64,000 nucleotides of DNA from Natronosalvus rutilus (GCF_024204665.1 NZ_CP100355.1:682001-746000), one strand, 5' to 3'. Positions 1 to 64,000 are shown, counted from the first letter of the stretch. The notes: generated by a model from the sequence alone, not told the origin. Made by a program: numbers and translations.

Positions 1-572
1 GCGACCACCGTCGAATAGCCTCTCGCCAGTTCGGCCAGCCCCTGGGCGTCCTCGACGATTTCGACGGAAATCTCGGGAATCGCCTCGCGGGCTTCGGCGT
101 AGCGCTCGGCGTCGGTCGTCGCCAGACAGCGGTCCCGGACGCGAACGTCGCCGGGCCGCTCGAGCGGTTCGACGCCCTCGAAGGCTTCGAGCACGTCGGG
201 GTGGGGATCGCGTTCGATCGCCCGACGAGAGAAGTCCTGCACCTCCTCGATGCGCGAGCGCCTGGGGCTGGGGTACAGCGTCTCGAGGCGGTGGGCCGCG
301 TAGTCGGTCACCGTCCGGTCCTGACACAGGGAGAGCACCTGTCGGTAGATCTCGCGTGCGCGGTCGGTCGCGAGGAAGCCGCCGGGGTCGTCGTGTTCGC
401 GTCGGATCGCCCCGCGGGCGATGCGAGCGGCCCGGCCGACGGTGACGCCGGGCGCTCTGGCGAGTGCGGCCACGTCGCCGTTCTCGAGGGCCTGCTCGGG
501 GTCGTCGAGTTCGTCCAGTGCACGGGCGGTCTTCGCGCCGACGCCCGGGATCGACTCGAGGTCCATTGCCAT
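1..572 (-). CDS. HhH-domain MutS-like protein, N-terminal part (cut by window edge)
   Basis: This reverse-strand reading frame starts at ATG 570-572, with a second in-frame ATG at 564-566, and runs off the left edge, leaving about 190 residues. The N-terminus carries a helix-hairpin-helix (ESIPGVGAKTARAL) followed by a second HhH-like segment (APGVTVGRAARIARGAI). A region typical of the haloarchaeal MutS-related proteins follows. Those proteins are much longer and end in a MutS-type ATPase domain, which would lie outside the window. The HhH motifs are visible; the MutS assignment rests on memory of the family's N-terminus. It could instead be another HhH DNA-binding protein. Confidence 0.6.
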   Translation of the reverse strand, partial: MAMDLESIPGVGAKTARALDELDDPEQALENGDVAALARAPGVTVGRAARIARGAIRREHDDPGGFLATDRAREIYRQVLSLCQDRTVTDYAAHRLETLYPSPRRSRIEEVQDFSRRAIERDPHPDVLEAFEGVEPLERPGDVRVRDRCLATTDAERYAEAREAIPEISVEIVEDAQGLAELARGYSTVV

Positions 573-673
573 CGACCGCCACGTCCCGCCGAGACGAGAA
601 AAAGGTCCCGCCCCGTTCTCGGCCCGAGTCTCGAGTCTCGAGTCGCTGATCGCATGGGCACCCGGCGAGTGCG

Positions 674-1279
674 CTACTCCCAGGGGTGACGCCCGCTCGT
701 GCTCGGCCACAGGGGATACCAGTACTCCTTGTCGGGTTCGATCTCGAGTTCGCCATCCAGCACTGATTCGAGTTTGAACTCGGTTCCCGAATCGCGCTCG
801 CGGCCGGCCCGTGGCGCGAAGGGGTAGTACGCACCGCGCCGGAAGGAGTAGATCCAGTAGGCCGGCCCACTGTCGTTCCGGTAGCCGAAGACGGCCGCGA
901 GCAGCCGCGAGCCGTAGCCTTCCTCGATGAACGTGTCCGCCGCGAAGTGGAGGCTGGTGATCAGGTCCTCGGGGTCGGAGTCCTCGAGGACGACCCAGTG
1001 GTAGCCGTGGTCGTCCTCGGTGACGCGAAAGTCGGTGCCGGTGTCTTCGCTGCCGGCCTCGAGGATGGCTTCGACGTTCTCGACGGCGTCACGAAAGCTG
1101 CTCGAGTCGACGCCGGCGAAACAGAGCGCGCCCGCGTCGGCGGAGTCGTAGCCGAGGTCGGCTTCCATCGTCAGATACGCGGTGCTCATCCCGAAGAGGT
1201 CCTCGGGGTTGGCGTCCCGGCTGGCGTCCGATTCGGCGCGGATGCCGAGCACGGATCGCAGTCCGTCGAGCAGTCCCAT
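674..1279 (-). CDS. PspA-associated protein PspAB
   Basis: A 201-residue acidic soluble protein. I chose ATG 1277-1279 (MGLLDGLRSVLG) over the longer frame because the family begins there. A TATA-like stretch (about 1302-1309) sits some 25 bases upstream, suggesting a leaderless mRNA. The sequence (FGMSTAYLTMEADLGYDSA near residues 30-50, YGSRLLAAVFGYRN further on) resembles the haloarchaeal PspAB family, named for association with phage-shock/PspA membrane-stress genes. It lies 88 bases downstream of htpX on the same strand, a pairing I recall from other haloarchaea. It probably acts with HtpX in envelope quality control; the biochemical role is unknown. Confidence 0.75.
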   Translation of the reverse strand: MGLLDGLRSVLGIRAESDASRDANPEDLFGMSTAYLTMEADLGYDSADAGALCFAGVDSSSFRDAVENVEAILEAGSEDTGTDFRVTEDDHGYHWVVLEDSDPEDLITSLHFAADTFIEEGYGSRLLAAVFGYRNDSGPAYWIYSFRRGAYYPFAPRAGRERDSGTEFKLESVLDGELEIEPDKEYWYPLWPSTSGRHPWE

Positions 1280-1367
1280 ACCCTTCGTTGGACGGCCAGG
1301 GTTTGAAAGCTCGCGTTTTCTCGCTCGAGCGGTCGTCGACGTCACGTCGACTTCGGCGCAGCGGATC

Positions 1368-2252
1368 CTACACCGTCTCCATCTCGTGCTCGAGCTGGCG
1401 CAAGCTCTCGACCCGCCGCTCGGTCGAGGGGTGCGTCGAGAACAGTCTCCCGACGACGCCGGACTTCAGCGGAATGATGAAGAAGGCGTTCATTTCGGCC
1501 TCTTCGCGCATGTCTCTGTCGGGAACCTTGTCGATCTCGCCCGAAATCTTCAGCAACGCGGAGGCGAGCGCAGAGGGCTTGCCGGTGATCGTCGCAGCAC
1601 CCCGGTCGGCGGCGAACTCGCGGTACCGCGAGAGCGCCCGAATCAGCAGGTAACTCACGATCCAGACGACCAGCGAGACGACGATGGCGACGATCACGCC
1701 GCCACCGCCGCCGCGACCGCGACCGTGGCCACCGCCGAAGAAGGCGCCCCAGCGGACGATCATGAACGCGATGGTCGAGAGGAACGAGGCGATAGTCATC
1801 ACCATCATGTCCCGATTCTTGACGTGGGCGAGTTCGTGGGCGAGAACGCCGTCGAGTTCGTCCTGGTCGAGCGTTCGCATCAGTCCCGTGGTGACGGCGA
1901 CGGCGGCGTTCTTCTGGTTTCGCCCCGTCGCGAACGCGTTCGGCACCTTCGAGTCGATGACGGCGACTTTCGGCTTCGGGAGGTCGGCCTGCTGGGAGAG
2001 GCGCTCGACGGCGCTGTGAAGCTGTGGGTACTCCTCGGCGGAGACCGTCTTCGCACCCATCGTCTTGAGAGTGAGGGTGTCGCTGAAGTAGTACTGCACC
2101 AGCGACATCCCGCCGAAGAGCAGGGCGAAAATGGCGATCCCACCACCCATATAGGCAGTGATCACGCCGGCGAAGACGATGTACAGGGCAAACAGCAGGA
2201 ACATCGTGAGGAACATCCGAAACCGCAATCCCCAGTCCGGTTTCCAGTCCAT
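1368..2252 (-). CDS. htpX: HtpX family membrane zinc metalloprotease
   Basis: A 294-residue M48 peptidase. Two N-terminal hydrophobic helices (about residues 12-45) are followed by the zinc-binding HEXXH motif (HELAHVKNRD, near 138), two further membrane segments, and the distal glutamate region SRYREFAADRGAA. The C-terminus ends with the typical STHPSTERRVESL segment. Such proteases degrade misfolded membrane proteins at the cytoplasmic face. A GATAAATC box at 2276-2283 (TATA on the reverse strand) lies 24-31 bases before the ATG, giving a probable leaderless promoter. pspAB follows on the same strand. Confidence 0.93.
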   Translation of the reverse strand: MDWKPDWGLRFRMFLTMFLLFALYIVFAGVITAYMGGGIAIFALLFGGMSLVQYYFSDTLTLKTMGAKTVSAEEYPQLHSAVERLSQQADLPKPKVAVIDSKVPNAFATGRNQKNAAVAVTTGLMRTLDQDELDGVLAHELAHVKNRDMMVMTIASFLSTIAFMIVRWGAFFGGGHGRGRGGGGGVIVAIVVSLVVWIVSYLLIRALSRYREFAADRGAATITGKPSALASALLKISGEIDKVPDRDMREEAEMNAFFIIPLKSGVVGRLFSTHPSTERRVESLRQLEHEMETV

Positions 2253-2275
2253 ACGCGAACAACGGACCGAGGGCG

Positions 2276-2283
2276 GATAAATC
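2276..2283 (-). promoter_or_regulatory. TATA box of htpX
   Basis: Reverse-strand GATTTATC lies 24-31 bases upstream of the htpX start, the spacing expected for an archaeal leaderless transcript. Confidence 0.55.
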
Positions 2284-2503
2284 CGCCGCGAACGTGCCTC
2301 GAGCGGGTGGCCCGACCGGACGCTCCGTGCTCGCTCGTCCTCGAGTCACGCCTCGTGTGCGACCCCTATCGACCTCCAGCGACGACGCAGACCGCCAACG
2401 GTATCGTTCCCTCGATACGGTCTGCCACCCCAATACACCACCTTTCAATTGAGTTGTGAGTGCTCAAGCGTGTACGTCGAAGTACCGAATGAGCGTTCCC
2501 AAA

Positions 2504-2885
2504 ACCCCTCTATTTCCCCTGGAAAGTCGAACACGAGGGGACGACCACCGGTGTCGACGCTCGAGCGTACGCCACGGGTCAGACGAGCGTTCTTTGCGTT
2601 CCACCGGAAACGTCAGACGAGCGTTCTTTGCGTTCCACTGGAAACGTCAGACGAGCGTGAAATAGGTCGTTCTATATGTTTGACGATCGATAACACCACG
2701 ATCGAGACCGACACCAGTTGGGGAGATCCGACGTATCGCTCGAAACGCGCACTCACTGGAGACGAATTCAGTGTGCCTTGATAACACGATTCGCAACCCC
2801 CTGGTTTCGGGTGGAGTTCCCACACGCTGTGACCGAACGGCCCGTCGAACCCCTCTATTTCCGGTGGAGATACCTCGCTGGAAAC
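2504..2885. other. ORB-like origin recognition box cluster (candidate replication origin)
   Basis: The non-coding gap between htpX and nmd3 (2253-2942) holds repeated archaeal ORB-like sequences. On the reverse strand there are three full-type boxes: at 2504-2525 (CCAGGGGAAATAGAGGGGT), 2796-2815 (CTCCACCCGAAACCAGGGGG) and 2849-2869 (CTCCACCGGAAATAGAGGGG). Each combines the TCCA..GGAAA dyad with the following G-string. On the forward strand, two dyads without the G-string (TTCCACCGGAAAC 2599-2611 and TTCCACTGGAAAC 2633-2645) are embedded in a tandem repeat. A half box, CTGGAAACG, is at 2878-2886. The stretch 2658-2700 is the more AT-rich candidate unwinding site. Boxes in opposite orientations around such DNA are typical of haloarchaeal oriC. 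No orc1/cdc6 gene is in the window. Confidence 0.65.
2578..2658. repeat. 34-bp tandem repeat, 2.4 copies, carrying mini-ORB dyads
   Basis: Unit 1 spans 2578-2611 and unit 2 spans 2612-2645. They differ by one base (CC versus CT in the dyad). A 13-base partial third unit (GTCAGACGAGCGT) ends at 2658. There are no spacers, so this is not a CRISPR. Each full unit contains a TTCCAC(C/T)GGAAAC palindrome. Confidence 0.9.
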
Positions 2886-2942
2886 GGACCGGCGTCGGTG
2901 ACGAACGCGTCGCTTAACTCCCCCAATCCCCAACCACGGGAC

Positions 2943-4064
2943 ATGACCGATTCGCGTGCGTTCTGTCCCCGCTGTGGCGATCCGGTGCCGGAGCGGAGCG
3001 AAGGCGACGCGACGGACCCCCTGCGACCGGGGACCGACGTCGACCTCTGTGACAGCTGTTACTTCGACGACTTCGAATTCATCGACGCGCCCGACCGGAT
3101 CGACGTGCGCGTCTGCGCCCAGTGTGGGGCCGTTCATCGGGGCCGCCGCTGGGTCGACGTCGGTGCACAGGATTACACCGACGTCGCCATCGAGGAGGTG
3201 AGCGAGGCCCTGGCCGTTCACGTCGACGTCGAGGACGTCGCCTGGCAGGTCGAACCCGAGGAGGTCGGGCCGAACACGATCCGGATGCACTGTTACTTCA
3301 CCGGGACGGTTCGTGGAACGCCCGTCGAAGAGCAGGTGATGATTCCGGTAAAAATCGCTCGCCAGACCTGTACCCGGTGTGGTCGCATCGCCGGGGACTA
3401 CTACGCCAGCATCGTCCAGATCCGGGCCGAGGGCCGGTCGCCCACGACGGAGGAACTCGAGCGGGCGAGAGAAATCGCCGAGAACATCGTCGCGGACATG
3501 GAGGCGACCGGGGACCGGAACGCCTTCATCACCGAGACCACGGAGACCGACGACGGCCTCAACATGCGGGTTTCGACCAACAAGATCGGCAAGAAGATCG
3601 CGAACAAGATGGTCGAGGAGTTCGGCGGTACCGTCAACGACGCCGAAACCCTGGTGACCGAGGACGAGGACGGTAACGGCGTCTACCGCGTGACGTTCGC
3701 GGTCCGTCTCCCGCCGTACGTCCCCGGCGACGTGATCGACCTCGCGGACGACGACGAGGGGCCCGTCCTGGTCAGCAGCGCCCACGGCAACCTCAAAGGG
3801 ATCCGGTTGCGGACAGGCGAGCGCTACGAGGCGAGTTACGAGGAGGGGAACTCCCCCGAGGCCCGCAAACTCGGGGAGCGCGAGGACGCCGTCGAGGCGA
3901 CCGTCGTCACGGTCGAGGACGAGCGCTCAATTCAGGTGCTCGACCCCGAAACCTACCAGGCGAAGACGATTTCCCGACCCGAGTACGTCGACGCCGATGC
4001 AGAGGAAGTGCCGGCGCTGAAGAGCCGCGCTGGCTTGCACATTCTACCGGAGAACGATGAGTGA
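2943..4064 (+). CDS. nmd3: NMD3-type 60S/50S ribosome export/maturation factor
   Basis: A 373-residue archaeal NMD3 homologue. The start at ATG 2943 was chosen because the first zinc-binding pair (FCPRCGDPV, residues 7-15) follows at once, and because a TTAA box at 2914-2917 fits a leaderless promoter. Further zinc pairs are CDSC (about 37-40), CAQC (about 58-61) and CTRC (about 143-146). The central NMD3 core and an OB-like C-terminal half follow. The eukaryotic nuclear-export tail is absent, as in all archaeal homologues. In eukaryotes NMD3 binds the large subunit; in archaea a role in 50S biogenesis is inferred. The gene overlaps the downstream methylase by 8 bases. Confidence 0.9.
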   Translation: MTDSRAFCPRCGDPVPERSEGDATDPLRPGTDVDLCDSCYFDDFEFIDAPDRIDVRVCAQCGAVHRGRRWVDVGAQDYTDVAIEEVSEALAVHVDVEDVAWQVEPEEVGPNTIRMHCYFTGTVRGTPVEEQVMIPVKIARQTCTRCGRIAGDYYASIVQIRAEGRSPTTEELERAREIAENIVADMEATGDRNAFITETTETDDGLNMRVSTNKIGKKIANKMVEEFGGTVNDAETLVTEDEDGNGVYRVTFAVRLPPYVPGDVIDLADDDEGPVLVSSAHGNLKGIRLRTGERYEASYEEGNSPEARKLGEREDAVEATVVTVEDERSIQVLDPETYQAKTISRPEYVDADAEEVPALKSRAGLHILPENDE

Positions 4065-5280
4065 GGGCTCTGGGGAGGACGACCGGTCTCGAGGCGAGGG
4101 TCGGCCTCGAGACGACGCCTCGAACTTGGACGACGAGTTAAACTCGAGTACTGACAATACGACGAATTCTATAGTATCGGATTCAACCGCGCTCGGGCCT
4201 CGAGACGACCCACTCGCGGTCGTCGTCGAGAAACCGCGCTCGGAGACGGCGATCGAATCCTTGCGGGCCGAGGGCGTCTACGACGACGACCGCCGAGTGC
4301 GAGAGTACGGCTCCGAGACGGTGGCGCTGCCGGTGCTCGAACCACCCACAGAAACGGCCGTCCTGGAGGTCGTTCGTCAAATCGACCCCGCCTACCGCAC
4401 CCGTGACCTGGCCGATCACCTCCGCGAACGGGGATGGAGCGACGCCGACCTCGAGATGGCGCCCGGCTCCTGGGCCGTTATTGGTTCGGTGATCCTCGTT
4501 CGCGTTCCCGACGACTGCCCCGACGAGACCGAACTCGGGGAGGCCTTACTCGCGCTCCACGGCGAGGCTGACAGCGTGCTCGCCGACGAGGGAATCTCGA
4601 ACGAGGGCGAGGGCAACGGTGGCACCTACCGCGAACCCCGAACGCGACTGCTCGCGGGCTCGAGCGACACCGAGACGGTCCACGTCGAGGACGGGACGCG
4701 GTACGGACTCGATCCCGCCCGCGTCATGTTCTCGCCGGGGAACCAGGCCGAGCGCCGGCGGATGGCCGAGGTCGTCGACCCGGACGAGCGCGTGTTCGAC
4801 ATGTTCGCCGGCATCGGCTACTTCACGCTCCCGATGGCACGAGCGGGAGCGCGGATGACGGCCACCGAATTGAATCCGACGGCGTTTCGCTACCTGCTCG
4901 AGAACGCGATGGCCAACGACGTCTCGAGTCGGGTCGACGCCTACCACAGCGACTGTCGCGACCTGGCCGCCGACCTTCGCGCGGACCGAGTCGTCATGGG
5001 CTACTACGGTGTCGCCGACGGCAAAGACGAGGCGGGACACGGGAGTCGCGTCGACGAGGCTGTCTCGTTCCTGCCGGCGGCCCTCGAGGCCCTTGAGCCA
5101 GGTGGCGTCGTCCACTACCACGAGGCGACGCCCAAGCCAGAGCTGTGGGCGCGACCGATCGGTCGGCTCGAGGCCGCGGCCGAACGCGCAGAGCGGACCC
5201 TTGAGGTGCTCGAGAAGCGGCGGGTGAAGACGCACAGTGCGGGGGTCGAGCACGTGGTCGTGGACGCTCGCGTGGAGTGA
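4057..5280 (+). CDS. Trm5/Taw2-family SAM-dependent tRNA modification enzyme, Taw2-like
   Basis: A 407-residue class I methyltransferase-fold protein starting inside the nmd3 stop (ATGAGTGAG), so probably translationally coupled. The N-terminal 50 residues are a low-complexity acidic extension. The SAM-binding loop is VFDMFAGIGYFTLPMARAGA (about 247-266), followed by TELNP. The position that reads NLP in Trm5 methylases is MGYYG here. The C-terminus has VVHYHEATP and HSAGVEHVVVDARV, which resemble archaeal Taw2, the aminocarboxypropyl transferase of wyosine synthesis on tRNA-Phe. A Trm5 tRNA(m1G37) methylase is the alternative; the MGYYG/HYHE pattern favours Taw2. Confidence 0.75.
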   Translation: MSEGSGEDDRSRGEGRPRDDASNLDDELNSSTDNTTNSIVSDSTALGPRDDPLAVVVEKPRSETAIESLRAEGVYDDDRRVREYGSETVALPVLEPPTETAVLEVVRQIDPAYRTRDLADHLRERGWSDADLEMAPGSWAVIGSVILVRVPDDCPDETELGEALLALHGEADSVLADEGISNEGEGNGGTYREPRTRLLAGSSDTETVHVEDGTRYGLDPARVMFSPGNQAERRRMAEVVDPDERVFDMFAGIGYFTLPMARAGARMTATELNPTAFRYLLENAMANDVSSRVDAYHSDCRDLAADLRADRVVMGYYGVADGKDEAGHGSRVDEAVSFLPAALEALEPGGVVHYHEATPKPELWARPIGRLEAAAERAERTLEVLEKRRVKTHSAGVEHVVVDARVE

Positions 5281-5335
5281 ACCTGATGACGCTCGGTCGT
5301 GAAGTTGATACGACCTGGGTTCGAACCATCTCGGT

Positions 5336-5422
5336 ATGAACCTGAACCAGATCATCGCGGCGCTGTTCGCCCTGTTGATGATTTCGTCGATGGTCGCCTG
5401 GGGCGCGACATTTATCTTCTAA
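5336..5422 (+). CDS. 28-residue single-span membrane peptide
   Basis: A short open frame, MNLNQIIAALFALLMISSMV followed by AWGATFIF and TAA. Essentially the whole peptide after residue 5 is one hydrophobic helix. It ends two bases before the converging helicase stop, so it fills the gap exactly. I recall similar tiny hydrophobic peptides in the same neighbourhood of other haloarchaea, but have not verified this. No function can be assigned. Confidence 0.6.
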   Translation: MNLNQIIAALFALLMISSMVAWGATFIF

Positions 5423-5423
5423 C

Positions 5424-7340
5424 TTAGCCGTCGGTATCCCAGACGTCCGCGAGCGGGCTTCGTTTCGAGGAGCGTCGGCCGCGTCGTGATCGCGACCGTG
5501 ACTGTGATCGGCCTCGAGCATCGCTCTCGTTCGGGCTCCCGCCTGAGTCTGCCCCCTCTTTCGGCCCGGAACTCGACACACTGTGCGAGGATGTTCTCGA
5601 GTACCCGCCGCCCCCGCCCCCGTTCGTCGCCTCGAGCGCCGCTCGCGGCTCGAACTCGGGCAACGTGGGCTCCGAGAGGCGGTCAACCTGTTCTTCGAAC
5701 CAGTCGGGCATGTCCGTCCGGGCGCGCTCGAATAAGTCGAGCAGGCTCGAGTCCGCGACGTAGGTCGCTCCATGGTCGTCAGGGGCGCGGATCACCCGGC
5801 CACAGGCCTGGATCACGGTCCGGAGCGCCGCCCGGTAGTACCACGCCCACTGCCCTTCCTCGAGTCGGTGAGCCACTCGCGAGTCGCTCGTGTTGAGGAA
5901 GGGTGCCTTGCAGAGCACCTGCCAGCGACAGAGGTCGCCCTTCAGGTCGAGGGCTTCCTCCATCTTCACCGAGAGGAAGACGTCCGGTTCGGAGGACGCC
6001 TTCCAGGACTCGAGGTCGGCGTCCCGGTCATCCCTGGAGTGGGCTCGAACGCGGTCGCCGACGCCGAAATCGGTAAGGAGCGACTCGAGTTGCTCTTGGA
6101 TCGCGTAGGAGTGGGCGTGGATCAGCCCCTTCTCGTCGGGGTGGGCCTGCATGATGCGGACGATGGTACGGGCGATCTTCGGCAGAGTCTCCTCGCGGTG
6201 TTCGTAGGTCATCTTCCCCTGGGTGACGTCGTAGAGCGGGCGGTTCTCGACGGGGAAGGTGTGGCCAACGTCGACGAGAGCGACGCGGGAGGGCTCAAGG
6301 CCGACGTGTCGGCAGAAGGCATCCTTGTTGAGAATCGTGGCCGAGAGGAGCGCGAACTTGTTGCCCCGGTCCCAGACGGTGTACCGGAGGTAACGCTCCG
6401 GGTCCATCGGTTTGATGGTGAGGGGGCCGCCGTTCGGGTTCTCGGTTTCGTCCCCGCTGCTCGAGGCCGACCTTCCATCGCGACTCGAGTCCGCCGCCTC
6501 GTCCTGGTCGACCAGCCACGTCGTCGGACTCTGCCGGTCGCGGTAGTCCTCGACGAAGAAGTCGAGTTCGCCGATGAGTTCCTGGAGGCGGTCCCGTTCT
6601 CTGACCTCGCCTGGTGACAGCGACTCTTGGCCGAGCAACTCGTCCTTGCGGCTGGTACATCGTCGAGCGAGCGCCTCCGCGTAGCGGACCGCCCCCTCGA
6701 CGGAGTCGACCTCCGGAACGCGGAGGTCGTCCCAGAACGGGACCGTCCGGGGGCCGAGCTGGATCGTCGCGTACATCTCAGCCCACTCGGAGAGGCCGTG
6801 GGCCTCGTCGATCACGACGACGTCGCGCTTGCGGAACACCTCGCTGCCCGCGGTCTGCATGAAGTACGCGAGCGTCATCGCCGCGATGGAGCGGTTGGAG
6901 GCGATGGCTCGGTCGGAAAAGTACGGACAACGGTGCTGGACCGAGCAGTCGTACCCCCGCTCGCGAACGCAGGGGGCCTGGTTGACCGGCGTGTCGAGTT
7001 CGCCGGGGAGGATGCAGGTGTAGTTCGATTTTCCGCGAATGATGTTCAGGTCCTGAAGCAGCTCGTCGCCGGCCACGTCGTCGAGCTGGGAGACCTGCGG
7101 GGTCGTGTAGTAGGCGCCGGTCGCCTCCACTGGTTCGGCCTCGTCGACAGTACGGGCACAGCCGGCGACCGCACGGGCCAGCAGGGACTTGCCACTACCC
7201 GTCGGCGCACGGACGAGGACGACATCGTTGCCCGCCTCGAAGGCGTCGCGAATGTCGCGGAGGGCCTGCTCCTGGTTGCCCCGGTAGCTCGGCGCGGGGA
7301 ACGCCTCGAAGATCCGGTCGGGATTCACCACTCGAGTCAC
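5424..7340 (-). CDS. Iron-sulfur superfamily 2 DNA helicase (XPD/DinG-like)
   Basis: About 638 residues if translation starts at GTG 7338-7340; GTGs at 7331 and 7328 are equally possible. The open frame continues to 8120, but that extension crosses the tRNA-like element and the divergent gene, so it is rejected. Walker A is RAPTGSGKS (about 39-47). Four cysteines of an XPD-type Fe-S cluster follow (YTC, QAPC, DCSV, HRCPYF, about 100-132). The DEAH box is VVIDEAHGLSEW, and late helicase motifs appear around HSRDD and QACGRVIRAPDDHG. This family unwinds DNA 5'-3' in repair. The C-terminal 60 residues are a low-complexity serine/arginine-rich tail. Confidence 0.88.
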   Translation of the reverse strand: MTRVVNPDRIFEAFPAPSYRGNQEQALRDIRDAFEAGNDVVLVRAPTGSGKSLLARAVAGCARTVDEAEPVEATGAYYTTPQVSQLDDVAGDELLQDLNIIRGKSNYTCILPGELDTPVNQAPCVRERGYDCSVQHRCPYFSDRAIASNRSIAAMTLAYFMQTAGSEVFRKRDVVVIDEAHGLSEWAEMYATIQLGPRTVPFWDDLRVPEVDSVEGAVRYAEALARRCTSRKDELLGQESLSPGEVRERDRLQELIGELDFFVEDYRDRQSPTTWLVDQDEAADSSRDGRSASSSGDETENPNGGPLTIKPMDPERYLRYTVWDRGNKFALLSATILNKDAFCRHVGLEPSRVALVDVGHTFPVENRPLYDVTQGKMTYEHREETLPKIARTIVRIMQAHPDEKGLIHAHSYAIQEQLESLLTDFGVGDRVRAHSRDDRDADLESWKASSEPDVFLSVKMEEALDLKGDLCRWQVLCKAPFLNTSDSRVAHRLEEGQWAWYYRAALRTVIQACGRVIRAPDDHGATYVADSSLLDLFERARTDMPDWFEEQVDRLSEPTLPEFEPRAALEATNGGGGGGYSRTSSHSVSSSGPKEGADSGGSPNESDARGRSQSRSRSRRGRRSSKRSPLADVWDTDG

Positions 7341-7576
7341 CGGCGGGCGTGGTCCTAAAGGCTGCGGAGTCTCGCGCGTCCTGGAACGAGGGACGTCGGC
7401 GGCGATTGGGGTGCTCGAAGCGACGGCAGCGACTGGTATGGGCTCGAAGCGATGGCAGTGACCGGGGGTGGTCTCGAGACGGCGGTGAAGACTCCTCGAG
7501 GCGTACGGGAACGTTCGGCTTACGACGGAGTTAGGTTCCCGATTACAATTCGGACCACTGTCGTCGAACGGTGTAC

Positions 7577-7664
7577 GGAAGGGTCGCTCAGCGGAAGAGC
7601 ACCGCGGCGTCTCTGACCCGCGGCGGCCGTCTGGCCTCGTGGCGTTCGAATCCCACCCCTTCCG
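7577..7664 (+). tRNA. tRNA-like element with abnormal anticodon loop (possible tRNA pseudogene)
   Basis: A perfect 7-bp acceptor stem is formed by GGAAGGG (7577-7583) and CCCTTCC (7657-7663). The D arm is GCTC-AGCGGAA-GAGC, with the conserved A14, GG and A21. A T-loop GTTCGAATC is present. A GGCC-GTCT-GGCC hairpin (7625-7636) forms a class-II-like variable arm. Two features are wrong for a working tRNA. The anticodon stem CCGCG/CGCGG (7602-7606, 7619-7623) encloses a 12-base loop instead of 7. The T stem pairs fully only if C7643 is bulged. No amino acid identity can be read safely. A noncanonical intron is conceivable, but no standard BHB motif is evident. Confidence 0.5.
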
Positions 7665-7745
7665 CTCCTGAATATTACTATACTTTCTATAGCAAGCGTT
7701 CGAGCCCGTCGCCACGCTCTTTGTCCACGCCCCCGAACGAAAACC

Positions 7746-9140
7746 ATGGCACGCCTCGAGGATCCGATCGAGATCGGCGGCGTCGAGATTCCGAACCGCC
7801 TCTACCGAGCACCGGTCCTCGAGTGCGCGGGGAACGGACCCAACGCCGTCGACGCACTGATCGATGACCTCGAACCGGCTGCCGAATCCGGCGTCGGATT
7901 GCTCTGCCAGGGGGCGACGATCATCCGCGGCGAGGGCGGCTGTGCTGCTCCGGGGATGACCCGCGTCCACGACCCCGAGTTCGTGTCCCATCTCTCGCGG
8001 CTCACCGACCGGATCCACGACCACGGGAGCCGGATCTTCGTGCAACTCGAGCACGGGGGCCTCCGGAGCATGGAGACCTGGCACGCCGGCTACCGGCGCG
8101 AGCACCCGGACCTCGAGCAACTCGCCGTCTCGCCCCTCCCGTCACCGCTTCGCGCGCTCGGCCGGGCCGGCTTTCTGGCTTACGACCCGCACGTCCTGAC
8201 GACCGAGGAGGTGTACGAACTGGCCGCCGACTTCGGCCGTTCGGCGGCGTATTGCGTCGACGCCGGATACGACGGCGTCCACCTCTCGGGGGCGAACATG
8301 GGCATCGTCCAGCAGTTCCTCTCGCCGTTTTACAACCGCCGGGACGACGAGTTCGGTGGCTCGCCCGAGAACCGACTCGCCTTCCTGCAGGTCGTCCACG
8401 ACGAGATCCGCGACCGGGCTGGTGACGTCCCGCTGATCACCAAAGTCCCCGCCGAGACACCGGCACCACCCTGGCCGGTCGTCCGCCGGAAGCTCTCCCT
8501 CCAGGACGGCGTCGAGATCGCGCGTCGCCTCGAGCGGATCGGGTACGACGGCGTCGTTCCGGTCCAGACCTCCGTGGCCTGGGACATGAGCATCGTCCGC
8601 GGGCGGTATCCGGATCGGGCCTGGGGGAACGAGGCGCTTCGCGAGGGGTACGATGAGGCCTTCGGCGGGTCGCGGCGCCGACGTCTCGTCGCGCTGGGCA
8701 ATCGACTCGAGTCGCTGGTCTACGACTTCGAACCGGCCTGGAACGAGGACTTCTGTCGTCGCGTCCGCGAGCAGGTGTCGATTCCGGTGCTCGCAGAGGG
8801 CGGGATTCGAGAGCGTGGGCAGATGGATCGGTTACTGGGTGCGGCTGGCGAAACCGACGTTGAGTCGGTCATGAACGAGACACCTGCCTGCGACGCAGTC
8901 GGCATGGCCCGTCCCTTCTACGCCGAACCGCGACTGGGAGCGCGTTTGCTCGAGTCTCCGTCTCCGTCCCCGGGAGCGACCGACCGCAAACCTGCCCCGG
9001 AGACGCGCGTCCTCTGTGAAAATTGCAACAACTGTACAATCCCGCAGGTGACGGGTGCGCCGGGAATCTGTCGCACGCCGTCAGTGCTCGGAAAGCGGGG
9101 CGAACTCGAGCGAGAGGGCGTCTACGACGGCCAGGAGTGA
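7746..9140 (+). CDS. Old Yellow Enzyme-type NADH:flavin oxidoreductase with Fe-S cysteines
   Basis: A 464-residue protein. The FMN-binding TIM barrel of the OYE family occupies about residues 1-395. It includes FVQLEHGGLRS, the dienoyl-CoA-reductase-like segment GYDGVHLSGANMGIVQQFLS, the SPFYNRRDDEFGGS motif and IPVLAEGGI. The C-terminus keeps a cysteine cluster (LCENCNNC and GICR, about 424-443) that in 2,4-dienoyl-CoA reductase-type members binds a [4Fe-4S] cluster. The FAD/NAD(P)-binding domain of the long class is absent, so an external reductant would be needed. Substrate unknown; enoate or enoyl-CoA reduction is likely. It stands alone on this strand after the tRNA-like element. Confidence 0.85.
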   Translation: MARLEDPIEIGGVEIPNRLYRAPVLECAGNGPNAVDALIDDLEPAAESGVGLLCQGATIIRGEGGCAAPGMTRVHDPEFVSHLSRLTDRIHDHGSRIFVQLEHGGLRSMETWHAGYRREHPDLEQLAVSPLPSPLRALGRAGFLAYDPHVLTTEEVYELAADFGRSAAYCVDAGYDGVHLSGANMGIVQQFLSPFYNRRDDEFGGSPENRLAFLQVVHDEIRDRAGDVPLITKVPAETPAPPWPVVRRKLSLQDGVEIARRLERIGYDGVVPVQTSVAWDMSIVRGRYPDRAWGNEALREGYDEAFGGSRRRRLVALGNRLESLVYDFEPAWNEDFCRRVREQVSIPVLAEGGIRERGQMDRLLGAAGETDVESVMNETPACDAVGMARPFYAEPRLGARLLESPSPSPGATDRKPAPETRVLCENCNNCTIPQVTGAPGICRTPSVLGKRGELEREGVYDGQE

Positions 9141-9219
9141 CCTGCCACCTCCGCGCCGGCCCCGGCCCCCGGCTGCCAGCCGAACGCCTATGCGCCATCG
9201 CCCGAAACCGTCGGGTCAC

Positions 9220-9882
9220 ATGCGCGCCGTACTCTTCGACATGGACGGGGTCCTCGTCGACTCCGAGGACTACTGGGTCACCCTCGAGCGCGAAGAACTT
9301 CTCCCGCAGGTCGTCCCCGACCAGGACGTCGCTGTCGCCGAAATCACCGGGATGAACTACCGCGAGATCTACGACTACCTCGATGCGGAGTACGAGACTG
9401 CGGTCTCCCGCGAGGAGTTCCTGGACCTGTTCGAAACCGCCGCCGAAACCCTCTACCGCGACCGCGTCGCCCTCCTCGAGGGTACTCACGATCTGCTCGA
9501 CGAACTCGAGGAGCGGGGCGTCCCGCGAGCCATCGTCTCCTCGTCGCCCCACGACTGGATCGACATCGTCCTGAAGCGCTTCGACCTCGCGGATCGGTTC
9601 GACGCGGTCGTCAGCGCCGAAGAAATCGACGGGCCGGGCAAGCCGGAACCTGACGTCTTCGAGTACGCTGCGGCCGAACTCGGCGTCGAACCCGGGGAGT
9701 GCGTCGTCCTCGAGGACTCCGAGCACGGAATCCGCGCGGCAGCCCGTGCGGGGACGACCTGCATCGCCTACGAAATCGAGGCTCACGACGACGTCGATTA
9801 CTCGCCTGCCGACGCGGTTGTCGACAGCCCACTCGAGTTGCGCGATGCGGTCCTCGAGCGGGTTCAGGGTGCCCCTCGTTGA
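9220..9882 (+). CDS. HAD-superfamily phosphatase (phosphoglucomutase/phosphoglycolate phosphatase-like)
   Basis: 220 residues from ATG 9220 (MRAVLFDMDGVLVDSEDYW). The earlier ATG at 9190 adds an unlikely arginine/proline-rich tail. HAD motif I is DMDGVLVDS, with nucleophile Asp8. The cap domain is helical, motif II is VSSSPH, motif III lysine is in GPGKPEPDVF, and motif IV is LEDSEHGIRAA. This is the pattern of beta-phosphoglucomutase and small phosphoester hydrolases of subfamily I. Substrate not predictable. Confidence 0.85.
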   Translation: MRAVLFDMDGVLVDSEDYWVTLEREELLPQVVPDQDVAVAEITGMNYREIYDYLDAEYETAVSREEFLDLFETAAETLYRDRVALLEGTHDLLDELEERGVPRAIVSSSPHDWIDIVLKRFDLADRFDAVVSAEEIDGPGKPEPDVFEYAAAELGVEPGECVVLEDSEHGIRAAARAGTTCIAYEIEAHDDVDYSPADAVVDSPLELRDAVLERVQGAPR

Positions 9883-10009
9883 CGCGACCTGCTGTGTTCC
9901 GTTGACGCGACCCGTTGTGACCTCTGGTACTGACACTCTCTGTGCCCCCTGGTAACGACACCCTCTGCGGCCAGTACGTTCAAACGTCGTGAGCGTCACT
10001 AACGAATAC

Positions 10010-11068
10010 ATGAACAGACGTCGCTATCTCGAGACGCTCGCCGCCGGCCTCGCCGTGGGCGGTCTGGCCGGCTGTCTCGACGACCTCCAGGCGACATCCA
10101 GGAGCGACGCCGATCGGACGGCCGGGAACGGTGACGGGGTGACGGACGACGGCGACGACGGCACCGGCAGCACCGACGACTCCACGACCGACGGCAGCGC
10201 CGGCCGCGACGAAGCCGACCGCGAGATTCGACTGGCTGCCGGGCGACTGAACCGCGCCGGCGCCTCGCTTCGAGAATCCCGCGACTCCCTCGAGGACCCC
10301 GAATCGGCCGACTACGACCCCGAGGAGCCCCAGGCGTTTCTCGACGAAGCCCTCGAATCGCTCGAGGCGGCCGAAGACGACGACCCGACCGAAGCACAGC
10401 ACGCCGACATCGAGGAACTGAACGCCTACGCGGCCGTCCTCGGCCCCGCCATCGAGGTGACGGCCGTCGTCACCGACGACGGTCTCGAGGAGGAGGTCGA
10501 CCGGGTCAACGACGCCATCGTCGACGAGGACCTCCTGACGGCCCGTTCGGTCGCCGAGTCGCTGGTCGACACCTTCGCCCCCGCACAGGAAACCCTTGAA
10601 CCCGCACTCGAGGGCGTCGAATCCCTCGATGCCGACCAACTCGCCGACCTCGAAATCACGGACCTCGAGGCCGTCGAGGACGGCGTCCGGACGCTCGCGT
10701 CGGTCGTCGACTCCCTGGTCGTCCTCTCGACGTCGCTCGTGTCTCTCGTCGACGGCCATGAGGCCCTCGAGGAGGGCGGTAACCTGGCCGACGAAGAAGC
10801 GTTCGACGAGGCGTGTACGGCTTTCGACGACGCGGCGACGATTTACGCAGATGCCGCAGCGTCGCTCGAGGACGGTCACGCGGACGCTCCCGAGGGGCTG
10901 GTGGCGTACTTCGAGACGGCGCTGTGTCAGGTCGGCCACCTCGAGCAGGCGGCGATCGCGTTCAACGAGGCGGCGAAAGCGGCCGACGACGGGGACCGAA
11001 GCACGGCCGAAGAACGCGAGGCCGACGCGGAAGAACAACTCGAGCTAGCGGAAGCGTGTGGGACGTAA
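10010..11068 (+). CDS. Tat-type secreted lipoprotein, helical, unknown function
   Basis: 352 residues from ATG 10010 (MNRRRYLETLAAGLAVGGLA). The arginine pair, the hydrophobic stretch and the lipobox LAGC (cysteine near residue 23) indicate export by Tat and lipid anchoring. A linker rich in Asp, Gly, Ser and Thr (about 30-65) precedes a strongly acidic all-helical domain with repeated leucine/glutamate patterns. No catalytic motif was recognised. A cell-surface binding or structural role is only a guess. The upstream spacer (9883-10000) holds short imperfect repeats such as GTTGACGCGACC. Confidence 0.75.
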   Translation: MNRRRYLETLAAGLAVGGLAGCLDDLQATSRSDADRTAGNGDGVTDDGDDGTGSTDDSTTDGSAGRDEADREIRLAAGRLNRAGASLRESRDSLEDPESADYDPEEPQAFLDEALESLEAAEDDDPTEAQHADIEELNAYAAVLGPAIEVTAVVTDDGLEEEVDRVNDAIVDEDLLTARSVAESLVDTFAPAQETLEPALEGVESLDADQLADLEITDLEAVEDGVRTLASVVDSLVVLSTSLVSLVDGHEALEEGGNLADEEAFDEACTAFDDAATIYADAAASLEDGHADAPEGLVAYFETALCQVGHLEQAAIAFNEAAKAADDGDRSTAEEREADAEEQLELAEACGT

Positions 11069-11160
11069 GGAAAGCGAACGCCGAGACCGACTACGACGAC
11101 TTGCGAACGTCGGAACGAACTACGGCGAGTCGTGGACACCGGTACGAACGACGATTCGCG

Positions 11161-11680
11161 ATTGACATCCTCCTCCACGTAAACGCGGAGGAATCCTGAG
11201 CGTTGGAGATTTCAGGTTTGCAGTTCCACCGAACCCCGACACGGTGAGAATCCGTGTGGGGTTCACGGACTGTGGCGGGTGGGACTGCTGGGAGTGCCAA
11301 GCCCCCGGTACTCCTATCCTCCACTGCGTTCGACCCTCGTGGTTGTTTTTGCCCGGCGAGGGTTGGGCCAGCGTCGACGGACTCGGAGTTACGTTGCGTC
11401 TGCGTACAGCAGTCAACTCCAGTCGTACCCTGTGAGGATACGCCGGTCAGTGACTGGTTCCGATTATTGCTTGGTTGCTTGGGGCGGGCAGGCCGCCATC
11501 GTCGGACTAAGCGGGAATCGCTCCGTTCCCAGCCTGATTCCTGTTTCACCAGTATGCGGCCTGCCCACTTGAATGTCCACGTTAAAACCTCGAGTCTGTT
11601 GAAGTGTGTGGAGGGATTCCCCAGTGACGGCGCGTATCCACGCCGTGAACGGCGTGGTATTGCGCCTGCTCCGCGTATAA
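11161..11680 (-). mobile_element. Remnant of an IS200/IS605-family (IS1341-type, tnpB) element
   Basis: The segment begins with GACATCCTCC and an imperfect hairpin TCCTCCACG-TAAA-CGCGGAGGA (about 11170-11191), then TGAGCGTTGGAGATTTCAGG. The same arrangement (GACATCCTC, hairpin, GAGCGTTGGGATATTAAG) closes the tnpB gene at the right end of this window, so the two right ends are related. At the other side, about 11634-11655, a CCACGCCGTGAACGGCGTGG hairpin may be the opposite end. The interior has only broken frames, with short TnpB-tail-like pieces (DRSTGGLALPAV on the reverse strand). No intact transposase or RNA-guided nuclease is encoded. Confidence 0.55.
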
Positions 11681-11689
11681 CGAAACCGA

Positions 11690-12106
11690 CTACGACGAGT
11701 CGACCGGCCGCCCGTCCTCGGTTCGCGGGGCGACGTGATCGACGTAGGCCTCGAGCGATGGTTCCTCGACGCGGACGCGAACGGCGATCTCGCCGAGTTC
11801 GTCGGGCTCGCCAACCGAGAAGTTCACGCGTCCCTCGAACGCCGCCTGCTTCTTCAGCGCGAAGTGAAACGTGTCGCCCTCGCGGCTCGAGAAGAACTCG
11901 CCACGGGCCGTATCCAGAATCTCCTGGCGGTGTAGTTGTTTCGAGAAGTGCTCCATGGAGTGGACCGTCGCCGTCACCTCGCCGAACCGTTCGTCGGGCT
12001 CGGCGTTCGGAAACAGGTTCCTGATGGCGTCTTCGACCCGGCTCGTGACCTCCGTGTCGTTGACGGGGGCAGTGATTTCGACGTCGACGCGGTAGAGTGT
12101 CGTCAT
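11690..12106 (-). CDS. UPF0201 family RNA-binding-fold protein
   Basis: 138 residues from ATG 12104-12106 (MTTLYRVDVEITAPVNDTEV). The length and content (VEDAIRNLFPNAE, MEHFSKQLHRQEILDTAR, INFSV-like VNFSVGEPDELGEI) match the archaeal UPF0201 family, which has a ribosomal-protein-L5-like fold. It follows the UPF0200 gene with one base between stop and start. That pair is common in archaea, so the two proteins probably share a nucleic-acid or nucleotide-related role. Function is uncharacterised. Confidence 0.85.
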   Translation of the reverse strand: MTTLYRVDVEITAPVNDTEVTSRVEDAIRNLFPNAEPDERFGEVTATVHSMEHFSKQLHRQEILDTARGEFFSSREGDTFHFALKKQAAFEGRVNFSVGEPDELGEIAVRVRVEEPSLEAYVDHVAPRTEDGRPVDSS

Positions 12107-12107
12107 A

Positions 12108-12764
12108 TCAGGGTTCGGATTCGAGGGTTGGTTCGGTATCTTCGACGTCTTCAGCATCTTCGACCTCTCCCACAGGTTCGACACCTCGGGATTCTTCGAC
12201 GGCCTCGTCGTCAGTCCCCTCGGCCGCCTCGAGCACCTCGCTGACCTGCGACCGAAACGCCTCGAGGCTCTCGGTGTTCTCGACGACGACGTCCGCGCGT
12301 GCCATCGCGTCGTCCATCCCGAAGCCGCGTTCGCGCTCGTCCCGGGTCTCGAGCCCCTCGCCGCCGTCGTCCTCGTCGGCGTCTCGGCCGCGGTCGACGA
12401 CGCGTTCGCGACGGAGGTCGAAGGGGGCCTCGATGCTCACGAGCGTGAAGTCCTCGCCGAAGCGCTCCTCGAAGACGTCGACCTCGGTGCCGGACCGAAT
12501 GCCGTCGACGAGGACGCCCTCGTGGTCCTCGAGGCGGTCCTCGAGCATCGGGAGCGACCGTTCGGCGATGGCGGCGGGGCCGTTTTCCTCCCGAAGCGCC
12601 TGAGCGACCGTCCCGTGGTCCTTGCTGGGGTCGAGTTCCCTGTCGGTGGTCTCCTGTCGAACCACGTCGCCCATCGTGACGACCGGGATTCCTCGCTCGC
12701 GGGCGACCGTCGCGGCCTCGCCCTTGCCGCTTCCCGGGAGTCCGACGGTTCCGATAACGTACAT
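12108..12764 (-). CDS. UPF0200 family P-loop kinase-like protein
   Basis: 218 residues from ATG 12762-12764 (MYVIGTVGLPGSGKGEAA). The P-loop GLPGSGKG is at residues 8-15. The rest resembles adenylate kinase/dephospho-CoA-kinase-like NTPases of UPF0200 (VVTMGDVVR, GPAAIAERSLP, VLVDGIRSGTEVDVF). A long acidic tail (about 170-218) is typical of halophiles. A CCCTTATGC box near 12790-12797 gives a plausible leaderless promoter. It is the first gene of a two-gene operon with UPF0201. Confidence 0.85.
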   Translation of the reverse strand: MYVIGTVGLPGSGKGEAATVARERGIPVVTMGDVVRQETTDRELDPSKDHGTVAQALREENGPAAIAERSLPMLEDRLEDHEGVLVDGIRSGTEVDVFEERFGEDFTLVSIEAPFDLRRERVVDRGRDADEDDGGEGLETRDERERGFGMDDAMARADVVVENTESLEAFRSQVSEVLEAAEGTDDEAVEESRGVEPVGEVEDAEDVEDTEPTLESEP

Positions 12765-12880
12765 CGGATGCGAGTACAGGCGACGAGTGCATAAGGGCTG
12801 TGTCTCGGGCCCATGTTCCGTAATGGTCGCTTTCGTCGAGACGGTTCGCATCGTTCTGTTGAAAATCCTATACTATCGGT

Positions 12881-12892
12881 GGGTATTTATCT
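12881..12892 (+). promoter_or_regulatory. TATA box of the ABC transporter operon
   Basis: GGGTATTTATCT lies about 22-33 bases upstream of the ATPase start at 12914, as in archaeal leaderless promoters. Confidence 0.55.
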
Positions 12893-12913
12893 CTGGATTC
12901 AGTAGCGGGCCGT

Positions 12914-13837
12914 ATGAACGCAATCGAGGTCACGAACGTCACGAAGCGATTCGGTGACGTCACCGCCCTGAACGACCTCTCTCTGACCGTCGAAGACGGC
13001 GAAATCTTCGGTTTCCTGGGACCGAACGGGGCCGGCAAGTCGACGACGATCAACCTCCTCCTTGACTTCATCCGCCCAACCGATGGCACCGTCTCCGTAC
13101 TCGGGATGGACGCCCAGGAGGACAGCAAGGCGATCAGACAGCGCCTCGGCGTCCTCCCCGAGGGGTTCACAACCTACGACCGCCTCACCGGTCGTCAGCA
13201 CCTCGAGTTCGCCATCGAGTCCAAGGACGCGACCGAGGAGCCGGACATGTTGTTCGAACGAGTTGGCCTCTCGCCGGAGGAAGGCGACCGTAAGGCCGGC
13301 GGCTACTCGAAGGGGATGTCCCAGCGGCTTCTGTTCGCGATGGCCCTCGTCGGTGACCCGGACATGCTGATCCTCGACGAGCCCTCCACCGGCCTCGACC
13401 CCAACGGCGCCCGCGAAATGCGCCAGCTCATCCGCGAGGAGAACGACCGCGGGACGACCATCTTCTTCTCGAGTCACATCTTAGAGCAGGTCGAGGCGGT
13501 CTGTGACCGCGTCGGAATCATCCGAAACGGCGAGATGGTCGCCGTCGACAGCGTCGAGGGACTACGAGACTCTGTCTCGACGGCCAGCCAGTTGCGAATC
13601 GAGACCGACCGGATCACCGAACCCGCCCTCGAGGCCGTCCGCGCGCTCGAGGGGGTCGAACGCGCCGAGGTCCTCGAGTCCGGGTCGGACGGGGCGGTCG
13701 TCGCCGTCGAGACGACGGGCTCGAAGACGGCGGTGCTCGGCGCGCTCGAGGACGCCGGTATCGTCGTGGAGGACTTCTCGACGGCGGAGGCGTCGCTCGA
13801 GGACGTCTTCCAGCGGTACACGGGGGTGACGGCATGA
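12914..13837 (+). CDS. ABC transporter ATP-binding protein
   Basis: 307 residues. Walker A is GPNGAGKST (about 36-44), the Q-loop region is LPEGFTTYDRLTG, the signature is GGYSKGMSQR, Walker B is MLILDEPSTGLD, and the switch histidine is in FFSSHIL. The C-terminal 80 residues form the extra domain seen in ABC-2/drug- or copper-type exporters of the NatA/NosF group. The stop overlaps the permease start by 4 bases (ATGA), so the two are co-translated. Cargo unknown. Confidence 0.93.
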   Translation: MNAIEVTNVTKRFGDVTALNDLSLTVEDGEIFGFLGPNGAGKSTTINLLLDFIRPTDGTVSVLGMDAQEDSKAIRQRLGVLPEGFTTYDRLTGRQHLEFAIESKDATEEPDMLFERVGLSPEEGDRKAGGYSKGMSQRLLFAMALVGDPDMLILDEPSTGLDPNGAREMRQLIREENDRGTTIFFSSHILEQVEAVCDRVGIIRNGEMVAVDSVEGLRDSVSTASQLRIETDRITEPALEAVRALEGVERAEVLESGSDGAVVAVETTGSKTAVLGALEDAGIVVEDFSTAEASLEDVFQRYTGVTA

Positions 13838-14709
13838 GCGTCACCGCCATCGTCCGGAAGGATTTCCGGGACGGCATCCGCTCGCGCCTGCTGTGGGCGC
13901 TGATGGCACTGTTCTTGCTCTCGATGGGCGGATTCACTTACGTCGCCACCCGCGGGTTCCAGGGACAGTCGGGTGATTCGGGCGTCGCACTGTTCGGGTT
14001 GCTCGGACTCTCCGTGGTCCTCGCAATCGTTTTCCTCGTACCGCTGACCGGCCTCGTGGTGAGCATCAAATCGATCGTCCGCGAGCGGGAACTCGGAAGC
14101 ATCCGCATTCTCCTCTCGCTGCCCCACACCCGACAGGAAGTCGTCGTCGGCAAGTTCATCGGTCGCGCTGGCCTGCTGACGGTTGCGATTCTCGCCGGGT
14201 TCGTCCCCGCGGCGATCATCATGTTCGCCCAGACCGGCGAGTTGCCGCTGTTCGAGTACGTCGCGCTCGTGTTCGTGACGGTCTGCTTCGGCGTCGTCTT
14301 CGTCGCCATCGGCCTCAGCGTGTCGGCGTTTACCAGCACCGAGACCCGTGCCACCATCGGTGGCGTCGGCGCGTTCTTCCTGCTGTACTTCTGGCAAGGC
14401 CTGTTCGGGTACGTCAACGGCCGACTCGAGTTGTTCTCGGGAGATCTGTTGCTCTTCATCCAGCGCTTCGATCTGTTCGCCGTCTTTCTGGACTCGCTAA
14501 TGGCGCTGCTCTCGATCCAGCACGACATCCCGAGCAACTCGATCGTCGCCGGTGGTCTTAACCAGGCGATGAACGGCAACCCAGGGGCGGTCGAAGCTGC
14601 CTCTCAACCGTTCTACCTCCAGCACTGGTTCGCGTTCGTGATCCTCGCGCTCTGGATCGCGGTCCCGCTCGCGATCGGGTACGCCCGGTTCGAAAAGATC
14701 GATCTGTAG
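13834..14709 (+). CDS. ABC-2/NosY-type transporter permease
   Basis: 291 residues with about six hydrophobic segments. The first is near residues 20-38, with pairs in the middle and the last before the C-terminal YARFEKIDL. The cytoplasmic stretch SIKSIVRERELGSIRILLSL..TRQEVVVGKFIGR is the hallmark of ABC-2 permeases (the loop contacting the ATPase). It is coupled to the preceding ATPase by a 4-base overlap. Together they form a simple exporter of unknown substrate. Confidence 0.9.
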   Translation: MSVTAIVRKDFRDGIRSRLLWALMALFLLSMGGFTYVATRGFQGQSGDSGVALFGLLGLSVVLAIVFLVPLTGLVVSIKSIVRERELGSIRILLSLPHTRQEVVVGKFIGRAGLLTVAILAGFVPAAIIMFAQTGELPLFEYVALVFVTVCFGVVFVAIGLSVSAFTSTETRATIGGVGAFFLLYFWQGLFGYVNGRLELFSGDLLLFIQRFDLFAVFLDSLMALLSIQHDIPSNSIVAGGLNQAMNGNPGAVEAASQPFYLQHWFAFVILALWIAVPLAIGYARFEKIDL

Positions 14710-14782
14710 CGCGTCACTCGGCATTCGTCGACCGTCTTTGCCTTTCCACCTCTCGAATCCTCACCGCGAGTCCCCGGTCGGA

Positions 14783-16948
<2,166 letters not shown>

Positions 16949-16960
16949 TCACGGACCCTG

Positions 16961-17497
16961 TCACTTCGCAAAGACGCTGTCGGCCGTCGCCGCCCCGACG
17001 ACGCTGAAGATCGATCCGACGCTGATCGCCTTCGCAGTAATTGCTGCAACCCTGGTCGTGGTTTCGGCTTCCTCGATAAACGTATCGGGTGCGTCGAAGA
17101 GCAACGCCAGGATGGTGACCGAGCCGAACGAGACGAGCATGAGGGAGATGAATCGCAACGGGATGCCGCCGACTTCCTTCTCCAGGTCGGGATCGCGACT
17201 CGAATCGGCGGCGTACAGTGCCGCGTACCCGATTGCGAAGACGAGACCGACTGTCGCGAGCGCTTGCCAGAAATGCATATTCGACGCGAGGACCCACACC
17301 TCCTCGGTGACGACGAACGGCCCCGCCAGCAGGAATCCGCCGACGAGTTGCTGGGCGGAGTCGGCTACCCGGAACTGGGGCGGCCGACGAGGACGGCGAA
17401 GTTGCATACTCGAAATAACAGCCGATTCGTCAAGTATCGCCCGGTCTCGAGACGGCTCCGGTTGTCGAGGGTCGGCCGTTTCAGTGCGATCATCCAT
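16961..17497 (-). CDS. DUF2391-like integral membrane protein
   Basis: 178 residues from ATG 17495-17497 (MDDRTETADPRQ); an upstream ATG in the same frame is less likely. A charged N-terminus of about 45 residues precedes at least four hydrophobic segments (QLVGGFLLAGPFVVTE, ALATVGLVFAIGYAALYAA, FISLMLVSFGSVTILALLF, and the C-terminal AISVGSIFSVVGAA). The overall shape matches the DUF2391/TIGR02587-type membrane proteins, but this is from memory. No catalytic motif. Confidence 0.65.
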   Translation of the reverse strand: MDDRTETADPRQPEPSRDRAILDESAVISSMQLRRPRRPPQFRVADSAQQLVGGFLLAGPFVVTEEVWVLASNMHFWQALATVGLVFAIGYAALYAADSSRDPDLEKEVGGIPLRFISLMLVSFGSVTILALLFDAPDTFIEEAETTTRVAAITAKAISVGSIFSVVGAATADSVFAK

Positions 17498-17653
17498 CGT
17501 TTGGCCGTTTCGACCGGCTCGACGGGAGTGTACCGCTGTCAACCGGGTAGAGAGTGATACCGAACTCGAGCGCTCGACGCCGAAGCCATCGTCGACACGC
17601 TGGCGGACGCCAGCGACGGCGCGACGAACGTGGTGCTCGTAACCTATTCAGTA

Positions 17654-17673
17654 ATTGTGTACGACTTGAATAG
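17654..17673 (+). promoter_or_regulatory. Putative operator: island motif ATTGTGTACGAC, site 1
   Basis: ATTGTGTACGACTTGAATAG lies 12 bases upstream of the likely TATA box of the aminotransferase gene at 17719. It matches the element before the BCCT gene at 22008-22027 in 16 of 20 positions. A related half (ATTGTGGACAAATT) follows at 17676. Confidence 0.45.
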
Positions 17674-17684
17674 ATATTGTGGAC

Positions 17685-17694
17685 AAATTATTAG
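17685..17694 (+). promoter_or_regulatory. TATA box of the first aminotransferase gene
   Basis: AAATTATTAG is centred about 29 bases upstream of ATG 17719, consistent with a leaderless mRNA. Confidence 0.55.
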
Positions 17695-17718
17695 TAGCTG
17701 TTTCACAACGAGTCACGT

Positions 17719-19101
17719 ATGACGGCAGGACCGCCGATCGCCGACCTTCACTTCGACGACGCACCGGACGTTGATTCCGTTCCCGGGCCGAAAACCCGGT
17801 CGCTGCTCGAGAAACAGCGAGAAATCGACAGCAGTGCGGTTGCGTACCCGAACGACATTCCGATCGCGTTCGAGGAGGGCAAGGGGGCGACGGTCCGCGA
17901 CGCCGACGGCAACACGTACATCGATCTCTTCGCGGGGATCGGCGTGCTCAACGTCGGCCACGCCAATCCCTACGTCCTCGAGGCTGTCCACGAGCAGGCC
18001 GACAAGTTCGTCCACACCGTCGACTTTCCGACTGAGGCGCGACTCGAGCTGATCGAAAAGCTCGACGAGATCGCCCCGGACGGCCTACAGGGCCAGAACA
18101 AGGTCGTCTTCGGCGGTCCGACGGGGAGCGACGCTATCGAGGCGTCGATCAAACTCTCGAAGTACAACACCGGCGGCGACGGCCTTATCGCCTTCCGTGG
18201 GGCGTACCACGGCGCGACGACGGGGGCGATGAGCGTCACCTCGAACAAGAAGTTCAAGGGCCACTACACGCCCCTGCTCGCAGACGTCGTTCACGCGCCA
18301 TATCCCCATCCGTTTCGCCAGGACAAGACGCCCGACGAGGCGGTCGATCACGCGCTCGAGGAGGTGCAGGCGATCGTCGAGGATCCCTACGGGGGATTGG
18401 CCAACCCGGCCGGGATCATCGTCGAGCCGATCCAGGGCGAGGGCGGCATCGTCACGCCGCCGGCTGGGTTCCTGCAGGGGGTACGCGATATTGCCGACGA
18501 CAACGGCGTCGTGCTCGTCTTCGACGAGATTCAGAGCGGGCTCGGCCGTACCGGTCAGTGGTGGGCCTGCGACTGGGAGGGCGTTACCCCAGACGCGATG
18601 ACCTCCGCGAAGGCCCTCGGCGGGGTGGGATTCCCGCTGTCGGCAACCATCTACCACGAGGACCTCGACACCTGGGGATCGGGCGACCACGCCGGCACCT
18701 ACCGCGGCCACGTCGTGGGAATGCGCGCCGGGACCCGCGCCATCGAGTACATTCAGGAACACGATCTCCTGACCCACGCTCGAGACCTCGGTGAGTACAT
18801 CCAGGGTCGACTCCTGGAGGCGGCCGAGGAAACGGACCGTCTGGCCGACGTCCGCGGGAAGGGACTGTTCATCGGCGCCGAGTTCGTCGACTCGGACGGG
18901 ACGCCGGACGGCGATCTCGTCGACGCGATCCAGACCTACTGTTTCGAACGCGGGGTCCTCGTCTGGACGGCCGGTCGCCACGGGAACGTCCTTCGGTTGC
19001 TCCCACCGCTCGTCCTCACCCGCGACCTGGCCGAGACGGCCCTCGACGTCGTCGTGGAGGCGATCGAACACGTGACTGAGGAGGCGAAACGGACGGCCTG
19101 A
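17719..19101 (+). CDS. Class III aminotransferase, diaminobutyrate-transaminase-like
   Basis: 460 residues of the PLP fold-type I class III family. Conserved parts are [19 protein letters not shown] and [18 protein letters not shown] (about 43-80), the phosphate-binding [33 protein letters not shown], the PLP-ring aspartate in [15 protein letters not shown], the Schiff-base lysine in TSAKALGG, and [10 protein letters not shown]. The GPTGxxAxEAxxKL segment is the form seen in 2,4-diaminobutyrate transaminases (EctB/Dat/DoeD type). Within this island, conversion of diaminobutyrate to aspartate semialdehyde is the favoured role. GABA or ornithine transamination is the alternative. ridA follows after 20 bases. 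Confidence 0.82.
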
Positions 19102-19121
19102 GCCGCCGCTCGAACGAAACG

Positions 19122-19511
19122 ATGTCCGACACCACCCCACTCGAGACCGACGGCGCACCGAGCAACGACAATCCCTACTCACAGGGGGTTCTCGCCGGCG
19201 ACACGTGCTACGTCTCCGGCTACGGCCCGGTCGATCCGGATACCGGCGAGGTCGTGAACGGCGACGTCGAAGCCCAGACCGAGCGCGTCCTCGAGAACGT
19301 CGCTGCCGTGGTCGAGGCAGCCGGCGGCGACGGTCTCGCCGACGTCGTCAAGGTGACCGTCTACCTCACCGACCTCGAGGACTACGACCGGGTCAACGAG
19401 GCCTACGGCGCACGGTTCGGCGAAGAACCGCCAGCACGCGTTTGCGTCGAGGTCTCGAGATTACCCGACGACGTTCGAATCGAGATGGACGCGATCGCGT
19501 TTCTGGGGTAG
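19122..19511 (+). CDS. RidA family enamine/imine deaminase
   Basis: 129 residues of the YjgF/YER057c/UK114 family. Conserved features are NDNPYSQGVLAGDTCYVSGYGPVDPDTGE at the N-terminus, the helix ENVAAVVEAAGGDGLADVVKVTVYLTDL, and the arginine-containing ARVCVEVSRLP near 108-118 that binds the carboxylate. RidA proteins hydrolyse reactive enamines released by PLP dehydratases. It lies 20 bases after the aminotransferase, so probably shares its transcript. A threonine-dehydratase-like lyase is encoded in the same island. Confidence 0.9.
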   Translation: MSDTTPLETDGAPSNDNPYSQGVLAGDTCYVSGYGPVDPDTGEVVNGDVEAQTERVLENVAAVVEAAGGDGLADVVKVTVYLTDLEDYDRVNEAYGARFGEEPPARVCVEVSRLPDDVRIEMDAIAFLG

Positions 19512-19656
19512 TTGGGCAGTCGGGCAGTCGGATCAGTTTGCGTCCTCACGGGGGGACGATGGTCGGGGTCGGTCCGCGACTTCGTAGAGGTGCGGTCCGG
19601 TCGATCGGTTCACCGCCGCCTCGACACAGAAACAGGGTGTCACCTGTTACCCATAG

Positions 19657-19664
19657 TTAAATAT
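19657..19664 (+). promoter_or_regulatory. TATA box of the first M20 gene
   Basis: TTAAATAT lies 25-32 bases upstream of ATG 19689, giving this gene its own leaderless promoter despite the same-strand ridA gene upstream. Confidence 0.6.
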
Positions 19665-19688
19665 CCGCCAGTCCTATCAGCACCAGGT

Positions 19689-20969
19689 ATGCCCTACGAC
19701 GCACACACGAGCGTGGCCGACCTCCGTCGGGCGTTTCACCGGCATCCGGAACCCGGCTGGCGCGAGTTCCGGACGACCGCCCGCGTCGTCGAGGAACTCG
19801 AGTCCCTCGACGTCGACGACATCGCAATCGGACGAGAGGCGCTCGCACCCGACAAACGGATGGCCGTCCCGTCGGCCGCCGAGCTCGAGCCCTGGCTCGA
19901 GCAGGCCCGTGGGGCTGGCGTCCGATCCGACCTCCTCGATCGGATGGAGGGGGGTTACACGGGGGTCGTCGCGGTGCTCGAGCAGGGGCCAGGGCCGACG
20001 GTCGGGCTGCGGGTTGACCTCGACGGCATCTCGATGGCGGAGTCGAGCGACGACGACCACCGGCCGACTGCCGAGGGGTTCCAATCGGAACACGAGGGCT
20101 ACATGCACGCCTGCGGCCACGACGCCCACATCGCGATCGCCCTGGGGACGATCGACGCGGTACGGAACAGCGACTTTTCGGGGACGCTGAAGGTGTTCTT
20201 CCAGCCGGCCGAGGAAATCTCGGGCGGCGGGAAGGCGATGGCTGAGGGCGGGTACGCCGACGACCTCGAGTACCTGTTCGCGCTCCACATTGGCCTCGAC
20301 CACCCGACAGGGGAAATCGTCGCGGGCATCGAGAAACCCCTGGCCATGGCCCACCTGACGGCCACGTTCGAGGGGGCGAGCGCCCACGCCGGGAAGGCGC
20401 CAAACGAGGGCGGCAATGCGATGCAGGCGGCGGCGACGGCGATTCAGAACGCCTACGGCATCCCTCGCCACAGCGACGGGATGACCCGCGTGAACGTCGG
20501 CCGAATCAAGGGTGGCACCGCGAGCAACGTCATCGCCGAGGAGATCACGATCGAGGCGGAGGTCCGCGGCGAGACTACGGGGCTGATGGAGTACATGCGA
20601 ACGGAACTCGAGCGCGTCTGCTACGCAGCCGCGGAGATGCACGACTGCGACGTAACCCCGCGAGTCATCAGCGAGTCGCCCCGGGCGGACAGCGACCCTG
20701 CACTGCGCGAACTCGTCGGCTCGGTCGCGCGGAACGTCCAGGGGGTTCACCAGGTGACCGAGACGACCGACTTCGGCGTCAGCGAAGACGTCACCTACCT
20801 GATGGAGCGCGTCCAGGCCGGCGGCGGTCTGGCGTCGTACGTCCTCGTTGGGACGGACCACCCGACGAACCACCACACGCCGACGTTCGACGTCGACGAC
20901 GAGAGCCTCGAGATTGGCGTGGCGGTCCTGTCGAATGCGATTCGGGCGTGTTCGAGTCAACGGCCGTAG
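19689..20969 (+). CDS. M20 family amidohydrolase/deacylase, copy 1
   Basis: 426 residues from ATG 19689. It begins LRRAFHRHPEPGWREFRTT. Metal-binding motifs are MHACGHDAH (about 139-147) and the catalytic FFQPAEE. The dimerisation (lid) domain follows (TFEGASAHAGKAPNEGGNA), then the C-terminal metal ligand region (TDHPTNHHTPTFDVDD). It resembles AbgA/N-acyl amino acid amidohydrolases. It is a clear paralogue of the 26885-28192 protein. In this island the likely reaction is removal of acetate from N-acetyl-diaminobutyrate (or its hydroxy form), replacing the bacterial DoeB, which belongs to the AspA/AstE family. The substrate is an inference. Confidence 0.85.
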   Translation: MPYDAHTSVADLRRAFHRHPEPGWREFRTTARVVEELESLDVDDIAIGREALAPDKRMAVPSAAELEPWLEQARGAGVRSDLLDRMEGGYTGVVAVLEQGPGPTVGLRVDLDGISMAESSDDDHRPTAEGFQSEHEGYMHACGHDAHIAIALGTIDAVRNSDFSGTLKVFFQPAEEISGGGKAMAEGGYADDLEYLFALHIGLDHPTGEIVAGIEKPLAMAHLTATFEGASAHAGKAPNEGGNAMQAAATAIQNAYGIPRHSDGMTRVNVGRIKGGTASNVIAEEITIEAEVRGETTGLMEYMRTELERVCYAAAEMHDCDVTPRVISESPRADSDPALRELVGSVARNVQGVHQVTETTDFGVSEDVTYLMERVQAGGGLASYVLVGTDHPTNHHTPTFDVDDESLEIGVAVLSNAIRACSSQRP

Positions 20970-21092
20970 TACGGCCAAGTAGGGCCTGGTGCGGCCAGAT
21001 ACGGCCAGAACCGCGCCCACCTGGACGTCTTCTCGTCTCGTCATGTTCGTTCGATCAGAAGGATTAATCCCCGGGCTCCCTGTGTATTGGTT

Positions 21093-21740
21093 ATGAGCCA
21101 GGACGACGTGCCGGCGTCCCTCCAGACGGCAGCGGACTCGGATCGGCCGCGGGGCATTCTCACCCCCTCCGATCGCGACTTCCTGCTCGGCCGGAAGACC
21201 GACTACACCGATCACTCGAAGAAACAGAAGCGCAATCGGATCCGGCGCCGGGTGCGGAACGCGATTCTCGACTTCAGTATACTCTTTGCCTACATGGAAG
21301 AACGCGACCGCGAGACGGTGTTCGATCCCGACGCCGAGGACCGCGACGCCTACACCCAGGGAATCACCGACGTGCTCGCCTTTCTGCATCTGGGAACGAT
21401 GGGCTATCACACGCCGTTCAAGGACATGCTCTCGGAGGGCGTCGGCAAGGCCGAACAGCGATTGGCCGGATCGAACTACCGAATGGTCAACGTCGAGTTC
21501 AACGTCGAGCCAGTCGGGCAGATCGACGTCGACGCGGTGATCGAGAAACTCGAGAACGAGGAGTTCGCTCAACTCACCGACGAGGAACTTCGCGCGTTCG
21601 TTCGGCTGTTGACGATGTCCGAAGGATTCTCGCCTGAGACGGCCCGCGAGGAGATCAAAGATCGCGTCGACGAGTTCGCCGAGCGAGTGGCCGAGAGTGC
21701 CGAGGCTCGAGAGCGGACGCTCGAGGAACTGACGAACTGA
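21093..21740 (+). CDS. Halobacterial protein of unknown function
   Basis: 215 residues from ATG 21093 (MSQDDVPASLQ). It begins with RPRGILTPSDRDFLLGRKTDYTDHSKKQ and a basic helix NRIRRRVRNAILDFSILF, a pattern I recall from a family found only in Halobacteria. The C-terminal part is helical and acidic, with LTDEELRAFVRLLTMSEG. It may be a regulator, but no recognised DNA-binding domain is evident. It sits between the M20 gene and the transporter. The last codons lie in an 8-bp repeat array that continues beyond the stop. Confidence 0.75.
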   Translation: MSQDDVPASLQTAADSDRPRGILTPSDRDFLLGRKTDYTDHSKKQKRNRIRRRVRNAILDFSILFAYMEERDRETVFDPDAEDRDAYTQGITDVLAFLHLGTMGYHTPFKDMLSEGVGKAEQRLAGSNYRMVNVEFNVEPVGQIDVDAVIEKLENEEFAQLTDEELRAFVRLLTMSEGFSPETAREEIKDRVDEFAERVAESAEARERTLEELTN

Positions 21741-21778
21741 CGAACTGGCGAATTGACGAATTGGCGAACTGACGGCCG
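21731..21778. repeat. 8-bp tandem repeat array across a stop codon
   Basis: Six degenerate 8-base units: GACGAACT, GACGAACT, GGCGAATT, GACGAATT, GGCGAACT, GACGGCCG. The stop codon of the upstream gene (21738-21740) lies in the second unit. Since 8 is not a multiple of 3, gain or loss of units would change the C-terminus. Confidence 0.85.
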
Positions 21779-22007
21779 ACAGCGGCCGCTGGCTAGTCCA
21801 GATCCCACTCTACCCACACCCAATCGACGAACAGTCGCGTATTCGGTTCATTGTTTCTCAGAGCGCTGCTATCTGTGAATAGGCAATTCATGATCTGAGC
21901 AACATTTCTGAGAGACCCGTGGCGAAAACATCCTCGAGTCGAGGGCCGCTCGAGCGACCGTCAAATAAACGCAATCTGTAGATAGTTTACGAGAGTGAGA
22001 AACACTT

Positions 22008-22027
22008 ATTGTTTACGACGTAAATGG
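22008..22027 (+). promoter_or_regulatory. Putative operator: island motif ATTGTTTACGAC, site 2
   Basis: ATTGTTTACGACGTAAATGG contains the palindrome TTTAC-GAC-GTAAA. It closely matches the element upstream of the aminotransferase at 17654-17673. A half-like copy lies 25 bases upstream. Confidence 0.45.
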
Positions 22028-22101
22028 TAGCGGTATGCCAACACGAAGCATGGCAAAATGTGGGTGGAGGCTCAGTCAATCAGTGAGCTGTCGCTCGGTT
22101 C

Positions 22102-22118
22102 GGGGGGGGGGGGGGGGG
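22102..22118 (+). repeat. Homopolymeric 17-G tract before the transporter start
   Basis: Seventeen consecutive G bases end nine bases before ATG 22128. The tract sits where a ribosome binding site would be and ends a 28-codon upstream frame. Such runs are prone to slippage in vivo and to length errors in sequencing. Confidence 0.9.
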
Positions 22119-22127
22119 TGAGTCGGG

Positions 22128-23774
22128 ATGAGTGACGCCGAGAAGGGGGCGGTCGAGACGTTCTTCGAGGAAATCGATCCAGTCGTCTTCGCCTTCGGGG
22201 CGCTGTTGACCGTCGGCGTGATCGCGGCGTTCTTCATCAACCAGAGTGCCGTCACAAAAACGATCAACGACGTTTACAGCTGGGTGGTCGAGTACCTGAA
22301 CTGGGCACTGTTGGTAATCGTGTTCCTGATCGTCCTCTTCCTCTTGTTCCTGATCGTCGGGCCGTGGGGCAAGATCAAGATGGGGGACGAGGATCCGGAG
22401 TACAGCTTCCTGTCGTTCTTCGCGATGTTGTACTCCGCCGGGTTCGCCGCGGGGGTCGTGTTCTGGGGGCCGACCGAAGCGCTATTTTACTACGACAACC
22501 CATCGCCGCTGTTCGGCGTCGAAGGGGGGACGGCCGAGGCGATACCGATCGCGATCCAGCAGACGCTATTCCACTGGGCGCTGCCCCAGTTGGCCGTATT
22601 CACGATCATGGGGCTCGCGATCGGTTACTTCGCGTACAACTACGAGGACGTCCCGTTGCGGGTCTCGTCGGCGTTGACGCCGATTCTCGGGAAGGAGAAT
22701 CTCGACGGCCCGGCCGCGAAGGTCGTCGACATTCTCGCCGTCTTCGCTACGATCGGTGGCGTGGCGACGTCGCTCGGCTTCATCGGGAGCCAGTTCATCG
22801 CCGGCCTCGATTACCAGTGGGGAATCGATCTGGGGAACGTCGGCATCCTCCTCGTGGTGACCACGATGACGCTCCTGTTCACCATCTCGATGGTACTCGG
22901 GGTCGACAGAGGGATCCGCCGGCTGTCGAACTTCAACATGATCCTGTTCGTCGTACTCATGCTCGCGACGTTCATTCTGGGGCCGACGCTGTTCTTGCTC
23001 CTGCTCGGTTCGCAGGCAATGGGCGGCATGATCGCCGACTTCACGTCAATGAGTCTCTACACCGGCACCGGCTCCGAGGACGGGACGGGCTGGATGAACT
23101 CCTGGACCGTCTTCTACTGGGCGTGGGCACTCTCGTGGTCGCCGTTCGCGGGACTGTTCATCGCCCGTATCTCTAAAGGCCGTACCGTCCGCGAAGTCGC
23201 CTTTACCGGGATCGGCGCGACCTCGGCCGCGACTATCCCGTGGTTCACGTTCGTCGGCGGTACCGCGCTGCGATACCACCACACTGGAACGGCAGACTTC
23301 AGCAACGTGATTGCCAACAACACGCCGGAGATCTCGGGCTTCATCCTCTTCGAGGCGTTCCCCCTGGGGACCGTGTTCATGATCGCCTTCATGATCCTGG
23401 TGACGACGTTCTTCATCACCTCGGCGGACTCATCGACGCTCGCCGTCTCGATGATGACGACCGGCGGGAAAGCGAGACCCTCGACGATCAATCGGATTTT
23501 CTGGGGCGTCGTCCTTGGTCTGACCGCCGCAATCCTCATGATCATCGGCGGCAGCGACGGGACGGGCGCGCTTCAGAACGCAGTCATCATCACCGGGGCA
23601 CCGTTCGCGTTCGTCTGTTTCGCCGCGATGCTCTCGCTGATTAAGGACTTCGCGTCGAAGCACGGCCGCGTGTTACTGCAGGACGAGACCGTTCTTATCG
23701 GCTCGAGCAGGAAAACGGAAACTGATTCACCGCCGACCGGTCCCGGAGGGCCCGTCGAATCCGACGACGACTGA
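22128..23774 (+). CDS. BCCT family transporter (betaine/choline/carnitine, compatible solutes)
   Basis: 548 residues with about twelve hydrophobic segments. Diagnostic parts are FLSFFAMLYSAGFAAGVVFWGPTEALFYY (the glycine-rich segment after the second helix), FHWALPQLAVFTIMGLAIGYFAYNY, and the signature YWAWALSWSPFAGLFIARISKGRTVREV (about 325-352), whose tryptophans form the substrate box. BCCT carriers import quaternary amines and ectoines by Na+ or H+ symport. The position inside a solute-degradation island suggests uptake of its substrate (ectoine, hydroxyectoine or betaine). The short C-terminal tail lacks a long osmosensing domain. Confidence 0.93.
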   Translation: MSDAEKGAVETFFEEIDPVVFAFGALLTVGVIAAFFINQSAVTKTINDVYSWVVEYLNWALLVIVFLIVLFLLFLIVGPWGKIKMGDEDPEYSFLSFFAMLYSAGFAAGVVFWGPTEALFYYDNPSPLFGVEGGTAEAIPIAIQQTLFHWALPQLAVFTIMGLAIGYFAYNYEDVPLRVSSALTPILGKENLDGPAAKVVDILAVFATIGGVATSLGFIGSQFIAGLDYQWGIDLGNVGILLVVTTMTLLFTISMVLGVDRGIRRLSNFNMILFVVLMLATFILGPTLFLLLLGSQAMGGMIADFTSMSLYTGTGSEDGTGWMNSWTVFYWAWALSWSPFAGLFIARISKGRTVREVAFTGIGATSAATIPWFTFVGGTALRYHHTGTADFSNVIANNTPEISGFILFEAFPLGTVFMIAFMILVTTFFITSADSSTLAVSMMTTGGKARPSTINRIFWGVVLGLTAAILMIIGGSDGTGALQNAVIITGAPFAFVCFAAMLSLIKDFASKHGRVLLQDETVLIGSSRKTETDSPPTGPGGPVESDDD

Positions 23775-23891
23775 GCTGCCAGCCTCTCCCTACCCCGCTG
23801 GCTGCCATCTCGTTCGGCTCCCGTGTCGATTTTCTCCCACACTATATCGACGGTCGCAGTCATCGACCCGTTCCCTGCCATCCTATAACAA

Positions 23892-23900
23892 GTTTTAATG
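23892..23900 (+). promoter_or_regulatory. TATA box of the second aminotransferase gene
   Basis: GTTTTAATG lies about 24-32 bases before ATG 23924. The adjoining TGTAC-GAG-GTACA palindrome (23899-23911) would overlap the initiation region. Confidence 0.5.
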
Positions 23901-23911
23901 TACGAGGTACA
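23899..23911 (+). promoter_or_regulatory. Palindromic operator candidate TGTAC-GAG-GTACA
   Basis: A perfect 5-bp inverted repeat with a 3-base centre, between the TATA box and the start codon of the aminotransferase. A repressor bound here would block initiation. It has the same arm-spacer-arm form as TTTAC-GAC-GTAAA at 22011-22023. Confidence 0.45.
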
Positions 23912-23923
23912 CATAATCTGTGT

Positions 23924-25285
23924 ATGGATAGGGACACCACGGAACCCGACGCGGACGCGCTTCCGGGCCCGAACGCCCAGCGGTGGGTCGACTTCCATCA
24001 GGCGTACTCCGCGCCCAGCGAGTACTCCCACGACTTCGTCTGGGACATCACGCGCGAGGCCGACGGCCCGTTCGTCACGGACGTCGACGGGAACGTCCTG
24101 CTCGATTTCACCTGCCACATCGGTGCTGCGCCCCTCGGCTACAACAACGAGAAGATCCTCGACAAACTCGAGGCGTTCGACCTCGTCGAGCCGATGAAGA
24201 TCGCCGGCCAGGACCTGTACTTCGGCGCCGGACCGACCCCCGAGGAGTCGGCAGTGCCGGGCTCGAGTCACCTCATGGAGAAGTTGGTCGACATCTCGAG
24301 CCAGTACGGGATGGACACGGTGTTCCTCTCGAACTCCGGCGCGGAGGCGATGGAGAACGCGATGAAGATCACGAACGATCACCGCGCCCCGGCAAAGTAC
24401 GGCGTCGCCTTCGCCGGCAGCTTTCACGGCCGGACCCTGGGGACCCTCTCGATCACAAAGTCCAAGGAGGTCTACACGCGTCACTACCCCCAGATCAGCG
24501 GAATCGAGACGGTACCGTTCTGTGCCGACCGCGGCTGTGACGCCGACAGTTGTGACTGCGGATTCTTCGCTGGCAGCGACTCGCAGTTGCGCCGCCTGCT
24601 CGCGCCCGAAGGCGGCCACATCGACCCCGACGAAATCGCCTTCCTCGCGCTCGAGCCCATCCAGGGCGTCGGCGGTTACCGCTTCCCCAGCGAGGCGTTC
24701 ATGCAGGAGGTCGCGGACGTCACCGACGAGTACGACATCCCGCTGGTCGTCGACGAGATCCAGGCCGGCGTCGGCCGCACCGGCGAGATCTGGGCCTCGG
24801 ATCACTACCCGATCGAACCCGACGTCATCGCGAGCGCGAAGGGGCTTCGCGTGGGTGCGACGATCTCGCGCTCGGAGCTCTTCCCCGACGAGAAGAACCG
24901 GCTTGGCTCGACCTTCGGCGGCGGCGACCTGCTCGGCTCGATGATGGGCGCGTTCACGCTCGAGGCCATCCAGGAGCACGACCTGCTCGCGAACGCCCGC
25001 GAGCGCGGCGAGCAGGCGAAAGAACTCCTGCGCGACGACGCCCCGGAGTACGTCGAGGACGTCCGCGGCAAGGGGCTGATGCTGGCCGTGGAGTTCGACA
25101 CCCCCGATCGCCGGACCGCCGTGGTCGAGGCCGCCCTCGAGCGCGGCCTCCTGACCCTCGGCTGTGGCAAGAAGACGATCCGGCTGCTCCCGCCGCTCGA
25201 CTCGAGCGAGCGTGAGATCGAACTGGGAATCGGCATCTTCCTCGAGGCGATCGAGGCGGTCGGACCGAACGCGAAAGTGGCGTAA
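23924..25285 (+). CDS. Class III aminotransferase with a four-cysteine insert
   Basis: 453 residues. Class III motifs are FLSNSGAEAMENAMKI, SFHGRTLGTLSITKS, the PLP aspartate in LVVDEIQAGVGRTGEIWA, the lysine in IASAKGLRVGATIS, and the C-terminal KTIRLLPPLD. It resembles GABA/lysine-type aminotransferases rather than the first copy. An insert after GIETVPF carries cysteines at about 200, 205, 210 and 212 (CADRGC and CDC), which could bind metal or an Fe-S cluster. Pig GABA aminotransferase also has an Fe-S cluster, but with a different spacing. In context it may use diaminobutyrate or 4-amino acids. Confidence 0.85.
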   Translation: MDRDTTEPDADALPGPNAQRWVDFHQAYSAPSEYSHDFVWDITREADGPFVTDVDGNVLLDFTCHIGAAPLGYNNEKILDKLEAFDLVEPMKIAGQDLYFGAGPTPEESAVPGSSHLMEKLVDISSQYGMDTVFLSNSGAEAMENAMKITNDHRAPAKYGVAFAGSFHGRTLGTLSITKSKEVYTRHYPQISGIETVPFCADRGCDADSCDCGFFAGSDSQLRRLLAPEGGHIDPDEIAFLALEPIQGVGGYRFPSEAFMQEVADVTDEYDIPLVVDEIQAGVGRTGEIWASDHYPIEPDVIASAKGLRVGATISRSELFPDEKNRLGSTFGGGDLLGSMMGAFTLEAIQEHDLLANARERGEQAKELLRDDAPEYVEDVRGKGLMLAVEFDTPDRRTAVVEAALERGLLTLGCGKKTIRLLPPLDSSEREIELGIGIFLEAIEAVGPNAKVA

Positions 25286-25649
25286 TCAGTCTCTGAATCT
25301 AATTCCTGACTCTGCGACTCGAGACTCGGTATTCGGGCTGCTGCACATACTGGTCGGACCGTCCACGTGCGATGGCACGCGATGGGACGTGGTGAGCGAC
25401 TGTACGGAGCGAACGAATCGGCCGGGGAGGACGTGGAATCCCTAGTTGCCAGTGTGAGGACGCACTGCTCCGTCACGACGGCCGTATCGTGCCGTCACCA
25501 CTCCTCGATCGTGGACACTAATTTCCACACCCTCCCCAGCCGATTCGCTCACTCGCTTCGCTCGCTCACTCATCCCTCGCGCCATTCGAACCGCGACAGA
25601 GTCGCGGTTCAGCGCGCCAACAGTGGCTCCAGGGAGCTATTCGAGCGAG
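25286..25649. repeat. Intergenic inverted-repeat element between convergent genes
   Basis: No gene is seen in these 364 bases. An imperfect inverted repeat of about 30 bases pairs 25402-25436 (GAATCGGCCGGGGAGG) with 25521-25553 (CCTCCCCAGCCGATTC), enclosing about 85 bases. A CGCTCACTCGCTTCGCTCGC-type stretch follows, then a perfect 9-bp hairpin AACCGCGAC-AGA-GTCGCGGTT (25589-25609). I recall the first sequences as recurrent in haloarchaeal intergenic DNA, so a MITE- or REP-like origin is likely. The hairpin may also help transcription end between the converging genes. Confidence 0.55.
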
Positions 25650-26888
25650 TTACTCGAGCGAGCGCTCGAGTACCGACACACCCTCGAGGCCGTCTAGCGA
25701 GTCGAGCACGCCCTCGAGGTGCTCCCGTCCGCTGCCCTCGAGGCCCACGGTCACCGGAACCCGATTCGGCTCGTCGACGGAACCGCGTCGTGTGCGCTCG
25801 AGGACGTCCAGTTCGGCGCCCTCGGTCTCGACGGTCTCCGCGACGTCACCAACGGTCGAGGGCCACCCGTCGACGGCCAGTCGCGCCTCGACGTAGCGTC
25901 CGAGTTCGTGGAGGCCGGTCCGCGTCAGTTCGGCGTGTTCGGTGAGGCCGACGTTGCCCCCGGAGACGATCACGCCGACGTGTGCTCCCTCGAGGTCCAC
26001 TGCCGTTTCCTCGGAAATGGCAGCCGCCAGCGGCGTCGCGCCCGCGCTCTCGACAACGGTCTTTGCGCGTTCAGCCAGCAACGCCACCGCGGTGGCGATC
26101 TCTCGGTCGGTGACGCTGACCACGTCGTCGACGACCTCGCGGGCGATCGCGAAGGTGGTCTCCAGCATCCGGGTGTCGGCGATCCCCTCCGCGACGGTGT
26201 CGATGGTCTCGAGTTCCCGAATTTCGCCCGCCTCGAGCGAGGGTTTCGCGTGAGCGGCTCCCTCCGGTTGAACCCCGATCACGCGGGTCACTGGATCGTG
26301 GGCCTTCAGCACCGTCGCGATACCCGAAATCAGCCCGCCGCCGCCGATGGCGACGAGGACGGTGTCGATCTCGGGGTACTGCTCGAGCAACTCGAGGCCG
26401 ATCGTTCCCTGGCCGGCGACAATCTCCTCGTCGTCGAAGGGGTGGACGAACGTCTCGCCGGTCTCGTCTGCTCGCTCGAGAGCGTACTCGTACGATCGCT
26501 CGTAGATGTCGCCCTCGACGACCACCTCGGCTCCGTAGCCGCGCGTGGCCTCGATCTTCGCCGCGGGGGTCACCTCGGGGACGACGATGGTCGTCTCGAT
26601 GCCGAGCAACTGGCCGGCTAGAGCCACGCCCTGGGCGTGATTTCCCGCACTCGAGGAGACGACCCCCGCTTCTCGCTCCGCGCCGGAGAGCTGGGTCATC
26701 TCGTTGTACGCTCCGCGAATCTTGAACGAGCCCGTTCGCTGGGCGTTCTCGAGTTTGAGCCCGACCGACGCCGCGCCGCTCATCTCGGCGAAGGTGCGCG
26801 ACGTATCCAGCGGTGTGCGGTGGACGACGTCGTTGATACGCTCCTGGGCTGCTTCGACGTCCTCGAGGGTAACGCGGCTGTCGCTCAT
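25650..26888 (-). CDS. Threonine-dehydratase-like PLP lyase with C-terminal ACT-like domain
   Basis: 412 residues of PLP fold type II. The lysine motif is GSFKIRGAYNEM (about 52-63), the substrate loop SSSAGNHAQGVA, and the phosphate-binding glycine loop IGGGGLISGIA. The last 90 residues look like an ACT domain (VPVTVGLEGSGREHLEGVLD). This is the form of biodegradative or biosynthetic threonine ammonia-lyase. In bacterial hydroxyectoine gene clusters a homologue (EutB) is present, so here it may dehydrate a 3-hydroxy-diamino acid. Ordinary threonine deamination is the conservative call. Its ATG overlaps the stop of the upstream M20 gene, so the two are co-translated. Confidence 0.85.
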   Translation of the reverse strand: MSDSRVTLEDVEAAQERINDVVHRTPLDTSRTFAEMSGAASVGLKLENAQRTGSFKIRGAYNEMTQLSGAEREAGVVSSSAGNHAQGVALAGQLLGIETTIVVPEVTPAAKIEATRGYGAEVVVEGDIYERSYEYALERADETGETFVHPFDDEEIVAGQGTIGLELLEQYPEIDTVLVAIGGGGLISGIATVLKAHDPVTRVIGVQPEGAAHAKPSLEAGEIRELETIDTVAEGIADTRMLETTFAIAREVVDDVVSVTDREIATAVALLAERAKTVVESAGATPLAAAISEETAVDLEGAHVGVIVSGGNVGLTEHAELTRTGLHELGRYVEARLAVDGWPSTVGDVAETVETEGAELDVLERTRRGSVDEPNRVPVTVGLEGSGREHLEGVLDSLDGLEGVSVLERSLE

Positions 26889-28192
26889 GCCCCGTTTTCG
26901 TCGCGACGAGACACCGGGTGTCGTCGCTCGAGTTCGCGAATCGTCTCGACGAGCACGTCGACGCCGTGTGCGAGACTCCGCTCGTCGACGTCGAACGTCG
27001 GCGTGTGGTGGCTCGTCGGATGATCGGTGCCGACGATGAGGTACGACGCGAGTCCCCCTTCCTCCTGGACGCGTTCCATCAGGAAGGTCGCGTCCTCGCT
27101 CGCGCCGAAGTCAGCCGAGGGGAGCACGTGCTCGACGCCCGCCACGTCGGCTGCGACCTCGCTCACGAGCGCCTGTAGTTCGGGGTCGCTGTCGGCCCGC
27201 GGCGACTCGCTGACGATGTCGACGTCCGCTCGACAGCCGTGAAGCGTCGCCGCCGACTTTATCGTTCGCTCGAGTCGCTCCTTCACGTACTCCATCAGCG
27301 CCGTGGTCTCGCCGCGGGCTTCAGCGACGATGTGGGCCCGTTCGGCGATGACGTTGCTCGCGGTTCCCGCCTCCGCACGACCGACGTTCACGCGGGTCAT
27401 TCCGTCGCTGTGGCGGGGGATGCCGTAGGCGTTCTCGATCGCCGTGGCCATGGCGTGTAAGGCGTTATCCCCCTCGTTGGGCGCCTTTCCCGCGTGTGCG
27501 GAGGTCCCCTCGATCGTCGCGTCGACGTGGCACATCGCCAGGGGTTTCTCGATGCCCGCGACGACCTCTCCCGTCGGGTGGTCGAGCCCGACGTGGATCG
27601 CCAGCAGGTAGTCGAGATCCGCCGCGAACTCGCTCTTCGCCATCGGACACCCGCCGCCGCCGGTCTCCTCGGCTGGCTGGAAGAAGACGACCAGTCGCCC
27701 GGCGAAGTCGCTCTCTACGATTGCCTCGAGCGTGGCCAGCCCCCAGGTCATGTGGGCGTCGTGGCCGCAGGCGTGCATCGTGCCGTCGACCGCCGACCGA
27801 AAGCCCTCGGTGGCCGGTTCGTGATCCGCGTCGGTCGATTCCTCGATGAACAGGCCGTCGATGTCGACTCGAAGCCCGATGGTCGGCCCGTCGCCTCGAT
27901 CGAGGACCGCGACGGCACCGGTGGTGCCCCCCGTCATTCGCTCGAGGAGGTCCTCGCGAACACCGGCTTCACGCGCCCCTTCGAGCCAGGGCTTCAGTTC
28001 CTCGTCGTCGGGGACGGCCATTCGGTCGGCGGGATCGTACGCGTCTGCTCCGACGGCGAGTTCGTCGACGTCGAGGGATTCGAGTTCCTCGACGACGCAG
28101 GCGGTCGTCCGGAACTCGCGCCAGGCCGGTTCTGGATGCCGGTGAAAACTGCGACGGAGGGGGACGAGTCGGTCCCGTATCGGCTCGCTCAT
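26885..28192 (-). CDS. M20 family amidohydrolase/deacylase, copy 2
   Basis: 435 residues, about the same length and layout as the 19689 protein. It starts LRRSFHRHPEPAWREFRTT, and has MHACGHDAH, FFQPAEE, a lid domain (TIEGTSAHAGKAPNEGDNA) and TDHPTSHHTPTFDVDE. The two copies are evident paralogues that may separate ectoine- from hydroxyectoine-derived substrates. It is the first gene of a two-gene operon with the PLP lyase (ATGA overlap). A reverse-strand TGTATAATTAAG (28215-28226) is the likely TATA region, about 25-34 bases before the start. Confidence 0.85.
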   Translation of the reverse strand: MSEPIRDRLVPLRRSFHRHPEPAWREFRTTACVVEELESLDVDELAVGADAYDPADRMAVPDDEELKPWLEGAREAGVREDLLERMTGGTTGAVAVLDRGDGPTIGLRVDIDGLFIEESTDADHEPATEGFRSAVDGTMHACGHDAHMTWGLATLEAIVESDFAGRLVVFFQPAEETGGGGCPMAKSEFAADLDYLLAIHVGLDHPTGEVVAGIEKPLAMCHVDATIEGTSAHAGKAPNEGDNALHAMATAIENAYGIPRHSDGMTRVNVGRAEAGTASNVIAERAHIVAEARGETTALMEYVKERLERTIKSAATLHGCRADVDIVSESPRADSDPELQALVSEVAADVAGVEHVLPSADFGASEDATFLMERVQEEGGLASYLIVGTDHPTSHHTPTFDVDERSLAHGVDVLVETIRELERRHPVSRRDENGA

Positions 28193-28214
28193 GCGAGACG
28201 CTGACGCGACCCAC

Positions 28215-28254
28215 GCACTTAATTATACACAATCAGTGTTAACGACGGGTACAC
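28215..28254. promoter_or_regulatory. Divergent promoter with island-type motifs
   Basis: On the reverse strand, ATTGTGTATAATTAAG (28232-28217) combines the ATTGTNYA motif with the TATA box of the M20 gene. On the forward strand, AGTGTTAACGACGGGTACAC (28235-28254) resembles the ACGAC-centred sites at 17654 and 22008. One regulator could therefore control both the M20/lyase operon and the hydroxyacid operon. Confidence 0.45.
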
Positions 28255-28339
28255 AAAAAGGATAAGGGAACTGGTGACAACCGTAGCGTACGAACGTTTC
28301 AGGGACGGTGGGCCGTCGCTGTGACGGAGGAATCTTCAC

Positions 28340-29311
28340 ATGAGCACGAACCCAGACGTCATCGTTCTCCGGGAGGGGACGGAAGGCCTGTCGATGGAAT
28401 CGTACGCCGAGACGCTTCGCGAGCGCCTCCCCGAACGCACCGTCGAACTCGCTCGTACGCCGGCGGCCGAGCGCGAACTCGTTTCGCAGGCGCGAGTGGT
28501 GACCGGAATCACGATCGAGGAGGCCATGCTCGAGCACGCCGAGCGCCTCGAGTTGTTCGCGTGTACGTTCGCCGGGACCGACCACGTCCCGATGGACGCG
28601 CTGGCCGACCACGGCGTCGCCGTGACCAACGCTGGCGGCATCCACGCACCCGGCATCGCGGAGCAGTCCATCGCTAACATGCTCGTCTTCGCGCGAAACC
28701 TCCACGAGGGGTGGCGCCGCAAGCAAAATGGCGAGTGGCGTCACTTCCAGTCACACGAGTTCACCGACAGCACTGTGACGGTCGTCGGCCTCGGCTCGAT
28801 CGGTCAGCAGATCGTCACACGGCTCGAGGGGTTCGACGTCGAGACGATCGGTATCCGGTACACGCCGTCGAAGGACGGCCCGACCGACGAGGTCCTCGGT
28901 TTCGAGGTGGACGACGTGCACGAGGCGTTCTCGCGCAGCGACTACGTCGTCCTGGCGTGCCCGCTCAACGACACGACCCACGGCCTCGTCGGCGAAGCGG
29001 AACTGGCGACGCTCCCACCGAACGCCGTCGTCGTCAACGCCGCTCGAGGGGGGCTCGTCGACACCGACGCGCTCGTTTCGGCGCTGCAGTTCAACGGCAT
29101 CCGGGGGGCCGCCCTCGACGTCACCGACCCCGAGCCACTGCCCGGCGACCATCCGCTGTGGGACCTCGAGAACTGCCTCATCACGCCTCACACGGGCGGC
29201 CATACACCGAAACACTGGGACCGGCTGGCCGACATCGTCGCGCACAACGTCCGCGCGCTGGAGGCGGGCGACGCCCTCGAGAACGCCGTCCTCGAGCCGA
29301 CGTCGGGGTGA
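28340..29311 (+). CDS. D-2-hydroxyacid dehydrogenase (NAD-binding)
   Basis: 323 residues. The nucleotide-binding loop is VVGLGSIGQQI (about 151-161). The catalytic arginine is in NAARGGLVD, the glutamate in TDPEPLPGDHPLW, and the histidine in ITPHTGGHTPKHW. It interconverts 2-keto and D-2-hydroxy acids. A Shine-Dalgarno-like GGAGG sits ten bases before the ATG, and the transcript probably has a leader, unlike most neighbours. The next gene, a flavin/Fe-S oxidoreductase of the D-lactate dehydrogenase type, starts 7 bases after its stop. The two may act on the same hydroxy acid from opposite sides. Confidence 0.9.
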   Translation: MSTNPDVIVLREGTEGLSMESYAETLRERLPERTVELARTPAAERELVSQARVVTGITIEEAMLEHAERLELFACTFAGTDHVPMDALADHGVAVTNAGGIHAPGIAEQSIANMLVFARNLHEGWRRKQNGEWRHFQSHEFTDSTVTVVGLGSIGQQIVTRLEGFDVETIGIRYTPSKDGPTDEVLGFEVDDVHEAFSRSDYVVLACPLNDTTHGLVGEAELATLPPNAVVVNAARGGLVDTDALVSALQFNGIRGAALDVTDPEPLPGDHPLWDLENCLITPHTGGHTPKHWDRLADIVAHNVRALEAGDALENAVLEPTSG

Positions 29312-29318
29312 CCGAGCG

Positions 29319-32300
29319 ATGGCCACCGACGACACCGCCTCCACGACCGATCGGGCCGACCGGACGGGGGAGCCGGACTCGATAGAAGCGCCGGACCCGA
29401 ACCGGTCCGATTCGTCCGCGGACCGGGGAGCCGACCCCGCGGCGGATTCCCGGGCGAATTACGACTACGTCGGCGGGACCATCGATCGACCGGCTCTGGT
29501 CTCAGATCTGGACGCCCGAATCGACGGCGAGGTGCGATTCGACGAGTACACCCGCCAACTGTACGCGACCGACGCGAGCGCGTACGAACGGACGCCCGTT
29601 GGCGTGGTTCTGCCGCGGTCGACGGCGGACGTTTCGAGCGTCGTCGGCTACTGCGCCGACAACGACATCCCCGTCTTGCCGCGCGGCGCCGGCACGAGCC
29701 TCGCCGGCCAGGCGGTCAACGAGGCCGTCGTCCTCGACTTCACGGCGCACATGGACGCAGTCGGCACGATCGACCCCGACGAACGACGGGCGACCGTCCA
29801 GGCGGGGGCCGTTCTCGCCGACCTGAACGCGGCCCTCGAGCCCTACGACCTGAAGTTCGCGCCCGACCCCGCCGCCGGCAACCGCAGCACGGTCGGCGGC
29901 GCCATCGGGAACAACTCGACGGGCGCCCACTCGCTGCAGTACGGCAAGACCGACGCCTACGTCGAGGCGTGCGAGGTCGTCCTCGCCGACGGCTCCGTCG
30001 AGCACTTCGGTGAGGTGACGGTCGCCGACCTCCGAAGTACGGCCGATCCGGACGGCGACCTCCTCGAGCGCATCTACGAGGCGTTGGGCCGCGTGATCGA
30101 CGAGGAGGCAGGCGCTATCGGCGAGGCCTTCCCGCAACTGAAGCGCAACGTCTCGGGGTACAACCTGGACCGCCTGGTCGCGGAGGCCTACGGACGGCCT
30201 GACGCGTTCGACGAGCGTGGCGACGGCCCGCTCGAACTCGACGGCGAACCCGACCCCGACGCGACGGTCAACCTCGCCCGGGTGTTCGCCGGCAGCGAGG
30301 GGACGCTCGGCGTCGTAACGGAAGCGACGGTCTCGCTCGAGCCCGTGCCCGAGACCACGTCCGTGGCGCTGTTGACCTACCACGACCTGCTCGAGGCGAT
30401 GGCCGACGTCGATACGATCGTCCGCAACCACGATCCGGCGGCAATCGAGGCGATCGACGACGTGCTGATCGACCTCGCCGAACGAACCGAGGAGTTCGCG
30501 GCCGTCGCCGAACGACTCCCCGCGGGCACCGAGACCGCCTTACTCGTCGAGTTCTACGCCAAGACCGACGGCCACGGCCGCGAGCAGGTCGCGGACCTGC
30601 TGGCCGACCGGCTGCCGGACGCGGACGTCCCGGATCCGGGGGCCGATGAAGCGGATTCGGAAGACGAGGACACCGCGGCCAACCTGGAACACGACCCCAT
30701 CCGGGCCTTCGACGCCCTCGAGGCCCACGATCCGCAAGGCATCGCCGAACTCTGGAAGCTCCGCAAGAGCGCGGCCCCGATCCTCCTCTCGCGAACTTCC
30801 GACGCGAAGCACATCTCGTTCATCGAGGACACGGCCGTCCCGACCGAGAACCTGGCGGCCTACGTCGCGGACTTTCAGGACGTCCTCGAGGAGTACGATA
30901 CGTTCGCCAGTTTCTACGCCCACGCGGGGCCGGGCTGTATGCATATGCGGCCGCTGGTCGATACCAAGAGCCCGGCCGGACTCGAGGCGTTCGAGTCGCT
31001 CGCGGACGACGTCACCGACCTCGTCGTCGAGTACGGCGGCTCGGTGTCGGGCGAGCACGGGGACGGCCGCGCCCGCACGCAGTGGAATCACAAGCTCTAC
31101 GGCGACGACGTGTGGGACCTCTTTCGCGACCTGAAGACGGCCTTCGACCCCGACTGGCTGCTCAACCCCGGGAACGTCTGTGGCGACCACGATATGACCG
31201 AGCACCTCCGGTTCGACCCCGACTACGCGTTCGACCCGGGGCTCGAGCCGGCCCTGAACTGGGACAACGAGAACGGCTTCCAGGGGATGGTCGACCTCTG
31301 TCACGGCTGTGCCGGCTGTCGGAGCGGCCAGGAGACGACCGGCGGCGTGATGTGCCCGACGTACCGCGCGGCCGAGGAAGAGAGCCTCAGCACCCGCGGC
31401 CGGGCGAACGCGCTCCGGGGGGCGATAAGCGGCGAACTCGACGCCGACGCGGTCGACGAGGAGTTCCTGGCCGAAATCGTGGACCTCTGTATCGGCTGCA
31501 AGGGCTGTGCGCGCGACTGCCCGAGCGAGGTGGATATGGCGAAGCTCAAAGCCGAGGTGGAACACGCCGCCCACCAGCGAAACGGGGCGTCCCTCCGGGA
31601 CCGCCTCTTCGCGAACGTCGACCGGCTCAACGCCGTCGGCTCCGCGCTCGCGCCGCTGTCTAACTGGGCAGCGTCGCTACCGGGATCGGGGACGGTCGCC
31701 GAGAAAACGATCGGAATCGCTCGCGAGCGCGACCTTCCGACGTTCGCGAGCCGGAGCTTCGAGGACTGGTTCGCCGCGCGCGGCCCCCGGGTCTCGCTCG
31801 AGGCGGCGGACCGGAAGGTGCTCCTCTTCCCGGATACGTACACGAACTACAACCATCCGCGGGCGGGCAAGGCAGCCGTCCAGGTCCTCGAGACGGCCGG
31901 CGTTCACGTCCGACTTCCCGACGGCGTGACCTCGACCGGACGCCCGGCCCACTCGAAGGGCTTCCTCGACCTGTCCCGCGAACGCGCCCGGACCAACGTC
32001 GACGCGCTGACGCCGTTCCTCGAGGACGGGTGGGAGGTCGTCCTGGTCGAACCCTCCGACGCGGTCATGCTCCAGTCGGATTACCTGGACCTGCTGTCGG
32101 GTCCCGACGTGGAACGACTCGTGAGGAACGCCTACGGCGTCTGTGAGTACCTCGATCGATCCGACCTGGCTAGCGAACTGCCGGCCGACGGGGCCGGCCG
32201 TCGTCTGACCTACCACGGCCACTGCCACCAGAAGGCGACGAAGAAGGACGGCCACGCCGCGGCCGTCCTCGAGACAGTCGGCTACGAGGTCGACATGCTG

Positions 32301-32528
32301 GACTCGGGCTGTTGCGGGATGGCCGGCTCCTTCGGCTACGAGGCCGAACACTACTCGCTCAGCCGGGCCATCGGCGACATCCTGTTCGACCAGGTCGACG
32401 CGAGCGACGGGGAGGTGGTCGTCGCGCCGGGTGCGTCCTGTCGAACGCAGCTATCGGATTACGACGGGTGTTCGGATCCGCCCCACCCGATCGAGGCGGT
32501 TGCGGCGGCGCTCGCGGAGCGATCGTGA
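29319..32528 (+). CDS. Fused FAD-linked oxidase and Fe-S oxidoreductase (D-2-hydroxyacid/D-lactate dehydrogenase type)
   Basis: 1069 residues. The first 50 are a polar extension. An FAD-binding PCMH domain follows (VLPRGAGTSLAGQAV, GNRSTVGGAIGNNSTGAHSL), then the C-terminal FAD oxidase domain (YGGSVSGEHGDGRARTQW near 570-588). A ferredoxin-like module binds two [4Fe-4S] clusters (LCHGCAGC..MCPTY and LCIGCKGCARDCPSE). CCG-type cysteine motifs lie at the end (HGHCHQK and DSGCCGMAGSFGYE). This joins GlcD-like and GlcF-like functions in one chain, as in several Dld-type proteins. Electrons would pass to the quinone pool. The exact acid substrate is unknown. Confidence 0.9.
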   Translation: MATDDTASTTDRADRTGEPDSIEAPDPNRSDSSADRGADPAADSRANYDYVGGTIDRPALVSDLDARIDGEVRFDEYTRQLYATDASAYERTPVGVVLPRSTADVSSVVGYCADNDIPVLPRGAGTSLAGQAVNEAVVLDFTAHMDAVGTIDPDERRATVQAGAVLADLNAALEPYDLKFAPDPAAGNRSTVGGAIGNNSTGAHSLQYGKTDAYVEACEVVLADGSVEHFGEVTVADLRSTADPDGDLLERIYEALGRVIDEEAGAIGEAFPQLKRNVSGYNLDRLVAEAYGRPDAFDERGDGPLELDGEPDPDATVNLARVFAGSEGTLGVVTEATVSLEPVPETTSVALLTYHDLLEAMADVDTIVRNHDPAAIEAIDDVLIDLAERTEEFAAVAERLPAGTETALLVEFYAKTDGHGREQVADLLADRLPDADVPDPGADEADSEDEDTAANLEHDPIRAFDALEAHDPQGIAELWKLRKSAAPILLSRTSDAKHISFIEDTAVPTENLAAYVADFQDVLEEYDTFASFYAHAGPGCMHMRPLVDTKSPAGLEAFESLADDVTDLVVEYGGSVSGEHGDGRARTQWNHKLYGDDVWDLFRDLKTAFDPDWLLNPGNVCGDHDMTEHLRFDPDYAFDPGLEPALNWDNENGFQGMVDLCHGCAGCRSGQETTGGVMCPTYRAAEEESLSTRGRANALRGAISGELDADAVDEEFLAEIVDLCIGCKGCARDCPSEVDMAKLKAEVEHAAHQRNGASLRDRLFANVDRLNAVGSALAPLSNWAASLPGSGTVAEKTIGIARERDLPTFASRSFEDWFAARGPRVSLEAADRKVLLFPDTYTNYNHPRAGKAAVQVLETAGVHVRLPDGVTSTGRPAHSKGFLDLSRERARTNVDALTPFLEDGWEVVLVEPSDAVMLQSDYLDLLSGPDVERLVRNAYGVCEYLDRSDLASELPADGAGRRLTYHGHCHQKATKKDGHAAAVLETVGYEVDMLDSGCCGMAGSFGYEAEHYSLSRAIGDILFDQVDASDGEVVVAPGASCRTQLSDYDGCSDPPHPIEAVAAALAERS

Positions 32529-32999
32529 GGTCAGTCGTCGGTCTTCGATTTTCTGGCCGCGAGCGGATCAGACCCTCGCTCGAGCGGCCACTGGTGGCCG
32601 ACCGCCGTCGAACTCCACAATCGGGACGGTCGCACCACCTTTCTCGGGGACGCTCGATGAGAAGCTCGTCGACGAGGTCGTCAGACAGCTCGGTTCGTAC
32701 ATCGGTCTCGAGCAGCGCTGACCACCGACTCCGATCGAATTTCCCTTCGTGGGGGTGATGGCGTCTGCCGAGCAACGAAACGTCCGAATACGGAGACGAA
32801 GCGAACGTCAGTGACGTCGATCCGTTCCGGAACGTCGAGAGACTGATCAGCCGATAGCCACGGGAGACTCACGGCCAGAGTCCGTGAGGTGCCTTCTCTG
32901 TCGCGATCCCTATTGGCCGTTCCTCGTTCGGGTACGAGTCCTCACCGTCGTCTCGAGAGCGACGTTCGCGGCTCGAATGTGCAACGGGTCGGAGTGCAA
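32529..32999. other. 471-base stretch without a convincing gene
   Basis: Several short frames exist, but none has good family features. One forward frame ends with LDEKLVDEVVRQLGSYIGLE before a TGA at 32719-32721, which looks more protein-like than the rest. It has no plausible start and may be the remnant of a lost gene. Confidence 0.4.
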
Positions 33000-34178
33000 T
33001 CAGGCGGTAAACAGTCGCCGTGGGAAGTCGGCTAACGTCTCCGCGCCAGTTCCCGTCACGTGGAACGTCTCACTGATCTCCATCCCAATTTCCTCCGTCC
33101 AGATGCCGGGGATCATGTGGAACGTCATGTCCTCCTCGAGGACGGTCTCGTCGCCTGGGCGAATGCTCGCGGTGTGTTCTCCCCAGTCCGGCGGGTAGCC
33201 GAGCCCCATCGAGTAGCCGATTCGGTCCTCCTTTTCGAGGCCGTACTGGGCGATCGTGTCGCGCCAGGCCTTCTCGACGGCCTCGCAGGTAACTCCCGGC
33301 TCGACGGCGTCGAGGGCTGCCTCGATGCCCTCGACCACGATGTCCGCAGTTCGCTCGAGTTCCGCGGGCGGGTCGCCAACGAACGTCGTCCGGGCCAGCG
33401 GCGAGTGGTATCGGTGGCGACACCCCGACAGTTCGATGATGACGGGGTCACCGTCCTCGAACGGGCGGTCGGTCCACGTGAGGTGTGGGGTTCCGGTGTG
33501 GTCGCCCGAGGGCATCAACGGGACGATCGCTGGGTAGTCGCCGCCGTAATCGTCGGTGCCGGTGATCAGCGCGTCGTAAATCGCGGCCGCCGCCTCGTAC
33601 TCGGGGACGCCTTCCGCGATCGCGTCGAGGCCCGCCTGCATCGCGTTCTCCGAGATGCGAGCGGCCTCGCGCATGTACTCGAGTTCCTGCTCTGATTTCT
33701 TGACCCGGACCCAGCCGACCAGGAGCGTTGCGTCCTCGAATTCGGCTTCCGGGAGGTTTTCCTGGAGTCGCGTGTAGGACTTCGCGGTGAAGTAGGATGC
33801 GTCCATCTCGAGGCCGATTCGGCCGTCAGCGACCTCGAGGTCCTCGAGGACGCCCGCGACGTAGTCCATCGGGTGGAGGTCGTACGGTGAGTGGACGTGG
33901 TCGTCGCTGTACGCCCGGATGCTCTCCTGGGAGAGGGTGGTCGTCGCCCGGGCACCGTTAGCGTCCATCTCGCGACCGACCCAGACCGGTTCGTCGCGGT
34001 CGACCGTGACGACGACGGCCTGGTGGACGTAAAACGACCAGCCGTCGTAGCCGGTAAGATAGTTCATGTTGGCCGGATCGGTGACGACGATCGCGTCGAG
34101 TTCCTCCTCGCGCAACCGTGTCTTCGCTCGCTCGACCCGACGCTCGTACTCGCGTTCGTCGAAGACGTCTCGAGACAT
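33000..34178 (-). CDS. doeA: Ectoine hydrolase-like M24 family protein (DoeA/EutD)
   Basis: 392 residues of the creatinase/prolidase fold. The N-terminal domain has NYLTGYDGWSFYVHQ (about 40-54). The catalytic domain has GGDYPAIVPLMPSG, TPHLTW, GYPPDWGEHT, IRPGDETVLEEDMTFHMIPG and ends PRRLFTA. These match what I remember of Halomonas DoeA and rhizobial EutD, which open the ectoine ring to N-acetyl-diaminobutyrate. The first metal-ligand region of metallo-M24 peptidases is replaced (IIELSGCRHRYHSPLART), fitting a creatinase-like, non-peptidase enzyme. Transcribed alone, against the hydroxyacid operon. The symbol is by homology; activity is unproven in archaea as far as I know. Confidence 0.82.
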   Translation of the reverse strand: MSRDVFDEREYERRVERAKTRLREEELDAIVVTDPANMNYLTGYDGWSFYVHQAVVVTVDRDEPVWVGREMDANGARATTTLSQESIRAYSDDHVHSPYDLHPMDYVAGVLEDLEVADGRIGLEMDASYFTAKSYTRLQENLPEAEFEDATLLVGWVRVKKSEQELEYMREAARISENAMQAGLDAIAEGVPEYEAAAAIYDALITGTDDYGGDYPAIVPLMPSGDHTGTPHLTWTDRPFEDGDPVIIELSGCRHRYHSPLARTTFVGDPPAELERTADIVVEGIEAALDAVEPGVTCEAVEKAWRDTIAQYGLEKEDRIGYSMGLGYPPDWGEHTASIRPGDETVLEEDMTFHMIPGIWTEEIGMEISETFHVTGTGAETLADFPRRLFTA

Positions 34179-34211
34179 GGTAACAGACCCTACAGTGGTG
34201 GTCCACCAGGA

Positions 34212-34238
34212 ATATTAAAAGTTTTTCGTGTACAATGG
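34212..34238 (-). promoter_or_regulatory. Promoter and island-type motif of the doeA-like gene
   Basis: Reading the reverse strand, CCATTGTACACGAAA (34238-34224) is followed by TTTTAATATT (34221-34212), a TATA box about 34-43 bases before the start. The order motif-BRE/TATA is the same as at the 17719 gene. Confidence 0.5.
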
Positions 34239-34339
34239 CTACAGATATCGTTTACTTTCGTCCCCGATCGCCCCGCCGTCGAATCCGACCAGTTGCTCAT
34301 GCCTACCCTTTACCCGTTTCGCCCCCTACGTCACCATAG

Positions 34340-35206
34340 ATGACAGCCGCGTTTGAACTGGTCGACCTCGAGGAAGCGGACACCCCCGGTGACGAGTGGG
34401 AGGAGATCGACGTCACCGACACGGAAGCCGACCGCATCGCCCGCAAGCGCGACCGCGAGTTCGAACAGTTCGAGGAACGCATCAAGGACGCCGACCAGTT
34501 CAAGGTAGAACAGTCGGTGTTCGATGACGCCACCTTCGCCGCGCTGTACAAACTCGTCCAGGACGGCCACGTCGAGGCTTTCGGCGGCCCCATCTCGACC
34601 GGCAAGGAGGCCAACGTCTACCACGCCCTCGGCGACGACCGGGAGGTCGCCGTGAAGATCTACCGGATCAACGCCTCGAATTTCCGCCAGATGCGCGATT
34701 ACCTCGAGGGCGACCCCCGGTTCGAGGGACTTGGCGGCAAGAAGAAGGACGTCGTCCTCGCCTGGGTCCGCAAGGAGCTGGCCAACCTCGAACGCGCCCG
34801 TGCCGCGGGCGTTCGGGTCCCGGAGCCAATCGCGGCCGAACGAAACGTCCTCGTGATGGAGTATCTCGGGAACGACGCGGACGGTCGAGCGAAGCGCCTC
34901 GGCGAGGTTCACGTCGAGAACCCGCAGACGGCCTACGAGGTGATTCGGGAGTACATGCGTCGACTCTACTCGGCCGGCCTGATCCACGGCGACCTGAGCG
35001 AGTACAACGTCATCGTCCACGAGAACCAGCTCATCGTCATCGACCTCGGGCAAGCCGTCACCGTCCACCACCCCAACAGTCGGGGCTTTCTCGAACGCGA
35101 CTGCCACAACGTCGCCTCATTCTTCCGACGACAGGGCCTCGAGGTAACCGACGACGAGGTTCTCGAGTTCGTTACCCAGCCCGAACCGGACCCAACTCGA
35201 GCCTGA
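34340..35206 (+). CDS. rio1: RIO1-type serine/threonine protein kinase
   Basis: 288 residues. The flexible-loop ATP-binding motif is STGKEANVYHA (about 89-99) and the lysine is in VAVKIYRI. The RIO1-specific insert is NFRQMRDYLEGDPRF. The catalytic loop is LIHGDLSEYNVIV, with the metal-binding aspartate in VIDLGQAVT. RIO1 acts late in small-subunit ribosome maturation. The start has a CCTTTACCC box about 30 bases upstream. In many archaea a KH-domain protein (Pno1-like) follows this gene; here a broken TFB fragment does. Confidence 0.93.
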   Translation: MTAAFELVDLEEADTPGDEWEEIDVTDTEADRIARKRDREFEQFEERIKDADQFKVEQSVFDDATFAALYKLVQDGHVEAFGGPISTGKEANVYHALGDDREVAVKIYRINASNFRQMRDYLEGDPRFEGLGGKKKDVVLAWVRKELANLERARAAGVRVPEPIAAERNVLVMEYLGNDADGRAKRLGEVHVENPQTAYEVIREYMRRLYSAGLIHGDLSEYNVIVHENQLIVIDLGQAVTVHHPNSRGFLERDCHNVASFFRRQGLEVTDDEVLEFVTQPEPDPTRA

Positions 35207-35286
35207 CACAGTGGCATTTCGCTATCGTGTTCAACTGTATTTTAGAAAGCAATCGATAAAATTGAAGATCAACACCAATAGGATAA

Positions 35287-35294
35287 TTTAAATA
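35287..35294 (+). promoter_or_regulatory. TATA box of the TFB-like fragment
   Basis: TTTAAATA lies 23-30 bases upstream of ATG 35317. It is a strong archaeal promoter signal preserved in front of a broken gene. Confidence 0.55.
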
Positions 35295-35316
35295 CTATCA
35301 ACGGCCCAACGAATGT

Positions 35317-35698
35317 ATGGTGGAACAAGGTGCACATCAGGACCGGTGTCCCGAGTGCGAGGGGACCATCCGATCGACGGCAACGGAACAGATCTGTAGC
35401 CAGTGTGGACTCGTCTGTCGAGAGCACGCGATCGATCCCGGACCGGAGTGGCGATCCTACGACGACCAGGACCGATCTCGGCGCCGACGTCGAGCGGTAC
35501 GCCCAGGAACGCGTCGACGCTCTCCTCGAACGGGGTCTGATCGGTGGCCGCAATCCAGGCGGCGTCGCCGCCGGCTGTCTGTATCACGCCTCGCTCGTGC
35601 TCGGCTGTGAGGCCATCACCCAGAAGGCCGCCACCGTCGCCGACGTCTCGCCGGTCACGATCCGATCGGCGGTCGAACTGGTCGACCAGGTGGAGTGA
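35317..35698 (+). pseudogene. Truncated, frameshifted transcription factor B (TFB) homologue
   Basis: Frame 1 encodes a TFIIB zinc ribbon (DRCPECEGTIRS..QICSQCGLVCRE, then GPEWRSYDD). After about base 35470 the homology moves to frame 2 (DLGADVERYAQERVDALLER) and continues into half of the second cyclin repeat (RNPGGVAAGCLYHASLVLG..TQKAATVADVSPVTIRS), ending at TGA 35698. A normal TFB has some 300 residues; here about 125 codons remain and the first cyclin repeat is missing. A one-base error in the sequence could restore a short but continuous zinc-ribbon/half-cyclin protein, so a working mini-TFB is not excluded. Confidence 0.7.
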
Positions 35699-35750
35699 GG
35701 ACTCGGAGCGATCAGGTTCGCATTGTGACGACGCCGAGCGCGAGCGACGC

Positions 35751-37853
35751 CTACGTCGTCCGCAAGTTGTTCGTACTCGGCTCGTAGACCTCGCCCTTCT
35801 GCTTGAGCTTCTCGATCTCGTGCTCGGCTTTCGACTGGTCCATGCCGATCTCGTTCGCCCGCTCGAGGACGACGTCGATCGGTGCGCCCTCGTCGTACTC
35901 TTCCTCGACGTCGCTGATGAGCTGCTTGATGTTTTTGATCCGGTCGCGCTGGGACTTCGAGGTCCCCGCCTCGACGATGTCCGCGTCAAACTCGCCGGTT
36001 TCGGGATCGACGCCGATGTCCTGGAGACACGAGCGAACGATCTCGATCACGCGCGTGGCGTCTTCTTCCTCGACCGTATCGGAGAGGCGAATCCGCGCGC
36101 TGGCCTCCGATAACCGGACCAGGCCCTCGAGCTTTCGGGCCGTCACCGGCACCGCGGCGTCCTCGTCGGTCCCCTTCGAGCGGAGGTCGACGTAGAAGTC
36201 CCGGATGGCTTCCCGGGCCTCCTGAGTCATCCGCGGGTGGCAGTTCTGCTTGGAGTACGCGATGTACTTGCGCAACAGGTCAGCGTCGATCACCGGGTCG
36301 ACCTCCTCGGTCATCGACTCGATCTCCTCGGTGGAGACGTCGAGCTGGGGCATCTCCCGTTGCTGGGTCGTCAACTCGCCGGCGTAGTTCGTCGTCAGGA
36401 TGTGTTCTGCCAGATTGCGGTCTTTCTCCTCGTCGGGCTGGTCCGTGACGGTGAAGATCAGGTCGAACCGCGAGATGAGCGCCGGCTCGAGGTCGATCTG
36501 CTCGCTGATAGGTTCGTAGTGGTCGAAGCGACCGTACTTGGGGTTGGCCGCGCCGAGCAGCGAACACCGGGACTTGAGGGTGGCATTGATACCCGCCTTC
36601 GAGACCGAGATCCGCTGTTGCTCGAGGGCTTCGTGCATGGCGCTGCGATCTTCCGGGCGCATCTTGTCGAGTTCGTCGACCGCCGCAATTCCTTGGTCGG
36701 CGAGCACGAGGGCGCCAGCCTCGAGGGTCCACTGTTGGCCGTCGCCGAAGTCGTCGCGAACCGCAGCTGCGGTAAGCCCTGCCGAGGACGACCCCTTGCC
36801 CGAGGTGTAGACCGAACGGGGTGCAATATTTTGAATATATCCGAGCATCTGAGATTTTCCTGTACCGGGATCTCCGATGAGCAGCATGTGCAGGTCTCCG
36901 CGAATCCTCGAGCCGTCGGGCAACTGCTTCGTCACGCCCGAGAACAGCTGGAGCATCATCGCGAGCTTCTCTTCTTCGTAGCCGTAGATGGCGGGCGCGA
37001 TGGAGCCGACCATGTCCTCGTAGACGTCCTCGCGCTGGGAAATCTCGTAGATCTGTTTCTTGTCCTCGTCGGTGATGTCCATGTCCTCGAACTGCTCTTC
37101 GTCGACCTGGACGGACATCCCCTCCATGTAGAAGTCGAAGATGGGCGACTTCTCCTGCTGGTTGCCCTGTTGCTCGAGGCGCAGGACGCCCACCGCCGAC
37201 ACGTGGTCGCCGGGGGTGACTTCGCCGGTGATGTCGTCCTCGATGTTGACGTCGATGGCCTGGGGCGTCTCGCCGCCGCGCAGTCCCTCGGGACTCTCCT
37301 GGATGCGGAGTTTCTGGGAATCGACGAACTCGGACTGGTCGAAGTTCACGCGGAAGGGCCCCTGACGCTCACAGCCCTGGCACTCGTGGGGTTCCTGGAA
37401 GTCACCGGTTGACTGGGGGATCCGCGAGAGGGTGCCACAGAGCTGGCACTCGAAGGCGGCCTCCTCGATCTTCGGACGGACGTCGGTGGCCTTCCGGACG
37501 ATGCCGCGCACCTGGACGAGGGTGTTCATGTGACGGGCGCGAATCTCGCGGATCTCGGGGGACTCGGTGTCCGGGAGGGTGTGAATGCGGACGTGGGCCT
37601 GTCCGAGGCTGACGTCGATCGGCAGGTCGTAGAGACGGAGGGCTTCCTCGGCGTAGCGCTGGAGCTGTTCTGGCTGGTTCAGGAAGTCGTCGGCCAGGTC
37701 CGGGTCGAATCGGTAGAGGTCCTGCCAGTCGACCGACAGCGAGCGCTGTTCGTTGGGGTAACGCTGGGCGAGCTGCTTGATCTCGTTGTCGTAGTAGTTA
37801 CGGAAGAACTGCTCGAACGCGTCGACGAGTTCAGAGTTGCCCGCTTGCGCCAT
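35751..37853 (-). CDS. mcm: Replicative helicase MCM
   Basis: 700 residues. The N-terminal domain carries a zinc-binding module (CQLC..CQGC, about 134-160) and the OB fold. The AAA+ domain has Walker A GDPGTGKSQML, Walker B AAVDELDKM and arginine finger segment SRFDLIF. A C-terminal winged helix (EEYDEGAPIDVVLERANEIG) follows. It unwinds DNA at replication forks. There is no intein, although many haloarchaeal mcm genes carry one. A reverse-strand ATTTATA box (37880-37886) sits 27-33 bases before the start. Confidence 0.97.
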   Translation of the reverse strand: MAQAGNSELVDAFEQFFRNYYDNEIKQLAQRYPNEQRSLSVDWQDLYRFDPDLADDFLNQPEQLQRYAEEALRLYDLPIDVSLGQAHVRIHTLPDTESPEIREIRARHMNTLVQVRGIVRKATDVRPKIEEAAFECQLCGTLSRIPQSTGDFQEPHECQGCERQGPFRVNFDQSEFVDSQKLRIQESPEGLRGGETPQAIDVNIEDDITGEVTPGDHVSAVGVLRLEQQGNQQEKSPIFDFYMEGMSVQVDEEQFEDMDITDEDKKQIYEISQREDVYEDMVGSIAPAIYGYEEEKLAMMLQLFSGVTKQLPDGSRIRGDLHMLLIGDPGTGKSQMLGYIQNIAPRSVYTSGKGSSSAGLTAAAVRDDFGDGQQWTLEAGALVLADQGIAAVDELDKMRPEDRSAMHEALEQQRISVSKAGINATLKSRCSLLGAANPKYGRFDHYEPISEQIDLEPALISRFDLIFTVTDQPDEEKDRNLAEHILTTNYAGELTTQQREMPQLDVSTEEIESMTEEVDPVIDADLLRKYIAYSKQNCHPRMTQEAREAIRDFYVDLRSKGTDEDAAVPVTARKLEGLVRLSEASARIRLSDTVEEEDATRVIEIVRSCLQDIGVDPETGEFDADIVEAGTSKSQRDRIKNIKQLISDVEEEYDEGAPIDVVLERANEIGMDQSKAEHEIEKLKQKGEVYEPSTNNLRTT

Positions 37854-37879
37854 TGAAATCGTCTAGGGTCGGCATGGGG

Positions 37880-37886
37880 TATAAAT
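37880..37886 (-). promoter_or_regulatory. TATA box of mcm
   Basis: Reverse-strand ATTTATA at 27-33 bases upstream of the mcm ATG, consistent with a leaderless transcript. Confidence 0.55.
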
Positions 37887-38033
37887 GGTCGTATAGCCGG
37901 CTGAAAGTGGTCAGCCTGACTCTCTTATTCCTCGAGCAATTCGACCACTCGAGACTTTCGAGACTCGTTGTTCGGAAATGGTATAGATGTTATAGCGAGG
38001 CTCAATCTCGTTCGTATGAGGTGACGGCTGCTG

Positions 38034-38411
38034 TCACTGCTGTCTCGCCGGTGGATCCCGGCTCGCGACCTTGCCGAACAGGACCCGGTTGTCCGCGACC
38101 GCGCGGTACCCCCACTCTCGCAGCCGGCCATGTCCGGGGAGTCTCCTGAACGCTCGAGCCACGAACCGATCGGGCGTCTCGAGACGGGCCACGGCCTCCT
38201 CGAGGGCTTCGCCGCAGGAGTAGACCCGGTCCTGGGTAAGGAGGTGGGCGCAGGTTTCGTAGTCGTCGGGTAGCCGGGCGAGTTGATCCGGCGAGAGTTC
38301 CTCGAAGCCGACGAGTTCGAACGCGCCACGAGCGTCGGCGTACTCGGCACACCAGGTACAGAAGCCACAGTCGTCGTCGTAGACGAGTCGCGGTGGCGGC
38401 GTCTTCGTCAT
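38034..38411 (-). CDS. DCC family (DUF393) thiol-disulfide oxidoreductase-like protein
   Basis: 125 residues from ATG 38409-38411 (MTKTPPPRLVYDDDCGFCTW). The DDDCGFC motif near residue 12-18 gives the family its name and suggests a thioredoxin-like CxxC site. The remaining helical part includes GEALEEAVARLETP and RVLFGKVA, as in DCC proteins. Cytosolic, partner unknown. Confidence 0.85.
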   Translation of the reverse strand: MTKTPPPRLVYDDDCGFCTWCAEYADARGAFELVGFEELSPDQLARLPDDYETCAHLLTQDRVYSCGEALEEAVARLETPDRFVARAFRRLPGHGRLREWGYRAVADNRVLFGKVASRDPPARQQ

Positions 38412-38626
38412 GTCTCCATTGACGGCCGGGCGACCGAAAGGTCTGTCCCTCGCTGGTTTCAGTCGTCGGTCGCCGTTCTTCCTCGAGCACCGGTGTGACC
38501 GTATCACTGGCCGTCCTCGAGCGCTGCAATGATCGTGACCGATAGAAACCGACGCGTCGATACGACCAGGTTCGTGATCACTGCAGGCCGAACGAATTTC
38601 AGGGATTCGTATCGTATACCGGACGT

Positions 38627-39265
38627 ATGAACGCGCTGTCGTCGCGGCTGAGGCGGTGGTTCGTCAACGGGGTCGTGATCACGATCCCGATCATCGTCAC
38701 GCTCATCGTCCTCGTCGTCGTCCTCAGGTTCCTCCTCGGCCTCCTCTCGCCGGCGATTGCCGGCGTCGACTACCTCTGGGACGACGAGCCGTCGACGGCG
38801 GTCATGCAAGCGCTGACGATCCTCGCCTTGCTCGTCTTCTTCCTCCTCGTCGGGCTCGCCGCGGAGTACACCCCCGGGACGTACCTCTCTCGGCGGTTCC
38901 ATCGCACATTCGAGACGATTCCGGGCGTGGGAACGGTCTACACGAGCGTTCGCCAGGCGAGCAACGTCCTGGTCGACGACGAGGTCGACCAGTTCGAGGA
39001 CGTCAAACTCGTCGAATTCCCCCACCGGGGCGCGCACGTTCTCGGCTTTCTGACCGCCGACACTCCGACGGCGATCGAGGAGAGCGCGGATGCAGGGGAC
39101 ATGCAGACGGTCATGATCCCGCTCGGTCCGAATCCGATGACGAACGGGTTCATCGTCCACGTTCCCGACGAAGCCGTCTCCGACGTCGACGTCAGCGTCG
39201 AGGAGGCCGTGCGGATGACCGCGACGCTCGGCGTCGCGTCTAACGGCGTGGATGAGGATCGCTGA
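38627..39265 (+). CDS. DUF502 family membrane protein
   Basis: 212 residues. Two N-terminal membrane helices (GVVITIPIIVTLIVLVVVL at about 15-33, LTILALLVFFLLVGLAAEY near 64-82) are followed by the family's soluble part: IPGVGTVYTSVRQASNVL, VKLVEFPHRGAHVLGFLT, MIPLGPNPMTNGFIVHVP. DUF502 proteins are widespread in archaea and bacteria and have no established function. The start follows a CGTATCGTATACC stretch. It ends shortly before the converging ftsY stop. Confidence 0.88.
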   Translation: MNALSSRLRRWFVNGVVITIPIIVTLIVLVVVLRFLLGLLSPAIAGVDYLWDDEPSTAVMQALTILALLVFFLLVGLAAEYTPGTYLSRRFHRTFETIPGVGTVYTSVRQASNVLVDDEVDQFEDVKLVEFPHRGAHVLGFLTADTPTAIEESADAGDMQTVMIPLGPNPMTNGFIVHVPDEAVSDVDVSVEEAVRMTATLGVASNGVDEDR

Positions 39266-39321
39266 TTTGCTCGACGCCCTCGAAAACCGTCGTCCGCTGT
39301 GAGAAGTGAGAACGCCAGCAA

Positions 39322-40719
39322 CTACTCCTCGAGCAACCGCTCGACCATCTCGTCGGGGTCGAATCGCTCGAGGTCCTCGTAGCCCTGGCCGACGCCCAGG
39401 AAGAGGATCGGCTTGCCGGTGACGTGAGCCACCGAAATGGCCGCCCCGCCGTTCGAGTCGGCGTCGGCTTTCGTGAGGATTGTACCGTCGATTTCGGCGG
39501 CCGCGTTGAATTCTCGAGCGCGGTTGACGGCGTCCTGGCCGGCGACGGCCTCATCGACGAACAGGGTCATGTCGGGGCCGACGACGCGCCCGATCTTCTC
39601 AAGCTGGTCCATCAGCCCCTCGTTGGTGTGAAGGCGCCCGGCAGTGTCGCCGAGGACGACGTCGACGTCGTTAGCCTCGGCGTACTCGACGGCGTCGTAG
39701 AGCACGGCCGCGGGGTCGCCGCCCTGGTCGTGGGCGATGAGCTTGGTGTCCCGGGCTCTGGCGTGCTCGGCGATCTGTTCGTTCGCGCCGGCGCGGTAGG
39801 TGTCGCCGTTGGCCATCACCGTCGAGTAGCCGCGTTCTTCGAAGTAGCGGTCCAGTTTCGCGATGGAGGTCGTCTTGCCGACGCCGTTGACGCCCGTGAA
39901 GACGATGACGACCGGCTTGTCCTCGATGGCGATCCGCTCGTCGAAGTCGAACTGGCCGACGCTGATCACGTCGTAGATGGCGTCCTTCAGGGCCTCCTCG
40001 ACGACCGCGCCCGTCGAAGTGGTGAACGTGCGCGTCTCGCCGACGAGTTCCTCGCGGATGTTGTCGACAATCTCGTCGACGACGCCCATCTCGACGTCGC
40101 TCGAGAGCAGGGCCAGTTCGAGTTCCTGAAGCGGTCCCTCGAGGTCGTCTTCTTCGATGACGAACTTGCCGCGGACGAGTGACTTGGCCTTGCGGCCGAA
40201 GCCGATGCCGCCGCTGTCGTCTGCGTCGGTTTCGGCTTCAGCGTCAGCTTCGACCTCGAGGTCCTCCTCGTCTTCGGCTTCGTCTCCGTCTCCGTCTCCG
40301 TCTTCGCCCAGCAAACCGCTCCCGACGACCCCCTCGTCGGTCGTAGCGTCCTCCTCGAACGCTCCGTCTTCGACGGGGGCGGCGTCGGTCTCTGCAACGG
40401 TGGCGTCGTCTCGAGGGTCGGCGCTAACGTCGGTTGTCTCCGTGACTTCGCGTTCGGATTCGGTACCCGAATCAGCGGCCGTTTTGTCCTCGAAGTCGGA
40501 CTCGACACCTGAGCGCGAGTCGGTCGCAGTAGCTGCCGCCGTCGCTGCTGGTTCGTCCTCGGCGTCCGGTTCCTCGAGATCCGACTCGGGCGCGTCAACC
40601 GGCTCCTCGAGGTCGCCGTCCTCGAGTTCGTCCTCGTCGACGTCTTCGACGTTCGCTTCCGCGGCTTCTTCGGCGTCCTTGCGGAAACTGCCGAGTTTCT
40701 CCTTCAGGTTGTCGAACAT
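39322..40719 (-). CDS. ftsY: Signal recognition particle receptor FtsY
   Basis: 465 residues. The first 165 are an acidic, low-complexity A-domain, usual in halophiles. The NG domain follows: G1 loop FTGVNGVGKTTSIAKL, G2 region DTYRAGANEQ, the G3 aspartate in VLGDTAGRLHTNE, G4 TKADAD and the closing GKPILFLGVGQGYEDLERFD. It docks the SRP-ribosome complex at the membrane for co-translational insertion. The gene follows prefoldin alpha by 14 bases, the conserved archaeal order. Confidence 0.96.
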   Translation of the reverse strand: MFDNLKEKLGSFRKDAEEAAEANVEDVDEDELEDGDLEEPVDAPESDLEEPDAEDEPAATAAATATDSRSGVESDFEDKTAADSGTESEREVTETTDVSADPRDDATVAETDAAPVEDGAFEEDATTDEGVVGSGLLGEDGDGDGDEAEDEEDLEVEADAEAETDADDSGGIGFGRKAKSLVRGKFVIEEDDLEGPLQELELALLSSDVEMGVVDEIVDNIREELVGETRTFTTSTGAVVEEALKDAIYDVISVGQFDFDERIAIEDKPVVIVFTGVNGVGKTTSIAKLDRYFEERGYSTVMANGDTYRAGANEQIAEHARARDTKLIAHDQGGDPAAVLYDAVEYAEANDVDVVLGDTAGRLHTNEGLMDQLEKIGRVVGPDMTLFVDEAVAGQDAVNRAREFNAAAEIDGTILTKADADSNGGAAISVAHVTGKPILFLGVGQGYEDLERFDPDEMVERLLEE

Positions 40720-40733
40720 GGGCGTCGCCTACG

Positions 40734-41210
40734 TTACTCGTCGAGACCCTGATCCGATCCCGGACCCTGGCCCTGACCCTGCATCTGCTGCATCTGCTGT
40801 TGCATCGCCTGCTGCTGGAGCTGCTGGGCCTGCTGTTCGAGCTGGCCGCTCTCGCTCTCGAGATCGGTGATCTCCTCCTCGAGATCGTCGATCCGGTCGC
40901 CGAGGCGGTCCTTCTTGTGCTCGAGCGTCTCGGCAGCGCCCTCTTGGTCCCGTTCGATGGCGTAGTCGGCACCGAGTTCGACGATGATCTCGTCGATGTC
41001 GTCGATCGTCGCCCGAACGTAGGCGCCGCCGCCCAGGGGAACCTGGACCGTCGAGCCGGTCTCGAGCTGTTCGATCGCGTCAGTCGCCTCGTCGACGGCG
41101 TCCTGTTCGTCGCGGACCTGCTCGACCTCGCTCCGGAGGACCTGAATCTGCTCTTCGATCTCCTGGAGCTGCTGGGAGAGTTCCTGGAGTTGCTGCTGGC
41201 TGGCGCCCAT
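40734..41210 (-). CDS. pfdA: Prefoldin alpha subunit
   Basis: 158 residues with an N-terminal coiled coil (QQQLQELSQQLQEIEEQIQV), a beta-hairpin centre (STVQVPLGGGAYVRATI) and a C-terminal coiled coil ending in a glutamine/methionine-rich tail. The chaperone forms an alpha2-beta4 hexamer that passes unfolded proteins to the thermosome. It directly precedes ftsY. In the usual archaeal order, L18Ae (LX) lies upstream, but no such gene is visible here. Confidence 0.92.
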   Translation of the reverse strand: MGASQQQLQELSQQLQEIEEQIQVLRSEVEQVRDEQDAVDEATDAIEQLETGSTVQVPLGGGAYVRATIDDIDEIIVELGADYAIERDQEGAAETLEHKKDRLGDRIDDLEEEITDLESESGQLEQQAQQLQQQAMQQQMQQMQGQGQGPGSDQGLDE

Positions 41211-41432
41211 CAGCAGGACACCTCGGTTGCGTCGTCGGTTCGCGCGTGTGTCGCCTCGCGGCTTTCGATTGTTCGCATGGCTATTGGTCCGTCAGGCAGT
41301 CGGAAGAATGTTCCCTTCCCTACCGACCTGACCAATTTGGATCGGTGAAACCGGACTCCGAGATGGCAGGCACGCTCGGAACCACATTCCGTAGACTCAA
41401 GCGTTTTTTCCACGCGGACCGAACCGACGGGT

Positions 41433-41747
41433 ATGACCGAACTCGAGCCGGATACCCTGCTCCCCTCGCCTCGAATGCAATCGCAGGCCTCCGACGGCGA
41501 AATCACCCAGATTCACCGCGGACGAGCCTACGCCGAAGTGGGCGATACGTTCGTCGTCGACGACGCGACGTTCGAGGTCGTCGACGTCACGGAGCGAACA
41601 CTCGGGGACCTGACGGACGCGGACGCCAGAAAGGAGGGTGTCGAGGACCTCGAGGCGTACCGCGACCTACTCGAGCGCGCTCACGAGAACTTCGAGTGGG
41701 ACGACGAGAGTGAGGTCGTTCGCCATCGGTTCGAGCGTCGGGAGTAG
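41433..41747 (+). CDS. ASCH domain protein
   Basis: 104 residues on the strand opposite to the surrounding ribosomal-protein and chaperone genes. It has the short ASCH/PUA-like pattern: QIHRGRAYAEVGDTFVVDDATFEVVDVTERTLGDLTDADARKEG followed by LEAYRDLLERAH and a terminal FEWDDESEVVRHRFE. ASCH domains are RNA-binding folds proposed to act as translation or RNA-processing cofactors. It lies divergently before pfdA. Confidence 0.82.
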   Translation: MTELEPDTLLPSPRMQSQASDGEITQIHRGRAYAEVGDTFVVDDATFEVVDVTERTLGDLTDADARKEGVEDLEAYRDLLERAHENFEWDDESEVVRHRFERRE

Positions 41748-41900
41748 TGAGGAGTTCGAACTTCGGAGGTAGTGAGAAGTTCGAGCGCCGAGAGGAGGTG
41801 ATGAAAGCAGTGACGCGTGGCCGCCGCTCGAGGTCGCCAGCGCTCACGCGTGTACAGAAGAACTCGCTGGCCGACCGGCCAGCGCGGGCAAGAAACACCT

Positions 41901-42566
41901 TCAGTCGATGTACCCGAGCGCGTCCTCGATCCGACCCAGTTCCGGCCCCGTCGTATCTCTGCCGACGACATATCCCTGGGCGTTGGCTAACAGGCCCGAG
42001 CCAACCAGCGGCGCGCCGTAGTTAATCGTCCCCACGTCCGCGCGGACGTCGAGGGCGTCCTCGAGGGCGTCTAACTCCCCGTCGGTCACCTTGGGATGAC
42101 AGAGGACGCCGTCGTTCGTCGCCACGGCTGCGGTCCCGACCGTTCGAACGCCGGCGAGGTCGCCGCGTTCGACGGGCACCTCGAGGGCGTCCCCGACGAC
42201 CTGGACGGCCTCCCGGGGGAGGTCGGGGTGGACGTACGCGCCGTAGTCGTTTGCGAGGACGACGTTTCCGGCGGCGTTGATCTGTCCGGGCAACTCGGTA
42301 ACGGGCACGTCGAGGGTCTCCTCGAGGCGTTCACGCTCGTACTCGAGGACGCGCGAACTGACGAGCAGTCCGTTCTCGTTACCCATCGCTAGCGCACCGA
42401 CGGTCGAGGAGCCGCCGACGGTCGTCTGGACGGCCTCGACCTCGAGTTCCTCGGCGAGGTCCGCGACGAGGTCGTCGTCGGCGTCGGGGCGGACGAACAG
42501 GTGCGAGTCGGTCGCACGGGCGAAGACGCCGATGTACGACGACCCGCCGAACGCGGCGCGAAGCAA
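41901..42566 (-). CDS. tif6: Translation initiation factor 6 (aIF6)
   Basis: 221 residues with the five quasi-repeats of the aIF6 propeller ([70 protein letters not shown]). It binds the large subunit and prevents premature joining with the small one. It begins two bases before the L31e stop in the same operon, so is likely co-translated. Confidence 0.96.
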
Positions 42567-42567
42567 G

Positions 42568-42846
42568 TTACTCGGCGACCTCGGCCTCGACGATCGCCTC
42601 GCCGGCGTCTTCGAACCGGGCGGCGCGAACGCGGAGTTTCCGTGGCGGGTTCGCGCGGCCGTTGGCCCAGACCTCCTCGTTGATCGAGGGGTCGAGGCGG
42701 ATGGCGTCCTCGTCGACGGCGAAGTGCTTCGCCAGGTGTTCGCGGACGACCGACATCGCGTAGTTGGCGGCCTCGTGGTTGGGTCCTTTCTTCACGTCAC
42801 GCAGCGGGACGGTGACGACGCGTTCGTCGAAATCACTTGCACTCAT
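42568..42846 (-). CDS. rpl31e: Ribosomal protein L31e
   Basis: 92 residues: [37 protein letters not shown] and [20 protein letters not shown] are the L31e hallmarks. It is part of the large subunit near the exit tunnel. It lies between L39e (2 bases upstream) and aIF6 in the conserved archaeal operon. Confidence 0.96.
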
Positions 42847-42848
42847 GG

Positions 42849-43001
42849 TTACTCGTCAGTGTCGTTTCGACGCCAGTTGCGTCGCTTGGGGTTTCGCTGC
42901 ACGTCCATGTCGGTCTTGAGCATGACCCACGCGGGGACGCGGCTGTTCTGGTTCTCGAGTTTGGCAAGCCGCTTCTTCTTGCCCTTCGATTTTTTGCCCA
43001 T
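42849..43001 (-). CDS. rpl39e: Ribosomal protein L39e
   Basis: 50 residues from ATG 42999-43001 ([20 protein letters not shown]), the exact length of the family, ending with [17 protein letters not shown]. The longer upstream frame is discarded. A reverse-strand TTTTAAG box around 43027-43035 lies 26-34 bases before the start and should drive the L39e-L31e-aIF6 operon. Confidence 0.96.
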
Positions 43002-43026
43002 AGTGGACGCAGGTAACCGACGCTGG

Positions 43027-43035
43027 CTTAAAATC
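43027..43035 (-). promoter_or_regulatory. TATA box of the L39e-L31e-aIF6 operon
   Basis: Reverse-strand GATTTTAAG is 26-34 bases upstream of the L39e start, as expected for a leaderless archaeal message. Confidence 0.55.
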
Positions 43036-43082
43036 TTGTCCATCTGGCCGTCGGCGGACCGGGTGAGCGCTCCGCCGTCTCG

Positions 43083-44162
43083 CTATGCGAACTGATACCA
43101 GTCGATGCTCGTCGCGCGGTGGCGCCGGTCGTAGGCATCGAGCCCCTCGCCCATCACCCAGCGAACCCGCAGGTCGTCGTACGCCGTCGAGTGGGTGTAA
43201 TCGAGGAAAGTGACGGGAATCACCGTCTCGCCGTCGACGTCGACGACGCTCGTGAGAATCGTGTATACGTGCTTGTGTCGCGTGTCCTTGACGTAGCCAC
43301 CGACGACGGGAACCGTCTGCTCGAGCGGGTGGACGGCCTGGAGGGCGTCGACCGAGCGGCGGGTGAGTTCGTAACAGAAGAGCCCGGTGTTCTCCCCGGC
43401 GACGATGGCTTCGTAGTCGGTGTCGGATTCGAAGTGCTGGCGGAGGTCGTACGCGCCGAGGATGACGTTGTCCTCGACCGACCCCGCGACGTAGCGCGGA
43501 ATGTCGTAGCTCGAGTACTCGCGAAAGCCGTCGACGAGCCCCTCCGCGACGGCTTCGGGATCCGCTGGGTCTGCGCCGCTGAAGGCTTCGATGCGGTCCG
43601 GGTCGGCCGTCCGGTACCCACGCAGGGCGGCGACGGTGTAGGGTCGGGATTCGTGCTCGCGAACGAATTCGAAGAACGCGGGATAGCTGTCGTAGACGAA
43701 CCTGACGTCGCCGGACTCGAGCGCACCGATGTCGGCGACGAGTTGCTCGAGGGGGCCGTCCTCGAGGTCGTACTCACGGTCGACGTCGGCCGCGGCAGTC
43801 GGGTCGTCGGTGGAGGAAACGGTGGCGAGGACGTCGTCGCCTCTGCCCTCGTCCGCTTCGTCATCACTACCGTCGCCACTGCTGTCGTCGCCGTCGCTGG
43901 CGTCGTCCCTGCCATCGCCACCGACGAGCGAAAACCGACCGTCGCGGTGTTCGATCCGGTAGCCGTCGACGGTCGCGACGTCGGTCCCCGACGGACGGAG
44001 TTCCGCGGACACGAGGGGGTCGAGGTCCTGCCGAACGAGGTTCGTTCCCGTGAATCGATCGTACCCCAGGAGGACGTTGTCGACCGCTCGGCCGCCGCCG
44101 AGGACGGCGCCGCCGCCGGCGAGGCCGGCCAGCAACTGTCGGCGGGTCAGGTCGCGCTCCAT
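43083..44162 (-). CDS. Tat-exported protein of unknown function
   Basis: 359 residues from ATG 44160-44162. The N-terminus is a Tat signal (MERDLTRRQLLAGLAGGGAV) without a lipobox. A linker of Asp, Gly and Ser (about 95-130) follows. A folded C-terminal domain has RFVYDSYPAFFEFVREHESRP, VAALRGYRTADPDR and the closing segment RVRWVMGEGLDAYDRRH. No catalytic motif was recognised. It lies 97 bases downstream of a second Tat-exported protein gene on the same strand, so the two may form an export pair. Confidence 0.7.
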   Translation of the reverse strand: MERDLTRRQLLAGLAGGGAVLGGGRAVDNVLLGYDRFTGTNLVRQDLDPLVSAELRPSGTDVATVDGYRIEHRDGRFSLVGGDGRDDASDGDDSSGDGSDDEADEGRGDDVLATVSSTDDPTAAADVDREYDLEDGPLEQLVADIGALESGDVRFVYDSYPAFFEFVREHESRPYTVAALRGYRTADPDRIEAFSGADPADPEAVAEGLVDGFREYSSYDIPRYVAGSVEDNVILGAYDLRQHFESDTDYEAIVAGENTGLFCYELTRRSVDALQAVHPLEQTVPVVGGYVKDTRHKHVYTILTSVVDVDGETVIPVTFLDYTHSTAYDDLRVRWVMGEGLDAYDRRHRATSIDWYQFA

Positions 44163-44259
44163 TCGAACGTTCGTAGGGTCCGTCCGCTCAAAGGTGTTGC
44201 GTCGGTGGACGGTCGCGTGTGACGGTACGTCGAGGCGCACCCGGGCGACACGCCTAAAG

Positions 44260-45285
44260 TCACCCTTCCTCGAGCAGGTAGCGCTCGACGTAGGTCGTGA
44301 CGGCCTCGAGTGTCGCCTCGCTGACGCTCGTCGTGTACCGCCAATTCTCGACCCCGTCGTAGCCGTCGTGGCGGTAGAACGAGTCGTGATCGTAACAGGC
44401 CGTGCCGTGGAATCGCGTCCCGCCGCCGACCTCGTCCGGGCCGGCGTAGGCGGTCGCCATCGGCGACACCTCGAGGGTGTCCTCGTCGACGCGGACGGCG
44501 GTCCCGAGGTCGTGTTCACACCGGCTGTCGATCACCGTCTCGACGACGTCGCCGGTGAGAAAGGTATGAAAGGCTTCGTGGATGGCGATGTTCTTCGTCA
44601 CGTCGCGTGAGTCCCACGTCTCCGTAGCGCCAAGGTTGGCGATGACCTGTGCATCCTCGTCCTCGACTGCATCGACGTGGCGATTCGGCTGCCGGGTGCC
44701 GCCGTACCCGATTGCGTAGTGAACCGGACCCCACCAGCACAGGAGGTGGCTACACCGCCCCGTGACGGCCCCTCGCTGCTCGAGCACCTCGCTGAAGGCA
44801 TCGAGGACGCCCTGCTGGGTCGGCGCGACGGCGTCACGCGGGGAGGACCCGGACGCGAGCGAGAGGTCGACCTGGCCGCCACGTTCGACGATCACCTCGA
44901 CGTCCTGGAGCCGTCCCTGGTCCGCGGCGTACGCCGTCACCTGGTCGAACGCGTCCCTGATGGCCTCGAGGGCGTCCTCGTACGGCGGCGGCCAGCCGCT
45001 CGAGACGCCCTGCCAGCCGTAGCGGGCCCAGCCGGTCGTCGGGAGGGCGCCCGGGTAGACGCGGAGGTGGACCGGACCTTCGGTGACCGACGTGGTCGTC
45101 GTCTCGGTGGTCGAAGAGAAGACGGCCGCGCCGCCGAGGGCGGCCAGCACCTCTCGTCGGGTCGTGATGCCGTCGACGAACGCGTTGTCCGTGGCGTCAC
45201 TCGTCGCGTCGTCCGCCGTTCCGGCTGTCGTACCGACTGCCGACCCATCATCTCCGGAATCGCGGGATCCGTCGGCTTCGGTCAT
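44260..45285 (-). CDS. Tat-exported protein with HExxH motif (putative metalloprotease)
   Basis: 341 residues. An acidic, threonine-rich N-terminus precedes a late twin-arginine (TTRREVLAALGGAAVFSS, about 41-58), so the start may lie further downstream. The mature part has KNIAIHEAFHTFLTG, containing HEAFH, a zincin-type HExxH helix. CEHDLG further on could supply another ligand. The other region (GRCSHLLCWWGPVHYAIGYG) has two cysteines able to form a disulfide outside the cell. No exact family recognised; a secreted metallopeptidase is inferred. Confidence 0.65.
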   Translation of the reverse strand: MTEADGSRDSGDDGSAVGTTAGTADDATSDATDNAFVDGITTRREVLAALGGAAVFSSTTETTTTSVTEGPVHLRVYPGALPTTGWARYGWQGVSSGWPPPYEDALEAIRDAFDQVTAYAADQGRLQDVEVIVERGGQVDLSLASGSSPRDAVAPTQQGVLDAFSEVLEQRGAVTGRCSHLLCWWGPVHYAIGYGGTRQPNRHVDAVEDEDAQVIANLGATETWDSRDVTKNIAIHEAFHTFLTGDVVETVIDSRCEHDLGTAVRVDEDTLEVSPMATAYAGPDEVGGGTRFHGTACYDHDSFYRHDGYDGVENWRYTTSVSEATLEAVTTYVERYLLEEG

Positions 45286-45713
45286 GGTGTCGGTCGACCG
45301 GTGCCCGCTCTGACCACTGCGGTGGCGGTCGCGCTCACGGATGTATTTGCGTTCACGACAGTCAGGCCGCGACCGACGTCGACCGTCTCTGTCCCCTCGA
45401 TCATACCTGTTCTGTTACAACAGAACGTGGTATTACTCTTCTCGCTGTATTTCGTCGATAACTCGAGTTACAGAATCTCTACTGGTTGTTCGATGACTCT
45501 ACTCGTACCGAGATATTCGCGTACGTATCACAAAAAAGTCTATTTCTGATGACGGTCGCTCGAGCGATACTGACGCGGGCGTCGGACTGTCACGAACGAC
45601 GGATAGTGAGCGGAGAGAACAGGTGGTTCGCTGATGGCACACAGAATGTCGAATCCGGCTCGAGCGAAAGCCGCGGCGAACTGGCTATTCGAGCGGAAAT
45701 CGCGGCGAACTGG
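45286..45713. other. 428-base stretch without a convincing gene
   Basis: It separates the diverging ends of two reverse-strand genes. A longer forward frame crosses it but continues through the antisense of thpR and has no family features. An AT-rich patch occurs at 45415-45545. The right edge is a 29-bp duplication. Confidence 0.5.
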
Positions 45714-45729
45714 TTACTCGAGCGGGAAG
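45672..45729. repeat. 29-bp imperfect tandem duplication at the end of thpR
   Basis: Units 45672-45700 and 45701-45729 share the core CGCGGCGAACTGG(C/T)TA(T/C)TCGAGCGG. The second unit contains the last codons and stop of thpR (45714), and the first lies just downstream, so part of the gene's 3' end was duplicated. Confidence 0.75.
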
Positions 45730-46271
45730 CGCTCGCGCGTCTCGTAGACGGGCCCGTCGTCGGTGAGCCGGCTCTCGGTGAGTCGAATCTCCTCGACCGT
45801 GGTCGTACCGACGGTCGGCGAGCGCTCGCGGACGACCGACTGGACGCGCTCTTTGCCGCCGGCGTGGTCCATTCGCGCGACGGTGACGTGAGGCGTGAAC
45901 TCGTGGTCGTCGGCTTCGAACCCCATCGCTGTCATCCGATCCTCGACCGCCGCTTGGAGGCGCGTCAGTTCCTCGTGCCCGTCCTCGACGCCGAGCCAGA
46001 TCACGCGGATGTACTCGAGACTCGGGAAAACGCCTAGACCGGCGAAGCGAGCCTCGAACGGGTCGACTCTGGCGTCGTCGACGGCGGCCTCGAGTTCTCG
46101 CTCGAGATCGGGTACGCGGTCGGGATCGACGTCGCCGAGGAAGACGAGCGTGACGTGTGCCTGCGTCGGGTCGGTCATTCGGATTCCGGCGGCGTCAGCG
46201 AGCGGTTCCTGGACTGCGGCGACGGCGTCGGCGAGCGATTCCGGGAGGTCGACGCTGACGAACAGTCGCAT
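45714..46271 (-). CDS. thpR: RNA 2',3'-cyclic phosphodiesterase (2H family)
   Basis: 185 residues from ATG 46269-46271 (MRLFVSVDLPE). The two catalytic HxTx motifs of the 2H superfamily are HVTL (about 39-42) and HVTV (about 127-130). The closing segment RLTESRLTDDGPVYETRERF is typical of ThpR/LigT. It opens 2',3'-cyclic phosphates on RNA ends, such as those made during tRNA splicing. An AT-rich promoter-like stretch (46333-46353) lies upstream. Confidence 0.93.
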   Translation of the reverse strand: MRLFVSVDLPESLADAVAAVQEPLADAAGIRMTDPTQAHVTLVFLGDVDPDRVPDLERELEAAVDDARVDPFEARFAGLGVFPSLEYIRVIWLGVEDGHEELTRLQAAVEDRMTAMGFEADDHEFTPHVTVARMDHAGGKERVQSVVRERSPTVGTTTVEEIRLTESRLTDDGPVYETRERFPLE

Positions 46272-46387
46272 AGCGGCACTACGGCGCGTGCGGGCTTGAA
46301 AGATGGTGGTGGCGGCCGCGGCGGTCCTATAACTATAAAATATATATTTAAGACTATGGAAGGCATATCGTGAGTGTACCGCCCTGA

Positions 46388-46966
46388 TCACGCTCGAGTC
46401 GCGTCCACCACCGCCCCCGTCTCCGCGATCGTCGCGAACTCTCGATTGAGGTGGGCGAGCGCGAGTCGGTGACTCGTCTCGGCGTCGTAGGTCGTGCCGT
46501 CGTGGCTCTCGCGATCGAACGTCGCCGTGGCGTCTGCGACGACGATCGGATCGAATCCGCGGTTCTCGGCCATTCGGGTCGTCGTCGACACGCAGTGGTC
46601 GGTGGTGAAGCCACAGAGGACGACCGTCTCCACGTCCCGTTCACGCAGGCGTTCCTCGAGGTCCGTGTCGACGAACGCGCCGTTGACTCGCTTCTCGAGA
46701 ACGGGCTCTCCCCCCTCGGGTTCCCCGATAGTCTTGAACGCGTTTCCCGGCCGATCCGGTCGCAGCGGTGAGCCCGCCTCGGTCGAGCAGTGTTTCGCGT
46801 GGACGACCGGCCGCCCGGTCTCGCGCCAGGCCGCCAGGAGGTCAGCGATTCGCGCCTCGGCATCGGGATTGTTGCGCTCGCCCCAGACGGGGTCGTCGAA
46901 GCCTCGCTGGACGTCAATCAGGAGCAACGTCGCGTTCGCGGGGAGCGGGGTCTCGAGTCCGTTCAT
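46388..46966 (-). CDS. Isochorismatase-like cysteine hydrolase
   Basis: 192 residues. The catalytic triad is visible: Asp in [10 protein letters not shown] (about 14-23), Lys in [17 protein letters not shown], and Cys in [12 protein letters not shown]. The family covers nicotinamidases, N-carbamoylsarcosine amidases and other small amidases. The substrate is not predictable. An isolated gene, transcribed towards thpR. Confidence 0.9.
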
Positions 46967-47116
46967 GCTGGTGGGTGGGGCTCGAGCGCGTTGAACGCTT
47001 CGACCGGCCGCTTGAGGCGGTTTCCCGTGGTCGTTCGCCCGATTGCTCTCGGAAGGGTGTGCTACGCCTTCTCACTCCCAGAAGAGGGAAATACCGGGCA
47101 ACCCAACGTCCCCACG

Positions 47117-48211
47117 ATGCTGCTGGTCCTCTGCGTCGACCTCGACGACGACCTCGGTCGGAAGACCGGATTCTCGACGCCCGTCATCGGCCGCGAAGAC
47201 GTCGAGGAGGCGGCCGTCGCTCTCGCGACCGCGGACCCGGAGGACTCCGACGTCAACGTCGTCTTCCAGGGGCTACACATTTACGACGACCTCGACGCTC
47301 GCGACGAGAGCGTCGAGGTCGCCGTCGTCACCGGCCTCGAGGGATCCGACGTCAAAGCCAACCGTAAGGTCGGCGACGAAGTCGACACCGTGCTGGCCAG
47401 CCTGACGACGGGCGAGGACGTCACCGCGTTGCTCGTCACCGACGGCGCCCAGGACGAGTCGGTCGTCCCGATCATCCGCTCGCGGGTGCCCATCGACGGC
47501 GTCCGCCGGGTGGTCGTCCGCCAGGCCCAGAACCTCGAGTCGATGTACTACACGATGAAGCAGGTGCTGGCCGACCCCGAGACCCGGGGGACGGTCCTGA
47601 TCCCGATCGGGATCTTGCTCCTGGTGTACCCCCTCGCACTCCTCGGGAGCCTGTTCAATCTGCCGGGGCTCATGCTCGGGGTGACCTCGGCGCTGCTCGG
47701 CCTGTACCTGATCTCGCGCGGCCTCGGCCTCGGCGAGCACCTCGACGAGACCGTCGAGCGAGTCAGGCTCTCGCTGTACGCCGGGCGGATGACCCTCATC
47801 GCGTACGTCGTCGCCGCCACGCTGATGGTTCTCGGGGGTGTCAGCGGCCTCGATACGATCGAGACCGTCCAGGGCGAGACCGGCGGGAGCGTTCCGGTCG
47901 CGCTCGCGGCGTTCGTCTACGGTTCGATCCAGTGGATTGCCGCCGCCGGCATCACGACCAGTCTGGGCCAGATCACCGACGAGTACATCGCCGGGAGCCT
48001 CGAGTTGCGCTACCTCAACGCCCCGTTCTACGTGATCGCGATGGCGATCGTCCTCCACGCCGTGAGCGCCTTCTTCCTCGATCGGGCCGGCATCCCGTAC
48101 CTCGCGACGGCGTTGACGGGCGGGACGCTTCTGGGAATCGTGAGCACGCTCACGTTCGCGGTCGCGGAGTCGCGCCTGGCGGAGGAAAGCCGACGCGCCG
48201 AGGGTGCCTAA
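47117..48211 (+). CDS. DUF373 family membrane protein
   Basis: 364 residues from ATG 47117 (MLLVLCVDLDDDLGRKTGFS); the open frame upstream covers the antisense of the neighbour and is rejected. The soluble N-terminal half has VDLDDDLGRKTG, HIYDDL and VPIIRSRVPIDGVRRVVVRQAQ. The C-terminal half has about five or six membrane helices (TVLIPIGILLLVYPLALLGS onwards). DUF373 proteins are common in archaea and have no assigned function. Confidence 0.88.
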   Translation: MLLVLCVDLDDDLGRKTGFSTPVIGREDVEEAAVALATADPEDSDVNVVFQGLHIYDDLDARDESVEVAVVTGLEGSDVKANRKVGDEVDTVLASLTTGEDVTALLVTDGAQDESVVPIIRSRVPIDGVRRVVVRQAQNLESMYYTMKQVLADPETRGTVLIPIGILLLVYPLALLGSLFNLPGLMLGVTSALLGLYLISRGLGLGEHLDETVERVRLSLYAGRMTLIAYVVAATLMVLGGVSGLDTIETVQGETGGSVPVALAAFVYGSIQWIAAAGITTSLGQITDEYIAGSLELRYLNAPFYVIAMAIVLHAVSAFFLDRAGIPYLATALTGGTLLGIVSTLTFAVAESRLAEESRRAEGA

Positions 48212-48328
48212 GACGAGGGCGATTGCTGGTGGTGGTGCCCGAACGAAGACGGCCGTTGCCGGCGGTCGGACGCCCGGACGATTCCGCCGACGAGAACGCG
48301 TCGACGGGCCGTAATGGCGGGTAACAGA

Positions 48329-48338
48329 GTATTTATGC
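48329..48338 (+). promoter_or_regulatory. TATA box of the six-PAS histidine kinase
   Basis: GTATTTATGC is 25-34 bases before ATG 48363, which supports that ATG over the GTG at 48348. Confidence 0.5.
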
Positions 48339-48362
48339 GTCCAGTGAGTGGCAAACGGGTAT

Positions 48363-51293
48363 ATGGGTGAACGTCCGGAAAACGACGGGGTTGCGTCTCC
48401 ACCACCCGGCGCAGACGCCTCCTTCTCGGAACTCTATCGAACGCTCGTCGACGCTGTCCCCGGTGGGGTCTGTCAACTCGATGCGGACGGTCGCCTCGTC
48501 GCTGTCGACGACGTCCTCGTCGAACTGACGGGATACGACCGAGAGATGCTGGTGGGCGCTCACCCCGCTGCGTTCCTCGCGGACGACGACGCGGATCGAC
48601 TGGACGCCGAATTTCGATCGCGGTTGACGACTGACACGGCCAACGTCTCGACGCTCGAGCTCGCGATCCGGACCGCATCCGGCGAATCGATTCCCTGTGA
48701 ACTCCGGCTCAACGTCGTGTTGGCGGGCGGCCCGCCCCGAGGGGCAGTCTGCGTCGTCCGCGACGTGTCCGACCGAGTGCGACGAGACGCCGAACTCGAG
48801 AGCGTCCAGGACGCGTTCGAGTCGATGGCCTCGGTCCTCGACGAGGCCGACGTCGGCGTCTTCCTGCTCGATTCGGACTTCGAGATCGTGTGGGCCGACC
48901 GGACGATCGAGCGGTTCTTCGACCTCGACCGGGAGGCCGTCGTCAGCCGCGACAAACGCGACGTGCTCGAGGAGACAATTGCGGATCGGGTGGCCGAACC
49001 GAAATCGTTCGTCGACGTCGTCCGCTCGAGCTACGAGGACAACACCGCCGCCGAGCGATTCGAGTGCCGCCTCCGATCGGTGGACGGAGCCGAGGAACGG
49101 TGGCTCGAACACCGGAGCAATCCGATCACGGCCGGTCAGTACGCGGGCGGGCGAATCGAACTCTACTACGACGTCACGGACCGGAAGCGATCCGAAGTCG
49201 CGCTGTACGAACGGGAAGAGCAGTTGCGGACGCTGGTCGAGGCGGTCGACGAGTACGCAATCTTCATGCTCGATACCGACGGGACGGTCGTCACGTGGAA
49301 CACGGGTGCCCGGGAGATCAAGGGTTACACTACTGACGACGTCGTCGGCGAGCACTTCTCGACGTTCTATCCGGAGAAGGACGCCGCGGACGGGAAACCG
49401 GAGCGTCTCCTGTCGACGGCGCGCGAGGAGGGACAGGTCGAGGACGAGGGGTGGCGCGTCCGGAAGGATGGCTCGCGGTTCTGGGCGAACGTCGTCATCA
49501 CCGCGATCAGGGACGACGGCGACCTGGTTGGGTATGCGAAGGTCACGCGAGACATGACCGAACGGCGAGAGTACGAGGAGCAACTCCGTCGCGAGCGCGA
49601 CCTGACCGAACAACTCCTGCGGACCTCGCCGATCGCAATCTCGGTCCGGGACGCGGACGGCTCGCTCCTTCTGGCGAACCACCGCGCGAGAGAGCTGTTC
49701 GGCCTCACGGAGCCGAAACTTGCCGAGGGCTCCGAGAACCTCGAGGAGTGGACGATTTCGCACGCTGACGGCACGTCGTTTTCGCCGTCGGATCGGCCCG
49801 CCGTTCGCGTTCTCGAAACCGGTAATCAGGTTCTCGACCAGAAAGTCGTCGTCGAACGCCCCTCCGGAGACCGGATATGGCTCTCCGTGAGCGCCGCCCC
49901 CGTGTTTGACGACGGCGGCGACCTCCAGCGAATCATCACCACGGCCGAGGACATCACCGGGGTCAAAGAACGCGAACGACAACTCGAGTCGGAACTCGGG
50001 GAGTTGCTCGGGCGCATCTCCGACGCGTTCTACGCACTCGACGAGGAGTACCGGTTTACACACGTGAACGAACGTGCCGAGGAACTACTCCAGGCCAACG
50101 AGGACGAACTGCTCGGCGAATCCCTCTGGGAGATGTTTCCGGAGGCGGCCGAGGTCGACGAGGTCTGGGACGCGTTTCACACGGCGATGGAAACCCAGGA
50201 GCAGACCAGTTACGAACTCTACTTCGATCTTCTCGACTTCTGGGTCGAGGCGAATATCTACCCCTCCGAAACCGGCGTCTCCGTCTACTTCAGGGACGTC
50301 ACCGAGCGAATCGAGCGCGAACAGCAGCTAGCGGAATCCGAGCGACGCTACCGCACCCTCGCCGAGCACTTCCCGAACGGGGTCGTAATGTTGTTCGACG
50401 AGGACCTCCGGTGTACGCTCGCGGCGGGACAGGCGTTCGAGAATCTGCCCATTTCCGCGGACGAACTCGAGGGGCGGGTGCCGGCGGAGATGGTCGACGA
50501 AAGCGCCGGTCGAGCGCTCGAGTCGGCCTTCCAGGAGGCACTCGACGGAACCGAGCAGTCGATCGAAGTCGAGTACGCGGGTCGACAGTGGTCGATCCAC
50601 ACCGCGCCGATCACCGATGTCCAGGGCGGTTCGACGGCCGGGATGGCGATGGCCCAGGACATCACCGAGCGAAACGAACGCATCCAGAAGCTCGAACAGT
50701 TCGCGAGCGTCGTCTCCCACGGCCTGCGCAATCCGCTGGGCATCGCCCAGATCTACACCGACATGGCGCGACGGGAGGGGAACCCCGAGGACTTCGACCA
50801 GATCGAGCAGTCTCTCGACCGCATGGAGACGATCATCGAGAACCTGTTGACCACCTCGCGCGAGGGCCGGACGGTCTCCGATCCGGACCCCGTTTCGCTT
50901 GCTGCGACCACGACTGAGGCCTGGCAGAACGTCGAGACGGGCGAGGCGACGCTCGAGGTGGACGACGACCTCGAGCGGGTGCTCGTCGACGAAGACCAGC
51001 TCCACTCGCTCCTCGAGAACCTGTTTCGAAACGCCGTGGAGTACGGTGGCGAGGCGGTTACGGTCCGCCTCCGCTCGCTTGAGGACGGGTTCGCCGTCGA
51101 GGACACGGGACCGGGAATCCCAGCAGAAAAACGGGACGAGGTGCTCCAGTACGGCTACACGTCGGGCAGCGGCACCGGTATCGGGCTCGCAGTCGTTCGC
51201 GACATCGCCCAGGCTCACGGCTGGGAAATTTCGATAACGGACAGCGAAGATGGCGGCGCTCGCTTCGAGTTCCACGGCGTCGAGACGGCCTGA
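48363..51293 (+). CDS. Multi-PAS sensor histidine kinase (six PAS domains)
   Basis: 976 residues from ATG 48363. Six PAS-like modules follow one another. They begin near LVDAVPGGVCQLDADGRLVA, LDEADVGVFLLDSDFEIVWA, VDEYAIFMLDTDGTVVTWN, LRTSPIAISVRDADGSLLLA, ISDAFYALDEEYRFTHVN and LAEHFPNGVVMLFDEDL. They occupy roughly residues 15-770 and most end in a VxDxT(D/E)R coil. The HisKA domain has SHGLRNPLG, with the phosphorylated histidine. The HATPase has an N box LLENLFRNAVEYG and EDTGPGIP. No membrane helix, so a cytoplasmic sensor, possibly of redox or light. No response regulator gene is adjacent. Confidence 0.92.
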   Translation: MGERPENDGVASPPPGADASFSELYRTLVDAVPGGVCQLDADGRLVAVDDVLVELTGYDREMLVGAHPAAFLADDDADRLDAEFRSRLTTDTANVSTLELAIRTASGESIPCELRLNVVLAGGPPRGAVCVVRDVSDRVRRDAELESVQDAFESMASVLDEADVGVFLLDSDFEIVWADRTIERFFDLDREAVVSRDKRDVLEETIADRVAEPKSFVDVVRSSYEDNTAAERFECRLRSVDGAEERWLEHRSNPITAGQYAGGRIELYYDVTDRKRSEVALYEREEQLRTLVEAVDEYAIFMLDTDGTVVTWNTGAREIKGYTTDDVVGEHFSTFYPEKDAADGKPERLLSTAREEGQVEDEGWRVRKDGSRFWANVVITAIRDDGDLVGYAKVTRDMTERREYEEQLRRERDLTEQLLRTSPIAISVRDADGSLLLANHRARELFGLTEPKLAEGSENLEEWTISHADGTSFSPSDRPAVRVLETGNQVLDQKVVVERPSGDRIWLSVSAAPVFDDGGDLQRIITTAEDITGVKERERQLESELGELLGRISDAFYALDEEYRFTHVNERAEELLQANEDELLGESLWEMFPEAAEVDEVWDAFHTAMETQEQTSYELYFDLLDFWVEANIYPSETGVSVYFRDVTERIEREQQLAESERRYRTLAEHFPNGVVMLFDEDLRCTLAAGQAFENLPISADELEGRVPAEMVDESAGRALESAFQEALDGTEQSIEVEYAGRQWSIHTAPITDVQGGSTAGMAMAQDITERNERIQKLEQFASVVSHGLRNPLGIAQIYTDMARREGNPEDFDQIEQSLDRMETIIENLLTTSREGRTVSDPDPVSLAATTTEAWQNVETGEATLEVDDDLERVLVDEDQLHSLLENLFRNAVEYGGEAVTVRLRSLEDGFAVEDTGPGIPAEKRDEVLQYGYTSGSGTGIGLAVVRDIAQAHGWEISITDSEDGGARFEFHGVETA

Positions 51294-51302
51294 CGATCGG
51301 TA

Positions 51303-52145
51303 CTAGCGTTCTCGCTCGACGACGAACTCCGCCAGCTCGAGCAGGTAGTCTCGCGCCTCGGCGTTCGCGACGTCGACAGTGCCGAGCGCGTCGATGGCCC
51401 GGTCGGCCTCCGCTCGGGCCCGGCCGTTCGCCTCGGCCGGCGTCATGTCCGTGATCTGCACGAGCGACGGGCGTTCCATCATGGCGTCGTGTCCGGTCGG
51501 CTTGCCGAGCGCCTCGGGGTCGGCGACGGCGTCCAGGACGTCGTCGCGGATCTGGAAGGCGACGCCGACTCGCTCGGCGTACTCGCCGAGGGCTTCGACC
51601 GTGAACGTGTCCGCGTCGGCCGCGATAGCGCCGAGTTCGGCGGCCGCCCGGAACAGCGCGCCGGTCTTGCGCCGGGCGAGGGTCATGTACTCGGCTTCCG
51701 TCTTGGGTTTCGCCTCGAGTTCGGTGGCCTCGCCGACGCCGAGTTCGACCATCGCCTCGGAGACGACCTGCATCGCGGCGGGGTCGCTCGAGAACAGCGC
51801 GAAGGCTTCCCCGAGGAGGCCGTCGCTGGTGATGATCGCGGGGCCGTAGCCGAGTTCCGACCAGGCACTGGTGGTGCCTCGCCGGAGTTCCGAGCGGTCG
51901 ATGATGTCGTCGACGACGAGCGACGCCGTGTGGACGAGTTCGATGCCGACGCCGAAGTCGACGGCCTCGCTCGCCTCCCCGCCGACGGTCTCACAGGCGA
52001 GCACGGTCACCGTCGGGCGGACGCGTTTTCCCCCGGCAAGGGTCGCGTGACGAACGCCGTCGTTGAGCGCCTTCGGCTCGACGCCGTCGACGACCTCGAT
52101 GAGTCGCTCCTCGAGGAGTGCTCGACGGTGCTCCAGCAGTTCCAT
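51303..52145 (-). CDS. Polyprenyl diphosphate synthase (GGPP synthase type)
   Basis: 280 residues of the trans-prenyltransferase fold. GKRVRPTVTVLACE binds substrate. The first aspartate-rich motif is VDDIIDRSELRRG, preceded by LVHTASLV. The second is in FQIRDDVLDAVADPEALGKPTGHD. It makes isoprenoid diphosphates for archaeal lipids, carotenoids or quinones. It is somewhat shorter than the usual 330-350-residue haloarchaeal GGPP synthase, so may be a second copy. It converges with the kinase gene, 9 bases apart. Confidence 0.9.
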   Translation of the reverse strand: MELLEHRRALLEERLIEVVDGVEPKALNDGVRHATLAGGKRVRPTVTVLACETVGGEASEAVDFGVGIELVHTASLVVDDIIDRSELRRGTTSAWSELGYGPAIITSDGLLGEAFALFSSDPAAMQVVSEAMVELGVGEATELEAKPKTEAEYMTLARRKTGALFRAAAELGAIAADADTFTVEALGEYAERVGVAFQIRDDVLDAVADPEALGKPTGHDAMMERPSLVQITDMTPAEANGRARAEADRAIDALGTVDVANAEARDYLLELAEFVVERER

Positions 52146-52198
52146 TGACAGGGCTTAGGACGGCCCTCAAAAGTAGGTGACGGTTGCCATCACCGTCT

Positions 52199-52480
52199 TC
52201 ACAGGGCGCGTCTGTATCCACACGCCGGACAGTACAGCGCGTCTGAACGAACGAGGAAGTAGCTCTGCTCGCAGCGACCGCACGACCCGGCGATGGAGGC
52301 CCCCAGCTCTCGAGCCAGGCCGCTCACGGTGCCCTCGAGCAACCGCTGGCGCCGCTCCGTGGCCTCGAGTCGAGCGATCACGGCCTCGAGTCGCTGGTCC
52401 GTTCGTCGCGCGGCAGCGTCCCGCCCCGCCGGTTTCCGGCCGGGGACCCCGCGACGAGTGTGGCGTTGTCTGGTGTCCAT
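52199..52480 (-). CDS. Small coiled-coil/zinc-ribbon protein
   Basis: 93 residues from ATG 52478-52480. A basic N-terminus is followed by a helix (QRLEAVIARLEATERRQRLL) and a C-terminal CGRC..CPAC zinc ribbon (about 68-89) with the ending YRRAL. It could bind nucleic acid. No family name is known to me. It lies 53 bases upstream of the prenyl synthase on the same strand. Confidence 0.65.
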   Translation of the reverse strand: MDTRQRHTRRGVPGRKPAGRDAAARRTDQRLEAVIARLEATERRQRLLEGTVSGLARELGASIAGSCGRCEQSYFLVRSDALYCPACGYRRAL

Positions 52481-53016
52481 ACGCGTTGATATGCGTTACG
52501 GGGAGAAAAGCACGTTTTCACGCCCGGTGGTACGTTCAGCGGCCGACTCTGTCTGACGGCCACAACGCTCAAGACGGTCGTTTCCCATGGTTCGGGTGGC
52601 GACGGTGGCCAGCAACAGCAGAGGTGGTGGAACGGCCATGGACGTCGCCAGGGGGTACGTCCCTGCTCCGACGGTGCCAGACTGTACCCGGGTTGCTGGA
52701 TTCACGACCGTTTGACGTTGCTTCGTCGTTCGAGATGCCTTCTCGATGCGGTATCGACGTTCTCTATGCACTCTGCGTTGACGCGCTTAGTCGCTGGTGT
52801 ATTTCGTCGCTGTCGGGCGTACATCTACTACGATACTCGAGAGCGACGCCGACAACGATCGGTTACGTCGCTCCATACACGGGTAAGCGACGGTTACACG
52901 CCACCAAGACGACGATGGGCGAGAAGCCGGCTCCAGCGAACGTTGCATCCGAACGGCGCGCATGCGACTCGATGCCAGAAGGGTTATGACGGTAGTCGCA
53001 TATTACTACTCGATTC
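52481..53016. other. 536-base stretch without a gene
   Basis: Only shadow frames are seen. The base composition is less GC-rich than the flanks around 52740-52860. The right end (CATATTACTACTCGATTC) precedes the TraB-like gene and is its probable promoter region. Confidence 0.45.
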
Positions 53017-53784
53017 ATGACTGACGACCCGTCGTTCGTCGACCGCTTCGACGATCCACGGATTACGACGCAGTTCTGCCGCCCACTCTCTGGCGAGACG
53101 GACGTGACGCTCCTCGGCGTCGTTCACGATCACCCTGCAAGCATCGCCCGCGTCGAAACCGTCCTCGAGTACCTGGAACCCGACACGCTGGCTCTGGAAC
53201 TCCCGGGAGCGGCCGTTCCGCTGTACCGAACCTACGCTCGCGACAGCGAGGGGACGCCCTCGCCCGAGTTCGGTGGCGAGATGGCGGCCGCGATTCGCGC
53301 CGCGCCGGAAGCGGACGTCGTGGGCATCGACGCTCCCAACTGGTCGTTTCTCCGCCGCCTCTTCACTCGCTTGCTCGCCGACCGCGTCCCGGCGTCGACC
53401 GCCCGACGGGTCCTCTCGAGTCTGAGTGGGGTGACACGAACGGCGCTGACCTGTCGCGTCGCCGCCACCGTCTCGAACGCGACGTCGGTGACCATCGCCT
53501 GCGGCGACCCGATCGAGTACGCCTGTTCGGCGGACGATTCGCCCGCGACGCAGGCCGAACACGAGCGACGACACGTCTCTGGCGTCAGAACGCTCCTCCG
53601 GCTCCAGGACGACGGGGCGGACGCGACGACGTATCGCGACGAGACACGGGAGTCGTGTATGATCGACCACCTCGAGTCGCTCCGGGCGGAGGGGTTGGTC
53701 GTCGCCGTCGTCGGCATCGATCACCTGCGGGCGCTCGAGACGGCGCTGGTTGATAGTGACAGTGACGACAGCTCGCAGCGATGA
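53017..53784 (+). CDS. TraB/GumN-like domain protein
   Basis: 255 residues. VTLLGVVHDHPASIARVETVLEYLEPDTLALELPG (about 28-62) and the closing segment ESCMIDHLESLRAEGLVVAVVGIDHL resemble the conserved TraB motifs, with a histidine in the first strand and a GxxH near the end. Related Tiki/GumN proteins are proteases; archaeal TraB proteins usually carry membrane helices, which are missing here. The function is unknown. Confidence 0.72.
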   Translation: MTDDPSFVDRFDDPRITTQFCRPLSGETDVTLLGVVHDHPASIARVETVLEYLEPDTLALELPGAAVPLYRTYARDSEGTPSPEFGGEMAAAIRAAPEADVVGIDAPNWSFLRRLFTRLLADRVPASTARRVLSSLSGVTRTALTCRVAATVSNATSVTIACGDPIEYACSADDSPATQAEHERRHVSGVRTLLRLQDDGADATTYRDETRESCMIDHLESLRAEGLVVAVVGIDHLRALETALVDSDSDDSSQR

Positions 53785-53924
53785 CGGCTCGCGGTGACGA
53801 GTGCCCGCGGTGACGACGGCTCGCGATATCGAAGGTATGCGGTGACGACGACTCCGGTAACGGCGGCTCCGGTGACGACGAACCCGACGAACCGACCTGC
53901 ACCGAGAAAACGGATTCTTCGTGG

Positions 53925-54236
53925 CTACCGCCTGAGTGGCGAGACGCACACCCGGCAGTACGTGAACGTCGGCTCTCGTTCGTTCGGCGCGCCGCAGTGT
54001 GGACAGGCCGTCGTCTCGCCGTCGACCTCGAGATCGGCGTTGAGTGAGTCGGCACCGTCGTGGTGAGCGCGGGCCCGATCCAATCGCGGCGCCGACTGCA
54101 GGCCGGCGTGCTCGCCGTCGGTGACGGACGCGGGCAGGCTGGTCTCGCCGTCGCGGCGCACGTACGCGTAGTAGAGCACCAGGTGGAGTAAGGCGAACAA
54201 CAGCACGTACCCGACGAGCCAGACCCAGAGGCTCAT
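53925..54236 (-). CDS. Small membrane protein with C-terminal zinc ribbon
   Basis: 103 residues from ATG 54234-54236 (MSLWVWLVGYVLLFALLHLV). One membrane helix at residues 3-24, a polar middle, then a CPHC..YCRVC zinc ribbon (about 78-97). The layout is shared by many short haloarchaeal proteins of unknown function. The ribbon lies on the cytoplasmic side if the positive YVRRD after the helix stays inside. Confidence 0.7.
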   Translation of the reverse strand: MSLWVWLVGYVLLFALLHLVLYYAYVRRDGETSLPASVTDGEHAGLQSAPRLDRARAHHDGADSLNADLEVDGETTACPHCGAPNEREPTFTYCRVCVSPLRR

Positions 54237-54323
54237 TGGTGTGCTATACGTTCTCAACCTACTTGGTTATTGCCCGAACTATCGCCTCTCGCGACAGTCA
54301 CGGATTCGAAAAAACGCGCGCCG

Positions 54324-55235
54324 TCAGTTCGTTCGGTGGCCGGGCGGCGTCAGGTCGCGCTGGAACTCGTCGAACTGCTCGAGGCCGTCGTCCAGGTCGT
54401 ACTCGATCTCGCGTTCGGCCTGTCGGTTCTCGCCGGCGTCCTCGAGCGGGGTCGCGACGTCCTCCCAGCCGGGTTTGATCTTGATGCTCTTCGCGGGCAT
54501 ACCGACGGCAATGTGGTGGGCCGGCACGTCGTTCTGGACGATAGCGCGGGCGCCGACGATGGCGTTCTCGCCGACTCTGTTCCCCGCGCGAACCATCGAG
54601 TCGTAGGTCAGGCGGACGTCGTCCTCGATAGTGGTGTGAAAGTTTCGGACCTCGGTCTGGTCGACGACGTCGTGGTCGTGGCTGTAGAGGTGCGCGCCGT
54701 CGGAGATGGAGACCCGGTCGCCAATCGTGAGCTTACCGCGGTCGTCGAGGTGAACGTTGTCGTGGATGACCGTGTTGTCGCCGACCGTGATGTTGTGGCC
54801 GTACGTGAACGTGATCCCCTTGAAGAAGCGGCAGTTCTCCCCACAGTCCTCGAAGAGGTGATCGGCGAGCATCCGCCTGAACCGGAGGGCGAACTCGACG
54901 TTGTCAGCGAGTGGCAGACTGTCGAACTGTCGCCAGAGCCACTGGAGGTGCTTCGAGCGCTTGAACTTCTCTTCGTCCTTCTCGGCGTAGTACTCGCTCT
55001 CGAGGGTCGTGTTACAGGGGTCGTAACTCTGGAGTCTGACGAGTTCGGCCGGCGAGACGTCGCCACCGGCTTGCCAGCGCTCGTAGGCGTCCCGGTCCCC
55101 CGAAAGGTCGATGAGCACGTCCTCGACGACCGAGCAGGTGCTCTCGTCGCTCGAGAGACGCTCGTCGACGGCCGTCACGAACTCCCGCATCCCCGCCTCC
55201 GCCTCGTCCGGCAGCGAGACGTACCGCTTGGTCAT
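54324..55235 (-). CDS. Left-handed beta-helix (hexapeptide) acyltransferase
   Basis: 303 residues from ATG 55233-55235 (MTKRYVSLPDE); an ATG at 55262 is possible. The N-terminal 120 residues are helical. The rest shows hexapeptide repeats (ITVGDNTVIHDNVHLDDRGKLTIGDRVSISDGAHL) and the catalytic-type histidine in LYSHDHD, followed by VGENAIVGARAIVQNDVPA and HIAVGMPAKSIK. It resembles the maltose/NodL-type O-acetyltransferases. A sugar or lipid O-acetylation is likely. The acidic C-terminal tail is halophile-typical. Confidence 0.82.
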   Translation of the reverse strand: MTKRYVSLPDEAEAGMREFVTAVDERLSSDESTCSVVEDVLIDLSGDRDAYERWQAGGDVSPAELVRLQSYDPCNTTLESEYYAEKDEEKFKRSKHLQWLWRQFDSLPLADNVEFALRFRRMLADHLFEDCGENCRFFKGITFTYGHNITVGDNTVIHDNVHLDDRGKLTIGDRVSISDGAHLYSHDHDVVDQTEVRNFHTTIEDDVRLTYDSMVRAGNRVGENAIVGARAIVQNDVPAHHIAVGMPAKSIKIKPGWEDVATPLEDAGENRQAEREIEYDLDDGLEQFDEFQRDLTPPGHRTN

Positions 55236-55601
55236 GTGGCGGTGTACTGTGGCGAAGGTCATAGACGTTCGGTTCTCGATTTTCTCTCCCTCTCGAGAGC
55301 GATCGGTATCGAAGTAGTCCGACGCTACCGTTCGATCCGTACTGAGGATTCGTCGGTAGCGATTCCCCGAACTCGAGAACGGGCTCTCACACTCGAGAAC
55401 GGGTTTCTCCGCTCGCGAATAGGTTCCCTTCAGCCCCGGCCGTCGGGACGTTCTTCGATGGAGGCGCGCTCGGTGATCATCCGAACGACGCTCGAGTGCG
55501 ACGATCATCCGAACGGGGCTGGAGCGTGGCGATCACCCGAACGACGGACGAGTGCGGCGAGAAGACGGAAAGCGGCTGTCGTGACTCGGTCTAGGGACCG
55601 A
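55236..55601. other. 366-base stretch without a gene
   Basis: It separates two reverse-strand genes. Nothing is seen except the three-unit repeat at 55475-55558 and a possible second start for the acyltransferase at 55260-55262. Confidence 0.5.
55475..55558. repeat. 28-bp tandem repeat, three copies
   Basis: Units begin at 55475, 55503 and 55531, each with GATCA(T/C)CCGAACG followed by a variable part ending TGCG(A/G)C or GTGGC. It is non-coding and has no spacers. Confidence 0.8.
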
Positions 55602-56273
55602 TCAGAGCGACGTTCCAGCGACGAGCGGACGCGAGCGCGTGGCGAAATCGGTGTCGACGATTCCGTCCTCGAGGTGGTCGTCGGCGTACATGACGCCCTT
55701 CTCGCCGACAGTGACCAACCCGGCTGCCTCGAGGGCAGGCAGGTGCTGGTGGGTCAGGGTGGTCCGCACGTCCGCTTCACTGGCACCGACCTCGGCTGCG
55801 ACTTCCGAGGCGAGGACGGCGACGGAGAGCGGCTCGGACGCGTCATCGAGCACCGCGAGGGCGGTTCGACGCCGCTCGTTCGCGAGCGCCTCGAAGACGG
55901 CGTCCCAGTTCGTGTCGTTGCGCTCGGTCGTCTTTCGGATGGTCGCCCCGTCGAGGACGAGGTCGTCGGGCAGCGAGACGGCGCCCGCCTCGCGGTCCCA
56001 TGCGAGCAACCCGGCGTCCTCGAGTAGGGGCAACTCGACGTGAACGAGCGCGGTTCGCCGTTCCTCGAACTCGTTCGTGGTGACCGACACGGCTGGTTTT
56101 CCGAGCTCCTCGGCGGCGAGTTCCCGGGCTAACTCGTTGAGTGTGACCGAATCAATCCCGCCCTCGCGCCGTTCGCCGACGAACGCCAGAATACGCCGTC
56201 GCCGTCGGCTGGTAATGGCGTTAAACGTCGAATCAATCGACAGATTACGTGCCGCAGAGTCCGTCTGGCTCAT
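55602..56273 (-). CDS. Tandem winged-helix regulator (DUF7344-like)
   Basis: 223 residues from ATG 56271-56273 (MSQTDSAARNLS). Two similar units each begin with a helix ending in RRRRILAFV (about 25-33) or NERRRTALAVL (about 137-147), followed by a wing region with HVELPLLEDAGLLAWDREAG or THQHLPALEAAGLVTVGEKG. That is the duplicated winged-helix form of haloarchaeal DUF7344 regulators. Target unknown. Confidence 0.8.
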   Translation of the reverse strand: MSQTDSAARNLSIDSTFNAITSRRRRRILAFVGERREGGIDSVTLNELARELAAEELGKPAVSVTTNEFEERRTALVHVELPLLEDAGLLAWDREAGAVSLPDDLVLDGATIRKTTERNDTNWDAVFEALANERRRTALAVLDDASEPLSVAVLASEVAAEVGASEADVRTTLTHQHLPALEAAGLVTVGEKGVMYADDHLEDGIVDTDFATRSRPLVAGTSL

Positions 56274-56499
56274 ACAACCGCTGCTTACTACCATAGTCGG
56301 TTAAGCCTCGTTCCAAAACAGATAGGTGGTCGATCAACGGTCGTGAAATGAATGTCAGCGATACTGTTCAGAACCCGAACTAGACGCTATCATCCTCGAC
56401 TTCGAACGACCGTCGGCCATCCCCCGTCACGCCGGCAGGTTCGGGACGAACGAGCGACGTTCCGTACACCCTAAGTCCCCTCGCTCCCAAGCCCGAGAT

Positions 56500-57555
56500 A
56501 TGCAGTATCAGACGCTCGGAACCGCCGATGTCGAGGTCAGCGAAGTCGGCTTCGGTGCCTGGGTCGTCGGCACCGACTGGTGGGGCGACCGCTCGGAAAC
56601 CGACGCGATCGAGATGATCGACCACGCCCTCGACCGGGGGATCACCTACTTCGACACGGGCGACGTCTACGGCCACGGGCGAAGCGAGGAACTCGTCGGG
56701 AAGGCTCTCGCGGACGTGCGCGAGGACGTCACCATCGCCACCAAGGTCGGTTACGACTTCTACAACAACCCGCAGGCGGGCCACGGCGAGTTGCCGAAAT
56801 CGATGGACCCCGACTACCTCCGGGAGGCCGTCGAGCAGAGCCTCGAGCGACTCGACACCGACTACCTGGACGTCCTCCAGTTGCACAACGCGAACGTCGA
56901 CGAGATTACCCCGGACGTCCTCGAACTCCTCGACGAACTCGAGGAGGAGGGGCTGATCCATGCCCGTGGCCTCGCACTGGGACCCTCTATCGGCTGGCTG
57001 GCCGAGGGCGACCTCGCCATCGAAGAGGAGTTCGACTCCCTCCAGCTGGTCTGGAACGTCTTAGAGCAGGAGGTCGGCAACCATTTCCTCGAGACCATCG
57101 AGCGCACCGGTTCCTCGACGAGCCTGATTCCCCGGGTGCCCCACTCCTCGGGCATCCTGAACGAACAGGTCACGCCCGAGACGGAACTCGACGCGGGCGA
57201 CCACCGCGGCTTCCGCCCCGACGCCTGGTACGAGACGGGCTGGGAGAAACTCGAGGCGTTGCGTTTCCTGGAGCGCGACGGCGAGCGGACGATGGGCCAG
57301 GCCGCCATCGCCTGGCTCCTGAGCCACGAGTCGGTCGCCAGCGTCACGCCGACGTTCCGCACCGCCGGCGACATCGACGAGTGGGCGGCCGCCAGCGACG
57401 TGCCGAAACTGAGCGACGAGGAACTGGCTCGCGTCGCCGATCTCTACGAGAACGACTTCGACATCGACCGCGAGGACGGCATGGACTCGCTTCGATCGTC
57501 GGTCGACGGTGAGGACATCCGCTCGGCGGGCCTGGACAAACTGGCCGCCGACTGA
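56500..57555 (+). CDS. Aldo/keto reductase
   Basis: 351 residues of the TIM-barrel AKR family. The catalytic tetrad is recognisable: Asp and Tyr in YFDTGDVYGHGRSEE (about 50-64), Lys in VTIATKVGYDFY, and His in DVLQLHNANVD. The C-terminal NADPH-binding region is close to RFLERDGERTMGQAAIAWLL and SVTPTFRT. It belongs to the group with 1-deoxyxylulose/YhdN-type members. Substrate unknown. Confidence 0.92.
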   Translation: MQYQTLGTADVEVSEVGFGAWVVGTDWWGDRSETDAIEMIDHALDRGITYFDTGDVYGHGRSEELVGKALADVREDVTIATKVGYDFYNNPQAGHGELPKSMDPDYLREAVEQSLERLDTDYLDVLQLHNANVDEITPDVLELLDELEEEGLIHARGLALGPSIGWLAEGDLAIEEEFDSLQLVWNVLEQEVGNHFLETIERTGSSTSLIPRVPHSSGILNEQVTPETELDAGDHRGFRPDAWYETGWEKLEALRFLERDGERTMGQAAIAWLLSHESVASVTPTFRTAGDIDEWAAASDVPKLSDEELARVADLYENDFDIDREDGMDSLRSSVDGEDIRSAGLDKLAAD

Positions 57556-57754
57556 TCGCGTCCCCATACTGAGGACCACGATGGCGCTCAGGGTCGATTC
57601 GCGCTGACGAGGACGGTTCGTGCTTGAGGCCGATCCGTGCTGCCAGGGCCGATTCGTTCTCGAGCACCGGCGGTCCTGATCTGACGGACTTCCTTCGACT
57701 GCGAACTAAACACGAATACGAACATTCTCGTCGGTCGGCCCGAGAGTGACGGCC

Positions 57755-58216
57755 ATGTCGTCCCCCGAAACCTCTTCCCCGGACGGGCCGGACGGAACGG
57801 AACACGCGGTCGAACCGGCCGAACCAGACCCCTCGAGCGAGCCGGACGCGCCGGACGCCCGTCCAGCCACGATGAACGGTCTCCTCGGCGGCCTCGTCGC
57901 CGTCTTCGCTTCCTTTCTCACGTTCTCGGTGCTCCTCGGCGGCATCGTCGCCGGCTACCTCGAGGGGGCCGACCAGGAGGAGGGGATCATCGCGGGCCTG
58001 TACGCGGGTTTCGTTTACGCCGCGTTGATCGTCCTGCCGCTCGTGCTCGGACTGGGGCCAGTCGTCGGCGTCGGTGAACTGGTCGGCGGGCTCGAGTTTG
58101 TCGACGGGGGCCTGATCCTCTTCATGGTGTTCTACAGCACGTTCGCCGGCGGGTTCGGCGGCTGGGTCGGCGCGTACCTGAACGCGGAGTTCGGCGACGT
58201 GTTCGGTCGTCTCTAG
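57755..58216 (+). CDS. DUF5518 family membrane protein
   Basis: 153 residues from ATG 57755 (MSSPETSS). An acidic proline-rich N-terminus of about 45 residues precedes three glycine-rich membrane segments (LLGGLVAVFASFLTFSVLLG, IIAGLYAGFVYAALIVLPLV, LILFMVFYSTFAGGFGGWVG), a typical DUF5518 layout. No function is known. Confidence 0.78.
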   Translation: MSSPETSSPDGPDGTEHAVEPAEPDPSSEPDAPDARPATMNGLLGGLVAVFASFLTFSVLLGGIVAGYLEGADQEEGIIAGLYAGFVYAALIVLPLVLGLGPVVGVGELVGGLEFVDGGLILFMVFYSTFAGGFGGWVGAYLNAEFGDVFGRL

Positions 58217-58406
58217 CTCGAAGCGGTTCGCTGCCCGCTCGTCACGGGACTCACTCACGCCACTTCTTCTCGAGAGCCGTGTTCGACTTCGATTTCGACT
58301 CACGGAGCGACGTCCGGTATTCCGAGCAGAGACGACTCTCGCGTTTCACATTGCTATCGCCGTGAGAGAAAGAGCGTTCTGCCCCAATTCCTCCGTCGCG
58401 CCGCGA

Positions 58407-60014
58407 TCACCCTCTCCGCGGCGACTCGAGTTCGATGTCCGCAGCCTCGAGCAGGTCGGCCACCTCCTCGCGTTTCTCCTGGTGCTCTCGCAAAAACTCC
58501 TTCATGAGATGGGCGGCCTGCTCCTTGCAGTCGCCACAGAGGCGCTCGCCACCGACGCACTCGTCGTAGACGCGTTTCGCGAACTCGTCGTCGTCGCCGG
58601 CGAGCAGGTAGGCGTAGAGTTCGTAGACGGGACACTCGTCGGCTCTGCCGCCTAACTCGCGCTGGAGTTCGGCCGTCTCGCGCCCGCCCGTCGTCGCCGC
58701 CTTCACCTTGTCGTAGCCGTCCTCGGGGTCGTCGAGCAGCGAGATGTGGCTGGCCGGAATCGAGGAGGACATCTTCCCGCCCGTGAGCCCGGTCATAAAC
58801 CGGTGGTAGATGGACGACGGCGGCTGGAAGCCGTAGCCGTCGTGAGCAAGTTCGATCGTGCGGGCGATCTCGGCGGCCTCGTCGTGATCCAGGTCGAAGG
58901 CGTCGACGTGTTCGTCGAAGACCCGTTTCTCGCCCTCGACGGTGTCGATCAGCGCTTCGAAGGCTTCCTCGGTCGCCCGGCGATTCAGGAACCGTGTTCG
59001 GGGACGGAGGGGTTCCATACCAGCGTTCTCGAGTTTCGAGATGGCGCGATCGCGGGCGTCCTCCTCGACTGTTTCGACCTCGGTAACGCCGGTGCCCCCG
59101 GACTCGAGCCACTGGGCAGCCTCCACGCACCGCGGCTGGTCGGGGTCGTCCGCGTACGACTCCCGGGCGTCGTAGGCAGCGCCGATGACCGAGAGTTCGT
59201 CCTCCGTCGCCTCGAAACTCGCGTAGGCCGTCGTCACGCCGAAGTAGCGCATCCGGGAGGCCAGGTCCCGGGCGAGCCTGACGTGAGGGTCCTGGTCGGG
59301 GCCGACGGGGATCACCGTGGGCTTTGGCCCCTCTAGCTGGGGGTAGAGGATGTCGGCCATCTGCGTGACGACCGACTGCATGTGCGAGACGTCGGTCTCG
59401 CCGTCGAAGCCGTAGATGGCCCCGAGTTCGGAGAAGTTGGCCTCGATCCCCAGTTCGAACGCGAGGTCCTGCACCTCGCGCTCGGTCGACTGGCGGTAGA
59501 CGGTTCCGTCCTCGAGGTCGAACCCCAGCGCCAGCAGGGAGAGCAGGTAGTCCCGGGCGTGTTCGTCGATTTCGTCCCAGGTGAGTCCGCGCGCGGCGTG
59601 GGCCTCGAGGTCAGCGATCAGCGCGTAGGCGTCTCCGCCCTGTTCCTGGTGCCAGATGATCTCGTCGAAGACGAGTTTGTGCCCGATGTGGGGGTCGCCG
59701 GTCGGCATGAACCCCGAAAGGACGGCGAAGGGGTCGCCCTCGCGCATGGCCTCGAGCACCGGCCGGTAGTCGCGGTGACCGAAGATGACGCCCCGGCGCA
59801 TCAGGTAGTGGGGGTGGGGCAGGTCCGCGAGGAGTTCGTCGAACTCCTCGATGCCGAACTCCTCGAAGAGTTTGCGGTAGTCGGAGACGCTCGAGGAGCC
59901 CCAGGGGTCGAGAGCGACCTCGTCGGCGCCAGCGGCCCCTCCGTCGGTCAGTGGTTCCTCGGCGTCCTCGGCGTCCTCGGCGTCCTCGATCGTATCCGTG
60001 CCCGTACCGGTCAT
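58407..60014 (-). CDS. trpS: Tryptophanyl-tRNA synthetase
   Basis: 535 residues from ATG 60012-60014 (MTGTGTDTIEDAED). An acidic head of about 35 residues precedes the class I catalytic core: TGDPHIGHKL (HIGH-type), VIPVGPDQDPHVRLARDLA, and the KMSSS loop in GLTGGKMSSSIPASH. Four cysteines near the end (ECPV, ECVGGERLCGDC) may bind zinc. It charges tRNA-Trp. In haloarchaea, whose tRNA-Trp gene has an intron, endA is often the neighbour; here a kinase gene lies between. Confidence 0.95.
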   Translation of the reverse strand: MTGTGTDTIEDAEDAEDAEEPLTDGGAAGADEVALDPWGSSSVSDYRKLFEEFGIEEFDELLADLPHPHYLMRRGVIFGHRDYRPVLEAMREGDPFAVLSGFMPTGDPHIGHKLVFDEIIWHQEQGGDAYALIADLEAHAARGLTWDEIDEHARDYLLSLLALGFDLEDGTVYRQSTEREVQDLAFELGIEANFSELGAIYGFDGETDVSHMQSVVTQMADILYPQLEGPKPTVIPVGPDQDPHVRLARDLASRMRYFGVTTAYASFEATEDELSVIGAAYDARESYADDPDQPRCVEAAQWLESGGTGVTEVETVEEDARDRAISKLENAGMEPLRPRTRFLNRRATEEAFEALIDTVEGEKRVFDEHVDAFDLDHDEAAEIARTIELAHDGYGFQPPSSIYHRFMTGLTGGKMSSSIPASHISLLDDPEDGYDKVKAATTGGRETAELQRELGGRADECPVYELYAYLLAGDDDEFAKRVYDECVGGERLCGDCKEQAAHLMKEFLREHQEKREEVADLLEAADIELESPRRG

Positions 60015-60090
60015 TGTCCCGGATTCGCCGCCCAGCGCGCAAAAACCTTCGCTTCCACACCGTCTCGACTCGAGTGCCGTCGGTCGCCGG

Positions 60091-61680
60091 TCAGGACGAT
60101 TCGTCCAGTTCGTCCACATCGTCCGCCGAGGACCCCGTCCGAAACTCCAGGCGAAAGCCGCTCTCGGCGTGCTGGCTCGTACCCGCCTCGACCGTCCAGC
60201 CGTGGGCGTCCGCGATTCGCCGGACGATCGACAGGCCGAGTCCCGTCCCGTTCTGAGTGCCCGAGTGACCGTACTCGAAGAGCACCTCGAGGTCGTCCTC
60301 GCCGACGTCGACGCCGATGCCATCGTCCTCGACGTAAAAGCCGCCGCTAGGGAGCGATCCGAGCCGTACCGTCACGCCCTCACCGCCGTGGGTGACGGCG
60401 TTGCCGAAGACGTTCTCGAACAGTTCTCGAAGCGCTCCCGGGGTCGCCTCGACCGGCTTCAGGTCGGCTGCCGCCTCGAGTTCGAGGGTCGCCTGCCCGG
60501 TGTCGACGGTCTCCCAGGCACGCCCGGCGACGACGCCGACGGACACCCACTCGAGGTCCTCCTCGTTGACGTCCGAACGGACGAGCGTCAGGACGTCGTC
60601 GATCAGGTCGTCCATCCGCCCGAGCGATTCGCCGATCGGTTCGAGGTGGTCGCTCGAGCAGTCGTCAGCAAGGAGGTCGAGGTGACCCGTCGCGACGGTC
60701 AGTGGATTTCGCAGGTCGTGGGAGACGATGGCGGCGAAGGCCCCCAGTCGGTCGTTGGCGCGCTCGAGGTCGTACTCGCGCTCGGTTCGCCGAAACGCCG
60801 CGGCGGCGTGTTCCGCCAGAAATTCGACGAACTGGCAGTCGTCGACGGAGATAGTTCCCGACTCCGGCGTGACGACGCTCATCACGCCGTAGGAACCGAG
60901 CGGAACGATCACGCCGGCGGTCATCGGGTGGTCCGGGTCGCCCAGGATGTCGCTCTCGTCGATCAACCGAAAGCTGGCGTTCTCGACATCGGCCAGCGGG
61001 TCGTCTTCGGTTTCGGCGAACACGGTCGTTTGTCCCTCCCGAAAGGCCACACCGGCCATCGAATTCTCGAACGGGAGGTGTTCCGGGACTGCGCCGTGAC
61101 CCTTCCGTTCGTCCGTTGTGGCCACGAGGTCGAACCGGCCCGTCCCATCGTCGGCGGCGAAGACGGCCGTCAGTGGCTGCTCGAGGACGGTACTCGCCGT
61201 CTCGACGGTCGTTTCGGCGATTTCGTCGGCCGTCGCCGCTCGAAAGAGTCTCGGCGTCGCCGACTGCAGAGCGCGCAAAATCCGCATCTGACGGTGTCGG
61301 TCGACCCGTTCTCTGACGTAGTCGACCAGCGTCTCGGTCGCGTCCACCGCAACGGCGGCAGGCTGGTAGGACCCGTCCTCTAGCCACATCTGCGTGTCGC
61401 TGGTATCGACGCAGCGAACGATCGAACACCGCGTCGCTTGCGCTCGAACTCGCTCGAGCAGCTCGCGCCGAAGCCCTTCGTCGCCGGCCACGTCTCCGAC
61501 GACGACGCAACCGACGGTTCCCGACTCGAGGCGGTCGAGCGCGGACGAGAACCGACGCTCGTGCGCGACCGGCGTGGATAGTCGGGACTCGAGCGTCGTC
61601 GCGACTGTCTCGAGACCGTCGCCGACGATGAGAACGCTCGGTGGGCGTCCCCCATCCACTATCATATTCTCACGTGGCAT
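60091..61680 (-). CDS. GAF-domain sensor histidine kinase
   Basis: 529 residues (ATG 61678-61680; MIVDGG at 61665 is an alternative). The first 110 residues form a receiver-like, non-canonical domain (SVLIVGDGLETVATTLESRL). A GAF domain follows (LTAVFAADDGTGRFDLVATT..GVIVPLGSYGVMSVV, about 160-300). HisKA has AAIVSHDLRNPLTVATGHLD, with the phosphorylated histidine. The HATPase has LFENVFGNAVTHGG, EDDGIGV and GTGLGLSIVRRI. Soluble. It sits between trpS and endA, all on the reverse strand. Confidence 0.92.
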   Translation of the reverse strand: MPRENMIVDGGRPPSVLIVGDGLETVATTLESRLSTPVAHERRFSSALDRLESGTVGCVVVGDVAGDEGLRRELLERVRAQATRCSIVRCVDTSDTQMWLEDGSYQPAAVAVDATETLVDYVRERVDRHRQMRILRALQSATPRLFRAATADEIAETTVETASTVLEQPLTAVFAADDGTGRFDLVATTDERKGHGAVPEHLPFENSMAGVAFREGQTTVFAETEDDPLADVENASFRLIDESDILGDPDHPMTAGVIVPLGSYGVMSVVTPESGTISVDDCQFVEFLAEHAAAAFRRTEREYDLERANDRLGAFAAIVSHDLRNPLTVATGHLDLLADDCSSDHLEPIGESLGRMDDLIDDVLTLVRSDVNEEDLEWVSVGVVAGRAWETVDTGQATLELEAAADLKPVEATPGALRELFENVFGNAVTHGGEGVTVRLGSLPSGGFYVEDDGIGVDVGEDDLEVLFEYGHSGTQNGTGLGLSIVRRIADAHGWTVEAGTSQHAESGFRLEFRTGSSADDVDELDESS

Positions 61681-61753
61681 CGAGACGGCAAATACGTTGG
61701 CGTGGAATCGACCGCTGAAACGGGCCTCGAAACCGAATTCGAATCCGGTTCGG

Positions 61754-62815
61754 TCAGGGGGTCAGCCGTTCGAGCGACCGCCACTCGATGTCGGCGTCGC
61801 CTCCTGGACCGGCTTCGCTGACCAGCGCAAACACCATCGTCTTCCGGACGCCGTGAGCCAGCCGTACGTCGAGCGAGAGGTCCCGCGGCTCGAAGACGTG
61901 CTCTGCCGGCAGTACGCGGACCAGGAGTTCCGAGTGGCCGAGGTCGTCGACCGACTCGACGTTCGCGTACGTCCGGAAGTCCGCACCGAACTTGTAGCCC
62001 GTCTTGGGAACGACGCCGGCCTCGCGGAGCGTGGTGTAGACGGCCAGTCGCCGGTCGAACCGTTCGCCCTCGACGTCGCGACCGCGCTCGAGCACCGCCG
62101 CCGGGTCGAGATCGATCGCGCCCGCCGTCGCGAGGTGGGCGGCCTCGAGCAACGAACACTGCAGGGTCGGTCGGTCGTACTCCCGGCCCTCGAGCGGCTG
62201 GCCGTAGAACGTCCGCTCGTACAGCTCGTGTGGGGGATTCCAGATGACGACCCGATCGGCGAGCAGGTCGGCTTCCACGCCCTGGGGAATGGCCGTCTCG
62301 CTCGTTCCCGAAATCTCGGGCCGGCCGACGTCGAAGTAGGTGATCTCGCTTTCTTCATCGACGACGGCGAGGGCGCCGCTCTCGAGGTCGCTCGCGGCCA
62401 CGTCGGTTCGCTCGCCGACCACGCTCAGTGCGTACTCGATCTCCCCGTCTCCCGGCCCCTTCCCGCGGGGGAAGACGGCGAACTCGGCTCGAGGCGGCTC
62501 CGTCACCCACGGTTCGCGAGCGGGGGCGAGGTAGAACCCGCGCGAGCGGAGGTCGGCGTAGACGAGGAACCGAACGCCGAAGTCGGGTTCCGGCCCCGGT
62601 TCGCGGGCGAGGAACGAGCGAAACGACAGTCGCTCGTCGCCGTCGCGGACGGCAGCCAGGTCGCCCCGGTACAGCAGGTGGGCGGCCTCGACCGGCGCGA
62701 GGGCGATCTCGTTGCCCCCGAGCGGGTAGCCGTAGCCGCGCGAGTCGTGAAACCGCTGGCGGGCGTCGTTGCCGACGCGGACGACGTCGCCGTCGAACCG
62801 TCCCTCGAGTTCCAT
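61754..62815 (-). CDS. endA: tRNA-intron endonuclease (two-domain type)
   Basis: 353 residues from ATG 62813-62815 (MELEGRFDGDVVRV); the open frame begins 21 codons earlier. It holds two endonuclease-like halves, as in the homodimeric fused form of halophiles. The catalytic triad lies in the second half: Tyr in TGYKFGADFRTY, His in GHSELLVRVL, and Lys in GVRKTMVFAL. It cuts BHB motifs to remove introns, for example from tRNA-Trp. trpS lies downstream on the same strand. Confidence 0.93.
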   Translation of the reverse strand: MELEGRFDGDVVRVGNDARQRFHDSRGYGYPLGGNEIALAPVEAAHLLYRGDLAAVRDGDERLSFRSFLAREPGPEPDFGVRFLVYADLRSRGFYLAPAREPWVTEPPRAEFAVFPRGKGPGDGEIEYALSVVGERTDVAASDLESGALAVVDEESEITYFDVGRPEISGTSETAIPQGVEADLLADRVVIWNPPHELYERTFYGQPLEGREYDRPTLQCSLLEAAHLATAGAIDLDPAAVLERGRDVEGERFDRRLAVYTTLREAGVVPKTGYKFGADFRTYANVESVDDLGHSELLVRVLPAEHVFEPRDLSLDVRLAHGVRKTMVFALVSEAGPGGDADIEWRSLERLTP

Positions 62816-62909
62816 ACCCGGAGGTGTCGGGCGGGCCACAAAGCCCCTGCGAATCCCGTCATCGGGCTGGTGGGTCACGTCGCCGGGCAGGCGTCTGTGC
62901 AGCGAGTCG

Positions 62910-63701
62910 TCAGTGGTCGGCCGTCACCGACCCCTCTTGGGCTGTCGCCTCGGACTCGAGCGCTTTCGCTCGAGCGCGGTCGCAGGTCGCGTCCAGGCAG
63001 CGAGTCCCGGTCGTGGTGTCGAACGTGGGGAGGCCGCAGGCACACTCGCCGTCGGCGACGCCCGTCGGGATGACGAACCCGGTGTCGCAGTCGGGATAGT
63101 GTTCACAGCCGGCGATCAGGCCGCCCCGCCGGAGGATCAGCAGGTCACCCTCGCAGTTCGGACAGTCCCACTCGCGGTCGAACGCCTCGCGGACGGCGTC
63201 GTCGAGCGACTCACAGCCGCGGTCGAGACAGACGTGGAACGCGAGGCCGCGCTCGACGCGCATGCGAGGGAGACCACAGTCACAGCGGTCGTCGCGGAGG
63301 GTTGTATCCCGTGGGATGGAATAGCGGTCGCTACAGCCGACGCAGTGGATGCCGTTCGAGCGGACGAGGACGCCGGTGCAGCCGTCGCCTGGACACTCAC
63401 CCACGGGGGTGCCGGTGCTCGAGGCCGGATAGGTGGCGAAGCCGTCCTCGACGTGGGCGGCGACCCGGAGCGTCTGGGTGTCTTTCTTCGCGACGAGGGT
63501 GAACCCGTCCTCGCGGTCGCTCGAGACGTTGTCGGCGCGGGTGAGCCAGGCGACGGGCTGGTAGCCGTCGACGTCGTGGACGAAGACGGTGTTGTCGGGC
63601 TTGACGATGGTCGTGACGCGGCCGCGGTACTCCTCGCGATCGGTTCCGTCGGCGATCACGGTGCAGTCACCGGCGAGGACACGAATGCTGTCGTCGGACA
63701 T
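62910..63701 (-). CDS. NucS-N-like/topoisomerase zinc-finger protein
   Basis: 263 residues from ATG 63699-63701 (MSDDSIRVLAGDCTVIADGT). The first 75 residues resemble the N-terminal domain of the nuclease NucS/EndoMS (IVKPDNTVFVHDVDGYQPVAW). The NucS catalytic domain is absent. Instead come several C4 zinc fingers of the topoisomerase I C-terminal type (CPGDGCTGVLVRS..CVGC, CDCGLPRM..CLDRGC, CPNCEGDLLILRR..C). Probably a DNA-binding protein. Adjacent to endA on the same strand. Confidence 0.8.
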   Translation of the reverse strand: MSDDSIRVLAGDCTVIADGTDREEYRGRVTTIVKPDNTVFVHDVDGYQPVAWLTRADNVSSDREDGFTLVAKKDTQTLRVAAHVEDGFATYPASSTGTPVGECPGDGCTGVLVRSNGIHCVGCSDRYSIPRDTTLRDDRCDCGLPRMRVERGLAFHVCLDRGCESLDDAVREAFDREWDCPNCEGDLLILRRGGLIAGCEHYPDCDTGFVIPTGVADGECACGLPTFDTTTGTRCLDATCDRARAKALESEATAQEGSVTADH

Positions 63702-63725
63702 GGGTGGTCTGGCCGCGCGATGGTA

Positions 63726-63775
63726 TTTGACATCCTCTCCGCGCTGAAGCGCGAGGATTCCCGAGCGTTGGGATA
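63726..63775 (-). mobile_element. Right end of an IS1341-type (IS200/IS605) element
   Basis: Downstream of the tnpB stop lies TTGACATCCTCTCCGCG and a hairpin CCGCGC-TGAA-GCGCGAGG (about 63742-63761), then GAGCGTTGGGATATTAAG up to the stop. This is the usual right-end hairpin. Guide (omega) RNA usually comes from this region in tnpB elements. The same pattern occurs at 11161-11215. Confidence 0.65.
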
Positions 63776-64000
63776 TTAAGATTTGCAACCCACCTGTTCG
63801 CTCGGTGCGAAACGCCCCGAGGTTTGATTGAACAGGTAGGCTACAGGCCGTGCCAAACGACCGTTACTCATATCCTCTGTCGGAGGATTCTGAGTTATCT
63901 TTCTGCGAATGTTCATTGCACCGTTCACGTCCGCGTTCATGGCCACGTCACACGAATCACAGACGTACAACCCACGCTCTACACGGTTCGCGTCACGCTT
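63776..64000 (-). CDS. tnpB: TnpB (IS1341-type RNA-guided nuclease), C-terminal end
   Basis: The frame enters from the right edge. It gives the zinc-finger end KRDANRVERGLYVCDSCD and the last RuvC motif MNADVNGAMNIRRK, with the conserved Asp, and stops at 63776 after SGRFAPSEQVGCKS. About 74 residues are inside the window. It is TnpB of the IS200/IS605 superfamily, ancestral to Cas12. Whether the gene is intact outside cannot be seen. Confidence 0.85.
   Translation of the reverse strand, partial: KRDANRVERGLYVCDSCDVAMNADVNGAMNIRRKITQNPPTEDMSNGRLARPVAYLFNQTSGRFAPSEQVGCKS

Follow-up and report, generated by a model that had tools for sequence, protein, structure and literature searches.

An ectoine hydrolase-clade M24 protein and its co-inherited partner genes form a candidate ectoine catabolic module in Natronosalvus rutilus and other Haloarchaea

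In the 64,000-nucleotide stretch of the Natronosalvus rutilus genome analysed here (GCF_024204665.1, NZ_CP100355.1:682001-746000; hereafter the window), positions 17,719 to 34,178 hold an island which, with a probability of about 80%, is a mobile haloarchaeal module for the import and catabolism of ectoine, and probably of hydroxyectoine too, the functional steps being deduced from homology and gene context. By phylogeny and alignment, the M24-fold protein of the island belongs in the DoeA/EutD clade, apart from Xaa-Pro dipeptidases, and its gene has been gained and lost among Halobacteria together with those for the M20 hydrolase and for the two class III transaminases.

ORF and profile searches of the window located all eight gene families that the initial annotation had named in this interval, that is, a BCCT transporter, M24, two M20 proteins, two class III enzymes, RidA and a lyase (Table 1). 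The flanks consist of housekeeping genes, with LigA (DNA ligase) on the left and RIO kinase and MCM on the right, indicating that the interval is a discrete island and that its proposed boundaries fit. The ORF of M20a is open from 19512, with a probable start at 19689. RidA starts 20 bp after AT3a, the lyase gene and the end of M20b share 4 bp, and FADox starts 7 bp after 2HADH, which is divergent from M20b; this tight spacing suggests AT3a-RidA, M20b-lyase and 2HADH-FADox transcription units. Three ORFs inside the interval, hyp21, 2HADH and FADox, had been omitted from the initial annotation. The EctC profile (PF06339) gave zero matches in the genome and likewise zero in the control genomes, and ectABC is likely absent from the genome.

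Table 1. Positions (counted from the first nucleotide of the window), strands and supporting matches of the island genes
Feature	Position	Strand	Basis
AT3a, class III aminotransferase, diaminobutyrate/GABA transaminase-like	17719..19101	+	Pfam Aminotran_3
RidA, enamine/imine deaminase	19122..19511	+	TIGR00004, 137 bits (cut-off 106 exceeded)
M20a amidohydrolase, second copy	19689..20969	+	TIGR01891, 266 bits (cut-off 154)
hyp21, conserved hypothetical protein	21093..21740	+	no Pfam match above cut-off
BCCT transporter, candidate ectoine importer	22128..23774	+	PF02028, 496 bits
AT3b, class III aminotransferase	23924..25285	+	tightest M24 partner
PLP lyase, threonine ammonia-lyase type	25650..26888	-	TIGR01127, 386 bits (cut-off 378.75)
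M20b amidohydrolase, candidate N-acetyl-diaminobutyrate deacetylase	26885..28192	-	TIGR01891, 259 bits
2HADH, D-2-hydroxyacid dehydrogenase	28340..29311	+	Pfam 2-Hacid_dh and 2-Hacid_dh_C
FADox, FAD/Fe-S oxidase, D-2-hydroxyacid dehydrogenase (YdiJ)-like, 1069 aa	29319..32528	+	FAD_binding_4, FAD-oxidase_C, Fer4, CCG
M24-fold putative ectoine hydrolase, DoeA/EutD clade	33000..34178	-	structure-database match, tree, ligand positions

Relationship of the M24 protein to ectoine hydrolases

The motifs quoted in support of an ectoine hydrolase were confirmed in the translated M24 ORF. As to a grouping with Xaa-Pro dipeptidases, against which the ectoine reading had been set from the outset, the protein was placed within the DoeA/EutD clade instead. 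A maximum-likelihood tree was built from 69 rows (63 DoeA-family proteins, five M24 paralogues from the same genome and one Pyrococcus prolidase); the protein fell among the DoeA-family rows, and a long branch with an SH-aLRT value of 99 split off the paralogues and the prolidase. The archaeal rows stood beside a supported bacterial clade containing the known DoeA rows, in a tree whose root is unsure, several outgroup branches being long. The best solved relatives in a PDB search were the structures of H. elongata DoeA (6twk/6twj; 384 bits, E ~1e-113), compared with 107 bits (E 1e-29) for the best prolidase. Identity was approximately 47% (46-48%) to characterised DoeA, 44-48% to bacterial DoeA and 55.6% to Priestia DoeA. 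Against the NCBIfam DoeA equivalog model TIGR02993, the M24 protein scored 461 bits, below the curated cut-off of 613, and it is thus filed as a member of the DoeA clade and not as a certified DoeA; Priestia DoeA also fell under this cut-off (531 bits).

The metal-ligand positions, which in the alignment are D, D, H, E and E in prolidases, are E249, P260, Y322, I356 and S369 in the M24 protein and E, P, Y, M and T in five known DoeA rows. The window protein thus has none of the five M24 metal ligands and nearly matches the known DoeA pattern, and the separate M24 paralogues of the same genome keep them. About 90 positions, including those of GYDxWSFY and YPPDWGE, were conserved in at least ~93% of the DoeA-family proteins of bacteria and of archaeal type 1. 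In Haloarchaea, a second DoeA-like paralogue deviates at W47, D331 and G333, which are elsewhere invariant in the family.

Co-inheritance of the module among Halobacteria

Orthologues of the M24 protein showed a patchy distribution, occurring in 144 of 391 Halobacteria genomes. M20b was present in 137 of the 144 genomes with M24 and in one of the 247 without it, the corresponding counts being 138 and four for AT3a and 135 and zero for AT3b; orthologue thresholds were set at gaps in E-value and identity in the match tables, and the lower boundary for AT3b is blurred by a widespread paralogue with up to ~63-65% identity. All 135 carriers of a top-tier AT3b orthologue also have M24, so AT3b, listed in the initial annotation as a second class III enzyme, is as obligate a partner as AT3a. 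The four genes occur together in 129 of the 391 genomes. In two genomes (G187 and G196) the apparent loss of AT3b is a gene cut at a contig end, and two others (G250 and G256) have M24 without a close M20b, AT3a or AT3b. Fisher tests of co-occurrence gave p < 1e-90 and ignore relatedness; however, in ten genera that include genomes both with and without M24, the partner genes track M24 inside the genus (in one of them, g30, 23 genomes are with and 22 without), lessening the worry over relatedness. The co-inheritance of M24, M20 and both class III transaminases, also within genera, thus establishes that they are a real module.

The neighbourhood was surveyed at 60 M24 loci from nine haloarchaeal families, where the genes near M24 were those for 2HADH (50 loci), M20 (47), AT3b (40), the lyase (38), BCCT (33), AT3a (28), hyp21 (25), FADox (19) and RidA (14). 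The predicted structure of hyp21 was poor (pLDDT 55). De novo clustering of the 60 loci added glutamate dehydrogenase (19), aldehyde dehydrogenase (6), aldehyde:ferredoxin oxidoreductase (AOR; 5) and an IclR regulator (5), these four families being named from sequence and the annotation of Halomarina. Chance or simple synteny was rejected as an explanation, because a common set of genes reappears at most of the 60 loci, the outer flanks vary between families while the core is kept, and the genes track within genera. A plasmid of Halomarina sp. BND7 carries a compact full island that also encodes AOR, a regulator of the IclR family and another DoeA-like M24 protein, of the 57% type, and the island is plasmid-borne in Halopiger too.

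Assignment of the remaining steps and comparison with known clusters

The expectation in the initial annotation that different enzymes serve some steps was borne out. An AstE/AspA-type DoeB/EutE (PF04952) had no match genome-wide, with the E. coli control positive, and both transaminases are only 28-30% identical to Leisingera DoeD. At the DoeA loci of the genome collection, the companion of DoeA is DoeB in Proteobacteria but an M20 hydrolase in Bacillota, Desulfobacterota, Spirochaetota and Haloarchaea, DoeB not being found in the loci of these three other bacterial phyla. Since M20 stands beside DoeA where DoeB is missing, we infer that it takes the DoeB slot as the putative deacetylase. M20a is 66% identical to M20b and, scoring 115 and 108 bits, respectively, against a cut-off of 550, neither is DoeB2 by model NF038260. 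AT3a is a candidate diaminobutyrate transaminase, with 401 bits against the NCBIfam models for this enzyme, below the cut-off of 671. The BCCT protein, the single match detected genome-wide, is by profile a member of that family and a candidate ectoine importer; its closest BCCT model is that for glycine betaine (421 bits, cut-off 650).

The DoeC step, part of the route first envisaged for the island, has no DoeC-type aldehyde dehydrogenase gene there, and the island likewise has no linked DoeD orthologue and no AsnC regulator. The genome has ten aldehyde dehydrogenases, one of which (L107) is ~60-64% identical to those inside six other islands, as well as three AOR-family genes. The DoeC step is probably performed by one of these enzymes, an aldehyde dehydrogenase or AOR encoded outside the island. 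Bacterial DoeC proved an ambiguous guide to the enzyme, many aldehyde dehydrogenases matching at 32-40%, and L107 is a better lead.

The lyase had been taken to be of the EutB type, an assignment rejected on its scores of 268 and 245 bits against the EutB models NF005680 and TIGR02991 (cut-offs 413 and 413.35, respectively); it passes the threonine ammonia-lyase model instead and has a C-terminal extension missing in EutB. Two further lyase paralogues in the genome are 47% and 42% identical to it. FADox scored 480 bits against the YdiJ model (cut-off 1350). 2HADH accompanied the lyase wherever the latter was found (38 loci), and 12 of the 50 2HADH loci were without a nearby lyase. It also occurs in 15 genomes without M24, mostly standalone among those inspected, so that its description as a dedicated island gene holds only partly. 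Across 80 DoeA loci from different phyla, EutC was found in 36, a D-2-hydroxyacid dehydrogenase in nine and both in none, an exclusivity resting on about two independent lineages. The Lentibacillus/Oceanobacillus dehydrogenase is of another, GhrB-like subfamily, 27% identical to 2HADH. The occurrence of the dehydrogenase with EutB but without EutC suggests that it may stand in for EutC in the steps after the lyase. Some of the bacterial clusters listed by Czech et al. include a hydroxyacid dehydrogenase to which no definite role was given, and the authors stressed that the EutABC steps were untested (Czech 2018, PMC5924519).

The island resembles doeABXCD of Halomonas elongata (PMC3187862) in that a DoeA-clade M24 protein and occupants of the deacetylase and transaminase slots lie in one catabolic cluster. 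It differs in having M20 for DoeB and non-orthologous transaminases, in being without linked DoeC or AsnC/Lrp DoeX, and in adding the lyase, RidA, 2HADH, FADox and BCCT. The Bacillota eutD-eutC-atf/abgB-thrA-adh clusters (e.g. on the Priestia plasmid) share with it a DoeA 55.6% identical to the M24 protein and an M20 amidohydrolase replacing DoeB, but have EutB and EutC, a cystathionine-synthase-like enzyme, homoserine dehydrogenase and aldehyde dehydrogenase, and no class III pair. The Lentibacillus/Oceanobacillus loci (L152, L156 and L165) likewise combine DoeA, a D-2-hydroxyacid dehydrogenase, M20 and an EutB-like lyase without EutC, with RidA and aldehyde dehydrogenase in L156 and L165 and a class III transaminase adjoining M20 in L156; unlike the island, they add a D-amino-acid transaminase and an alanine racemase. 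Their partner enzymes are only 27-35% identical to those of the island, indicating that the clusters were assembled independently.

Euryarchaeal DoeA homologues were known in 2011, with no further pathway genes reported near them (PMC3187862), and in 2018 ectoine consumers were held to be Proteobacteria only (PMC5924519). More than 100 EutD hits from Archaea, lying in clusters that also encode an aminopeptidase (M20), an aminotransferase and a BCCT protein, were subsequently described and called provisional, as a prediction without biochemistry (PMC13188858; AEM, April 2026). The idea of a haloarchaeal cluster is thus not new. The main text of that paper has neither a co-inheritance nor a metal-ligand test and does not mention 2HADH, FADox, the lyase or two transaminases as obligate partners; the present study adds the tree and metal-ligand test, the obligate co-inheritance of four genes, corrected assignments and the 2HADH/EutC pattern.

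Proposed route, alternatives and significance

The haloarchaeal ectoine route put forward in the initial annotation held with respect to the M24 clade and to one co-inherited catabolic module, and several of its gene assignments were corrected. In the scenario that we favour, ectoine would enter via BCCT, and the M24 protein, without the M24 metal ligands, would by homology open the ring to give N-acetyl-2,4-diaminobutyrate. The M20 hydrolase, in the slot of the missing DoeB, would deacetylate this to diaminobutyrate, from which the class III transaminases may pass amino groups to 2-oxoglutarate, yielding aspartate semialdehyde. The semialdehyde would be oxidised by an aldehyde dehydrogenase or AOR, enzymes that are linked in other haloarchaea, the aldehyde dehydrogenase having its orthologue elsewhere in this genome. 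More speculatively, the lyase, RidA, 2HADH and FADox most likely handle a hydroxylated or 2-oxo intermediate, for example 3-hydroxydiaminobutyrate from hydroxyectoine. Counted against the ectoine reading were the M24 score under the DoeA cut-off, the missing DoeB, DoeC and AsnC, the G250 and G256 genomes and the glycine-betaine-like BCCT.

That the module degrades another cyclic amidine or an N-acetylated diamino acid, ectoine being only a close analogue, is improbable. An identity of only 46-48% to characterised DoeA leaves room for it, as do the substitutions in the second DoeA-like paralogue, with which specificities may vary, but the conservation of the ~90 family positions with both motifs argues for ectoine itself, which is common in hypersaline habitats. 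Less credible still is a prolidase or dipeptidase in a peptide and amino-acid catabolic cluster: the M24 fold, and the names aminopeptidase and amidohydrolase given to the neighbours in PMC13188858 and in database annotation, agree with such a function, but the tree, the PDB search and the replacement of all five peptidase metal ligands exclude the M24 protein from the prolidases, and ligand-keeping paralogues exist separately in the genome.

A different course downstream of the hydrolase is also conceivable, though we consider it unlikely. Both ectoines would be converted to 4-amino-2-oxobutanoate, which would arise either when a transaminase removes the alpha-amino group of diaminobutyrate or when the lyase, together with RidA, acts on 3-hydroxydiaminobutyrate, and 2HADH would reduce this to 4-amino-2-hydroxybutanoate; the other transaminase would then give malate semialdehyde, an aldehyde dehydrogenase or AOR D-malate, and FADox oxaloacetate, with no aspartate semialdehyde. 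Such a course would account for the two obligate transaminases, for 2HADH as the commonest neighbour and its presence in every lyase locus, for EutC and the dehydrogenase never being co-located, and for the recruitment of a different 2HADH subfamily with EutB and without EutC in Lentibacillus/Oceanobacillus. However, reduction followed by re-oxidation appears wasteful, 2HADH occurs without a nearby lyase and without M24, FADox is found in less than a third of the loci (19/60), the exclusivity comes from about two lineages, and some bacterial clusters have been listed with a hydroxyacid dehydrogenase whose role is undefined (Czech 2018, PMC5924519). It is with similar doubt that we suggest, as a generalisation, that Haloarchaea, and independently some Bacillota, use a 2-oxo/D-2-hydroxyacid branch from 4-amino-2-oxobutanoate via D-malate to oxaloacetate, which would replace the EutC step and by-pass aspartate semialdehyde.

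Under the favoured reading of an ectoine import and catabolism module, a salt-loving archaeon very probably imports and eats ectoine, a protective compound produced by bacteria around it, mostly with enzymes unlike the bacterial ones, as judged from homology and context. The near-perfect co-inheritance singles out the enzymes of interest and highlights the unexplained 2HADH step in the proposed hydroxyectoine route. Haloarchaea share their habitat with ectoine-making bacteria, and a module present in about one-third of the sampled species would, as an ectoine consumer, establish a flow of nutrients from one domain of life to another in brines.

Conserved protein and G run beside the transporter gene

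The family of hyp21, a strongly conserved protein, was present in 25 of the 60 islands; a Pfam search with hyp21 returned no match over the cut-off, and its predicted fold was a low-quality model (pLDDT 55). A run of 17 G, the sole G or C run longer than six in the window, lies 9 bases 5' of the start codon of BCCT, the candidate ectoine importer, whereas close relatives carry 6–7 G at the same site. The long run may place the transporter under control that is prone to slippage, or it may have arisen as an artefact of the assembly.

Positions of the features (window coordinates unless a locus is named)
Feature	Position	Strand
hyp21	21093-21740	+
G run	22102-22118	
Second DoeA-like paralogue	L111:26881-28062	
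Bacterial DoeA cluster	L156:8998-18739	

DoeA-family loci

In the Lentibacillus/Oceanobacillus DoeA clusters L156 and L165, D-amino-acid transaminase and alanine racemase genes lie next to EutB. Klebsiella plasmids (H52-H55; NZ_CP110550.1 among others), some from human samples, carry annotated doeA-doeB.

A glutamate dehydrogenase gene, which could regenerate 2-oxoglutarate for the transaminases, adjoins M24 in 19 of the 60 loci (range L034-L089), unlike in the window, where none lies beside M24.

A second haloarchaeal DoeA-like paralogue (55–57%) occurs in L111, L045, L065, and L080, neighboured by ABC-type transporter genes and/or IclR regulators. It shares the metal-ligand loss, but W47, D331, and G333 are changed, and it possibly acts on another substrate, such as hydroxyectoine.
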